Assembly: GCA_012934845.2 (NCBI GenBank) | Contig: WNNJ02001496.1 | Coordinates: 1-64,000, forward strand | Origin: Pomphorhynchus laevis | Lineage: Eukaryota; Acanthocephala; Palaeacanthocephala; Echinorhynchida; Pomphorhynchidae | Direction of reading: 5' to 3' | Length of the DNA: 64,000 nt | Shown: positions 1 through 64,000 of the stretch, piece by piece | Position numbering within the stretch: the stretch's first letter is position 1 | Layout: each line of letters opens with the position of its first letter | The notes under the pieces: model-generated | The model's input: only the letters and a program-made list of their open reading frames with translations | Told to the model about the DNA's origin: nothing | The model's database searches: none | Made by a program: the position numbers and the translations under genes

Positions 1-155
1 AAGAGAAAATCATTTTGATATTTCGCTAACTTCTGTTAGCATCTTTAGAAAATTACAATCTCAAGAAAATTGTAATTTTCTGAAGATGCTAACAGAAGTT
101 AGCGAAATATCAAAATAATCTTATCTTTGATCCAGCTCCAATAATTATTTATTAA
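1..155. repeat. Fold-back (palindromic) element, left edge cut
   Basis: Arms of about 50 bp read TTTGATATTTCGCTAACTTC...and its reverse complement around a short centre near 62. The outer right arm (GATCCAGCTCC...) has no left mate because the window starts inside the element. The same family recurs at about 18150-18345, 22980-23175 and 46095-46250. A non-autonomous element is likely; no transposase is present. Confidence 0.7.
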
Positions 156-712
156 AAATTATACATTGATTCGCTTAAATAAGATTTCGACTACTCATCA
201 TGATAATGCTGTGCATTTATAATAAGTTAATCATATTCTGATGTGGAGTTTTAAAGTTCAGAACGGAAACGTAATCGTCGATCCACTACTTCGATATCAT
301 GATATTCATGACTTCTTCAATATAAATGATAAACTTCGATATCATGAATTTTTAGCTACGGATATCTCGTGAATTTGTGCAAAATTATAGAATACAGTTT
401 TAATTTTAGTTGGAACTTGTTAATTGTTAATTAATTTACAGAGACTGAATCCTTATTGACTGAAAGTCCATATCGAAAAACAACATGTGCAATTATATTA
501 ATTCGCGTACATCCACCAGCAATACTAAATTATAGTTTGATTTTTCCATAAGCTACAAGTGGAAGCTACTTGCTCCAATATTATGACAAGGATTGCAGAA
601 AGCTTTTAAATTCCAGAATTATGACATTGCTTGAGCTTTTCTGGATTGCACTCACACGAACGTGTTCACAAATTATGCATTTTTCAGTTAAATGTGCATT
701 CAGTTTTGCTTT
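120..712. other. AT-rich intron or flank with a recurring block
   Basis: No coding signal found. The part at about 545-740 (CTCCAATATTATGACAAGGATTGCAGAAAGC...) recurs in diverged form at about 34140-34310, 37830-38020 and 53040-53230, so it belongs to the intron sequence that was duplicated with the exons. Confidence 0.5.
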
Positions 713-1197
713 CAAACAAATATTATTGGAAACTTTCATTATCGGTTTTTGATCTAGTTGCCGGTACAATCCTAATCAGGACTTCCAGTCCTGATCACAT
801 ATGATCAGGACTGTAATAATTCGAAAGCCCAGCAGAGAAAGACGAAAGCCCAGCAGAGGAAGATGAAAGTTGCCTACTTTATTGTAGGCAACAATAAAGT
901 AAACTTTAACTGTTATTGGAAATCTGAATACTTCTATATATTAAAGTAATATTTTCTTTAATATTGAAATATTCAACTTTCCAATAATATTTAAAGTATG
1001 CTTTCATGTCCAAAGTTACTCTCATTATTAGCTTTTGGTTTAATTACCGACACGAGAAAGATAAAGAAAACTTATTCCTGCTGAGCTTTCGACTTATTAC
1101 AGTCCTGATCACATGTGACCAGGACTGTATCGGCAATTTGTATCGGCAATTAGATCAAAAATCAATAACGAAAGTTCCCAATGATATTTGTTTTTAA
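713..1197. mobile_element. Terminal-inverted-repeat element, non-autonomous
   Basis: The left end (about 713-775: ACAAATATTATTGGAAACTT...GATCTAGTTGCCGG) is the reverse complement, with a few mismatches, of the right end (about 1135-1197). Inner inverted motifs also pair, for example CAGCAGAG with CTGCTGAG. Two nested palindromes of the form CAGTCCTGATCA...TGATCAGGACTG sit at about 794-820 and 1100-1127. No intact ORF is visible inside; a MITE-like element is the simplest reading. Confidence 0.55.
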
Positions 1198-1696
1198 TTT
1201 TATTCGATTCGTTGTGTAATAGTAGGAAAGAGCCGCATAATCGATATAAACTAATATTATAGTTTTTGACGTTGCTTTTGTTTATATGTTTGTCAATTGC
1301 TAAGAATAAATCTATTTATTTGCTTACCTGCATGGGTTTACTGTAAAACATGCCATTGATTGTTTACTGTATAAGATGATGTCACTTATGTTTATTATTC
1401 GTTAAATTTAAAAATACAGGAAATTAATTGTTTAATCGTGATATTTAATTTCAATTGTAAATTGAATAGCTCCATGCTAATGATTTGGGAATTTAACTGC
1501 TATTTGTTTACTATAAAATACAAAGAGTGTTTTATTACCAAAGCGGTTATTAATGTATTGGTTTAATTTTCCCAGGACTCGTTTTTATATTTATAAATTC
1601 ATTCGATATTTTCTGTTAATGAAAATATCAAAATAACATACAATTAATTTACTTATCCTGATCAATTCATAAGCAAACGATAATTTATCTGTTTAG
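1198..1696 (+). other. Intron upstream of E1, shared with 38165-38390
   Basis: About 1200-1440 (GTTGTGTAATAGTAGGAAAGAGC...) matches 38165-38390 in the same orientation. The last 60 bases carry the motif shared before A exons, ending CTGTTTAG. No ORF is supported. Confidence 0.5.
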
Positions 1697-1762
1697 AGAG
1701 TTTTATAATATTAAAGTCGTCTCAGAGTATGTTCTGGAAATCTTGGCTAATGTTACTGTGTT
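1697..1762 (+). CDS. E1: 66-nt A-type mini-exon, 22-residue repeat
   Basis: Bounded by CTGTTTAG and GTAAGT. After one base that completes a split codon the frame is open for 21 codons and leaves TT, so both flanking introns are phase 2. The peptide begins EFYNIKVV and ends EILANVTV; NVT is a glycosylation sequon. The 60 bases upstream (AATTCATAA...TTATCTGTTTAG) recur before the other A exons. Its B partner would be E2, now 5.7 kb away because nested LINEs inserted between them. The host gene is not recognised; repeat membership is clear from 23 relatives in the window. Confidence 0.85.
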
Positions 1763-2054
1763 GTAAGTACACGTGAATTTAATGTATTTATCTCATTTAT
1801 GTGAAAATTATTACATATATAAAAATACAATATACAAAATATCCGTAATTATCAAATTTTTAAAATTTAACAACTCAATATCTTTGAGTTCAAATTAGAT
1901 AAAATAATAATATGGAGAAATTTATTTATCCGTATAGCCTTTTGGTAAGGATTGAAATACAAACAAATATTGCATTCCGTAAACAGGCAATAAAAACTAT
2001 TTAACATCAGTTATATACATGTTAATACTTCAATAAGAATTTGCGTAGCTGTGC

Positions 2055-3264
2055 GGTTTATCAGGAACTGCGTAGTTTGTCAATCTCAGCTAATCATAAT
2101 TTAGACAAATGTGGGCAAGAAAAAACATGCAGTAAGGATTCACAAGGAACGCCACAGAATATACATTTGCATTAAAGGGAGACTGGATGAATTTGAATAT
2201 TAATAATGCAAAATTTATCGTGATAATCATGAATAGAAAGCCTCCATAGTAATGGTATCTTAATATAACATGCCTGCTGCCACCGAGAAAACGGTGGGTT
2301 TTTTTCGAAAACGCTTGAGTTTTTGGCAAGTTGAATATCGCGCAAACATAATTGGAGCACGTAGGAATACGAGAGAATATGGCGACCGATGTAGAGGAAC
2401 ATTTAACTGAAACACCCACAATGTGCTTAATAAATCTGTACTGACAGTTATCAATTTGAGCAAAGTTCGAAGAGGATAAGTCCGACCATATTACCGTTAA
2501 ACCGTATATCAAAATTGGCAAAAGCATTACACGAAAGTATTTAATTTCAACCACATAGCACCCAGATTACTTACATTACAGGTAGCCATAGTAATCTTCA
2601 ACAATATTTCCTCCACATGCGAGGTGAAGAACCATCTAGAATTCAACTGCAACCGAAGATATGTAATATTCCTGCAAAATTCAAGATGCTAAAAGTCTAA
2701 AATAAGCTTATCGTTTTTCTTTAATTGACCTCCACGCCTAAATTTTACAAACTTAGATTTGTACAAATATATTTTCAAATAATTGCCCATTAAGTATTTA
2801 GAAAATTCATCCAAAGCTAGTTATGATTCGTTCAGACTTGCAGACATAATAGCTAGGTCGTCCGCATACATAACCGTTGTTGCCGAGCTTCTACCACTAC
2901 AAATTATTCGAGGTAAATGTTCTACCTTCTATATGGGACTCAGATGGTCGCCCTGCATGACACCCTGTGTAGATGAGAAATATTCAGAATATTTCAGTTC
3001 GTCAAAAACTTTAAGGTAGTTTGGTTCTAAGATGTTCTTTATTAACTGTAGTAATCCACCATTTATGTAAAAATAATGAGGTAATTTGAAAAGCAGTAAT
3101 GTGTGATTAACAGAGTCAAAAACCTTAACAAAATCTATGAATATGGTATATAAAGGCTTTCTAACATAAAATGATTTATGTACTTCATTCCTAACAATAT
3201 TCAATGCATTTAAAGCTGAGCGGTTAGTACGAAAACCGAACTATTCATGTAGAAGCAAATATTC
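2055..3264 (-). mobile_element. LINE-A, 3' part: reverse transcriptase remnant
   Basis: The minus strand reads as the core and C-terminal half of a non-LTR retrotransposon reverse transcriptase. 3204-2929 holds YTIFIDFVKVFDSVNH (motif A region) and QGVMQGDHLSPI (motif B). MYADDLAIMSAS follows in another frame, with YADD at 2857-2868, and 2554-2400 holds LLPILIYGLTVIW. Stops and frameshifts break it up. It continues in the 5' direction at 6583 after the RTE insertion. A related sense scrap lies at 25.7-26.3 kb. Confidence 0.8.
3253..3264. repeat. Target-site duplication, left copy
   Basis: AAGCAAATATTC, matched exactly at 6583-6594. Removing the sequence between the copies rejoins LINE-A coding sequence. 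Confidence 0.8.
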
Positions 3265-6200
3265 AATAACAATTTCTAGACAAAAAAGCAAATAATAATA
3301 CACAAGATATTTTCTGTCAACCACTGGTCCGGGTGTCGGATCGTGGAGGCAGTGCACGAACCAAACTATTCCAGACATCGCGATTCTAAGCAACAGCCAA
3401 GAGTTCTCTTTTAGATAGCCCAAAGCGGTTTTCAGCCAGTTTCAAGATTTAATCTCTCCACCAGTATCGAGGTCTCTCTCGAGGTCTTTTTCCAGAGAGT
3501 CCAGCTTAGAAAATCTTCCCATATGTGGATCCCTAGACATCTTCAGAACGTGTTTTAGTCACCTCAACTGACTTTCTTAGATGTGGAGAAAAAGCGAATT
3601 TACTCTGAATGCATCCCGGATGATTAAATTCTTAACCTTATCTCTAAGGCTAAGACCGGTCACACAGCGAAGGAACCTCATTTCGGTCACCGGTATCCGA
3701 GATCTTATCCTTTCGGACATAACCCAAAGCTCAAGACCATAGGTTAAGATAGGAACGTAAATTGAGTAGTAAGCCGAAAGCTTTGTCCGAAGACAACTCT
3801 TGCTTCATAAAGACATACCTGTACAAAGAACGCATTGCTGCGTAAGAAGCACATCTCCCTGGTGTTTCTCCCCTCCTTCGAGAACAATATTCCGAAAGAC
3901 TTAAAATCCTTCTATGTAAACAAGGAACAGGAGAATGAAATCCTCCCGTCTCGTAATTTTGTCCATGTAAACACGGAACAAAAAGGAGACAAAGGACAAC
4001 CCTGACGAAGCCCAACGCCTACTAGAAGTGATTTAGACTTCCTACCTAGAACACGGGCACAGTTTATACTTTGTTCATTCAGAGAAGCCACAGCTACTTG
4101 AAGATAGTGTGGTACTCCATACTCTCTTAGTACCTCCCACAACCTCTCTCGCGGCACTGGATCGAACACTTTCACTAAATAAACAAATCACATGTAGATC
4201 AGTTGAGCGAACTTCAAAGAGCGTTCGAGGATAATTGAGAGAGTAAAGAGCTGATCGGTAGTTCCATGATCTAGATGAATGCCGCATTGTTCCTCTTGCA
4301 AAAATTCCTCAACTATAGGGCGTATCCTTAACTCAAGAATCTTAGCAAATAAATTATCAGTTTGGCTAACAAGAGTGATGACCCGATAATTGGAACACAC
4401 TATTCTGTAAGCTTTCTAAAAGATTCGTATGATCATCCCAGTTGGTCACTCACTAGGAACTTTGCCCGACTTTAATTCAACGTTGAATATCCGTGTGAGC
4501 TACTTCATGCACACAACTTCGAGAGCTTTAAATCTTTAGGTGGAGTATCATCTACTCCAGAAGACTTGTCGCTATGAAGCTTTTAACAATAGCAATGACA
4601 TATTCCAAAGATATAAACTCTCCAGTAAGTTTTAAAAGCTCTACCTCTGTAAGATAAGGGATATCCTCATCATTAATGAGACTTATAAAATGCTATTACT
4701 AACAACCAAGTATTTCAAAGTCAGTCAGCATAGATCTTTTCTTGTCATAGACAGTTTGAGGAGTTTTTTTGCTTTCCAACACGAAGTTTCTTGATTGTAC
4801 TCCGGAACATCCTCGAAGCCGACCTATAATCAAGTTCTACGTGCTCTCCAAACTTCTCCCAAACCGCTTTCTTTGCTTCGGTATCGAGCTAAAGCTCTTT
4901 TTACCTTTCGGTACTTGTCTACAGTAACCATTGATTTATCAGACAATGTTTCCGTACAAGACAGCTTATTTTGTTAAACGAAATCTCTAACTGTGTGTGT
5001 CCACTAAGTTGTTCAAGTATTTCCTCCGCGACAAGCACTAATGTCTTCGAGGCACAACTTTTCACAGCTGCTTTTCCAAGCGAGGATATGAACATCTTCC
5101 ATTCCTGATTAATGCCCTTCACCTCTTCGGGTAACTGAGAGAAGTCCTCCCGGATGTAGCAAAACGTTCTTTTACAAAATCATATGCTAGACGCTTCCAG
5201 CGCGCCTTTACACAACGTTTGGGCTTAACAGGCTTATCTAGCATCCGATCATGCCATTGAAGCTTACTAACTACAAAGTAGTGATCGGTTGACAGCTCAG
5301 CTACTCTCTTCAATGAGTATCCTTAACATAACATCGCAGATCAGATGAAACGATTACAAAATCGATCAATGATCTTTGACTTCAAGAATCCTGATGCCAT
5401 GTGCATCAATGAACCTCGTTATGTTCAAACATATTGTTGCTTATGCACAAATTGTTACAAGAACAGAAGTTTAATAACTCAACAACACTCGTATTCAGAT
5501 CACAGAGTTTGTTCCTCCCCACACGCCCTTATAAATGCTACTGTTGCAAACAACATGAGCATTGAAGTATCCAATAGAACATGGGAATCAATAACAGAAG
5601 AACTATCAAAACGCCTGAAGATCTTCCACGAAGGTTGCGTATTCCGAGATAATGTTGGGAGCACACGCACACATAACAGTTATCCTATTTCCCTCTTTTA
5701 CTAAAGCATCAAAGACGTCACTTTTGCGTTAACTGGATTAAACCTTTCTACTACGAACGACTATCGGGGACTTGTAAGTACCCCAACACTCGCCTCCCAT
5801 CGCTTTCTGTTGGTAACTCCTGAATAGTTTAAGGTTCAACCTTAATCCAAAAGTTTAGTCACAATTCCAGAATAGTGAAGAAAAGTCACTCTTTATCTTT
5901 TGACCAAAGCAAACCATTTCCCAACTAATTATGGTTCGTTTCCCACCATCAAGATGACATTCCACGTTCTTACAATATGACTAGTTTCCTTCGGATGTTT
6001 ATGGCTCTTTCGCTGTCTATGTATAACTGCTTGGTCACAGGGCACCCGACAATGAAAACTCTTACGTTCAGTGGTGAGTTGATAATTGTTCTTCGCACTT
6101 AATTTATATTTTTTAAATTTGTTGCTTGTCATTTTCATTGTCTGAGTTGGCTTGTTTAGCTATCTTCCGTTTCTGATATCTTTGATGATCCAACATCGTT

Positions 6201-6582
6201 ACTGTAAGGAGATAGGTCTCCGAGATTATCTCCTGCCTTTTCATCTATTGTCCAATCTACCGTTGTAGTCATCTGAGTGATTTTGCTTGTTCAACTATTT
6301 CCCGTTCCCGATATCCGTTGATGATGCAACGTCGCTACTGCAAGGACACGGCCTCGGTGATTCTCTTCCGCTTTTTCGTCCATTGTCCAATCCGTCGTTT
6401 AAGTCATCTGAGGGATCTGATATAGTTTATGAAAGGACTGTCCCTACGGCTGATGAAAGTAGGTCAATTATTTATCCGTTGATCGACGAATGTCGAACAT
6501 CCGTTGCCTGGGCCGCTCCACGAAGAGTTTAATTGATAATAGGCGACAGTTTAATACTTAATCGACTGGCGCCTAGCGTCCC
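3265..6582 (-). mobile_element. RTE-like LINE, 3.3 kb, nested in LINE-A
   Basis: Flanked by the 12-bp direct repeat AAGCAAATATTC (3253-3264 and 6583-6594), taken as the target-site duplication; the length fits full-size RTE elements. On the minus strand: start of an apurinic-type endonuclease (RTWNVILMVGNEP, about 5976-5932), CACAPN of the same domain near 5660, its end ELSTDHYFVVSKL near 5298-5260, then RT motifs NYRVITLV (4391), VPRERLWEVLREYGVP (near 4150), GVGLRQGCPLSP (near 4000) and the C-terminal ILTYGLELWVMSERIRSRI (near 3740). Many frameshifts and stops; a dead copy. Confidence 0.85.
6158..6420. repeat. Tandem duplication of about 130 bp in RTE 5' region
   Basis: Two diverged copies side by side: TTGTTTAGCTATCTTCCGTT... 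at 6155 and TTGTTCAACTATTTCCCGTT... at 6287, each running through GATGATCCAAC or GATGATGCAAC to GTCATCTGAG. They lie in the 5' untranslated part of the RTE element. The 81-residue ORF across the second copy is on the wrong strand and is not claimed as a gene. Confidence 0.7.
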
Positions 6583-6594
6583 AAGCAAATATTC
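6583..6594. repeat. Target-site duplication, right copy
   Basis: AAGCAAATATTC, partner of 3253-3264. Confidence 0.8.
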
Positions 6595-7205
6595 GCTAAA
6601 TTTAATGTTGCAACGAGTCATGGCCAAGGTAAAAGCTTATAGGTTTGGTAAAAAAGAGTAATACCATGATAAAAATCAACGTTATTAGCATAATATTTTC
6701 GTTTATACAATACCTTAATAACACCGTATTTCCTAGATTCAGGAACAGAGCAGCCTGCTAAGAAAGCAGTTGAAAAGGACACCCAATAATCTATAAATAT
6801 ATCAAAAGATGCTCGAATTTTTCTATGCATAATTTATCAGGACAAGCGGCTTTCTTATTTTTCATTTTATTGATGCACACATGTAGTTCTTCTTTCGTAA
6901 ATACAACATTTAACGGGTCACAAAGTGACGGCGTATCGTGAGAGATGACGTTATTTAATTCCTGTCTTAAATCAACAACATTTTCTCCACCTTGAATTCC
7001 CAAAAAGTGCGAACTTCAATCTGAAAGAGGAATTAAAGAAGACTTTTGACAACGTTTAGTTGTAAGGTTCCAAGGAAACTTAGCAGCATACATTATATTT
7101 TGAGACTCTAACCTGGTTAATCGGAATTGATTAAATTCATTAAACAGAACAATATACTGCCTTTTACACATGAAGTATTCATTCTTAAAATAATATGGAT
7201 TCATT
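6583..7205 (-). mobile_element. LINE-A, 5' part: pre-RT linker
   Basis: The minus strand reads, in order, CKRQYIVLFNEF (7160 region), FTKEELHVCINKMKNKKA (typical charged linker ahead of LINE RT) and SVPESRKYGVIKVLYKRK (the P-E-x-W-K-x-x-x-I-x-x-x-Y-K-x-K region of LINE RTs). The last codons, at about 6600, join across the RTE insertion to the FGFRTNRSAL segment at 3235. The true 5' end is not clear; no endonuclease domain is visible upstream, so LINE-A is probably 5'-truncated. Confidence 0.75.
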
Positions 7206-7492
7206 CAGATTAAATAATAATATATTTTATATTGATAAAACTTTTATGGTTAGATGCCTCAGAATTTACTTTTGAATAAAACCCTTTACAAAATACAATC
7301 GTTTATATTGCTATAATGTTAGCAACCTATAATTTTGAATTCATCATTACTTTTGTAATGATTGTTAACGATTCTATGTTATTACGTTGTGTAGTATATT
7401 TAATTTTATATATAAAATTCAAATAATAAAATTAAAATGGTCTATTTAAGCACTACCGATGTTTTAAAATTTATTCAATTTTTAATATTTAG

Positions 7493-7558
7493 AAAGTTCT
7501 ACGATACGTTCTTTGATACACACTCTTTAATGGTTATTTATGGTAATGTTAGTTATAT
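7493..7558 (+). CDS. E2: 66-nt B-type mini-exon
   Basis: Acceptor ATATTTAG, donor GTAAGT. Open only in the phase-2 frame: the other two forward frames hit TGA and TAA. The peptide begins KFYDTFFDTH and ends VIYGNVSY, one of the closest to the family consensus, with an NVS sequon. It ends AT, so the split codon is Ile or Met. It lies just 3' of the LINE block that separates it from E1. Confidence 0.87.
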
Positions 7559-9709
7559 GTAAGTACCAGTGAAGCTTAAATTTTCATTTTTGTGTCTGTA
7601 TTTTTTATTCAAATATTTTTGCCTTGATTTTTTTAATTATTTCTATCAGTACAATTTCACAAAGATTGTTCTTCCTTTCTTCTTGGACATGCTTTTTTCT
7701 ATTTTTATTAAAATGTAGTAGCAATTAAATTGTTTAGATCGTGTATTGTTTTCATCTTTCATATCTGTTTGTTTATGATTTAAGATAGCAATAAATTATT
7801 TTGTACATTACTCTACCATCTCAAGAATGCTGATTTTGAATCCAGTAGATTACCGTTCGGTAAAATATGGTGAGACAAGAATAGTTTCGTAAGAGGAATG
7901 ATCTTTAGTGGCTCATAACTAAGGTTAGATGATCTTGAGATGAAGGTGAGTGAGGTGGGTTATATACGGAATAAAGTGGGACTTTATGTTCTTTGGAATA
8001 AACAATATCTTGGATGACCGGATCGATCTACTTTCTTGAAAAAATATAAAACATGCATCTTGATCAGATAAATGTTGTTAGCTAATTAAAATAAGAAAAC
8101 AGCGAGCATGGTGATGCTTTTAAACTTTAAAGTATCGACATTTCCTGAACCATGCTAGGTTGTCTTTAATTCAGTTTGCAAACTTGCAAATACGTTCGAA
8201 TTGGACATGCTTTTTCGCCGTTTGCAGCATGATAACAGCATTTAGGGCAGCTTTTATCAAATTTAGATCAGAATTCCAGTGCCCTCAACGGTGACAGTTT
8301 TAACAATGGGGATACAACATGTCATCCATAAAAATCAAAATAAAAACTAAGTTTGTCCCAAGGAAGGGGTTGTGATTTGATTCAGATATTACTATATCAA
8401 TTTTGATTGTGTTTTTTTCAAAAAGATAAAATTCGTAACACATATTGCCAGGCTAGATCCCCAAGCAATACGATATATGCCTGTGAATTTTCTGGCAGAT
8501 TCATATGTTATATGGTCTCTATTTAATACCATGAAGGGTTGTCACAAATAATCCACGACTTTTAGAGGAATTTTGATTTTGACTTCTGTAATATTGTTTA
8601 GTTTTTCTGTAAAGGAAATTCCATAACTTTCTTTCCTCCTTAAGAAAATAAGGACGACATGAAGAATAAGGAAAGAATAAGGAAAGAAGATCTTTAATTA
8701 GGAATATATATTCCTTATTCAAATATATCGTATATTATTTATTAGTCAATTCATACAAATTGGCTTTTATTTATAATTTTAATAATAAATTGTATCATTA
8801 TATAAATTCTTATTGTATAAAATTTTATATAATTATTAATTATTTATAATTATTTATCTTTATTTTTAATTTATTCATTTATAAAATGCATATATTCAGA
8901 TATCCGATTTGATTCTATATTATTTGCACATCAAACTGTACTAACCATATATTCTTGCTTTGAAACAGTTATTTTTCGTTTATCGTTAAATTGATTGTTC
9001 AAATTTCATCACTGCAATTTTTGAATTATCGTTATTTTCCGTGAATTCGCTTATTTTCTTTAATAGCTTCGACAACACACTTTTCATCGCCTAAACTGAT
9101 ATCTACAATGTCAATTGTTATAAGTTATCCATGAATTTAATTGTATGTGTACAATTTATGGATAATTTGTAGCCTATTGCTATTGTATTTTATCGCTTCA
9201 TGTTAGTGCAATTGAAATATTGAAGTGCACAGTGTAGGAATCATTTATGATTCAACGATTAACAACATGAAGAGCAAATATATGTGCTTGAAAATTTATG
9301 TAAAATTAAATGGTCCTTCTTTTCATAGATGTTCCAATCAATTAAAAAAACTTTAAATCATATTTTCTGCTCATTTTTATAATACATGTCGATCTATTGT
9401 TAACGAATTTCATTAAAAATTCGTGTTTAATATTTTTTACAATTAAATTTTTTCTGTACTTGTGGCGATGCCTTTTCAAATTTTGTAAAATCACTTAATT
9501 GTTTCTACTAAGCAAATTAGCAAATAAAAAATGTAAAATGTTGTAATTTAATGCAAATATTTATTTTTATATTATATATAATTGCAGTTTAAGATTATTT
9601 TGAAGTTCTATATTTACAAAGGCAACGAAATTATTCGTGAATTGAAAGAACACTTTAACTTAATATATACGACATATTTACTATTAAAAAATAAAAATTC
9701 TTTACTTAG
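7559..9709 (+). other. Intron E2-E3, no further feature
   Basis: Strongly AT-rich. A TTATTAGTCAATTCAT motif near 8734 also flanks the PLE end near 48866, so this may be an ancient repeat end. ORFs here (for example 8519-8722 minus) show no recognisable motif and are not claimed. Confidence 0.5.
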
Positions 9710-9775
9710 AGAGTTTCACGATGCAAGTTTCAAATCAAACACGTCAATAGATATATCTAAGGATTGTAAAGATTT
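9710..9775 (+). CDS. E3: 66-nt A-type mini-exon
   Basis: Acceptor TTTACTTAG, donor GTAAGT. The phase-2 frame encodes a peptide beginning EFHDASFKSN and ending DISKDCKD. The first half matches the family (EFHD..., NTS sequon). The second half lacks the usual IYGNV motif and carries a rare cysteine. A 65-residue continuous ORF runs into it from upstream, but the shared acceptor and frame favour the 66-nt exon. Confidence 0.78.
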
Positions 9776-10017
9776 GTAAGTATTTGGAAATACTTAATAA
9801 AGTAATATTTTTACTTACAATTATTTTATACCTTATTCATCTATTTTATAGCTTGTTATTCTTGTTTTTAATGCGCTTTTTTGCTTGATTAAAAATTTGT
9901 TTTGATCTAAAATTTCTTATAAATGTTTCTTCAAAATTGAGGATTTATTCATTTAATAAATGAATAATTATTTAATTATTCAATTATTTATTTATTTGAT
10001 TTTTATGGCATTAATTG

Positions 10018-10990
10018 CAATAATATTTATAATCTGTTATAGTTTTTTATTCTAAGACAAGTTAAAATTAATATGATACAATTAATAATATATTAATATT
10101 TTTTTTGCATTTATATTTATTTCTGTTTACGAAGTATATTCTATGGCATTATATTTTTATAGTTTAATTCATAAATATATTAAATAAATTTTACTGATTT
10201 TGTTTTGATCTAAATAATATTTTATATTAAGTAATAATTATATATTACTAATATATATTTTAGTTTTATTATTCTGAGACAAGTTTAATAATATGTTGTG
10301 TGGCCCATGATATGTTTCATGGCCCATGATACTTGAATTTACATTGACAAAGAAATATGATGAGGTTAAATTATCGTAAATACACACGTCAAAGTAAAAC
10401 TGTTTTATCACTCTATCCATGTTCCCTGTGCAAATGATATGCAATAATATTTATAATCTGTTATAGTTTTTTATTCTGAGACAAGTTAGATATTATGTTA
10501 TTTAAAATTTATATGATACAATTAATAATATATTAATATTCTTTGCATTTATATTGCTTTCTGTTTAAGAATTATACTCTATGGCATTATATATGGCAAA
10601 TATATAAAATTAATTTTACTGATTTTGTTTTGATCTAAATAATATTTTATATAAAGTAATATAATATTATATATAAAGTAATAATTATTTGTCATATATT
10701 ATTTGGTTATTTGAACACGTTACGTCAATTGATTCATATGTAACCTTTTGCAAAGAAAAAGCAAATACATGCATATATTAGTCTAATATATAAGATTAAT
10801 ATATATTTTAGTTATTTTAATATATAAGTTTTATTATTCTATTATATTACTTTTATCATATATATCATATATATAAGTTTTATTATTCTATTATATTACT
10901 TTCATATATATATATATTAGTTTTATTATTCTGAGACAAGTTTAATAATATCTTGTGCTTAACAAATTATGATACAATTAATAATATATT
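10018..10990 (+). repeat. Diverged intron repeat, about 420-bp spacing
   Basis: The text GCAATAATATTTATAATCTG...TTTTATTCTAAGACAAG...GATACAATTAATAATATATTAAT occurs at about 10018 and 10441, with a shorter third copy at about 10920. It lies in the E3-E4 intron. Confidence 0.65.
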
Positions 10991-11432
10991 AATAATTTTA
11001 TGTGTTAATATTGATTTGTAATTAAGGAGTATTTCTGTTAAAAATTATTTCTCTATCTCACTATATTTTTAGTTAAATTCATAAATATATACAAAATATT
11101 TTATTGATTTTGTAGAATATATTTAAGTTATCACATATTTTATCACATATGTAAGTTAGTACCCAAGATGTAATAGACTTAGACAGTTTCTCATAGAACA
11201 ATTGGATCAAAGCTTGTTGCTTACCTTTGGGCATTTGCAAACTTTACTTTAAGCTTGCTTCCCATTACTGAAAGAACACTCCAAATGTGAATATATTATA
11301 TAATATATTAATGTGAATATGTATATCTTTGTTAATCTAAATGTGTTTGTATTTATTATTGTAATCAGATTGTATTCAAAATGCTTAGATCATACTTTAT
11401 TTTTATATATAAATGCTCATTTTAATATTTAG

Positions 11433-11477
11433 AAAGTTTTTCGATTCAATCATTGAAGCTGACGCTTCACTTGAACT
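11433..11477 (+). CDS. E4: 45-nt short mini-exon
   Basis: Acceptor ATATTTAG, donor GTAAGT, phase 2 at both ends, 15 codons in total. The peptide KFFDSIIEADASLE shares the K-F-x-D start and S-L core of the B exons but lacks seven codons, mainly the IYGNV part. It ends CT (split Leu). It is paralogous to E5; the two lie in a tandem intron duplication of about 1.75 kb period (the upstream text at 11150-11290 recurs at 12875-13010). Confidence 0.78.
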
Positions 11478-13180
11478 GTAAGTAGCAACGAAGTTGAAAT
11501 TTGTCATTTATTGGATGTAGAATATTTAATGAGTCTATTTAAATATTGTTATTTTTCTACCTAAATAATTAATATCCAAATGCTCTTTTTAATTTAAATT
11601 ATATGGTAAAAGTATTATTTTACGATTCTAATAGATAAAGTTTATTTGTATGTATTTGAATTTTAAACTAAATCGTTGTTCTTAAAGCGATTATACTTGT
11701 CTCTTATTCTCGATTGTATTTTATACTGACTACATATTTAGCATATCGTAAATAACTATTTATAATTTCTAAAACATTTGGCTTCATTTTATAGAAATGC
11801 TTCATTATAGCTTTTAACACTAAACGTTGATGTATTTCAGTGATAATTAAATAAAACATTTTCATTCATTATAAAATCATATGGTTCTGGCTTTTTTCTT
11901 TATTTTAATATTACGTTTTCACTTTTTTGATGACGTGAGAATATTAACTGATTAATGCATAGATTTAATAGAATTTATATTGAAATCAAATGTTTGAATT
12001 GATCATCGTTGAGCTAGCATATTTTATTCTTACAATTTACATTTGTTAACCAGGAACAAGCATCATCCTGATAAGCACAACTTAGATGATCAGCACCATC
12101 CTGATCAGCACGACTTTTCTCCGATTTAAAGCTTTCACTTGTTCTTTATGATTATTAATTTGCTCTATTGTCTATTTATAATTTATCTTTTAATATTCTA
12201 TTGTAAATTAAGCTTTCACTCAAATATCATTCTTTTATGCTGATATATAAATTCAATATTTTTATAAAATTAAATTTATACGATCTGTCTATCAAATAAA
12301 TTGTATAAATTTCGAAATTTTGTGTAGGATCGATAATACTGATAGTGCCATCCTTATTAGGAAGCCAAATAATCTCATGATTAATCAGTCAGTCTCACTA
12401 AACCAGTCAGATACATATGTTCGTTCGAATAAAAAGTGACTATTAAAACTGTAACATGGCAATTAATAGAACCTGGTCTTTATGTTCCTTAGAATCAGTA
12501 AAATTAACGATCAATTTTAAATATTTACACTATTCATCAACGTTTATATTAACACTGTTATAACTATGTAATCAGCATTGACAACATATTCACTCAGAAT
12601 GTCTTTCCTATCCTAAACTACATTTATTAACTCTAACTCTGAATATTACATATCTGTGCTAATATTGTTGTCACTAAGAATGTATCATTCCAAATTTTTG
12701 AATTGTACCCAAGTCATGTCTAAAATTTTCCTGATACATAAATATATTATACAGCGATTTATCAATTAAAGTAGAAAATTCGCATACCACCTATGCATTA
12801 CACTTGACTTATTGAATTTTATCCTATTACCATTTCAGCTAGTTTTTCAAACTGCTTATGGTAACTTTGAATCACATATTTAAGTTAATTCGCAAGATGT
12901 AATAGATCTAGACAGTTTCTCATAGAACAATTGGAGCAAAGCTTGTTGCTTACCTTATGCCATTTACAAACTTTACATGAAGCTTACGTATCATTATAAG
13001 AACAACACTTGTTAGCATGGGACGCAACTTCTTGTCATTGTGAATGTGTTCGAAGTTCTATATCTATTATTGTAATTAAATCGTATTTTGAATGATCATA
13101 CCATACTTTTTTCATAAAAAAGTTTTTTGGGAAAAAATTTTTTTTTAATTACTGTTTAAAATAATAATTTTAATGTTTAG

Positions 13181-13225
13181 ATGGATTTACGATTTAATCA
13201 GTGAAACTGACGCCTTAATTGAATT
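13181..13225 (+). CDS. E5: 45-nt short mini-exon, paralogue of E4
   Basis: Acceptor ATGTTTAG, donor GTAAGT, phase 2 at both ends. The peptide WIYDLISETDALIE aligns with E4 (KFFDSIIEADASLE) along its length. The two share a non-standard length while differing at many residues, so the 45-nt form looks like a stable subtype and not a one-off deletion. It ends TT (split Leu). Confidence 0.77.
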
Positions 13226-13387
13226 GTAAGTAGTAACGAAGTTGAAATTAATCATTTATTAAATTTTTAAAAAAATTTTATGCTTAAATTCAAGTTTATT
13301 GTTCATTTTTCGACTCCACTTGTCTCTCATTCTCGATTGCATTTTATACTGACGACATATTTAGCATATCGTAAATCAAAAATTGAA

Positions 13388-13592
13388 TACCTTATTCGAT
13401 ACAGTATATAAAAATGTATATACCTTATATATAATATACCTTATTCAATACAGTATATAAAAATGTATATACCTTATATATAATATACCATATTCAATAC
13501 AGTATATAAAAATGTATATACCTTATATATAATATACCTTATTCAATACAGTATATAAAAATGTATATACCTTATATATAATATATATATAC
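13388..13592. repeat. Minisatellite, about 53-bp unit, four copies
   Basis: The unit TACCTTATTCAATACAGTAT...followed by AAAAATGTATATACC and a TATATAATA run repeats nearly perfectly four times. It sits 160 bp downstream of E5 inside the intron and ends in a TA-rich run. Confidence 0.85.
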
Positions 13593-13806
13593 TTTTTTAT
13601 ATATGACAGATGAATAATTGATAGCTGCCGAATTTGATTGCTTTTTTGAGTGATCTTTATATACAATGAATATATATTTTGTTTTCCTCACCTTTTTTAT
13701 TTTATATCTCACAGGCAAATATTTATTTAGTTTAAAAAACCGTTTTTATAATTATCTTCGAATATAAACAATCGCAATGAAAGATGTATAAATAAAGTTA
13801 ATTTAG

Positions 13807-13863
13807 ATACTCTGCACCAGTAATTTCAACTTTGGAGAATATACAAATGCGTCCTAAATCAAT
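13807..13863 (+). CDS. E6: probable 57-nt divergent mini-exon
   Basis: Found by its signals: AATTTAG acceptor and GTAAGT donor, 57 nt apart. The phase-2 frame is open for 18 codons, beginning YSAPVISTLE and ending IQMRPKS, and leaves AT. Sequence similarity to the other exons is weak. Length divisible by three, matching phase and array position support it, but chance cannot be excluded. The acceptor has little pyrimidine tract. Confidence 0.5.
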
Positions 13864-14157
13864 GTAAGTTGTTAACATGAGTTTCAAATACAACTCTAAA
13901 TTAAAATTTACTTAATTTAATTTTTTGATTGTAAAGAGTTGTCTTCAATTATTGTGAAATTTGCTTTAAATAAATACGAAGATGCATTAATATTAATTTT
14001 ATAAGATTAACGTCTTACAATAACATTGAAGTGTTTTATCGACCTCTAACTTTTTCATACATGATTTATTATATTTTTATCTGTTCATAATAATTCTAAG
14101 TTATAGAAATTCGTTTAAATTAAGGATATTTTCATATCCTCTATTTTTAACTTCTTA

Positions 14158-16720
14158 ACCCCGAGCCCGTGCTTTCCTGTATGAACGGATCAGCGTAGCC
14201 GTCCAGCTTGGAAATGCAGCATGCATAATGGATACCATGAGCGGAGGAGGGTCGTCAATGCTGCTTCCGTGATGGGTAAAAGCGTGATATTAAAGTATCT
14301 ATGTCGGCCCGGCATGAAGTTATCAAGACAGCACGAGTCTCAGGGAAATGGCAATTCTCACCGCCTCGTCCTCTAACCGGGTTCCCAGGGCCGAAATTGG
14401 TAGCGCATTGAGCCAAAAACCTAACTCATGTGTTGAGACAGCGATCGATCGCGCCTTGGAGGCCTCATACTGCAAACTTGAAGATATTCTACTGTGTATT
14501 TGTCTGATGAGGAGTAAATCCTAGACGGCCCGCTTGGTATCATTTTCAGGTGCTAAGATTTTCCCTGTTTTGGATAGTCATTCCTGTAGTCCAATACAAT
14601 AGTGCCGGCATAGTGGTTGGGAACTCAATCCCAAAAGGCACTCAACGTTGACATTGAAAGTACAATAAGACGATAACAAGGCGGCTAGTGCAACATCAAT
14701 TGTGTTACGAATCCCGATACCCCTATATAATACAGGAAGTGCGGCTTAGGACCATGCTTTCTCTATTAAGTGGCAGTTAAGAATATGTGCAAGATATCTC
14801 TTCAGCATTGATTCCAGCTTTTATACTCATCAGGGTGTTCGAAATATGAAACTGGGCGTAGTTTGTAAAGGAGCTTGGGCATATATAAGCAGTTTTTGAA
14901 TAGGAACAATTCTTCGTGGACAATAAGCTAAAATGAACGCTGACCTAGAAACTCCAATTGTGGCAAGATCATTTTTACTTCCTCTACACAATTAGCTGCT
15001 AAAACGCAGCTTCCTAAACGACAGCTTGTCGATAGAAATAAGATATATACCTGGGCAAATAAATTGAAATCGTTCGCAATCATCTGACGTTGTTCCTCAT
15101 CATGGACATTAATTAGCAACAATTGGCACTTTCGCGGATTCAAGTAGAGACCAAGTTTCAAAGAGTCATTAACTATTTGAGTTAGATCAGACAACGTTTT
15201 AAATGGGTTACCACCGATGGTTGCGACATCCCAATACCAGGCGTTAAAGTGCGCCTTAAGTGAGTGGACTAGTGGGTTGACGGCTAGAGCAAAACCTATG
15301 GGCCTGAGGGGGTCTCCTTGTTGCAATCCTGACTCTGACCATATAATTTGGTCTTCATACACGAGAAACGTTTTAGATCCGTAAGCCATGTAAAAGTATG
15401 GCAATGCTTCAGGGCATGATTCTTCACGGCATCGAGTAAGGCTAAGCGGCTGACAGTGTTTAAAGAATTTTTGAAGTCGCATTTTACCATAGCAAAAAGC
15501 ACCGAAATGTTTTCAATTAGCATTCTTAAGGAATGAACTATGGTTTCCGCACCACAAGGAGTGCAGCAACCTAATTAAACTGGACGAATATGACCATTGA
15601 CCTTGTTTGCCACTCGTCTGGAGAGTACCTTCGCGGCAACGCGTCGAATGGTCGTGCCGATCGCAATGGGACGAACCCCACCTCCCTTTTACTCCAGTGC
15701 ACATAAGGATGCCGAGAATAGGAAATGGATAACTTCAGGGGATAACCTACCACCAACTATTTGTCCAATGTCAATGCTAGTGCATTGAGAAGAATGTGGC
15801 CGCCTTCACCGGCTGCGAAGGAAACCAGATTTTTTAAATGTTTGGGACGAAGTCCGTTTAATCCGTGATCAGAGCCGCTTGGAAAGGAATCGATTGCGCT
15901 CCGACGTTCGGAAATTATACATGGATTAGGGCGATCATCTTAATCAGACGATGGAGGAATGGGAACTTTTTCGTTCGCGGATGGGTGTAAGGCTTGGAGC
16001 GCGGCAAGAGTTTCTTCTTTGTTTGTAGCAAACGATTTCTCTGACGAAAGTAGTCTAACAGCACCACGAATATATCCGTCAGCCAATTTCGCTGAAACTC
16101 GGCAGCCTAACCTTAAAGGATTTCGGGATTTCCCATCATCTGTTTCATGGGAATGCGCAGTGCCCGTGATGAATTACAAAAACATTTTGGGGAAGTGGAC
16201 AAGACAATCTTTGATGGCAGACGTGAGGGACTGGTCAGATGCGTCGGTCGTATTCATTACCAAACGTGGAAAAGCGAATAATCTCTGTCAATCCATCACA
16301 TTACCGATTTCAACACAGTCCGTGAGTAAGCCGGCGTACTACTGGGTTACGAGAAATCTAGCACCCTTCGGAATTCGCCTTACAATTTTGACGTGTTTTA
16401 ATTTTAGCATGCCAATAATGGATAAACCGAGACGATTCAATGGTGTCGCGTCTTCTGTGAGATCTGAATGAACCGATCCATTATTAGTAAGGTCAAGTAT
16501 ATGATGAGAGGTAGCCGGCATCCTCCCTGATCCTAAGCACCGCAGGGAGATAGGGCCGTGCTTCCTAAGATAACCAGAACCATTAAGTCGAAAGGTTCAA
16601 AGCAAACGACACAAGTGGCAGGCCGTTCCATCGTTCTTATTGTTTGTTTTAAAAGGCATGGATTGATTGCTTGCGGTACTCATCAGATACCAATTATGGT
16701 CGATCAATATATAGGCATAG
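14158..16720 (-). mobile_element. LINE-B remnant, antisense, catalytic box lost
   Basis: A block clearly richer in G+C than the introns. On the minus strand, 15482-14928 holds SGLQQGDPLRPIGFALAVNP (RT motif B), then AWYWDVATIGGNP where the family normally has Y-x-D-D, then LGLYLNPRKCQLLLIN. The catalytic aspartate pair is therefore gone. Both sides are full of stops and shifts; ends are approximate and no target-site duplication was found. The 170-codon ORF at 15959-16471 on the plus strand is antisense to the element and not claimed. Confidence 0.75.
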
Positions 16721-16790
16721 GGGGTGATTTAATATTGTTCTTTAAGTGTATGTTTATTAGAATGAATAATCAGCAATTAGTGAATAATTA

Positions 16791-17610
16791 GCAAATAATC
16801 AGTAATTAGTGATTTAATCTTCAGAACATATATATCTTTTACAACGTAAATCATCGTAAATCTCTGTAAATATCTACGTAGATATATTCTTTCTTCAGCA
16901 ACTTTCTTTCTTTTAACGTATATATAAATGAAATAATGAATTTTAAAAATTCAAATTTCATTTGTTTAATGTTTTCAAAATTCTATGCTTATATTGTGTA
17001 TATCACTGTTCTGTTATGTATACAAAGAAAATGTGTGAATTATGTTTACTAGCTTGAACAAAGCTTTATATTTACACTTTTTCTCATTGTGTTTTTATAT
17101 TCTTTAGCTTGTAAACAATTTCCTAAAAAGTATTTTCGTGAAGGAGCACCAAAACAATTAATTAGATTCTCTAATGAATGTATAAAAATCAAATCAGCTT
17201 ACTGCACCTACGTATTTAAAAAATAATAAAGCTAAATCAATAAATCACAATTTAATAATTAGATAATAAATAATTATAAATAATAAATATTTGTTGCAAT
17301 ATTTTATATAATTTATATCAAGTCAAAATAAAAAATTGAAATATAAAATAACAGTCATTTTTATGAATTGACCAATAAATAAGAAGCATTATATTTAAAT
17401 ATTACAATAGTATAAAATTATAATATTGTAATATAATAATATAAAATATTATTATATTATTTTATTCTATAATAATTCTATAATAATTCTATTTATTACA
17501 ATATTCTATTATACAAATTTCGATCATTTCTGTAAAAACGGGCTTGTATGTTACTGATAGAAGTTTTGCTTAATATTTTGCTGAAATTTTATAAAAATGG
17601 TAATGTTTAG
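16791..17610 (+). other. Intron upstream of E7
   Basis: AT-rich. ACAAAGAAAATGTGTGAATT near 17020 is the intron motif that also lies downstream of B exons at 28420, 51704 and 61609. A sequence near 17355 resembles the flank of PLE ends at 37060 and 63920. Confidence 0.5.
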
Positions 17611-17676
17611 GAAGTTTTACAATACCACCTTTGAAGCAAATTCTTCACTATATATTAATGGCCACATACCTTATAT
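17611..17676 (+). CDS. E7: 66-nt B-type mini-exon
   Basis: Acceptor ATGTTTAG, donor GTAAGT. The peptide begins KFYNTTFEAN and ends INGHIPY, with NTT and NSS sequons. It begins with G, so a preceding TT gives Leu and a preceding AT gives Met. It opens a three-exon block (E7-E9) whose duplicate is E10-E12, and differs from its paralogue E10 at 13 of 66 positions by eye. Confidence 0.85.
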
Positions 17677-19131
17677 GTAAGTAGCGACTATTTTTTGTTT
17701 AAAATATGTGTAATGTTATTTTACAAATTTTTCTCATTAGTATTTGCTCCAAATTTCTGATAGCACTATTTTCGCATTGCGTTCTTCTTGTTTAGCATTA
17801 ATTAACAATAAAGAACATATAATAAAAGATATGCAATCCAATGTTATGCCACAGCTTTACTCTTTCATATCTGTTTGTATTAAAAACACTTTTGAAAACG
17901 GTTTTTAATTGTTATTTAATTAATTGTTTATAATTGAGTTAAATTTAAATAATAATCAAATTGATATAATCTCTTTAAATACAAATTATACTAACATTAC
18001 TTTATTATCAACTCTAATTGTTTTACATTTTACGTTTTTTAGCATGGATGTTTTGTTTTTTAAATGATGATATTTAGCAAATTCATTTGTCTCGTTGCTA
18101 ACTTCCTAACTTTAATTATTTACAAATTAACTGCAACAAAAGTATTAGAGCTGGGCCAAACTAATGACATTTTATTTTGATATTTCGTTAACCTCTGTTG
18201 TCATCTACAGAAAATTACAATTCAATTGTGAATATTCAATTCTTACAAATTCAATTGTTTCATCGAATTGTGGTTTCTGAAAATGCTAAAAGAGATTAGC
18301 AATATATCAAAATAGAACTTCTTCCTTTATTGATCCGATTATTATAATTATTCATCAATAATGGATCATTATCAACTATTTACAATTAACTAATACATTA
18401 ATAGCTTTGCAAAATTTATGAAGTACAGAATGAAAACTGTCATTCTGACATTTTTATAGAATATCTCCATTTATTTTGGAGTATTTAATTAATTAAAAAA
18501 TATATTTCTATATCATTAGGATTTCTGCTGTAATTGCATTATCTAAATAAAATTATCTAAATAAAATCTATATAATATCTACATTATCTACATAAAATTA
18601 CGAATTTTAATATGATATGTATATGACAATTAGCTTACGAACAACCGTGACTTAATGATTATCGCGATGTGACTATTTTTTAATCTAATTGTTTACTCGT
18701 AATTCAGTCAAAAGCTAAATGAATGAAATGAATTAAAATATTTTTTAATTTATATTTTTATTTCATTGAGCTTGCTCCTATTATTTGCATGCTATGTCTA
18801 CATTCTTTGTTCTTTGCTTACATAATATGGCATTTGGTAGAAATATAGACACTGAAAATGTCTCTTACAAAATTCTCTCGTGTGATCATCAACATCATAC
18901 GTATGCAATCTCTGTATTATTTGCAGCGAGCATTTTTTTACAAGTTCTTTGGAAATAATTCTGCTCTTTTTCTAAACCAATATTAAGTTTGATAAGTCAA
19001 AAATATTTTTTAAATTTATATAAATTTGCATATTATATATTCTTTAAACTGAAATATTACAAAATATTTTATGACGAGCAATAAGCATTAAAACACTGTC
19101 CTATATTTTTGTTCATGTAATTGTTGTTTAG

Positions 19132-19197
19132 AGAATTTCACGATTCAACTGTCAAGTCACAGTTTTTGATGGATATCCATAATAATATTCGTTCGAT
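19132..19197 (+). CDS. E8: 66-nt mini-exon, A-class start, AT end
   Basis: Acceptor TTGTTTAG, donor GTAAGT; only the phase-2 frame is open. The peptide begins EFHDSTVKSQ and ends DIHNNIRS. The first 9 codons are identical to E11 and the upstream intron is nearly identical over about 1.3 kb, but the second half and downstream intron differ sharply, placing a homology breakpoint inside the exon. Confidence 0.85.
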
Positions 19198-19993
19198 GTA
19201 AGTATCTATAGTTTTAAAATTTACCATTTCTACGGTAATATTTCAAATTTCGATATATGCATTTATTATACAATAATTATTCCGTGCTGCTATAACAACA
19301 AGTTTTACTTTCGTTTCAGAACTTGTGTTTATTTGTAAACTCATCTTTGTTTTAAAAAGAATTTAAATAAATAACGTTATAAAACTCAATTTTTTCATGT
19401 AAAAATTTGATTGATTTTTAATTTATTGATTTTTATTTACAATCATGTAAAATTATTTAAATGCATTATTACAAGATGTTATTAGGTTGAGATGTTTTAT
19501 TATAAACAAACGGCACATATACTTTTATGCAATCTCCCTGATTGCTACATTCTGATTTAAATTTAATTAAAATATAACTTATATCCTTGTTTAATTATGA
19601 GCATGTTGTATTCAGTGAAATACTCCAATATCTTTGATAGCTATATTTTTTTGTAAAAATTTACGGAGTAATGTATGCTGTATGCTTGGATTCTAATTTA
19701 GTTGAAACTTGTAATTTAGTATTTTGAAAGATTGTTTAAGGCCTGAGTTTATTCATACTTATTAAGAACGAATATATTACTTAATGTTCATATACCTACA
19801 ATATTATTTTACCTTACATTTAATTTTGTACAAAAAAAGCATTTTTTATAACTAAATTTTAAATATTACAAAAGCACCATTTCCAGTTTGTATTAAAATT
19901 CAGTTTAAAATAGTTTAAAAATTTAAATGGTACTCTTTTACATTTTAATAAATTACTTTCATTTTCATGAAATGAATAATATTTGATATTTAG

Positions 19994-20059
19994 AAAGTTG
20001 TACGGAACTATCTTTGAATTTAACTCTTCACTTGTCTTTAATGGCAACGTTAGACAAAT
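19994..20059 (+). CDS. E9: 66-nt B-type mini-exon, identical to E12
   Basis: Acceptor ATATTTAG, donor GTAAGT. The peptide begins KLYGTIFEFN and ends VFNGNVRQ, with an NSS sequon. The exon and flanks (19838-20221) are identical by eye to 24238-24621, so this is a very recent copy. Leu replaces the usual Phe at the second residue. Confidence 0.87.
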
Positions 20060-22368
20060 GTAAGTAACGCTGAATTTTAAATCGATTATTCTTAAACCGA
20101 TTGTTGCTAATCAATGATGTTATAAACAATAGTTAAATGATATTAATCAATGCATTTTGTTACCTCTCTAAATGTTTTAATTTTTATGAATTCTCTTTAA
20201 TGTTTTTTATATTTTGCAATCATTTGATAAGGCATAATCAAATCAAAATCAATATGTGAAAAACATTCAAAATACCATCTTTGACTTTGATAGCAAATGT
20301 ATCTAAGTTTTTTAAGGTTTTGCACCATATCATATTTAAAAATCATCAATTGAATCTTGATCGCCCACACAGGAAATAATCGATATAAAGCTCAAAACTT
20401 TAAAAAGTAACACAATGTAAATACGAAAATGTTGTACACGACGCACATTTGCACACATTGGAATAGTATGTTGTGCCGTCGCACAACACATTAGTAATAC
20501 TGGTCACTGCCCGGATATTGACTCTGCAAATATTGACGAGGTTTTACCTCATCTAAAAACTAGGTTTGCCTCGGATCACTATTGTAAGTCCTATGAGCAT
20601 AAAGGTGTAGAGGGAAACAATATAGTTCATGATCCAGTGTTTTCATTGATATATTTTTTGCAGTGACTGTATTTTTTTATATTTTAGTTTTTAAGATGTT
20701 TTATTTTGTAGTTTTTTTCTCTGGAATCTAAATTGTATTTTTAATTATTCAGTTTGTATTATTTTTTCTATTGATCGGAATGAATTTCTTGTTAATTACT
20801 AAAAGAAAAAGAAAAACATTGTTCCTTGATTAATGTATGCAAGAAGACCATAACATTATTTTGGACATCTCTAATTTTCTTGTCGCGATTTTCAAATTTA
20901 CATTATCAAAATATTGCTCAATATGGATTTAAGGTGACAATTTTAATATCAAATCATTTTAAAAGTTTACATTTTCATTTTACTTTTGAGATGTTACAAA
21001 AATTTAGTAACAAATCATAATAATAACAAATCATTACTAATTGTTTTTGATTTGTTAATTTTTAGATATATTTTATATTTTTATATTTTTTAATTGTAAT
21101 ACATGCTCGTTTCTGCTCAGTGTATTTTTTGTTTTTATTGTCCTTTAAACTGACGGTATGTAGTCGTTTTCCTAAAATGGTATAAAATGCACAAAGTTCA
21201 AGAGCATCTGATACAATTCCTAATAATATTAATATTGATGTAATAATATGTAATATCATATATGTTCCTTGATACATTTAAATTATAGGAAAATTACAAT
21301 TTTAATTAAATATATATATGTAAATATATTTAATAAAATATATGTATAATTAAATGTATATTTCTTTGTACATTTAAATTATTAAATATTGTAAATCTTT
21401 CAAAATATGAACATTTATTTAAAAAATGGTAATTTTTTAATTTCCGCTAATTAGGTGAGTAACATATTTTCACAATTTACGATTTATTTCAATTTTTATA
21501 TATTATTTTAATAATAAGGTTTAATATATTGTTATATTTATATAGCATTAATATTGAGGTAATAATATATAGTATCATATTTGTTCCTTATAAACAGGAA
21601 CATAAATAGAACATAAAACGAAACATTGTACTCAAACACAATACAAGAAATGAGCGTTGGTTGGAAACGTTCTACTTTCAATTTGAAAACCTGCATTTTT
21701 TCAATTAAGACTAAAAATTTAATTAATAGTGGTCAACTAATACTGCAATGTAGCATACTACTGTTGGCCCTCTAGATATGATTAAAGCAACGAGCAGTGC
21801 CATCAACAAGCATTGAAACGGCGGACTTATGATATCAAAATTTTATACAACGAAACAAATTACATTTGCTTTATCGCATTTGAATCATTGTATTTTCAAA
21901 ATGTGTGGGTCATTTTGTGTGAGTCTAATGAATCAAATGAATCATGTCAATCAAATGTTCTAGTTCATTATAATAATGTTTTATTTAATTTAATTATTTA
22001 AATTTTCTTTTAATTGAAATTAAAATAAAATTTTAAAAAAACATTTTCTTGTTTTATTTTTAAAAATATAATATTTGATAAAAACCCTTTAATTTCAGTT
22101 TTTGATATCATTCATAACAAGTAAATCGGAATTTTTTTATTTATTTTTCTGTTTAATATATTATAATGTTTAATGTAATTTTATCGATCAAACTTTTTTT
22201 ATTCTCTGTTTTTGATATATACTCGATTTACATTACATTGTTCTTATGAATTTACCTCACCTTGCTACAGTTTTAACTCATGGTGTCAAATGCATTATTA
22301 TAGACCTGGCATATAATTTTTCAAAACTAAATTAATCTTTGCATTTTTATGAAACTATTAATGTTAAG
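20060..22368 (+). other. Intron E9-E10
   Basis: AT-rich and mostly featureless. 20430-20640 holds a possible PLE fragment (separate entry). Small ORFs at 20826-21020 and 21813-22001 lack splice context or motifs and are not claimed. Confidence 0.5.
20430..20645 (+). pseudogene. Possible GIY-YIG (PLE) fragment
   Basis: Plus-strand reading AVAQHISNTGHCPDID resembles the middle of a PLE-type GIY-YIG nuclease and parallels SAVAQHFV...FENASIL in the better remnant at 54.2-54.4 kb. It is locally richer in G+C. The diagnostic GIY and YIG parts are absent, so this is weak. Confidence 0.3.
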
Positions 22369-22434
22369 GGACCTTTACAACATTACTTTTGAAGCAAACT
22401 CTTCAATATATATTAAGGGCCAAATATCTAATAT
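22369..22434 (+). CDS. E10: 66-nt B-type mini-exon
   Basis: The acceptor is TTAAG instead of TTTAG; donor GTAAGT. The peptide begins DLYNITFEAN and ends IKGQISN, with NIT and NSS sequons. Paralogue of E7 with many residue changes while intron sequence further downstream is nearly identical. Frame and length are intact, so the weaker acceptor may be tolerated or may lower use. Confidence 0.82.
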
Positions 22435-23962
22435 GTAAGTAACGACCAATGGTATATGTTTATTATTTAAAATATGTGTAATGTTATTTTACTATTTTTT
22501 CTCATTAGTATTTGCTTCACGTCTGATAGCCTATACCTTGCGTTGCGTTCTTCCTGTTTAGCATTAATTAAGAATAAAGAACATATAATTAAAGATATGC
22601 AATCCCATTTTATGCGACAGCTTAACTCTTTTATATCTGTTTGTATTAAAAACACTTTTGAAAACGGTTTTTAATTGTTATTTAATTAATTGTTTATAAT
22701 TGAGTTAAATTTAAATAATAATCAAATTGATATAATCTCTTTAAATACAAATTATACTAACATTACTTTATTATCAACTCTAATTGTTTTACATTTTACG
22801 TTTTTTAGCATGGATGTTTTGTTTTTTAAATGATGATATTTAGCAATAAATTTCCTATATTAATTTCCAATTGATATTTAATTAATTGTTTATAATCCAG
22901 TAACAAATTCAAATTCTCTTGTCTCGTTGCTAACTTCCTAACTTTAATTATTTACAAATTAACTGCAACAAAAGTATTAGAGCTGGGCCAAACTAATGAC
23001 ATTTTATTTTGATATTTCGTTAACCTCTGTTGTCATCTACAGAAAATTACAATTCAATTGTGAATATTCAATTCTTACAAATTCAATTGTTTCATCGAAT
23101 TATGGTTTCTGAAAATGCTAAAAGAGGTCAGCAATATATCAAAATAGAACTTCTTCCTTTATTGATCCGATTATTATAATTATTCATCAATAATGGATCA
23201 TTATCAACTATTTACAATTAACTAATACATTAATAGCTTTGCAAAATTTATGAAGTACAGAATGAAAACTGTCATTCTGACATTTTTATAGAATATCTCC
23301 ATTTATTTTGGAGTATTTAATTAATTAAAAAATATATTTCTATATCATTAGGATTTCTGCTGTAATTGCATTATCTAAATAAAATTATCTAAATAAAATC
23401 TATATAATATCTACATTATCTACATAAAATTACGAGTTTTAATACGATATGTATATGACAATTAGCTTACGAACAACCGTGACTTAATGATTATCGCGAT
23501 GTGACTATTTTTTAATCTAATTGTTTACTCGTAATTCAGTCAAAAGCTAAATGAATGAAATGAATTAAAATATTTTTTAATTTATATTTTTATTTCATTG
23601 AGCTTGCTCCTATTATTTGCATGCTATGTCTACATTCTTTGTTCTTTGCTTACATAATATGGCATTTGGTAGAAATATAGACACTGAAAATGTCTCTTAC
23701 AAAATTCTCTCGTGTGATCATCAACATCATACGTATGCAATCTCTGTATTATTTGCAGCGAGCATTTTTTTACAAGTTCTTTGGAAATAATTCTGCTCTT
23801 TTTCTGAACCAATATTAAGTTTGATAAGTCAAAAATATTTTTTAATTTATATAAATTTGCATATTATATATTCTTTAAACTGAAATATTACAAAATATTT
23901 TATGACGAGCAATAAGCATTAAAACACTGTCCTATATTTTTGTTCATGTAATTGTTGTTTAG

Positions 23963-24028
23963 AGAATTTCACGATTCAACTGTCAAGTCACATATTTTTC
24001 TGAATATCGTTGATAATATTTATTCGGT
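23963..24028 (+). CDS. E11: 66-nt mini-exon, half shared with E8
   Basis: Acceptor TTGTTTAG, donor GTAAGT. The peptide begins EFHDSTVKSH and ends NIVDNIYS and the exon ends GT, giving a Val split codon, the only such case here. Its 5' half and upstream intron match E8; its 3' half and downstream intron do not. The reading frame survives the switch. Confidence 0.85.
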
Positions 24029-24393
24029 GTAAGTATCTATTGTTTTTAAATTAACAATTTTTAAATTTACATTTTAAATTTGAATGTAATCATTTATTAT
24101 GCAATAAATGATCAACTATTTCACAATTATTTATTTACGTAGCAAACGTTTATACATACTAATTAGGAACAAATAAATTACTACATTTCCACAGTTTGAC
24201 AAAATAATTTTACCTTACATTTAATTTTGTACAACAAAGCATTTTTTATAACTAAATTTTAAATATTACAAAAGCACCATTTCCAGTTTGTATTAAAATT
24301 CAGTTTAAAATAGTTTAAAAATTTAAATGGTACTCTTTTACATTTTAATAAATTACTTTCATTTTCATGAAATGAATAATATTTGATATTTAG

Positions 24394-24459
24394 AAAGTTG
24401 TACGGAACTATCTTTGAATTTAACTCTTCACTTGTCTTTAATGGCAACGTTAGACAAAT
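24394..24459 (+). CDS. E12: 66-nt B-type mini-exon, identical to E9
   Basis: The same 66 bases, acceptor and donor as E9, 4,400 bp downstream. Closes the second copy of the three-exon block. Peptide begins KLYGTIFEFN and ends VFNGNVRQ. Identity could reflect recent duplication or gene conversion. Confidence 0.87.
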
Positions 24460-24621
24460 GTAAGTAACGCTGAATTTTAAATCGATTATTCTTAAACCGA
24501 TTGTTGCTAATCAATGATGTTATAAACAATAGTTAAATGATATTAATCAATGCATTTTGTTACCTCTCTAAATGTTTTAATTTTTATGAATTCTCTTTAA
24601 TGTTTTTTATATTTTGCAATC

Positions 24622-25660
24622 TTTTGGAATCTATCATTGCAGTCCACGTTGTGCATGTAGACTGCTATACAAAGGAAATACGTATCAAATATTAAAAACT
24701 AAGAATACACAAAACACATATATTGAATAAGATGAATCAACATTGAATCGAAAATTATTAGCAATAGAAGATTTTCGGACTAAAACGCTTAATTTAATGT
24801 ACCCATTAAGCTCGAATGACGTAGTGGAAGGTTGATTAAGTCATTAGAAATCATGTCTGATAAAAGTAATAAAAAGAATTAAATCAAAAATATTAAAAAA
24901 ATATATATAAATAAAAAATTAGTAATTTTAAACAACTTTTAAGATATAATAAACTACAAGATCTTTCTTTGTAAATATAAGAAGTTGTCTATATATATCA
25001 TTTGTTTAATAACCTAAAGAATTATTAACGATTATGATAGGTTAAGTTGTGTGAACGGTCCCTTTCTTTTTCGAAAGTGCAAATAATCAACTTACTTCAC
25101 AATCCGCAATATTTACTTTAAATCCCATAATCACACTTTTATTACATCGCCTTTGCATATAATTGCTATTATATCAGTACTAGCGTGTTCCACAACTCTT
25201 CGACTACATTGAATTCCTAACTAAAATGTAGAATAAGTAAAATATATACTTCCTTCGAACTATTATCATTCTTGTCCGAATTCAATGTCATTAATATCAC
25301 CGAATCGCTAGCATGTGACCTAATAACAATATCTGGATTTCACGTTATCGAAAACAAGCAACCGTTTTAGGAAGGGGTCGCCCAAAATAAGGCTAGTTAA
25401 TCGACATGTTCACTTATCAAACTCGATAATGTTCAGGTATGTATATAAACGAACAATTAGAAATATTAAAACAACTTGTAAGAGATAATAAGCTAAAAGA
25501 TTTTTATGGAAATATATAAAGGTTTTCTAAAGATGATAGTTGTTCGATAAATCAAAGATTTATTAACGATTATGATACATTAACGTTGTGTAATAGACAA
25601 TTATTGTAATATAAAATACCGTAATCTTACAATAAATGTTAATAAGAAAAATAATTATAT
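24622..25660 (+). other. Intron segment without recognised feature
   Basis: No ORF, splice pair of the mini-exon kind or clear repeat found. A weak local repeat (TTAAAACAACTT...AGATAATAA and following) occurs near 24930 and 25468. Confidence 0.4.
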
Positions 25661-26345
25661 TCACTAACCATAGTGCTTCTTTCTCCGCTCTAATCACTCA
25701 ACACAAAGGAGTCCTGCAAGGTGACTCACTCAGTCCGTTTCTTTTATCACATTCTGTTGCGGATTAACCAAATAACTTCAAAGACGAAACCACACCACTC
25801 CAAAATCATTCTTTTCGCAATGACTTGATGATACTTTCCGACAATATTCAAATTGCACAAACCATACTTGACCGACTCAAATTATACTCTATCAAAAACG
25901 GCTTTACTGTCAATATTATAAACCCAATGTTATTAAATTTCGCCGTGGAGAACGCCTTGCTAATTCCGATAAACTTTCGCTAGACTGTCGACACAATCGA
26001 ATACTTCAAATCTTAAATATATCTAGGCACACATCTAACTCCACATTGCAATTTTGTATCCACTTTTAATAAAAATCATTAAGGTATTATCTGCCACATA
26101 CAATTATCGAAAACTTCCAAGTATATCTTTACACATTATCTTTCGATTCTATAATGTTATGCAAGAGCCCGTGATAAGTTACGCCATACCTGTAATATGG
26201 TTAGACCTTTCATGTAACAACTTTAAGCAATTTGATGCATGTAAGTGCGATTCATCAAAAAGAATCTTGGCCTACAATCCAAAATCAATTCTACGCATAT
26301 TTCATCAATCAAATCGATTAAACCAGTAGACTATCGACAGTATGT
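25660..26345 (+). pseudogene. LINE-C: sense scrap related to LINE-A
   Basis: Plus-strand readings in shifting frames: GVLQGDSLSPF (RT motif B, near 25710), DLMILSDNIQIAQTILDRL (after the YADD box, near 25822), and 26054-26329 with VISYAIPVIWLDLSCNNFKQ, which parallels LINE-A's ILIYGLTVIWSDLSSSNFAQ. The catalytic box itself is damaged. An old fragment in the E12-E13 intron. Confidence 0.7.
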
Positions 26346-26839
26346 CAGTAGATTATCGACAACACTTTAATCTTCCTAGAACATACACAATAGCCTGATT
26401 ACATTAAACATGATTAAAATTTCTGATCATAAGAATTCTGAATTACACAATTTAAATTTAGATGTTTACATTTTTAAAACTGAAGTATTAGATAATATAT
26501 AATATTATTTAATATTATAATATTAAAATATTAATATTATATTATTTAATATTATAATATTGAAAAATATTAATATTATATTATTTAATATTATATTAAA
26601 TAATATTATAATTATTAAATCGTTTAACACGCTCTTATAACGACCGAAATTTTTCCTTATAGCAGTTTTATTTAAAACACTCGTTCTATAAAATTAAATA
26701 CATTTAATGTGATGAAATATTTTACTTTTAAAATATTAATAATTACATTAATTTTAATAATCAAAACGCTATTGATAGTGTGTTTATTGATAAATCAAGT
26801 TACTTTATTATTTGAGTGAAAAGTAATTTTTCCAGATAT

Positions 26840-27290
26840 TCTCAATTTAGAAATTCTCATTTATGGGTTGATGATTTGAATTCACAAATTCTCTTATAAT
26901 AATACAAAAATGGAAATTTAAATTTTAAAATAGTCTAATTAAAGTCAAGCTTTTTAAATTATTTTTGTAAATTATTGAAGGCAAATTTCCAGATATTATC
27001 AATTTAGAAACTTTCACACTTGAAAATTATATTACGATTGATAATCAATCTACATAAGGGAAAATTTAATATTTGCATGTAAATGAGCACGTTTCCATCG
27101 ACCAACGCGTGGTGAAACTTAACGAAATATGTACTTGAGACGATATTACTTGAAAATTGTAAAGGAAAATATAATATATGTACGTAAATGAACACTTTTA
27201 GGTATTAAATCTGGAAATATCTACAGAATTCTGACGTTTCTTCTGAAGAGCATTTTTCATAAAATAAAATGGATTAATAATCTATCGATT
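26840..27290 (+). repeat. Conserved intron block, copy 1
   Basis: Runs from ATTTGAATTCACAAATTCTC through ATTTCCAGATATT, ACTTGAAAATT and GATTGATAATC to the CAGAATTCTGAC region. Related copies lie at about 42215-42400, 45405-45740, 50135-50510 and 56445-56800, with short pieces at 40790-40870, 55265-55385 and 57000-57080. Five of the copies (this one, 42.2, 45.4, 50.1 and 56.4 kb) lie within about 0.2-0.5 kb upstream of an A exon. No coding frame is kept, so it is hitch-hiking intron sequence or a regulatory element. Confidence 0.75.
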
Positions 27291-27473
27291 AATTTATAAA
27301 ATAATATTATTTGAATTTTATTATATAATGACAGTTTATTTTCAGTGTTTTGAAATTGTAATTTTATAATAATAGATTCAGTCAATTATGCTAATGCGTA
27401 TTTTATTTAATTCAACGAAAATTCATTTACTTATCCTTCTTAATTTATAAACAAAATAAATTTATCTGTTTAG

Positions 27474-27539
27474 AGAATTTCAAAGAACTAAGATTAACTC
27501 AAACTCGGTATTGGATATTTTTGCTGTTGTGGCTCGGTT
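27474..27539 (+). CDS. E13: 66-nt A-type mini-exon
   Basis: Acceptor ATCTGTTTAG, donor GTAAGT. The peptide begins EFQRTKINSN and ends DIFAVVAR; the GNV motif is replaced by AVV. It ends TT (split Leu). Pairs with E14 458 bp later. The conserved intron block (26840-27290) lies just upstream, as before E21. Confidence 0.85.
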
Positions 27540-27996
27540 GTAAGTACCTTTGAATTTAAGATATATATCTCGTGTTTGTATAAATCGATTTTATTGAATT
27601 TTAAAAAATTTAATTTGTTATTAGTAATTGTTTGTTATCACAAAGGCACAATTCACAGATTGAATTGACACATTCTTGCTTTCACAAACACAATTTTGTT
27701 ACGAAATAGTTACTACATACAATATTATAAGTTTGCATTTAATATGATAATATTTTTGCACAATTTAATAATACTGTTTTTTATTGTTGTAAAAATGAGT
27801 TCTTCAGAAGAATACAATTTCTTAAAATACTATTGTATTCTTTTGTTATTAAATAAAATATTTTAATGTATCTTATTATTAATTAAAATAGCTGAATGAC
27901 AAATGTTGAAATAAAAAATATATAAAATTATTGTTACTTAAAATAATGGATTTTTCAAATAATGTTTTCTTGTATAAAGCTTTTAATTTTTTTTAG

Positions 27997-28062
27997 ATAT
28001 TTTAAAGATACAAAATTTGTGTCAAACTCTTCATTGTCTATCAACGGGAATGTTCCAAATAT
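27997..28062 (+). CDS. E14: 66-nt B-type mini-exon
   Basis: Acceptor TTTTTTTTAG, the best pyrimidine tract of the array, donor GTAAGT. The peptide begins YFKDTKFVSN and ends SINGNVPN, with an NSS sequon. It ends AT (split Ile). B partner of E13. Confidence 0.87.
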
Positions 28063-28730
28063 GTAAGTTGTAACACGCATAAATTATCAATTCCTGCTCC
28101 TAAAATGTTTTATTATTTACTTCGAAAACATTTCTTTTTAGTAATCAGTTAGTTGTTTTAGTAAATGCGAGCAAGTTTTTTATTGAATATAATAGCATTT
28201 TTATGGTACTATAATCGAAATATGTAATATATAAAAACAATTTTATTTATTAACTTTAATTATTTTACTTTAAGTTTATTTATGCATTATATATATGCAT
28301 TTTAAATAATATTAAATATTAAATTTAATATTAAATAATATTAAATTTCATATTAAAATTTTGTTGGATTTCTGCTGCTAATATTAAATTATAATTTCGC
28401 GTACACCGAGTTTTTTCATACAAAGAAAATTTAGGAATTTTATTTACTTAAGTTAAAACGTTATATTTCACTTATTTCTCAATATGTTATTATATGCCTT
28501 CGCAATTGATTAATTTCCAATCGTTTGTGATCAAAATGACAGATTTTTTTGTGATGGAACATCATCAATTTTTATATAAATGATTTTCTGAAATCATTTA
28601 TAATGAAATCATTTGCATGTAATGATTGATAACATTTTCCTTTTAAAATTTGATGTTTTCTTTTCGATTAAATACTTGCATGATGTTTTCAAAGCTTAAT
28701 AAATTGTCATATTACATTAAGATTATATAT
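28063..28730 (+). other. Intron downstream of E14
   Basis: Shares with the introns after E16, E22 and E24 a stretch beginning near the TTCA(G)TAATCA motif and ending with an ACAAAGAAAATTTA segment. No ORF supported. Confidence 0.45.
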
Positions 28731-28886
28731 ATATATAATCATAAGAGTTTCGTTTGAATCGGTATTGCTCGAGATTGCGAATAGCAATTCTTTCCGTATA
28801 TTTAAGTGAGTGTTCGAATCGAGCATATTCTTCAGTCTGCAAACTCTCGTCACTCCTAGACGGTCATGTGATAGCCGGCAGCCATC

Positions 28887-29273
28887 GTCAGTAAGATGAA
28901 CTATAACACGCCGTTTCGGCTGCCTCTGTGACATTGTGAAAATGCATTTCCGACATCTAGCTTAAATTGTTGGTGGCGTTAGCTCTTAAGTCCAACAATT
29001 TGCAATGCAGACCATCATAAACAACCAGAGGATCAAACTTTCGGATGCTTGACTGTAAGAAACCGAGATTGAGTGGATCAATTCTTTCTATATAATCATA
29101 AGAGTTTCGTTTGAATCGGTATTGCAGACCATCATAGTAATATGATGGTCTGCATTGCAAATTGTTGGACTTAAGAGCTAACGCCACCAACAATTTAAGC
29201 TAGATGTCGGAAATGCATTTTCACAATGTCACAGAGGCAGCCGAAACGGCGTGTGATAGTTCATCTTACTGAC
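28887..29273. repeat. Long inverted repeat, 133-bp arms
   Basis: 28887-29019 is the reverse complement, nearly perfectly, of 29141-29273; the spacer is 29020-29140. Within the spacer the text ATCATAAGAGTTTCGTTTGA (29093) repeats 28739. The same short peptide start, MSQRQPKRRVIVHLTD, can be read outward from both arms on opposite strands, which only reflects the inversion. Confidence 0.85.
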
Positions 29274-29298
29274 GAGAGTTTGCAGATATATATGCTCG

Positions 29299-29301
<3 letters not shown>

Positions 29302-29382
<81 letters not shown>
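29302..29382. repeat. (TA)n microsatellite, about 40 units
   Basis: Uninterrupted TA dinucleotides next to the 28887-29273 inverted repeat. The plus-strand ORF across it is only an (IY)n run. Confidence 0.95.
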
Positions 29383-29386
<4 letters not shown>

Positions 29387-29539
29387 ACGGCATATTCTAA
29401 TCGGTGTGACTCAGGATTGATAAAATCAATTCTTTCCATATATAAATGTAGATATTAAATATATCTACATTACCATATAAATTATACATTTCCATATAAA
29501 TTATACATTTCCATATATAAATGTAGATTTGGCTCAGTT

Positions 29540-29540
<1 letters not shown>

Positions 29541-29610
<70 letters not shown>
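29541..29610. repeat. (TA)n microsatellite
   Basis: Second long TA run, 160 bp beyond the first. Confidence 0.95.
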
Positions 29611-29611
<1 letters not shown>

Positions 29612-30649
29612 TGATCGGTTTTTGCTTTACTAAATCAAATGAAATTTTTCTTAATATTACTTGACAAAATTGTCGTATTTTGAAAGTGCTTTATTGATAA
29701 CTGTAAGATGTAAACCATAGAGAAGAAATATAAGTGGTATGTATAATATTCGTTCAACAAAATAATAAAATATTGTTTAATATAACGGCTAGTTGCGAAT
29801 TCAAAAATGATTTTGATCAATCTATTCTACACCTCACTTCAATTAGTTTTTTGAAACTTTGAGTAGTTCTATTATTTGACTGATGAATCAGTGTTTGAAA
29901 CATTCTATAGGGTTACCTTTGTTATATTAAAATGATGCTAGATGTTGAAATGCTGACTGAGCGCCTTCTTGCAAATACAATGTTTAGAAATCTATCCTTC
30001 GCATTGTAAATCAGAAATCCTAGAAAGTCTTGAGCATTTATATCGAAACGTAATGATTTTAATTATTGATTGCTTTGGTCTTTCAACTAAGTTGTAAAGA
30101 CTTGGTTCTACCGTCATACTGTTTTTCTCACATCTTTATTCCATCAAAATTTTGCTTGGACGTTGTATCGTTAAACTTAGCAAAATCAGCCACTTCTCGA
30201 AGCTTTCATTATTGCAGTTCTCAAGTGAAGCCAACCGTTTTTTGCTGTTCTTTAATGGATATTATGCTTTTTTCAAAGAATCTGATTGTTTGTAGAATAC
30301 GACCATTTCCCATTGTTTTCACTGACTAAGATGGATTTTGAGACCTAAACAGTGAAATGTCTAAGCAGCACTAGGCACCTTTATTGTACCAAAATAATTT
30401 GTTGTTGAAACCAATGTATCAGAGACATAACTAGATGCATTGCTTATGCAAGATTACTATTCGATTGCGTTTTTATACAGATCGCTTACGTACTCCCACC
30501 AGCGTACATCATTCATCAAAAGAGAAATTTACGGCTGACAAGTCGTTTCGTCATTATTTACGTTTTATCTTAACTGTAAAATTTAGGCTAAAAACTGATC
30601 AAAGTTCAATTACGTGACTTTAAAGGTTGCTTATTAAATGGAATTTAAA

Positions 30650-32569
30650 TCAAAAATATTGTATGGTGGCGTCTCAAATTGGATCCGTTAAGCTATTTAA
30701 ACTTGAGAATATAAATAAATTTCAGAAAGCTTAGTTTGTGCTCTAGGAATGCGTTCTCTGTATAAAAAGTCTAATCCCGAGATTACCCAGCTGTACAAAG
30801 GCGCACCTGTACACTCCCTTTTAATGACATACGCTGAGCTCGTTTCATTACCCATCTAGCTCTCTTTAGGACACTCTTGAATCTATTCGAGTCTGATCCG
30901 AACAAACATTTAACCATAGTGGTAAACCCCAGGTATCTTACTTGATGTGTAAAGATTGAGAGTGTAATTTGATTGAATGTGTAAAGATTCGAATGTGTAA
31001 AGATTGAATGTGTAAAGATTCGATTATAATTGGGAGATTGTGTGAGAATGATTTGGGAGATTGTTCAAAATGAAGAAGAGAAAAGATATCGCTAGTACTT
31101 TTAGTTTTTTCTTGGTTACACGGTTCCATGAAAAAGAACACCAACGATTTTGATGAATTGTGAATAAGATTGGAAGAGATTAACTGGTCTTTTAATCTTA
31201 AAAGCGGATGATGTATGAGACTACATCTTTGCATCTGCGTCAGAAAATAGGTCTGTGGTATCATAAGCGTATACTACTAGATATTGATCACGAATAAAAG
31301 GTTTCAATAGAACAATGGAGGCAGCAAGAAATAAAATAGGAGAAAGTAGGGATCTTTTGGGGCACATCTGTAATATGGTAGAACTGACGTTTATCAGGGT
31401 CATATTTGTAAAAGATTAGCTTCGTGTACAGCAATATATCCACCCAGTTAACAATTGTCGCAGGAACCCGAGAAACCTCAGAGAAGAGATAACAAATGGA
31501 ATAAAGATGCGATTGAATGCAGCAGAAATATATGGAAAGACAGCAACATCAAGCTGATTACTATTTTCCTGACAAAATTGATGTACTGCACCGATCTCTT
31601 AATGGACTAGGCGACATTTATCAAATTTATAAAAATCTGACGGGATTAACTTTCGCTTACTTTGATAGTCGCGGATTCTACACATCAGCACTTTCTTGTA
31701 GATGAAGATGAGGGAGTTTTGAGTTGAAATGGTCCGCAGATCTCTAGGACAAGAGACACATTTTCTTTATTAAAAAATTCTACGGCTAAAATTAATGCCT
31801 GCCACATCGGATGAAGAGAGAAGATATCGCTAGTACTTTTGGCTTTTGCTTGGTTATACGGTTCCATGAAAAAAGGACAAGGAATTAAGGATATATGTAA
31901 CAGCCAAGTCCCTACTCCTGAAGTCCTCCAATGTGAGAATGATTTGGGAGATTGTGTGGCTTCATAATTATGATGAAATAGTGACTTTTCAAAACTATAT
32001 CAAGACCTATGCTACAATCCAACCCGATGCTCTCTTATTCCTGCAGACAAACGTCTTGAATATCTTCCAAAAAGTAGACTGGGAAGAATTAAAGCGAGCA
32101 ATGCTTGTCCTATCCCTACTCAGCTGGTGTCTATACCTAGAACTCCTGTATTCTTTTGAAATTGGCTGTCTGAGGGAAACAGAGATTGAACAGATGTATC
32201 TTTATAGCTTTTGACGGAGTGTGATTGAATATATGACATTTTCTATGTAGTCGAAAGAATCGCCGTAGCTTGCGAAGAGGGGTAGGAATTAAATTGAGTC
32301 AGACTCGCATTTCCTACAACAGGGAAAAATTGAGCGCAACCGCTCAATACAGATGGGTCTTAACAACCAATTCTTCTGTAGCAGTTTTAAGTCAAGGGGA
32401 GAATTTGTTGTGCCATATAAGGAGGGACGATGGTTTGTGAACATGATATATGGTCCAGGCTCTGTGGAGTTCTTCACTTATCGAAATACCAGTTCCACCG
32501 TTGAAGTCACCAAGTACCATGTCTTCGTTAGCGATAACATTCAGGAAGAACGATAAATGGATCAGCACA

Positions 32570-32607
<38 letters not shown>

Positions 32608-33700
32608 CTATGCTGATCCATTTATCGTTCTTCCTGAATGTTATCGCTAAAGAAGACATGGCTGGATAAGAATAGTTCAGTAAGAGGGATGATCTTAAGT
32701 GGCTCTTAACCAAAGTTTGTAGACCTTGAATTGAAGAGGAGTGAGGTTAGGTTATTTACGGAGTAAAGTAGGTGGTTATGTTCTTAGATATAAATCGAGT
32801 TATGTCCTGGGGTGACCGGATAGATCTAGTTTTCTAGAAGACTATGACTTCTGCATCGCGACCAGTTAAGATACTAAGGACAAAAGCACATCACGAATTT
32901 CACTTAACATTTTTCTGTTCAGAGAAAAATGCTCAAGCCTACTTACCATTGCATTAGTGTTACCTGGTTGAGCAAGCAGCTTCCTAGCTGGGACCAGAGA
33001 TAAGAATCGTATCTTTTTCATATCCAGTCCTCACAGAGAGACCACTTTCCTCACCCTTGCTGGTAGGTGAGTTACAATCACTTCCAATGTCTTCGGCCTC
33101 GTTATTAATTTTTCATTTATTTCCTTTTTAACTGATACAGGGATGACCCGAAGCCGTCTCTTTGTTGGAGATGGGTCCTGAGATTACAGGATATGGAGGA
33201 GGCGAGACTATGACCACTACAAAACTCTTAATCATTACCTCCAACTGCATCAAATTTTCTTTATTTCATGTTTATTATTATCAAAATTTTACCTCCGAGA
33301 GATAGGAATTCTTCACGGCGTCACATGATCTGATCTAACAGCGTGTCTGATCTAATATTCCTTAAATATTGAGAACTTGCTGGATTACGGGGGATTGTCC
33401 CTCCCGCAATTGCATCATGAAGCAGTACTAATGAATTTTTCTAAATCATGGTCATTGATCCCACAAACCCCGAATATGTGGGGATGCTTGCAATTCAAAT
33501 CCCCTGCCTCCATCTGCGGCAGTTGTTGCAGTGGGGATATGTCAAATCGTCCGTTGATAAGTGTTTGAAAATCAAACTGCAACCCATAAATGAGTTGTAG
33601 GTCAACAAGGTGAGGCGTTTTGCGTTGTGTGCTGATGTAGTGGCAAATTATCACGGGAGAGGAAGTATCCTCCTCTCCCCGTGATAAATTCTAATGTTTG
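30650..33700 (-). mobile_element. LINE-D: antisense, same family as LINE-E, heavily decayed
   Basis: Nucleotide similarity to LINE-E is direct, for example CTAATCCCGAGATTACCCAG (30770) against CTAATCCCGAGATAGCCCAG (58290). On the minus strand 31403-31221 reads LLSPILFLAASIVLLKPF and QYLVVYAYDTTD where LINE-E has SPILYLAAFINLFK and RLVVYADET, and near 32540 MVLGDFNGGTG matches LINE-E's endonuclease motif MVLGDFNDRTG. Internal deletions, duplications and a TA-centred palindrome (32526-32660) disrupt it. End positions are approximate. Confidence 0.75.
32526..32660. repeat. TA-centred palindrome inside LINE-D
   Basis: Left arm TTAGCGATAACATTCAGG... to CAGCACAGCC (32528-32573), a run of about 17-18 AT units, then the reverse complement GGCTATGCTGATCC... 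to GTTATCGCTAA (32606-32650). Same design as the 28.9-29.6 kb structure: inverted copy next to a TA run. Confidence 0.85.
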
Positions 33701-34410
33701 AAAAATCGAAAGTCTAATCTAGTAGAGTTATTTCATCTGCACGCAGATTGAGAAGATGTTATTATTTGGATTGTCACCCCGATAGACTTTTAATTCGCTG
33801 TACCGTAGTTCGATAAGTTAATTGAAAAATATTTAATATATCTGCAATATCTGGATAGACAAAGGTAATCGGTATGAACCTGTGTAACAATATTTAATCT
33901 TAAATTTGAGAAAAGATTAAAATATAATAAAAAATAGTTATACGAGTATTACATTAAGTTTTAACTTTAAAATGGTATTAGTTATTACCCTACATCTTTG
34001 TTTAGTATGGGGCACGAAGTTTTTATGTACATTAAGCAATTTACATAACTATGATATCACTTTAGTTAAGAGCCGCTTAAAATCATCCCTCTTACTGAAC
34101 AATTCATATAAATTGTTCAATTCATTGAACAATGCATGTGAACAATTCATATGACCAGGATGGCCAGAGAGCTTTTAAATTCAGTAATTATAACATTTGA
34201 GGTTAAATCATGAATTACACTTAGTCTAACCTGTATGTCAAATCTGCATTCAATCGGGCCGAATGTGCTTTCGTGCTTGCTTTAATTCTTAGTATATAAA
34301 CAGTTTAATTTAGTTTTACAAAATTATAATTTTATAATAATATCAATGTTTTCTGCTTATGAAAATTGTAATTGTTTAATTTATAAACGAATGCTAATTT
34401 ATCTGTTTAG

Positions 34411-34476
34411 AGAATTTTACAATACTGGCATATTGCATAAGTCTTTATTGAACATTTATGGTACTGTTTCTAATTT
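34411..34476 (+). CDS. E15: 66-nt A-type mini-exon
   Basis: Acceptor ATCTGTTTAG, donor GTAAGT. The peptide begins EFYNTGILHK and ends NIYGTVSN. No sequon. It ends TT. Separated from E14 by palindromes and an antisense LINE; pairs with E16 285 bp later. Confidence 0.87.
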
Positions 34477-34761
34477 GTAAGTATCCGTTAATTTAAGATA
34501 TTTATCGTATTTATCTGTTTTATTCGATTTTAGAGAATTATAATGTTATAGAACATAAATTTAATAGTTTTTATTTTATATAAACATATTTTTATACAGT
34601 TTTATAAAATATTTTATTATGTTGAATTGACCACATCCGAATAAGAATAAAGCTTCTTAAAAATTTCGTATTCTTTCGTTTATGCGAATGTCTATTGACA
34701 AATCATCAAATATCTTGTCTTTCAATAATATTTTTATAACGATGGTAATTGTTGTGTTTAG

Positions 34762-34827
34762 AAAATTCTCTTCGACATCATTTAAATCAAACTTATCATT
34801 AAACATTTGTGATAACGTCCAAAATAT
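34762..34827 (+). CDS. E16: 66-nt B-type mini-exon
   Basis: Acceptor TGTGTTTAG, donor GTAAGT. The peptide begins KFSSTSFKSN and ends NICDNVQN, with an NLS sequon and one Cys. It is closest to E22 and E24, the B exons of the later A-B pairs, supporting amplification as a two-exon unit. Confidence 0.87.
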
Positions 34828-35221
34828 GTAAGTCCAACACATTTGAATTATAAATTTTGCCATATAAATCTTTGTTTATAAAATATTTAATTTGTATGCT
34901 GTGAAAACTTTTTTATTTCAGTAATCATTTGTTTGTTTTATTAAACGCGAACAAGTTTATTTTGAATTTAAAAGTATATTTTTGATTTTAAATTAAATTT
35001 ACGTTAGACAAAAATATAATTTGGTTTGCTAACTTTAAGTTTATTTTAAAATTATTTACATGCATAAAGCAATTTTATAAATTTTAATTTCATTCGATTT
35101 CTATTTCCAATATCCGTAGCGGATTTAGTGTATATCGCGTTTGTTTTATACACACAGTAAATGTATAAATTATGTTACTGTAAGATATATAATTATTACT
35201 GTAAGATGTAAACAATATCAA

Positions 35222-35223
<2 letters not shown>

Positions 35224-35272
<49 letters not shown>
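35224..35272. repeat. (TA)n microsatellite
   Basis: Immediately precedes the duplicated block that starts near 35273. Confidence 0.95.
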
Positions 35273-35273
<1 letters not shown>

Positions 35274-35871
35274 TATGAGATCATGAAGATCGATTGAAAT
35301 CGGGACTGGTGATCCTTTGATGGATGCTTTTTTAATGTATTGAATACTTGCTAGATCACACGAGGTGACTTTCGCATTTAAACCAGCTACAGAATCCTTC
35401 CTTCATGATATCCAATTCCATACACCCTGACTACTAGCGGCCACATTGCCACAACCGTTTTCGTTTCGCCCGCTCTTTGCCACATGTTGGTAGCCCCGGG
35501 CTCATCAGAAGGCTGACTACCAACTCTTCGTCTTTTGAAACTTGACTTATCCGAGATTCGAGCTGTCGCTCTCCGTACTTGGCTTGAGCTCTTGACTGCT
35601 AGGCTACGAATCCAGGATAGCCAGATTTCACACAGTATATGAAACCTTCCATCATGATCTCCAGAAACTGCATTGTCCGAGATGCTCTCTGGCATGCTTG
35701 TTATATATGTATCGTATGAGATCATGAAGATCGATTGAAATCGGGACTGGTGATCTTTTGATGGATGCTTTTTTTATGTATTGAATACTTGCTAGGTCAC
35801 ACGAGGTGACTTTGGCATTTAAACCAGCTACAGAATCCTTCCTTCATGATATCCAATTCCATACACCCTAT
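35273..35871. repeat. Direct repeats of about 160 bp flanking a unique block
   Basis: 35273-35430 (CGTATGAGATCATGAAGATC... to CCATACACCC) recurs at about 35711-35869 with a few changes, a period of about 439 bp. The 280 bp between them is notably richer in G+C. Confidence 0.85.
35440..35660 (-). mobile_element. SINE candidate with tRNA-like promoter boxes
   Basis: On the minus strand the text TAGCCTAGCAGTCAAGAG resembles an A box and AGCTCGAATCTCG (plus-strand 35550-35565 region) resembles a B box (GGTTCGAATCC), with tRNA-like spacing. The local G+C is high. The 112-codon minus-strand ORF through it (35725-35387) matches nothing I know. Only one copy is in the window, so family status is unproven. 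Confidence 0.35.
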
Positions 35872-37093
35872 ATATTCATTAATGAAAATCACCAGCTGGT
35901 TTTTCTAACACAAAACTTATATATATATATATATCAACAAAATATAAAATATTGTTTTATACATCGGCCATGAAGCCAAAACGATTTGGATCCATTTCAG
36001 AATTGTTTATTTTGCTCATTTCGATTAGGTTGTTGTAAACTTTATGTTATTATATTATTTGACTAATGGATCAGATTTTGCAACATTCTATTGAGCCGCC
36101 TTTTTGTATATTAACATGACGATTGAAGTTGACATACATGTGAAAGTTCAATTACATTTATAAAATTTTGTAGTTAACCCTTAGCATTCAAAACCTAAAA
36201 TCCTCGAAAGACTTGACAATTTATATGGACATTTATGATTCTACCCATTGAATTGTTTGCTCGTTTGTTGGATCGATTACTGTTAGCAATCTCGCATATT
36301 TTCTAAGCTGTTATTTGTTTGTCGTTGTCAGTTATATCAAACCGGTTTTGCTGTTCTTTAACAGATACGACACTTTTTTAATAGTGTCGTATCTTTTACC
36401 TTAATAGTGTCGTAACATTTATGATTACATGTCACTGTATATGTTTGAATTCAAGAGTAAAATGTCCAAACCAGCGCTAGTCGCCTTTGATGCACGAAAA
36501 TAATTACCTTGTTAACTTATGCATCGAAAACTCATTTTTAGTACTTAGTTTTTCTATTGATATCGTTGCGAAAAAGAATTAACGCTAGTCGAATTAGCAA
36601 TGCTATTATTGTAACTTTATAATATATCCTCATACAAATTGACGAGTGCAATTACATTCCTGCTTGCGATTTAATCATATCTCAAGATACAAATCATGGC
36701 TCCTCATTTTTGTAGCATTCTTCCTAATTTATATTTTAATAATAGATTTTTGTGTAAATAAAGCTAAAATTAATTAGCATGCGTGTTATAGGTCTCATAA
36801 TTTAAGGATTAATAATAAATCTGTTTTCAAAGCAATCCTTACAAAATATTTATTAATTCGATTTGTCGATTCAAGTTATTATTGGCATTTAATAACATTA
36901 TTATTCTAATATTAATAAAATTGGTTTCATATAAATAATTCATATCAGATAACCTAGTCTACGTACTTTATAAATAAAAATAAAGATAAATAATTAATAA
37001 TTTCAACATAATAAAATTTATATTTATAACAAGTCAAAATTTAAAATTAGGTTTCGAATACAAGTCAATTTTTATGAATTCGCTTATAAATAA

Positions 37094-37150
37094 CAAACGA
37101 TGTATCAGAATAAGGATTAGAGGTCAACATGAGGAAGAGCTATGCTATTA
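37094..37150 (-). mobile_element. PLE end fragment, minus orientation
   Basis: GTATCAGAATAAGGATTAGAGGTCA is the reverse complement of the element end at 39768-39795 and 48825-48855 (a few changes). It is preceded by TTATGAATTCGCTTATAAATAAC, which resembles the flank of the 48.86-kb end. Only about 50 bp are recognisable. Confidence 0.55.
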
Positions 37151-38989
37151 AATTACTATAATAAAATTTAAGGGGAGTGAGACCATTCCGCGTGAATTTC
37201 TTGTAAAACATGTACACCAGACGCGAAAGAATGACGAATGCCGTTTCGTCATCACAATGACTCAACAGTGCCAGATCCCTCTCACTACTGGATGCAGAGG
37301 TGCACTCTGCATCCAGTAGAAAGTTTAAACTTTTAACAAATTTTTATATACCGAATGAAGTGGCCAATTGCATTGGTGAAGATTCAAAAATAAAACTAGT
37401 TCTCCTTTTCTTCTCGGAGAAAGAGCTGACTAATAATTACATTCTCTACGAAAGCAATTGTAAAAGATATACAAAATAAAACAAAAAATACATTAAAATG
37501 AAAATCTGTTCAATGTTAAGGTCTGGAAGAATAACACAACTTAAGACGTTAGTTCGAAACGACAGTGATGATATTAAATAAACAGAAAGTTTTACTATTT
37601 GTTTTAATATATAAATCATTTTTCCAATTTTTTTGACGGTATTTCTGCTTAACGCCATAGTCAGGACAATCTGTAATGCCAAATATGACAAACGATTAGA
37701 AAACTAAAAAATAGTAATAATGTATTTTATTTACTTAAAATAAGCAGCGGCTAACATCTTACGTATTTGCTGAATTTGTGGAATCGACTTTTTATATATT
37801 ATATGCACTTAAAAATTCACAATTCCAGCTTGCTTTTGGCATAAGCTATAATTCTGGAGTTAATTGCTCCAATATTACGACAAGTATTGTAATATTGATT
37901 TAAATTCCAAAATCAATACATTTTTGAGCTTCCTATTATATCTTGCACTCACCCTTCCAAGTATGGTAAATCTACATTTAATCCTCTTGAATGTGATTTC
38001 ATGCTTGCTTTAATCCCTAGTAGATGAATATTTGAATCCGTGATGGAACTATGTATGAGTGGGATTTTAGCTTTGTTGAGGAAGCAACATTATATACAAC
38101 AATATATTCTTTCGTATTGAAAAATTCAACTTCTTTTGAATTATTTGTTTTTTTTTATTTGTTTCGTTCAAGTCATTGTGTAATAGTTGGTAAGAGCTGC
38201 ATTATCAATATGAACTTTTGTTACGGTTTTAACGATGTCATTGTTTATATCTTGTCAGTTGCTTAGAATAAATGTGTTTAGTTGCTTACTTAAATATGCG
38301 TACCTTACGAGATTTCCCTATTTTTATTTAAAATTTGTTTTATCTTAATATACAGGAAATTATGCGTTTAATAAATTAAATGGTTTATTTTTATTAATTA
38401 AAAACTACGACTATTACGTCTATAAATGTGTTGTTTAAATTTGCCCGAAATCGTTTCCATATTCTTTTTGTATTTGACAATTGAATACGTTTGCGATTGT
38501 TGGCCCTTTTTAACTGATAAGCGTTACTTATTTGATTATTTTTAAATGAATAGTTGTTCAGTAATTGTTCATTAATTTAAAAATGTTTGCACAAAAATTG
38601 TTCAATAATTGTTTAACAATTATTAAACGATAATTTTCAAATAATAAATATTTTGTTAAACATATGTTTTTTAAATGGGAAATTTATATACAGATAGTAT
38701 TTAATAAACGCTTATTACATTAAAGTTTACATATTGACCTAATATGTTAATATAGAATAATAATATTATTTATATTAATAATATATTTATATATTATTAA
38801 TAATATTAATATTATTAATTAATATTGACCTAATATGTTTATATGGAAATATCTTAACAAAGACTTTATCTTTATCATTATATAAATCTTATAAAAATGT
38901 CGAATAACCAAAACAATTAATTGAAGTATTTTTACGCTTGTAAAACAAACGTTTAAATATAATTAATTTCAATATATTGTAAAATTGTG

Positions 38990-39795
38990 TAATAGAATAG
39001 CTGAATGTCAGGCGATAAACTAAAACAATAAAAGTTGTGAAACTAGTCTTATCAATAAAATACGAGAATGATAAGCATCATCCATGTTTGGTAAACGAAA
39101 CGTTGGGAATTACTAATTAGTAATTCATTCACTTATAAAGTAATAATTGAAAATAAATTATATTTTATCAGTCACTAATAAAACGTCATGTTTAAAATAA
39201 AATGATAATTGACATTGAATTTTAACTATTACCATCACATGTGATCGCTAAAACACTTAGTATTGTTTCTCGTCGGAGTTGTTGTTTCGCCTTACAAATA
39301 GCGAGCATAATATTCACATGACAGGGATTCGTTACTACTTTTTTAGTGATCCACAAATTTATTTAAACCATTTCGTTAAGTCATAGTTAAAAGAAATTAG
39401 ATAATATCTAATTTTAAGAATATAATTGAAATTTTAAGAATTGCAACAATATGTAATGATATTGGCTTTTTTCAAAATCATTTAAATAATTTAATAGATA
39501 CGTATTTTAAACTAGGTTGCTGTAAAAATAACATCAAGCAGAAAATAGTAAAATATATGAATCAACACAATAATATAAAGAATAAATTTAAACTCTTAAG
39601 TGGCAAATTTTTATGGATGGATAATAAATAATATACTTTGTATTAGAATAAGATACTAGATAGTTATTTCAGAGGAAATACATCATTAGCATGTATTTGG
39701 CCCTGCTGCTATGTTGGGTAGAGGAATTAAGGGCCGAAACCTGATAGCATAGCAGTTCCTCCTGATGACATCTAATCCTTATTCTGATACAACGT
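38990..39795 (+). mobile_element. Internally deleted copy of the PLE at 46.9 kb
   Basis: Left part (about 39025-39410, from AAACAATAAAAGTTGTGAAA) matches 46935-47300; right part (about 39428-39795) matches 48487-48855, including the last 60 codons and stop of the RT ORF. About 1.2 kb holding the RT core is missing between them. Divergence between the copies is small. It cannot encode an RT and may have been mobilised in trans. Confidence 0.85.
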
Positions 39796-39799
39796 CTGA

Positions 39800-40995
39800 C
39801 TCACTTAGCAGATTTGATCGTTAATTTAGCGAAATTAACGATATTCTATCCTAAAATTTGGTTAGATAATTGATCAAATATTAAAGTATGCATGTAGCTT
39901 AAACATTAAGGATAGCATTAAACTTGACATGACAACTAAAATACATAAAATTGTCATTACATAAGCATTCAATAATTTGCTAACCTCATATACAAGTCAA
40001 AATATATTTACACGTGGACGACAATGTGTTAATTTTTCAATGTTTTAATTTGTACTTTCATTAGATCTTTCTCTTATGAGGTACTTCTTAATTGTTTGTA
40101 TTCGATCATTAGGATAAATGGCAGCGATAATTTGTTCATATATTTGGTATATACAATTTTGTATTTTGTTTCTATATTTTAGCTTCTATATTTTAATATT
40201 CAGACCAATTAATTATAATAATCAAAAAACTTATAATAATCAAATCAGAGTGTTTTGATCAAATTGGTACTATATTAATACAGCAACCTCTGCTTGATTT
40301 TTTAATTAATGTGTTGCTTATTTGTATTGATAGAAATATCGAAGCGTTTAACAAATTTGGGGTTTCTAACTTTTTATTTCGTATTAAGTTTATAACAAAC
40401 CACACCGTTATAATTGTTTTTGTGAATGAAAAAGACATTTTAGAAGAATATTCACACATTTTTTATAATCATACAAATTTAAGGTTTCGACGCGTGATGC
40501 AAATTTTAGATTTAGAGTATTATTTCATAAATTATTATACCCTTGTGAATTACGATATTTTGTATAGAGATTTGCGCAAACAACATCATCAGTCTATCAA
40601 AATAAATTGATATGAAATTATAATTTGTTTAATAATTTTACTCTAATGTTGATTAAATTTCCTATTTTGACGACATTGTGCTGTGCAAACTGAAAGAGTT
40701 CAGTTTCTATTTGTCCATATCCACACCGAATAATAATAATAATAAAAATTCTGATAGTCAAATTAGTGTTTTGACTAAATGTGTTATATGTTCAAGCTAC
40801 AACCTCTGCTCAATTATTTTCATTTGTGTTGCTGATTTGAATTCACCCATTTTCTTATAATCGCACAGTTAAATAATTATAATTTTACTATAAAAAATAC
40901 AATAGATATTTTCTGCTAATCAGAATTTTATTCAACACACAATTGATTTAATTATTCTGTTTAATTCATAAACGAATTATAATTGATGTGTTTAG
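39800..40995 (+). other. Intron before E17 with a 99-codon ORF (40311-40610)
   Basis: The ORF reads FNKFGVSNFLFRIKFITN early on and ends with NYDILYRD and SIKIN then stop. A TAG just before AAATATCGAAGC (near 40336) would splice in the same phase as the mini-exons. Decayed relatives near 45130-45215, 53800-53910 and 56120-56210 keep parts such as NYDILY and SIKIN-stop. It may be a terminal exon or part of a repeat; no family recognised. Confidence 0.35.
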
Positions 40996-41061
40996 CGATT
41001 TTTCTCATAATGAGATTTGGTCGCTGTCGAGTTTGGATATTTTTGGAAACGTTAAAGAGTT
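40996..41061 (+). CDS. E17: 66-nt A-type mini-exon, D-F subtype
   Basis: Acceptor TGTGTTTAG, donor GTAAGT. The peptide begins DFSHNEIWSL and ends DIFGNVKE. It begins with C, so a preceding TT would give Phe and AT would give Ile. Close paralogue of E20. No B exon follows before the next A exon (E18). Confidence 0.86.
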
Positions 41062-42590
41062 GTAAGTAGTTGTTAATTTAAGATATTTAAAGTATTTGTG
41101 TTAAATCTGTTTTATCAGATTTTAGACAATTTAAATTGTTACAATCGTAATCGTATGCACATGCACAATTCATGTATTATTGACACATATTAAGACATAT
41201 TATTGACACACGTTATATATATTCATGTATTATTGACACATGTATTATTGACACATACAATGTCTAAAGCTCGAAAAGCAGAACTACCCTTAATCTGAAT
41301 CATTAGAGATTCGGAACATGATAAATCGCATCGATATCGAATGGTAGGACCCGCTTTTAACATCCATGATAGTATCATTGTTTTTTATTAATTAAACTTT
41401 CATATGACGATTGATCGTAGGTTTTATATAAACATTTACTCGTAAATAAATGCTTATAACATGTATTAAGTAGTTGTGTGAGCTTTAATCTCGTCGATGA
41501 CACGTTTAGAAATACTAAACTTAGCCGATGGAATGATACTATACTTACTGGTTTCTGACGATAAGTTTTATTATATATAATAAAAGTTATCGTCATAAAG
41601 TTTATTGTATTGTATATTATTTTCTCATATCGTCTTCACAGCACATCCGTGCACCACCATTATACATGCCGTATACATTTAAGATTAAACTAGTGCGTCG
41701 ACAATTTAGCAACAACCTCTGCCTATTGTTTAAGGATGGTCCACACAGCAATCCGACTTGGTAGAGAGTGCAAGCCTCAGTCAATTAATTCAAGTGTAGA
41801 AAACGCCTTTGCCACTAAGGCAAATAAAATGACCAGTGGGTTCCTCATTCTAATGATGAGTGTTGCTGGGTTCTCCATCACTCCGGTGCTAACATTGTCA
41901 TCTAGAAGTTACATGATGCCTCAAAGTCGTGAATAAAAGTTCAGTCTAAGTATAAAAAATTTCTATATATAAAAACGGTCCAAGATTTACAAAATACGGC
42001 TGCTATAGAAAATGTTGTATAAAACAACATTAATATAAAATAACATAAAGTATAACATAAAATGTAACATGAATAAAATATAAATATTAAAATATAAATG
42101 AAAATATAAATGTTAAAATATAAATGAAAATATAAATGTTAGAATATAACATAAAATATAGTATAAAATACGTAAAGTCAGTGTTTTGATCTGAAGTATT
42201 AAAAATAAATATATTCAAATATGCTCAATTTAGAAACTTTCATACTTTATTACGATTGATAATTATTTTATATAAAGGAAAACATAATATTTACATGTAA
42301 ATAAACACGCTTCTATATTAAATCGAGAAATAGTGGCAGAGTTCTGACAACATGGAAGTTTTTATAAAGCACTGCTTTTATAAAATTAAATACATTTATA
42401 ATCTATCGATAAATTTACAAAATTATATTATTTTGATTTTATTATATAATGACACATTTTATTTATAGCTTTGTAAAATTGAAATTTTATAATAGTAAAT
42501 TCAACAAGTTCTGCTATTGAGAATTTTAATTCACCATACAACTAATTAACTTCAATTTAATTCATAAACGCATTATAATTATCTGTTTAG
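41062..42590 (+). other. Intron E17-E18
   Basis: Contains short tandem stretches (TATTGACACA near 41175-41250; AAATATAAATGTTAAAATAT near 42060-42160) and a conserved intron block (42215-42400). A locally GC-richer ORF at 41736-41936 (66 codons) has no recognisable motif. Confidence 0.45.
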
Positions 42591-42656
42591 AAAGTTTCGC
42601 GATAATTACATCTTGAACAATTTGTTGTTGAATATTTATGGCAATGTTAATCTGTT
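42591..42656 (+). CDS. E18: 66-nt A-type mini-exon with K start
   Basis: Acceptor ATCTGTTTAG, donor GTAAGT. The peptide begins KFRDNYILNN and ends NIYGNVNL. Its TT end and upstream intron motif are A-type although the first residue is B-like. The conserved intron block lies upstream at about 42215-42400. Pairs with E19. Confidence 0.87.
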
Positions 42657-43523
42657 GTAAGTACCCGTGAATTTATCGGTTTTATCAGATTTTTGAAAAT
42701 TTGATTTATAAATCAGAAATCTCGTTTGTTATCGCAAAGGCACAATTCACATATTATTAACTCATTCTTGCTTTCACAAAGACAAGTTTGTTACGAAATA
42801 CTTACATACAATACGATATAATACGAAATACATACAATACGATATAATTTAAAAAAATCAATTTAATTATTTGAATTTAATAAAATATTTTTTACACTCT
42901 TTACATTATTTTATTATGTTGTGTTTACATCTTTAAACTAGCATGCAGCTTTTAAAAATATTATTGTAATTTTTTACATTATTTTATTATTTTGTGTTAG
43001 CATCTTCAAAAGAACATGCAGCTTTTTGAAATATTATTTATGAATAATATTATTAATATAATGTAATAATATAACTTATGAATTTATAATCATAATAATT
43101 TAATATTGTTCAGGGCGTTTCGAGAGGAATAATAAAATAATAAATTATTGTTTCCAAATTTACAACTATTACAATAGTTCCTTTCGAAACAAATTACACT
43201 TTAATGACATCAAGTCTCTTCAAGTGTAACAAAGCATAGCACGTGAAAAGGACTATTAAAATAGTCTAAAAATTGTGAACAATGATTTCTTATTTATTTT
43301 TCCTCTCAATGTTTAAACGCCCTAAGCAATATAAAATCACATCGACCGTATCATTGGACATAGGTTTAATAATTAAAAGTAAAATTATAATTTAATTATT
43401 AATAATTAAATTCATTTATTTAAATTATTAATTGATAATATTAATTAATTAAATTATTTAACTTAATTAAATTTTTAATAATTTATTATTTTTATGATAA
43501 TATATAATAATTTTTGTGTTTAG

Positions 43524-43589
43524 CAAATTTATAAATACAATATTTAAATCAGACTTATACTTGTCGGTTTACGGTAACGTCTCAATTAT
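43524..43589 (+). CDS. E19: 66-nt B-type mini-exon
   Basis: Acceptor TGTGTTTAG, donor GTAAGT. The peptide begins KFINTIFKSD and ends SVYGNVSI, with an NVS sequon. It begins C and ends AT. B partner of E18. Confidence 0.87.
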
Positions 43590-44438
43590 GTAAGTAATTA
43601 TAAACATTTGCTTTTGAAATATTTAATTTGTTTATTATGAAAACATTTATTTTCATTTCAGCAATCATTTGCTTGCTTTAGTAAATGCAATCAAAATTAA
43701 CAACTTTGTTGATAACTTTAATTGCTTGTTCGTAGATTACTTTTATACCTTATGGTATAATACGAAGTCATCTATATGTGATTGTTTTTATCTACTAAGC
43801 AACTGTTTGTCGCAGTGTCGTTTATTTGTAATTTATTAGTTTGTTCGATGATAAAGAACTGTGATTATTTCTGTACTTTTAGAATTAAGATTATGAGCAG
43901 AAACCATGCATATAATTGTATTATAGGTTTCGCAGAGGCATTAAAAATCGGTCTTTATTTTTTAATTCGCTATCTATGCGAACTGCGAATTAATTAATCG
44001 ATGCTTTAAGAGTCACTTTCTAATATATTCATATATACAAATATATTATATATATTGGCAAAATTTACAACGGAATAATTCGTGAAATTTTATTTTTATT
44101 CGTTTCGACTAACTTCCCAATTCAGAAAAATCTACAAAACACAGAAAAAAAGAGTTTTATACTATTTATAGCGATGATTTTTGTTAACTGGATGGATTCT
44201 TGTTTTTTATATTTTGTTAATTATATAAATGGAACTCATGAAATGCAATTTACTTTGGTGAAACCGCAAATGCCATAAATACTCTATTAATACGATATAT
44301 ACAAAAGTATATTTGAACCAAATCAACAAATGGCAAACAACGATTTATCGAAAGCCACATACATCTCCTCTGTGTTTATATATAATTTGCTCGCATAAAA
44401 ATGGGCAAAAACAACGGATGAGTTACAACTAGTTTATA
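43590..44438 (+). other. Intron downstream of E19
   Basis: Holds a 71-codon ORF (43782-43997) containing FAEALKIGLYFLIRYLCELR. It has no copy elsewhere in the window and no matching acceptor that I can see. Function unknown; may be chance. Confidence 0.35.
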
Positions 44439-45336
44439 CAATATAAAAAATTACAGTAATTCTGATGATTTAAAATGAGGCTCAAATAATTATCAAATTT
44501 GGTTAATCAAGATAATATGCTCATGGAGAAATTTTGCGAGAATTTCGAAAACTTGAAACACTAAAACGAAAACTCCTCTTAAAACCAAAATTAGTTACTG
44601 ACATAGTTTATGTTGTTCAAGTTTTTTTTGGACAAAGTTGCGTAATGGAATCAGCAACATGGCACGCACCTCGGCAAATTTGTAAAACAAAGGTTCAGCA
44701 ATATTTGAATTTATCTTGAAGCTAGAAAATGCATAGTTTTTCGGATCAAATGCGACAGTAAAGACGTTTTTATCAGTTCTAGATTAATACATTCATCATA
44801 ACAAAATATTCAATATAAACATTCAATATAAAACATTAATTATATAATCCGTGGACTCGGTTAACTGATCTGATTTGTTTTAAATCGTCATCATCGTCAT
44901 CAATGTTATCAATATTAATAATAATAATCTAAATACATAAAATTGTCAGTACGAAGCATAAAAAATCTGCTAATTTTATACAAGTCAAACTATTGTTTAC
45001 ACCTGGCTCAAAATGTTGCCATTAGTTAATTTTTTTATTTGTAATAAGCTTTATAGTGTTTCAAAAGTATTTCATTTTATGTTTGCCATTTATCTCGTTT
45101 AACCTTTTGTCTATTTGTATTTGTCATGCAGATTTTAGATTTTTATTATTGACAAAAATTATTATACCCAGTGAGTTTTCAGCAAACCACATCATCAGTC
45201 TATCAAAATAAATTGATTTGAAAATATTATTTGTTTAATAATTTTTATTCTAATGTTGATTAAATTTCTTATTTTGACGACATTGTGCTGTGCAAACTGA
45301 AAGAGTTTCTATTTGTCAATATTAACACCGAATAAT
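44439..45336 (+). repeat. 0.9-kb duplication, copy 1
   Basis: Nearly identical, same orientation, to 55433-56330. It includes a 61-codon ORF (44534-44719: REFRKLETLKRK... to VQQYLNLS) that differs from its copy at only two residues (Gln/Arg and His/Tyr). The ORF has no known domain. Whole-block identity means recent duplication; it does not by itself show coding selection. Confidence 0.85.
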
Positions 45337-45941
45337 AATAATAATAAAAATTCTGATATTATAGTCAAATTAGTGTTTTGACTAAATGTGTTATATGTTC
45401 AAGCTACAATCTCTGCTCAATTATTTTCATTTGTGTTGCTGATTTGAATTCACCCATTTTTTTAATTCATACAAAAATGGAAATTATAATTTTCAAATAG
45501 TGTGTCTAATTATAAGTCAAGCTTTTTGAATTATTTTTGTAAATTATTAACAAGCAAATTTCCAGATATTGTTCAATTTAGAAACTTTCATACTTGAAAA
45601 TTGTATTGCTATTGATAATCATTTTACATAAAGGAAAATTTGATATGTGCATGTAAATGAATAAGCTCTTATCTCTAATGGATAAATATCTCTGAAACCT
45701 GACAACATAGTTGCTTTTACAAAGCATTGTTTCTTTTAAATTATATAAAAATAAATTAATAAATTGGTAGATTATTTAATTTTGTAAGTTTTTACGATTT
45801 AAATTTTTAAATTTAATTTTATTAAATTTAAATTTAAATTTTATTATTATGAAAATACTTTCCGAGAATTATAATTTTTATTCACTTATTTAGTTATTCT
45901 GTTTAATTCATAAACGAATTATATATAATTGATGTGTTTAG

Positions 45942-46007
45942 CGATTTTACTCATAATAAGATTTGGGCATGGTCGGGTTTGGATATTTTCGGAAACATTA
46001 AAGAGTT
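45942..46007 (+). CDS. E20: 66-nt A-type mini-exon, paralogue of E17
   Basis: Acceptor TGTGTTTAG, donor GTAAGT. The peptide begins DFTHNKIWAW and ends DIFGNIKE. Introns on both sides also match those of E17. No B exon is seen before E21. A perfect fold-back element lies about 90 bp downstream in the donor-side intron. Confidence 0.86.
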
Positions 46008-46094
46008 GTAAGTAGTTGTTAATTTAAGATATTTATAGTATTTGTTTTTAAATAGTTTATACTGATCCATTATTAATAAATAATTATCGGAGCG

Positions 46095-46250
46095 TGATCA
46101 AAGAAAATACGAAATTATTTTTGATATTTCACTAACTTCTGTTAGCATCTTCAGAAAATTTCTCGGTAATTTTCTGAAGATGCTAACAGAAGTTAGTGAA
46201 ATATCAAAAATAATTTCGTATTTTCTTTGATCTCGCTCTGATAATTATTT
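46095..46250. repeat. Fold-back element, perfect long palindrome
   Basis: Arms of about 70 bp from AATTATCGGAGCG through AAAGAAAATACGAAATTATT and TTTGATATTTCACTAACTTC to a short centre near 46165. This is the best preserved member of the family seen at 1-155, 18150 and 22980. It lies about 90 bp after the donor of E20. Confidence 0.85.
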
Positions 46251-46929
46251 ATTTAAAGTATTTGTGTTAAATCTTTGAAAATTTAATTTGGTTTTAGAAA
46301 ATTTAAATCGTTACAATCGGTAGTCGTATGAACATGGACAATTCACAGATTATTGACACAGTGTTTCTTTCATATGCACAAATGTGTTAGGAAATCATTT
46401 TAAAAATTCGCATTTTTTTCAGAATCGATAATATATTCGTCTTTTCTTATTACTATGATTGGAATTACAACATTTGAGATTTAATCATGAATTGCAATTT
46501 TTTAACGTATTTGCAATTCTGCTTAATGTTATAAAATAATTTTGCAAAGTAAAATACGGATTCCTTCATTTTTTGACAATTAATTAGAAAGTATAACAAG
46601 ATACATCATATGAACAGGAGGTTATAACTGACAGATTAAATCATATGTAGCCATGTTTAAAACTTGAAAATGATATCATTAAATAACCGTATATAGATTA
46701 TGATAGTTTTCGAATTGTTATTTGTCGCGCCGATCAGTTTGTGATGCTTGAGATTTGAAGTTCGGGTCAAAGTACTAAGGATTCTGGATACAACTGTACT
46801 CATATATCCTATAGTAAAATACTAACTGTGAATATTAACTGTGAATTTTTTAACACCGATTGGGCTGGTGTTTGCCCAAGGAGTACGCCACTTTAATAGA
46901 CCATTTTGCATATAATTTACTGCAAATTT

Positions 46930-48858
46930 TATAAAACAATAAAAGTTGTGAAAATAGTCTTATCAATAAAATACGAGAATGATAAGCATCATCCATGACG
47001 AAACTTTGGGTATTAGTAATTCATTTACTTGTTAAGTAATAATTAATACTAAATTATATTTTATACGTTACTTATAAAATGATATGTTTAAAAATAAAAT
47101 GATAATTGGCATTGAATTTTAACTATATCGATCACATGTGATCGATAAAACATTTAGTATTCTTTTCATTTGAAGTTGTAGTTGCGCCTTACAAATAGCG
47201 ATCATAATGTTAACATAACAGGGACCCGTTACTACTTAGTGATCCACAAATTTATTTAACTCATTTCGTTAAGTCACAATTTAAAGAAATTAGATAATAC
47301 CATTTATTAACCTTTAAAAGGAAAGATAAAATTAATAAAGATATGTAAAAAGAACTTACTAAATCAAAGCATAACTATATAATAACAACTATTGATAAAG
47401 CTAGTAATAACTTTGTCTTCATATGCAAAAATCTTTATTATGATATACTAATGAAAGAGGTTAATTCTAATGATTTAAATGTAAATCAGCATATGAACGC
47501 AGTGAGTTGAGTTTAGAAACAATTATTACAAGTCACTGTTCTATAATGGATAAAAAGGGTATAAAGGTTGAATTAGATAATAAAACTATACCTATATTAT
47601 ATTGGAATCCAAAATTACATAAAAATCCAATAAAACCTAGGTTCATATGTAGTGCGTTTAAATGTACATTAAAACCACTTTCTGTTTATATGAATAAAAT
47701 GCTTAAAGTAATTAAAGCACATTTTAAAAAATATTGCAAGGTAATCGAAATTAATACTGGTATAAAACACTATTTCAGTATTAATTCTACAAAAGAATTT
47801 TTAGAACAGACAAAAGGAATAAATTTTCAAAATATAAATACATACGATTTTAGTACGCTTTATACAAATCTAGATTTAGTAGATATTAAAGAAGCGTTAG
47901 TAAAATTAATTAATCTTATATTCGGAAAAAGATATACATATATATGTTATAATAATTATAACGCCTATCTAACAAAAATTAAACCATCAAATAAATATAA
48001 ATATATGGATAAAATTGAATTAATAGAATCCCTAAATATTTTGATAAATCAAAATTATTTAAAAGTAGGGACATCTATATTTAGACAAGTAAAAGGTGTT
48101 CCAATGGGTGGTAATAGTAGCCCAATTATAGCTGACTTGTTTTTAAGCTTTATAGAATATGAATTTGTTCATAACTGTGTAAAAACTAAATCTAAACAAT
48201 ATAAATATATGAAATATATGTTTCGATACATTGATGATATATGTGTATTTAATTCTAATAATTTTTATTCAATTAGTGAGCACATTTATCCAGAAAGCCT
48301 TATTCTTAACAAAACCAATATTAATGATAAAGAAGGTGTATATCTAGATATGAACATTAAATTAACATTAACTAAAACTACTATTAATTTATATCGTAAA
48401 GATGACATATTTAAATTTACAAGAAACATATTTTTGCATGAGCATTCATGCATACCATATAATATAAAATATAATACATTAAATAATGAAATTTTAAGAA
48501 TTGCAACAATTTGTAATGATATTGGCTTTCTTAAAAATCATTTAAATAATTTAATAGATACATATTTTAAACTAGGTTACTATAAAAATAACATCAAGCA
48601 GAAAATAGTAAAATATATAAATCAACACAATAATATAAAGAATAAATTTAAACTCTTAAGTGGCAAATTTTTATGGATGGATAATAAATAATATACTTTG
48701 CATTAGAATAAGATACTAGATAGTTATTTCAGAGGAAATACATCATTAGCATGTATTTGGCCCCGCTGCTATGTTGGGTAGAGGAGTTAGGGGCCGAAAC
48801 CTGATAGCAAAGCAGTTCCTATCGATGACCTCTAATTCTTATTCTGATACAACGTCTG
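46930..48858 (+). mobile_element. PLE-like retroelement with RT, no nuclease seen
   Basis: Bounds come from comparison with the deleted copy at 39 kb. It contains a damaged N-terminal RT part (about 47330-47507), the long RT ORF (47507-48691) and a structured 3' tail (48700-48858) with complementary segments such as GGCCCC with GGGGCC and TAGAGG with CCTCTA. No GIY-YIG domain follows the RT. Ends resemble fragments at 37.1 kb and at the window edge (63.95 kb). Confidence 0.75.
47507..48691 (+). CDS. Penelope-like reverse transcriptase (5'-frameshifted)
   Basis: A 394-codon ORF from TTG. PLE-type RT landmarks in order: WNPKLHKNPIKPRF (33-46), motif A YDFSTLYTN (113-121, catalytic Asp 114), motif B VKGVPMGGNSSPIIADLF (195-212), motif C RYIDDI (240-245; YIDD at 48227-48238) and GVYLDMNI (277-284). 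Upstream, in another frame, 47345-47507 reads TTIDKASNNFVFICKN, the region where PLE RTs usually carry D-K-x-x-N; a TGA at 47508-47510 and a shift separate them. The RT would copy its own RNA into chromosomal DNA. The core is intact but the N-terminus is broken, so activity is doubtful. Codon use is extremely AT-rich. Confidence 0.85.
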   Translation: MSLETIITSHCSIMDKKGIKVELDNKTIPILYWNPKLHKNPIKPRFICSAFKCTLKPLSVYMNKMLKVIKAHFKKYCKVIEINTGIKHYFSINSTKEFLEQTKGINFQNINTYDFSTLYTNLDLVDIKEALVKLINLIFGKRYTYICYNNYNAYLTKIKPSNKYKYMDKIELIESLNILINQNYLKVGTSIFRQVKGVPMGGNSSPIIADLFLSFIEYEFVHNCVKTKSKQYKYMKYMFRYIDDICVFNSNNFYSISEHIYPESLILNKTNINDKEGVYLDMNIKLTLTKTTINLYRKDDIFKFTRNIFLHEHSCIPYNIKYNTLNNEILRIATICNDIGFLKNHLNNLIDTYFKLGYYKNNIKQKIVKYINQHNNIKNKFKLLSGKFLWMDNK

Positions 48859-48869
48859 TTATTTATTAG

Positions 48870-50134
48870 TCAATTCATAAAAATGACGTTTATTTTAAAT
48901 TTTATTTTTTATTTTTATTTTTTAACTTGATTTAAATTATAGAAAATCTAAAAACAATTATTAATTTTATTATTTAATTATTAAATTTTGATTTAGCATT
49001 ATTATGTTTTGTTTATTTTATAATTATATAACAATACGTAGCTGATTTAATTTATTTATATATTATTTATTAACCTGTTCATAATAATTCAAAATTGTAA
49101 AAGTTCTTTTAAATTTAATATATTAACGCTTTGAAAATTATAGTACAAAATATTTAGAAGTTACTGAAGAAAAAAACAGATTACATAAAGCGATATAAAT
49201 TTTCAGCATGTTTTTGACTCCGCCTTTATTAGGTGGAAAGGTTGGAGCAAAAATGACATTGAAGTTTACTATCGACCTTTAACTTTTAAATGCATTATAT
49301 ATTATTTATTTACCTGTTCATAATAATTCTAAATTATAAAAATTCTGTTAAATTTTATATATTAACGCGTTGAAAATTATAGTACAAAATATTTAAAAGA
49401 AGTTATGTGACCTTATTTTGATCTCATTGCTTCGATATTTGAAGAGAGTTAGTACTTTGTCAAAAAACTAGAAATATTCCTATTTGACATGCAAACTACA
49501 GTATTCGATTAAGATTCAGCTGTTTCCTCACGTTCCATTTATTTCACTCTAGGACCATCCTTATAATAATTTATGATAAACATGAAACGTTTTTATGATC
49601 AAATGTCATTTTTAGCGCTAAACGCCGTAGAACGCAGTGGTCTTAGCTGATGCATAAACATTTTCAAACTAATTAACAATAAATAAGTTTGGATTAAACG
49701 TTGACTGAACATTTTGCCAGAAATGAAGGGTATATGTTATTCAAAATGACTCAATAATCACTCAAAAATGAGTAATTTCGTGTTCGCCTTTATCTCGTTT
49801 AATGATATGTATTTATGCAGCAAATCTGATTGGCATAAGCATCTAATAATTTGCTAACCTCAAACAAGTTCAAATATCGTTTGCATGTGGCTGATATTTT
49901 TTAATTTGTCATTGAACTTTCATTAGATATTTACTTCGATGTAGTGTATTCTATCATAAGGTTTCAAAGCAGAGATAATATGCTCATATACTTTGTGCAT
50001 TTAATATTTAAGTTTTGATGTGATGAAAGAGTTCAGTTTCTATATTTTAATATTCATACCAATTAATTATAACAATCAAAACTCTAATATTATAGTCAAA
50101 TCAAAGTGTTTAAACTGAACATGTTATATATTAA
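48870..50134 (+). other. Intron upstream of E21
   Basis: AT-rich, with a direct repeat near 49045-49150 and 49280-49390 (AATTCAAAATTGTAAAAGTT and relatives, then ATTTTGAAAATTATAGTACAAAATATTTA). No coding region found. Confidence 0.45.
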
Positions 50135-50510
50135 GCTACAACCTCTGCTCAATTATTTTCATTTATGTGTTGCTGATTTGAATTTACAAATTCTCTTATA
50201 ATAATACAAAAATGGAAATTTAAATTTTAAAATAATGTGTCTAATTATAAGTCAAGCTTTTTTAATTATTTTTGTAAATTATTAACAAGCAAATTTCCAG
50301 ATATTGTTCAATTTAGAAACTTTCATACTTGAAAATTGTATAACGATTGATAATCATTTGACATAAAGGAAAATTTGATATGTGCATGTAAATGAACACG
50401 CTCCTATCTTAAATAGAGAAATAGCTGCAGAATTCTGACAACATTGCAGTTCCTTCTAAACCACAATTTCTATAAAATTAAATACATTTTTAATCTATCG
50501 ATGAATTTAT
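50135..50510 (+). repeat. Conserved intron block, fullest copy
   Basis: Includes the 5' part CAACCTCTGCTCAATTATTT and everything listed for the block at 26840-27290. E21 follows about 200 bp downstream. Confidence 0.75.
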
Positions 50511-50724
50511 TAAATATTAATTAACATTAGAATATTTTCAGCCATAATATAATTTACAATTATATTATTTGAATTTTATTATTTAATTCCACATTTATTT
50601 AATGTCACCATTTATCTTTGAAACTTGTAATTTTATAATTCTAAATTCAAACAAAATTTTCTTACAATTAGTACTTTTATTTAACGATAATTAATTTACT
50701 CTTACAATTTAATTTTCTGTCTAG

Positions 50725-50790
50725 AGAATTTTACAATACTGAGATGTTGAAGATGAGACCATTGGAAATTTATAGTAATGCGACTCAATT
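50725..50790 (+). CDS. E21: 66-nt A-type mini-exon
   Basis: Acceptor CTGTCTAG (C in place of T), donor GTAAGT. The peptide begins EFYNTEMLKM and ends EIYSNATQ, with an NAT sequon. It ends TT. Preceded by a full copy of the conserved intron block (50135-50510). Pairs with E22. Confidence 0.86.
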
Positions 50791-51270
50791 GTAAGTTTTC
50801 GTGAATTTAAATATTATAATTATATTAAATTATATTATAATTTAAATTTTATATAAAAATTAAAATATTTAAATATTTGTGTGAAATTGGTGTTATTCGA
50901 TTTAAAAAATATTTAATTTGTCATCAGTTATTGTTTGTTATCGCAAAGAGACAGTTCCCAGATTATTGACACATTGTTTTACGAAATAGTTACCTACATT
51001 AATATTTTTATGAAAAATCAATTTTATAATTTTCATAAATGCTTTCAGTTTGTTTCGTAAAAAAATAACATCTTGAAATATTATTGTATGGTTTTGAATA
51101 AACGTATTCGATGTTTCTTGTCAGTAATAAATATAGTTTACGAACACATTTTAAAATTTAAAAATTTAAAATTATTTTTGTTACAACATTTAAAGTTATT
51201 TTTGCTTAACATATAAATATATTTCAAAACATATTTCTGTTTTTAAATGTATGATAATTTATGTGTTTAG

Positions 51271-51336
51271 AAAATTCATCAAGACGCAATTGAACTCAAA
51301 ATTGTCTGTGCTTATTTATGATAACGTTTCAAATAT
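51271..51336 (+). CDS. E22: 66-nt B-type mini-exon
   Basis: Acceptor TGTGTTTAG, donor GTAAGT. The peptide begins KFIKTQLNSK and ends LIYDNVSN, with an NVS sequon. It ends AT. B partner of E21, and similar to E16 and E24. Confidence 0.87.
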
Positions 51337-53950
51337 GTAAGTGCCAACATGTATAAATAATTAATCTCTGCGTATAAAATATTTAATTTGTATTTTTTAT
51401 GAAAACATTTTCTACTTTAGTAATCATTTGTTTGTTTTTGTAATTGCGAGCAAGATATATTGAATTTAAAAGTATATATAATATTTTTAAGTTCAATAAA
51501 GTTTATTAGTTTAAAAGTATAATATTTTTTATATATAAAATAGTACAAAATCATGTCAAATAAAAAACTAATTCGTTGTACTAAGATTATCTTAAAAGAT
51601 TAACTTATTTATTTAACTTAAAAGTATATTTTCATTGTTATATAATAAAAAATGTCAAATCACCTCTCTTCTGATTTCATGTATTTTGCGTTTTATTTAT
51701 TCAAACAAAGAAAATGTATAAATTCTGTGTACTCTATCGAGTAACAACTTAAATTTACACTCGTTTCTCATTGTGCTGTTATATTCTATACCAATTAATT
51801 TATTAATTAATTTCAAATGTTTGTAATTGAATTACATGATTAAAAAATGTTGTATGATGCTGGAACATCATTACATTCGTTTAAATTATTTTTCTGCTGT
51901 TCTTGATGAATGTACATATGTAATGAGTTATACCATTCACTAATTAAAACTTGCCTTATTATTTTCGATTAAAAACGAGTATGAGGTTTAAAAAGCTTAA
52001 TAAAGTGCTGGAATATATATTAAGATTATATGTATTTGACTGCTCTATCAGTACGTATCATTTCTGACTATTTTTGTTATCAAATGCATAAATATTAAAT
52101 AAGTTGACTATTTATGACTATTAAATGTAAGATGTAAGAGGTAAACCACAGCGAAGAAAAACTAATAGGTTGTATGTATAATATCCGTTCAACAAAATAT
52201 AAAATATTTATTATAGAACGGTAAGCTATGAAGTAAAAAGGGATTAGGATCAATTTTAAATTTTTTCTGTAACACTTTTCGGTAAGTGCTTTTGAATCTT
52301 TGAGTAGTTTTATTTGACATTAGTATTTCACAAATGGATGAGTGTTTGGAACATTCATTTGGTTGTGTTTAAAGTGTTTCTAAAAAGTTGTAATGCTTAT
52401 TGAGAGCTCTCTTACATCAGAAGTTCATTCTTACCATTGAAAAGCTAAATTTGTAACTGTTATTTAACCATTTTGAATAGTTACTTCATTGATTCACGAT
52501 ACTTCTCAAACCAAAATGCTCATCACATATGATAATGCATTAATGTTGTTAACCTTGTATACACAAACCAGTATTACGATCATGTCAAGGCTACATAGTG
52601 CATATTCGTTACAGTGTCTACCATATAGCTGATACTACAATTCTTTAACCGTTTGTTAAGGCTCAAAATTCATATTTATTTTTCAGAATCGATAATATAT
52701 TCGTATTTTCATAGATATCTATTCGAACAGCGAACTAACACTGGTAGAGCTACCGATTCTTTAAATTCATTTTTTAATGTATACCCATCACATACCAATT
52801 ATGGAAATTATCGAGCTCCATTGTATTCCTCGTTTGCAATCTAGCCGTGTTAAAGATAAATTATTATTATTTATTTATTTATGGTTTTTATGTTTCCTGT
52901 CATACGACATCTAACTAGAAAACAATTAAAACATAGTTTTAATACATTAATTTAGTTAATTTCAAAAGGTATGTAGTTAACATAATACGTCTCTATGTAG
53001 TATAGGAAATCGATTTTTTATGTATATTCATTTAGTAATTCTCAATTCTAGCTTACTTTTTTGCATAAGCTATAATGCGGGTGTTATCTCCAATATTATC
53101 TCTGACAATACTATGATTGTCAGAGAGCTATTAAACTCAGAAATCCGAACATTGTTTAAGTTTTTATAATGACATGCACTCTCTCACGTGTTTTTCAGTT
53201 CAACATTTTACCCTAACAAATATGCCTTCTGTTTTCCATTCATTAATACTTGAGTAAAAGTTGAATTCGTAAACTTCACTGAATCTATTAATTACTGTAG
53301 AAAATAAGTAATTTTATTAATGTATTTAGGTCTTTTGCATTTATTGTTAAGTAAATTCGATTTTTTAGTGCTTGAACTTTAACTATTTTATCGATATTAA
53401 TCATAAAATAGTGTAATGTATCATATATTCCTAAATATGTGCATATTTTTGGTAATTATTGAAATATACATTATGCTATGAGGTAAAATATATTAAATAT
53501 GATTTAATATATGATTTAATTTTTGGATTTTGAACGAGTACAACCTTTACTTTTGACCTTTCCCGTATGTTACGACAATGGGTCGCACATAAGCTTGAGA
53601 ATGATGATGGACGTAAAGCTCTTTGAATGTCTGTTGATGGTACGAATCTGTCATCTCCATTCGACCCTTCAGTTTTAGCTTGTGTTGAAAAGCTGCATCT
53701 TATGAGGTCGTCCGTTTCGGATATCGAGCTCGAGCCAGATCGCTAGGTTGATGCAGATAAAGCTCGGCTCAATTATTTATATTTGTGTTGCTGATAAGAA
53801 TATCAAAGCGTGACTGGTATAATTTATATACATCATTATACCTTTACGAATTACGATATTTTGTACAAGAGCAAACCACATTATAAGTCGATCAAAATAA
53901 ATTGATATAAAAATAATAAATACTAAACCCATAATCTTCTTCCATTTCAA
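51337..53950 (+). other. Intron downstream of E22
   Basis: Contains the recurring blocks seen at 545-740 (here 53040-53230) and downstream of B exons (ACAAAGAAAATGTA at 51704). A 63-codon ORF at 52653-52844 has an acceptor-like TTTTTCAG but no known motif and is not called as an exon. Confidence 0.45.
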
Positions 53951-53952
53951 AT

Positions 53953-54922
53953 ATATAGTTATTACAAGAACAACGAAGCAGAAATTATATTTTTTGATAA
54001 AAAAATTCTATATTTCGATAGCTCCTGCTATCATCATCTGGATTACAATAAAATGTTTCACAATTTTTCTTTTTTCCCCGTGTTTACAACATTTATACAG
54101 AAATACAAGCATCGATGTGCCCCGCATTTCTACTTGAAAGAATTACGCCATCTTTAACAAAAATGCAATTGTTTATAAAATACCTTGTAAAGAATGCGAA
54201 CATGTATATGTTGGTCAAACCGTAAAGGTTTGGTTAAGCGTATTAAACAACATAATTATAATGTACGTCAAGGGACCGATTCTAGTGCTGTTGCTCAGCA
54301 TTTTGTGAGTTAGAATCATTCCGTTGATTTTGAAAATGCATCTATTTTATTATTTAAAAGTAACTTGTTATCTCGCATTATTCAAAAAGCGTATTTTATT
54401 AAAAAAGAACATAATTTAATGCTTAATAATAAATCCAATCACAACCTTAAATTAAATTTTAATTAATTATTCCAATATTACATTATTTTAATTTTTTCAA
54501 TTCGTTTGTTTTCTTCTAATTGCGTTATTATTTTGTTTTGGTTTAGATTAAATTATAATTTAGTACCCTACCTTAACATTATTTTTATTATTAAATTCGT
54601 ATTTTTTTCACTTAAGTTATGATCTTAAATTTTATTTTGTTTTATTATTCTGTTTATTTTTCTTTCTTTTTGTTGTTTTTAAAATATGTGTAAAAATTTT
54701 AGTGTATGATTGTTTTGTTTCTGAGTATTTTCTTTTTCATTTAAGTAGAAATGAGGGGCCCATCAATGCTTGTATTTTTGTATAAATATTGCAAACACGA
54801 GGAAAAATTGTGAAACATTTTATTGTAATCCTGATGATGATAGCAAAGCTATCGAAATATATAATTTTTTTATCAAATAAAGGATAATTTCTGCTTCTTT
54901 GATCCTGTAGTTACTATATATA
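53953..54922 (+). mobile_element. GIY-YIG PLE remnant between inverted ends
   Basis: Inverted arms of about 180 bp (53953-54138 and 54742-54922) share GAAGCAGAAATTATA..., TGTTTCACAATTTTT and the CTATC...GATAG motif. Between them the plus strand reads IYKIPCKECEHVYVGQT (54171-54222), the GIY-YIG start, then after a frameshift RIKQHNYNVRQGTDSSAVAQ and LLSRIIQKAYFIKKEHNL. That is the C-terminal endonuclease of canonical Penelope-like elements, which nicks target DNA. The RT part is absent, giving a terminal, dead fragment of a different lineage from the 46.9-kb element. Confidence 0.8.
54825..54862 (+). ncRNA. Hammerhead-ribozyme-like core, PLE end
   Basis: CTGATGA (54831-54837) is followed by a 6-bp stem GATAGC (54839-54844) / GCTATC (54848-54853) with loop AAA, then GAAA (54854-54857): the conserved core order of hammerhead ribozymes, which are known in PLE ends. 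One extra T lies before the stem and I could not place stem III and the cleavage site with confidence. The opposite arm has CAGATGA, breaking the core. Confidence 0.45.
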
Positions 54923-57286
54923 ACTAAAGTGTTCATGACTTAAATCTTATAAATACGATATAAATGTTATATAAATTATATAACATTATAATTAATGAAA
55001 TAATTAATTAATTAATTAATTAAACGAACAATATATAAAAATACTGTTCGTTTGCAAATTTTTATATTAATGTTGATTAAATTTATTATTTTGACGACAT
55101 TTTGCTATGCACAGTGAAAGAGTTTAGTTTCTATATGTCAATATATTCACACCGAATAATTATAATAATCAAAACAATTTAGATTTGAAATTCTTATAAT
55201 ACTGATATAATAATCAAAATTCTGATATTATAGCCAAATCAAAGTGTTTTGACTAAATGTGTTATACATTTAAGCTACAACCTCTTCTCAATTATTTTCA
55301 TTTATGTGTTGATGATTTTTACTCACCCATTTTTTAAATTCATACAAAAATGGAAATTTAAATTTTAAAATGGTGTGTCTAAGGTTTTATGTATCTGTGG
55401 TTTTTGAGCAAACCACATCATTAGTCAAACCACAATATAAAAAATTACAGTAATTCTGATGATTTAAAAATGAGGCTCAAATAATTATCAAATTTGTTTA
55501 ATCAAGAGGATATGCTCATGGAGAAATTTTGCGAGAATTTCGAAAACTTGAAACACTAAAACGAAAACTCCTCTTAAAACCAAAATTAGTTACTGACATA
55601 GTTTATGTTGTTCAAGTTTTTTTTGGACGAAGTTGCGTAATGGAATCAGCAACATGGTACGCACCTCGGCAAATTTGTAAAACAAAGGTTCAGCAATATT
55701 TGAATTTATCTTGAAGCTAGAAAATGCATAGTTTTTCGGATCAAATGCGACAGTAAAGACGTTTTGATCAGTTCTAGATTAATACATTCATCATAACAAA
55801 ATATTCAATATAAACATTCAATATAAAACATTAATTATATAATCCGTGGACTCGGTTAACTGATCTGATTTGTTTTAAATCGTCATCATCGTCATCAATG
55901 TTATCAATATTAATAATAATAATCTAAATACATAAAATTGTCAGTACGAAGCATAAAAAATCTGCTAATTTTGTACAAGTCAAACTATTGTTTACACCTG
56001 GCTCAAAATGTTGCCATTAGTTAATTTTTTTATTTGTAATAAGCTTTATAGTGTTTCAAAAGTAAGTCATTTTATGTTTGCCATTTATCTCGTTTAACCT
56101 TTTGTCTATTTGTATTTGTCATGCAGATTTTAGATTTTTATTATTGACAAAAATTATTATACCCAGTGAGTTTTCAGCAAACCACATCATCAGTCTATCA
56201 AAATAAATTGATTTGAAAATATTATTTGTTTAATAATTTTTATTCTAATGTTGATTAAATTTCCTATTTTGACGACATTGTGCTGTGCAAACTGAAAGAG
56301 TTCAGTTTCTATTTGTCAATATTAACACCGGTTTTTTTTAATAATCAAAACAATTCAGTTTTGAAATGCTTATAATAATGATATAATAATTAAAACTCTG
56401 ATATTATAATTAAATCAAAGTGGTTTGACTGAACATGTTATTAATTCAAGCTGCAACCTCTTCATTTTATCATTTATGTTGGGCTGATTTGATATCACCC
56501 ATTTTTTATAAACATACAAAAATGGAAATTTTAATTTTAAAATAGTGTGTCTAATTATAATTTAATAATATAATTATTAATAAATAATATAATTAATATT
56601 TTGTAAATTATTAATGATCAAATTTTTAATACTTGAAACTTCCATACTTGAAAATTATATATCGATTGATAATCATTTTACATAGAGAAAAATATAATAT
56701 TTACGTGTAAATGATCACGCTATAATGTCAGGTCGAGAAATAATCTTTTCCCTAATGTGAACAGAGTTCTGAAGTTTTATAAAACTGTTTGTATTTGTAT
56801 TTGTATTTTTATGGTAACCTAGTTTTAAATATTTATCCATTGAATTATTTCTATAAAATATAATAATAATTAATAATATTAATTAATAATATTAATAATA
56901 ATAAATGAATTCAGCACTTCTTACATATGGCCCGGGTCGTTGTTGAATATTTTTGCTGATGTTTTATTATTTTTTATATAATCATTTAAATGAATGAAAA
57001 TATAATATTTGCGTGTAAATGAACACGCTCCTATCTTAAATGGAGAAATAGCGTCAGAGTTCTGACAACATTACAGTTCCTTGTAAGTTCCTTGTAATAT
57101 TATCTGAATTTTATTATTTTAATGACACATTTGATTTATAGCTTTGTAAAATTATCTTTATATTAAATAATTTATTAAATATTTTCCGCCAAAAGAATAT
57201 CAACATAACCTACAATTAATTTAATAATTATTTATTAATTAACTTTTCTCTATAACTAATAAACGAAATATAATTTATCTGTTTAG
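54923..57286 (+). other. Intron upstream of E23
   Basis: Made of intron repeats: pieces of the conserved block (55265-55385, 56445-56800, 57000-57080) around the 0.9-kb duplication. No mini-exon signals found in it. Confidence 0.5.
55433..56330 (+). repeat. 0.9-kb duplication, copy 2
   Basis: Partner of 44439-45336, about 10,994 bp downstream. Copies diverge abruptly at both edges (AATATTAACACCG then different sequence at the right). Confidence 0.85.
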
Positions 57287-57352
57287 AGAGTTTGTCGATA
57301 CTGAGATCATGTCGAATTCGTCAATAGATATATTTGGTAACGCTACTGCGTT
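57287..57352 (+). CDS. E23: 66-nt A-type mini-exon
   Basis: Acceptor ATCTGTTTAG, donor GTAAGT; the other two forward frames are closed. The peptide begins EFVDTEIMSN and ends DIFGNATA, with NSS and NAT sequons. It ends TT. Pairs with E24. Confidence 0.87.
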
Positions 57353-57673
57353 GTAAGTGGCCGAGAATGTTTTTGGCTTAAAAATTTGTTTTATAGATCT
57401 GTAGTCGTTTATTATCACAATCATATTATCATTATTTATTATCACATTCTTCTTTTTATAATCACAAATGTTTTACAAAATAGTTACAGCATTATTATAT
57501 ACCATCAATTTAATAATTTACATTAATATAATATTTTTGTATTATTTTATTATATTGTTTTATTATTTTGTATTAAACATTTCTAAACAATTTGGCATCT
57601 TTAATACATCAAATGTTTTGTATTTCAAAACATTTTTTTAAATTGTGATAACGATGATAGATTTTGTGTTTAG

Positions 57674-57739
57674 AAAGTTCTCTAGAACAAAATTAAAGTC
57701 AGACTTATCATTGACTATTTACGATAACATCACAAATAT
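57674..57739 (+). CDS. E24: 66-nt B-type mini-exon, last seen
   Basis: Acceptor TGTGTTTAG, donor GTAAGT; the other two forward frames are closed. The peptide begins KFSRTKLKSD and ends TIYDNITN, with an NIT sequon. It still has a strong donor, so at least one more exon should lie beyond the window. A LINE inserted about 200 bp downstream. Confidence 0.87.
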
Positions 57740-57941
57740 GTAAGTACCAACACGTATAAATTATAAATATTTTCTTATTAAACGTTTAATTTATTTATTA
57801 CAAAAGCATATCTTTTTATTTCAATATTCATTTGTTTGCTTTTTAAATTGCAAGAAAGCGTGTTTTTTAAAATTTAATTTTTTATTTTTGTTGCCTTATA
57901 ATTAGAACTAATTTAAAAGTAAGAGAAGTCATTTTGATTTC

Positions 57942-57955
57942 CCAACATTAATAAT
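57942..57955. repeat. Target-site duplication of LINE-E, left
   Basis: CCAACATTAATAAT, exact match at 61481-61494. Confidence 0.85.
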
Positions 57956-58392
57956 AAAGATTTTATTAAAGAAAATACAGGCTGTAATTAAAAAGAGACA
58001 ATAGAGTCAGATAAGTAATAAATAAAGTCACCAAAACTTTCAACGGACTTTGACCCGAAGTTCATTGTTTAACCTCTTATATATTCTTCAACCATTCATG
58101 GCGGACCCCAAATCCAAAGGGATCTGAGCCCTCCAACCGATCCAGCACGTTGCTTTCCGACTAAACCACCCGGGGTCTGTCACACCCCCCGAAGAGTCCA
58201 GTCAGCGCGAACAATGTTTAGTAAGCGGGAGACAAGGAGCTTAAGAAACCTTAGTCTTTGCTCTGGGGGACGTCCTCTTGAGAAGAAGACTAATCCCGAG
58301 ATAGCCCAGGTGCCCCATAGGCGCACCTGAGTTTTCCCATTCAACGACATATGCTGGGGCCGTTTCAGAGCCCAAGCTCTCTTCAGGATAGT

Positions 58393-59380
58393 TCACCGAA
58401 ACCAGTTCACCGAAACGGTGAACCCCAGGTATTTTACTCGACTTGTGAAGATAGGAAGTGGTTCAGAGGCAAATAAAGAGGCTAGAGCAGAGAGTGCTAG
58501 TTTCTTAAGCTTTTGCTTCGTCGCAGAGGAGCCATGAAAGACAACCACATGCGATTTGGCGGAGTTTAAAACAAGATTGGACCTGGTTTCATCAGCGTAC
58601 ACCACTAAACGTTGATCGCGTTGTTTAAATATTTTGAAGAGATTTATGAAAGCAGCAAGATACAAGATAGGAGAAAAAGGGGAACCTTGAGGCACACCCG
58701 TAATAGGGTAGAACTGACGCGCATCAGGGTCATCATCATAGTAAAATCGCTTGGTGTACAGCAGTATCTCAACCCTGTTAACAATTCTCGCTGGCAACCG
58801 GAGGGACCTGAGAGAAGAGATAACAAAAGGAATGGCGATGCGGTCAAATGCAGCAGAAAAGTCAAGGAAAACAGCCACAGCAAGTTGATGGCTATTCTCC
58901 CGACAAAACTGATGCACTTCACCTACTGCTGAATGGACCGAGCGACCTTTGACGAACGAACCCATGGAAACCAGGTGGGATTAAATTTCGCCTACTTAAA
59001 TGATCGCGGATTCTATGTGCAAGCGCTTTATCGTAGATCGATACGAGGGAATTTTGAATCGAAATGGGCTGCAGGTCTTTAGGACATGAGACCGGATATT
59101 TTTTAGGTAAAAAAATTCTTCGACTAATATTGATACCGGCCACATCGGATGGGGTGGCTAAAAGCATTGTGACGGCCACCTCCCTTGTTTGATCGGCTGT
59201 CAAAAGCTGACAGACACGTGAAGAGAGTGGAGCGACGGTTGTGGAGGTGCCCGGAAGAGGTCCCCAGGCATTAAGAATATCTGGAACAGAAATATCTCTA
59301 CTCCTGAAGTCTCCCCAAGGCGGGATTGGTTGCGGTGATTGAGTGGCTCCATAATTTTGTAGGGATAGTGACTTCTCCAA
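58393..59380 (-). pseudogene. LINE-E reverse transcriptase, motif C damaged
   Basis: 59380-58919 holds the pre-RT part and finger region (LPKKYPVSCPKDLQPISI, IPPGFHGFVRQRS). 58965-58393, in another frame, holds motif A AVAVFLDFSAAFDRI, motif B ITGVPQGSPFSPILY and RLVVYADET where YADD is expected; a small deletion seems to join it directly to RSNLVLNSAKS. Not functional. Confidence 0.8.
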
Positions 59381-59879
59381 AACTTTTCCAAGGCCTATAC
59401 TACCTATCCACCAAGCAGCCCTATCCCTCCAACAAACAAACTTCTCCTTCTTGAAAATCTTCCAAAAGGAAGACTGAGAAGGGTTAAGACGAGCGATACT
59501 CGTCCTATCCTTACTCAGCTGGAACCGGTATCTGGTCCGCCAGTATTCAGTCGAGAGTGTTTATCTGGCAGAAGAACAGAGACCAGGGAGATGCAATAGT
59601 TTAGCTAGAGCCTTGAGTTTTGTCGTAGTGGGACTGAAAATGCGACCTTTATAGGTAGTCGATAAAATCGCGGTGGCTTGCGAAGAGAGATAGGAATTAA
59701 ATTTGGTTAAACTCTCATTGCCAATTCGAGGGAAGCGTTGGATAGCTGTCTGGAAGAAAGCCACTCTGATGGGGTCAAAGTGGAATCTTCTCTGAAGTAG
59801 CGAATCCTCCTCTATCCGCCAACGAATCAGGTCATGAGAGGTGGACAGATGTTGCCGCGATTGCTCCGTGCAGAAGGGT

Positions 59880-60461
59880 TTAAGCAACCACTACTCGTGG
59901 AGCAATAGTAAGTCGAGGAGAGAATTTGTTGATGTGCAATGAAAGGTGGGGTACGGTGGTTTTTTGAATAATATAACCGTTCTTGGCTCTGCAGAGTGCT
60001 GCATTAATCCAACGACCAGTTCTGTCGTTGAAGTCACCTAGTACCATGTCGTAGCCGCCATCAATTATTCCATCCAGGAGGTCACGGTTTTTATGAATCT
60101 CTCCTGGACGAATATAGACGTTGGCTAGACTGAGGCGTTTACCGTTCTTGACGAGTGAAACTACCAAACAAGACAGGGCTGGACACGAGAAGTTTAGAAT
60201 GAGGGAATACCTTAAAGAGCATTTAACTAAGGTCAAGAGTCCTTGAGATGAAGAGGAGTGAGGCGGGGTTATATACGGAGTATAGTGGGTATAAATGTGC
60301 TTAGGGATAAATCGAGTAATGTCCTGGGGTAGACGGATATACCGCGTCTCCTGAAGGACTATAACATCTGCGTCTCTACCAGATAGAAGCCTAAGTGCAG
60401 AAGCACCTCCCGAATTCCACTGAAGAATATTCAGTGAAAAAGGCTCGGGCTTACTCACCAT
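59880..60461 (-). pseudogene. LINE-E endonuclease domain
   Basis: A 193-codon open stretch with apurinic-type endonuclease motifs: ILQWNSGG near the start, VIVLQET (catalytic Glu region), LANVYIRPGE and MVLGDFNDRTG. This domain nicks target DNA for reverse transcription. Truncated by a frameshift before its end; the downstream RT is in other frames. Confidence 0.8.
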
Positions 60462-60492
60462 GTGACAGATCAGTTAGACATGGGCTGTCGAC

Positions 60493-61450
60493 CTAGACAG
60501 AGCTAGATGTGGAAAGGTTTCCCTTCCCACCACTAGCCCCGACATCGGCCGGTGCCCCCTGGGCAATATCTTCATTTCCCGGGGTGGAGCTTGTATTTCT
60601 GGCTTTAAGAAGTTTTCCTACCTTATTCGATGGGATCGGTTGAGCAGAGCCACCCCTTATTTTGGATTTGGGGTAGTACTCTTCATGACTAACAGTTGGG
60701 TTTTGTACCAAAGAGTTAACCAGCGGTTTAATTAAGTTCTCCATTTGCATAAGTATCATTTTCTTAGAGTTTTCTATTATGTACAAAATGTCCGCATAAG
60801 ACATTCTGTCAGGAGAATTGTCTTGTCTGCGTCAGAAAAAGAGGTCTTAGTAGCAGCAGACGAAGGAACCTATTTATTCTTGTATTTAGTAAAATGCTGG
60901 CACTTGCGGGACCAAGACGGATGCCCCAATCCGCAGTTGTTACAGAGTGGGTTTATACGTTTTCATAAGGCAATTTATATCTGAATCATCTGGAAAAAGC
61001 GGAAAGTTTGTAATTTTAATAGTAGCTTGTATAGGTTTAAAATTGAATGTTCCAAGATGCGAAAGATTCGTTGTAAAAAAGTCCATATATTGTTTTGCTA
61101 TATCAGCGGATGCAAAAGAAATTCTTAGTAAATTATCGCCAGTCTTAACTGAGTTAAACAGTATGCGACCTGGTAAATTGTTAATAAAGTCGCGAAGAAA
61201 TGTATTGAACAGTAGATGACGTTCAATAGGTTTAATACCAGCGATAAGTAATAAATTTTTCATTTTTGGAACAGGGGGAAGCTCCCCCGAGTCACCAGCG
61301 TCAGACACGAAAACATCACTTACCTTTTTTCGGTGAAATTATCGTCTTTAACAAGGAAATTACCTTTATCTGAATCCAATTTGCTTGAAAATTCGAGAGA
61401 TTTCGCTTTTTCCATGGAGCTTTGATGCTCCGACGTTGAAAAAATTGCAC
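60493..61450 (-). pseudogene. LINE-E ORF1 (nucleic-acid-binding), frameshifted
   Basis: A start MSAIFSTSEHQSS lies near 61450; an A-run near 61330 has lost a base. The middle (61308-60940) begins SDAGDSGELPPVPKMKN. One base is missing near 60945, after which a zinc-knuckle-like CNNCGLGHPSWSRKC follows; a further shift leads to the C-terminal part (60804-60493). Gag-like ORF1 proteins bind element RNA. Confidence 0.7.
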
Positions 61451-61480
61451 TCATTTCGCAGTTTGTTACACGGTAGCAAT

Positions 61481-61494
61481 CCAACATTAATAAT
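61481..61494. repeat. Target-site duplication of LINE-E, right
   Basis: CCAACATTAATAAT, exact match at 57942-57955. The following TTTACTTTAAGATTATTTA resembles the intron after E14 (28267). Confidence 0.85.
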
Positions 61495-61729
61495 TTTACT
61501 TTAAGATTATTTATACATTATATATGCATTTAATAATTTTTCATAATCAAATTTTATTTGTTTTCTGTTTCTAATATTCCATGCAGATGCATTTTTCGTT
61601 TTATTTATACAAACAAAGAAAATTTATGAATTCTGTTTACTATATTATTAATATTTCCTGTTCAATCTAAATGCCCGTTTTTCTACTTTAATTGGTCATA
61701 TATGTATTTATCATGCTTTACTACGAAGA

Positions 61730-63895
61730 CATGCTTAGCTACGAAGACAAAGACATCTACAAGGACAATTACGAAGACAGCTACGACCGACATTAACTGT
61801 GCTCAACTAAAAATACACTTCTCGACACACCACTGCAACGTCTAGACAACAATCGCCTGCGACTATAGTATGTCTAAAGAAGACTTCCTCTGTGAATTTT
61901 GTGCCAACAAACTAATCTGCAACCGCTCCCATTAGCACATATCAACGTCCAACACTTGGAAAGGACTACCCCCGTCCTTTCCAATATCCTTTCTACAACC
62001 CACTGATCTTGTCACTATATACACATGTCATCCCATGAAATCTTCACTCCATTACACCCCGTCCGTCCATCATGTCTCATTTCTCAAAAACCTACATCTA
62101 TTAATCAAAATCCCCTTTAACAACCTCAACGATCCTTCTACTCATAACCCATCCTCACATTGCCTTCCACTCTCTATATAATCTATATCCTCTTTGTCTC
62201 CCGCTGTCTATCCTACTCCCTTCATATCCTCAACCTCCAGCTCACCTATCGTGATATCACCCACTAACGTCACTAGTCCTCATTTAAGTAACGTTTTATT
62301 TTTCACGATCGTTGCGTCATCGTCATTAATATCACTCCTTCCGCCTACTTATCTCCACAAGCACGTCTCGACCTCGATGTTTCCGCCTTCAGATCCATCT
62401 TCTCGTATCTTTTCCTTCGGATAAACCATCCTTTTTAAAAGACATCTATTTTATCGCATTCATTCGCCTAAATAAATATTCTCAATCTAATCCTTCTCAG
62501 CCCCCTTTCCTAAAAATTGTTTTCAGGCATCGCTCTCACGCGTCCTATATCATCTCCCAACTATTTAACCTCATGTCCTCTTGAACTACTCAAAATTTAC
62601 CAGATTGCACCTCTTTCGAAATCGCTCAAATCCTCTGACACCATTAAAAAACGCCGTCGTGAGGAAAACGTCGAAACATGTCTCTCTATACGAAACATCG
62701 ACAAATATTTTCAAGTTGTCCACACCTGCCCTAAAATTCGATGGCACTGTATATCCTCTATGTGTCTTCTCTGCTAGCCCCTTTCATCACCACGCACGGT
62801 TTCTGCCTAAGACTCCCAACACTAGATATATTCTCCATAAATCCAATATCATCCTCAACCTATTCACCAATCAATCCATCAATCTCTTCTGCCTCATCGA
62901 ATCATAACACTCCGATTCCGACGACCTTTCCATTCGCTATTTGCTCTTTGCCGGTTGCTCACTAGTTAAATCCGACCCCTCCCTCAACTCCTTCGCTTCT
63001 AAATTCTCCAATCATAGTGACATTGCCGCATTCGCCCATCACCTTGTGTCTCTTCGCAAAATCACTCCTCCTTTCAGCTTCGCTCCTTCGAAGTGCTCAC
63101 TTGTCGTTCTTCTTGCCTGATGACACTAGATTTTGCCATTGTATACCGTCTTTGTTCATCTGCTTCTAACTCCTTTTTTACCGAACTCGCTGACCTCCTT
63201 TTTAACCGTTCTTTGTCCTTTATCCCTTCACTCTTTCTTGGCAACTTCAGCATCCACCTCGACTTCCCCTATTCACTGATTCCATCCTCTTCACCAACAT
63301 TCTATCCAACTACGACTACATGAAAACTCGTCCATTTGCTGTCGTATCTTCCCTTTACACTGAAAATTCGCCATCGTTCGTCTCTTCCTTAAAAAACAAT
63401 CGCTCGGTCCCTCTCTCCCTTCTAGCTATCGCCCAATTTCACTCCACCCTACTCTTTCTAAGCTCTTTGAACGCCTTATCTTAATACGAATCAACGTTTA
63501 TCTATCTTTATCCAATCTGTACCCTCCTTTCCAATTCGCTTTCCGCTCTAATCACTCGACAGAAATCGCATGCATAAAAGTGTACAACGACTTACACATT
63601 TCTCGAGACAAGGCTCTATATAGTGATCTTATCTTCCTCGACCTATCCTCTGCCATCGACATTGTATATCCTCATTTCTCACCTTCGTTTTGATTATTGC
63701 TTTTCTTCCTTCTCCGTAGCATGGTTTGACTCATATCTATTAGACCGTTCTTTTAGCGTCTTCAAATTCATCATCCTATCTTCACATCCTTATTTTTTTG
63801 CGGGGTTCCACAAGGTTCAATCCTATGTCCCCTGATTTTCTCTGTTCTAATTGGAGATCTTTCTCCGTTTATTAAACCTGGCTCCTTTAATGAAT
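61730..63895 (+). mobile_element. LINE-F: sense remnant, CR1/L2-like RT
   Basis: C/T-rich on the plus strand and richer in G+C than the introns. In shifting frames after 63400: SYRPISLHPTLSKLFERLI, FQFAFRSNHST, LIFLDLSSAI (motif A region), WFDSYLLDRSFSVF and a motif B like GVPQGSILCPLIFS near 63800. These are typical of CR1/L2-type LINE RTs. The part before 63350 keeps only short ORFs and a possible endonuclease is not recognisable. The RT stops before motif C, so it is 3'-truncated or interrupted. Confidence 0.65.
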
Positions 63896-63949
63896 TTTAG
63901 TGAAAAATGAAAATTTAAAATAAAAGTCATTTTTATGAATTAACTAATA

Positions 63950-64000
63950 AATAACATATAATGTATCAGAATAAGAATTAAAGGTCAATTACCAGTTTCA
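63950..64000 (-). mobile_element. PLE end fragment at window edge
   Basis: GTATCAGAATAAGAATTAAAGGTCA is the reverse complement of the 48.83-48.86-kb PLE end; the element would continue beyond the window. The preceding TTTTATGAATTAACTAATAAATAAC matches the flanks at 37.07 and 48.87 kb. Confidence 0.6.

Follow-up and report, generated by a model that had tools for sequence, protein, structure and literature searches.

Homologous Phase-2 Mini-Exons in Pomphorhynchus laevis: A Candidate Long Gene for a Predicted Beta-Helical Protein

Introduction

Pomphorhynchus laevis is an acanthocephalan, a parasitic worm of the fish gut. In its genome assembly (GCA_012934845.2), positions 1 to 64,000 of contig WNNJ02001496.1 (C489), referred to here as the window, carry a long series of very short open blocks between splice-site motifs. 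What does such a series encode, and do its members belong together in one product? Probably, the blocks follow one another as internal exons of a single, very long gene, whose product would be a right-handed parallel beta-helix with one 22-residue coil per 66-nt exon. No published description of genes of this kind in P. laevis was found.

Anatomy of the Exon Array

The preliminary description had reported 24 homologous blocks, and all of them are present, between 1697 and 57739 on the plus strand: 21 of 66 nt, two of 45 and one of 57. The donor is GTAAGT in 24/24, as claimed, and the TTTAG-type acceptor reads TTTAG in 21/24, the rest being CTTAG (9710), TTAAG (22369) and TCTAG (50725). The common open frame was likewise recovered: frame 1 is open in all 21 of the 66-nt blocks, frame 0 in none and frame 2 in nine. 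Every exon of the window consists of one nucleotide, whole codons and two nucleotides (2-2, with phase-2 introns on both sides), and the lengths of 45–66 nt are all multiples of three, so the exons are symmetrical. The introns range from 187 bp to 8.7 kb. The evidence supports reading the blocks as mini-exons of a multi-exon gene that are homologous and keep the frame, and NCBI models of P. laevis connect exons of this kind with an identical phase.

With a [CT]TNAG acceptor and a GTAAGT donor, 20 open 66-nt blocks are found on the plus strand of the window and 0 on the minus strand (the exon at 50725 escapes this acceptor expression), while 100 dinucleotide shuffles gave a mean of 0.03 and a maximum of 1. 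For any in-frame length of 40–70 nt, the counts are 23 and 0, with a shuffle mean of 0.34 and a maximum of 4. In the scan that located the 24 blocks, three further 66-nt plus-strand candidates (7880, 13798, 54239) lack the pattern and are not counted. A sequence-only profile, built from 35 exons with their flanks, scores whole 66-nt exons at 44–73 bits, all on the strand of the gene; its training set includes all of these exons except 24394.

The coil consensus is [K/E]-F-Y-[N/D]-T-x-[F/I]-x-S-N-S-S-L-x-I-[Y/F]-G-N-V-x-x plus a split codon, and two types can be distinguished. Type A exons start with [E/D/K]-F, mostly end in TT and are often paired with type B. They lie at 1697..1762 (EFYNIKVVSEYVLEILANVTV; 62 bits), 9710..9775 (EFHDASFKSNTSIDISKDCKD; 50.4 bits), 19132..19197 (EFHDSTVKSQFLMDIHNNIRS), 23963..24028 (EFHDSTVKSHIFLNIVDNIYS), 27474..27539 (EFQRTKINSNSVLDIFAVVAR), 34411..34476 (EFYNTGILHKSLLNIYGTVSN), 40996..41061 (DFSHNEIWSLSSLDIFGNVKE), 42591..42656 (KFRDNYILNNLLLNIYGNVNL), 45942..46007 (DFTHNKIWAWSGLDIFGNIKE), 50725..50790 (EFYNTEMLKMRPLEIYSNATQ) and 57287..57352 (EFVDTEIMSNSSIDIFGNATA; 72.1 bits). 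Type B exons, which mostly start with K-F and mostly end in AT, lie at 7493..7558 (KFYDTFFDTHSLMVIYGNVSY; 62.7 bits), 17611..17676 (KFYNTTFEANSSLYINGHIPY; 60.1 bits), 19994..20059 (KLYGTIFEFNSSLVFNGNVRQ), 22369..22434 (DLYNITFEANSSIYIKGQISN; 44.3 bits), 24394..24459 (the same sequence as 19994–20059), 27997..28062 (YFKDTKFVSNSSLSINGNVPN), 34762..34827 (KFSSTSFKSNLSLNICDNVQN), 43524..43589 (KFINTIFKSDLYLSVYGNVSI), 51271..51336 (KFIKTQLNSKLSVLIYDNVSN) and 57674..57739 (KFSRTKLKSDLSLTIYDNITN). Short coil exons of 45 nt are found at 11433..11477 (KFFDSIIEADASLE; aligned with NFYDLIIEADVLLKL of the P. laevis model P0005), which scores 26 bits outside the profile training set, and at 13181..13225 (WIYDLISETDALIE), where IYDLISETD aligns with P0005 IYARVNSSD. 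In the 57-nt exon at 13807..13863 (YSAPVISTLENIQMRPKS), ENIQMRPKS aligns with P0005 DNKRRRPKS. A decayed type A copy at 56906..56971 on the plus strand (EFSTSYIWPGSLLNIFADVLL), with neither acceptor nor donor, had been missed by the preliminary description, as had the division into two types and the exons past the window.

The 21 peptides contain 2 Cys among 441 residues. Their excess of sequons owes part to one conserved N-S-S motif, and because of this conservation they are not independent as sequon evidence. Differences at codon positions 1, 2 and 3 are 0.436, 0.381 and 0.453 among 18 type A exons and 0.438, 0.281 and 0.514 among 17 type B exons, and the introns flanking the same exons differ by 0.52–0.62. 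Codon position 2 is thus the least diverged in both types, clearly only in B, the contrast in A being small. Diversifying selection was considered for the pairs 17611/22369 and 19132/23963 and rejected: the copies differ in their flanks, and the identity between 19132 and its copy 23963 stops abruptly within the exon, both of which point to conversion. Reverse-transcriptase ORFs are located between the exons. Four further ORFs in the window matched no Pfam family, and the window has no Rfam match at gathering scores.

A Rule for the Junction Codon

Every exon of the C489 gene ends in NT. Consequently, the phase-2 split codon always has a middle T, and F, L, I, M or V stands at the seams between coils. 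For this reason, coils are joinable in any order with the frame kept and no stop created. Duplication, recombination or exon skipping could reorder them. A middle-T junction codon is also present in nearly all exons seen outside the C489 gene; the exception is on contig C1333, where one coil exon out of nine mapped ends in AA and places Lys at the junction.

Extent of the Gene and Its Family

The series continues past the window to 71505 with five more 66-nt exons (66413, 67266, 68686, 68939 and 71440), of which 68939 has a GTATGT donor. A terminal exon with a stop lies at 74399–74453, 2.9 kb past the last coil exon; a related 3' terminal exon is present in two family members. Together with this 3' continuation, the 24 blocks appear to make up the greater part of a single long gene. 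A search of C489 and other contig stretches, of the 5' region of the model P0004 with its copy on C2305 and of the 5' region of the model P0001 gave no convincing start exon and no signal peptide for any member, and the 5' end of the C489 gene was not located. The annotated first exon of P0001, MFLIVVCELD, is followed by a GTATGT donor and is possibly spurious.

A 34-letter exon pattern has 207 matches in the P. laevis genome and 4 for the reversed control, so the family is genome-wide. A Pfam search for COX1 yielded broken copies only. In the NCBI model GJ496_003879, 212 of 259 residues could be placed on a P. laevis contig in ten same-phase blocks. P0001 deviates from the series at residues 79–93 (K-FYDTQ in the genome exon, Q-FYDTQ in the model) and past residue 253, and its residues 79–92, 222–235 and 254–259 were not located in the contig stretches examined. 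P0003 and P0004 appear to be chimeric models. Protein searches with family sequences, in which Tetrahymena was not queried by name, gave matches from P. laevis only. A joined 602-aa query had no match at E up to 10 among 8000 candidates scored, a search that was insensitive, since P0003 and P0004, of eligible length, were also missed.

Predicted Fold

Two AlphaFold2 models of family proteins, of middling confidence and made with four sequences, are all-beta solenoids. The predicted structure is a stack of three-stranded coils of ~22 residues each, and its best structural matches by Z are right-handed parallel beta-helices, with a sequence identity of 4–14% among the matches listed. This fold class includes pectate lyases, PL6 lyases, tailspikes and the Awp1 adhesin. 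The P. laevis proteins would share with them the fold and the coil of ~22 residues, but they have one exon per coil. None of P0001, P0002, P0003, P0004 and P0005 has a Pfam family above cut-off, and hints below it disagree; the best for a beta-helix is PF20585 on P0004 (16.6 bits, cut-off 24.3). A PDB sequence search with P0001 found no match at E up to 10.

It is also conceivable, if unlikely, that the coils fold as leucine-rich repeats (LRRs), like the products of the Tetrahymena exon arrays. The stretch V-x-x-L-x-F-x-x-T-x-F matches the LRR strand motif LxxLxLxxNxL, and Pfam LRR_12 has an E of 0.17 on P0001, below cut-off. LRR chains occur often among the Foldseek matches in the PDB, mixed with other proteins; none of these matches reaches E < 0.001, the best being 0.12. 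The structural matches of the predicted models favour the beta-helix.

Other Readings of the Array

The array might instead be a tandem series in which every A+B (or D+A+B) unit is a small gene of its own, which we regard as distinctly unlikely. A/B pairs do recur with common flanks, and on contig C1405 a 3.9-kb three-exon unit is repeated. However, the sense strand of C489 has seven candidate start exons that are hydrophobic and in phase 2: five read through into coil exons, and those at 35682 and 54261 are not repeated in successive units. The tail exon was found only once on the contig, and P0001 strings together nine mapped coil exons on C1333. This last chain also argues against mutually exclusive alternative exons of the Dscam kind, with one or a few per transcript, although P0001 may be an ab initio model. 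Equal length, equal phase and diverged sequence would fit such exons, and some partial skipping would be compatible with the data, but a single 22-residue coil is no domain, whereas a stack is predicted to form a coherent solenoid, and no constant exon pair was found flanking the array. We consider this reading very unlikely.

It is highly improbable that the array is a non-coding satellite or consists of relics carried by retroelements, with no working product. The reverse-transcriptase ORFs would suit it, as would the C1405 unit, which is nearly a macrosatellite, and the decayed copies at 56906, on C2740 (without an acceptor) and inside the C1405 unit. Nevertheless, the frame is open in 21/21 of the 66-nt exons as against 24% of all 63-nt windows on the plus strand, codon position 2 is the least diverged, and both splice sites are intact in every copy of the C489 series except one.

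Comparison with Known Systems

Aphid bicycle genes and schistosome micro-exon genes (MEGs) had been proposed as the nearest comparisons. The likeness is structural only, as was claimed, but a closer system had been overlooked. The closest precedent is the Tetrahymena LRR genes, tandem arrays of 90-bp exons with an extreme phase-2 bias on both sides, whose recurrent expansion is attributed to ectopic recombination, with retroelements nearby (PMC6564038). One exact exon length in tandem, phase 2-2, a solenoid repeat (predicted for P. laevis) and neighbouring retroelements are shared with P. laevis. The differences are 90 bp against 66 (21/24 exons), an LRR against a predicted beta-helix, a ciliate against an animal, and introns of ~120–260 bp in the two species quoted there (PMC6564038) against 187 bp to 8.7 kb.

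Bicycle genes form a large, fast-changing family in aphids, phylloxerids and coccids, with numerous small internal exons that are in phase 2 in almost every case, an N-terminal signal sequence and CYC motifs, which some paralogs lack (PMC9168663). Many small phase-2 internal exons and a large family are common to both systems; in contrast, the P. laevis array belongs to an acanthocephalan, not an insect, its exon lengths are nearly constant, and with so few cysteines it has no CYC pattern.

MEG exons are often shorter than 45–66 nt. Like the array, MEGs occur in helminth parasites and have small symmetrical exons that make up most of the coding sequence known, whereas the P. laevis exons are mutually homologous coils in an acanthocephalan, with no signal peptide found. 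MEGs are reported to be apparently restricted to platyhelminths and all to have a signal peptide (PMC4350168).

Implications for the Biology of P. laevis

All exons of the C489 gene would be spliced in order, and the product would be a long extracellular rod or adhesin that probably carries N-glycans. Its length and face may change with the gain, loss or conversion of coil exons. A more speculative reading, to which we give only a modest chance, is that the arrays serve as modular sources of beta-helix proteins that vary, in which any coil exon can adjoin any other because of the middle T of the junction codon. Germline duplication and conversion, and perhaps exon skipping, would then give the worm a secreted surface molecule of varying length and varying exposed faces at its contact with the fish host.

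The junction-codon rule can be checked computationally on any genome. If the explanation of the array as one long beta-helix gene is right, there is a one-to-one correspondence between exon, intron phase, junction codon and structural repeat, and the array would be an animal counterpart of the constant-length phase-2 exon arrays of Tetrahymena, on a different predicted fold. It would also point to a large gene family that has been poorly annotated, in a parasitic phylum that has received little attention.

Exon Series and Tail

According to the preliminary description, the plus strand carries 24 short blocks; a scan of the window recovered 24 of 24 with the length, phase and splice signals assigned to them. 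The donor is GTAAGT in 24/24, and the acceptor is TTTAG in 21/24. The whole contig (89,715 bases, of which the window is 1–64000) was scanned for open blocks of 20–250 nt bounded by a [TC]TNAG acceptor and a GTAAGT donor. The plus strand gave 54 such blocks when every phase is counted, and 25 in phase (1,2) alone; 24 of these 25 are exons of the series (23 in the window and exon 67266), and the remaining one reads exon 7493 in a longer, nested form. The same scan of the minus strand gave four open blocks, one in phase (1,2). For the 66-nt class, 20 blocks were observed, whereas the window shuffled 100 times with dinucleotides preserved contained 0.03 on average and 1 at most; the 21st such exon, 50725 (acceptor TCTAG), was missed by the expression used for this comparison. 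Frame 1 is open in all 21 of the 66-nt window blocks, frame 0 in none and frame 2 in nine.

Past the window, the series, probably part of one long gene, continues with exons at 66413, 67266, 68686, 68939 and 71440 and a tail exon at 74399–74453, which ends with a stop and is similar to the tail of P0001 (GJ496_003879), an NCBI hypothetical-protein model of P. laevis. Joined from the first series exon recognised on the contig to the tail, the reading comprises 638 residues with no premature stop. P0001 itself consists of nine coil exons of common phase (seven of 66 nt, one of 63 and one of 69), mapped by peptide on contig C1333 at 95.5, 92.8, 91.9, 86.6, 86.1, 81.4, 78.5, 76.8 and 75.0 kb, with the tail exon following at 69.0 kb. 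There, 212 of 259 residues are identical letter for letter, residues 79–92, 222–235 and 254–259 being absent from the small genomic stretches compared. The model differs from a plain reading of the genome exons at the join 92/93 and after residue 253. The exon at C1333 86085–86020 is the sole coil exon seen with AA as its last two bases, giving Lys at the junction.

The 45- and 57-nt exons appear to be no oddities of the series, because another model, P0005, has the matching run: a pair of full coils, then a short one, a linker with RPKS at its end and another full coil. The two runs share 49% identity over 113 columns, in a protein-level alignment with a 16-column gap in P0005 opposite the last residues of exon 13181 and the first of exon 13807. 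Across the contig stretches examined, no start-exon candidate repeated from unit to unit was found; nor was a convincing start exon seen at the 5' end of either P0001 or P0004, and no signal peptide was seen.

The Family in the Genome

The assembly searched (249.4 Mb, 3242 contigs) may represent a newer or a filtered release of the published P. laevis genome, which is described as having 260 Mb, 4021 contigs and a GC content of 32.9%. A 34-letter pattern of exon end and donor, which catches 25 of the 35 training exons, had 207 genome matches versus 4 for its reversal; the places examined were among the matches listed, about the first hundred of the 207. A narrower pattern had 40 matches on 22 contigs versus 0 for the control. 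In a hand-picked sample of 20 among the matches listed, from eight other contigs, 18 are open 66-nt phase-2 exons with an AG acceptor (two share one peptide), one is an exon of 63 nt and one cannot be read in this way; the pattern used for picking covered neither the acceptor nor the opening 38 nt of the exon. Some contigs may be alternative haplotypes, and match counts may therefore exceed loci. Three other genome pieces resemble mitochondrial COX1, with internal TGA, TAG and TAA, and are probably nuclear copies.

On contig C1405, the coil exons are arranged as three-exon units. Nine 3.9-kb units, each with three coil exons and 99.2–99.9% identical to one another, amount almost to an exon-bearing macrosatellite. 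In the first 90 kb, 51 exons score with a matrix built with their own peptides included. Fifteen exon-A sites occur on this contig, spaced mostly by 3.94 or 6.2 kb.

At E up to 10, a search of 5.8 billion sequences with a joined eight-exon peptide found two proteins, both hypothetical and from P. laevis (217 candidates scored). A second peptide, joined from exons of other contigs, matched three further proteins, again of P. laevis (2744 candidates scored). In the NCBI models P0003 (residues 1 to about 290) and P0004 (about 140–255), unrelated sequence is fused to coil exons. Both models are probably mispredicted, and so the family may be under-annotated. The P. laevis genome paper has no word beginning with exon or intron in its main text, and no description of the family was found in titles and abstract starts of the open-licence literature on bicycle and micro-exon genes, acanthocephalan genomes, surface, secreted and repeat proteins, and solenoid exon arrays.

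Retroelement ORFs detected with Pfam lie among the coil exons at window 14928–15512 (−), 47474–48691 (+), 58393–58980 (−) and 59880–60473 (−), with matches to the reverse transcriptase RVT_1 (two of three below the Pfam cut-off) and the endonuclease Exo_endo_phos. The ORF at 47474 is, by motif, presumably Penelope-like. Dispersed repeats between exons are 97–98% identical in 300-nt samples (window 39427/48487 and 44469/55464), and a 49-nt tandem repeat and long AT microsatellites lie at 13338–13631 and 29262–29641. Nearest in design, among the systems found, are the Tetrahymena 90-bp LRR exon arrays, which retroelements flank too (PMC6564038).

Evolution and Possible Function

The window stretches 17.7–20.2 and 22.5–24.6 kb are mosaics in which tracts of 97–100% identity adjoin tracts of about 40–65%; some tracts are intermediate and one part is non-alignable. 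The identical tracts end abruptly, one of them within exon 19132/23963, and these two exons are therefore identical over nine residues at the start but differ at 8 of the remaining 12. Gene conversion or unequal exchange would produce such a pattern and would create new coils. In both exon types divergence is lowest at codon position 2, a clear difference in B and a weak one in A, so that at least the B coils are under protein-level constraint.

The predicted beta-helix fold is common in adhesins and carbohydrate-binding proteins, as titles among the structural matches also indicate. The coil peptides contain few cysteines, and their N-glycosylation sequons reach about twice the shuffled mean. 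An extracellular location of the product is slightly favoured, though the failure to see a signal peptide speaks against it; the predicted fold, the few cysteines and the excess of sequons suggest that it may serve as an extracellular rod or adhesin.
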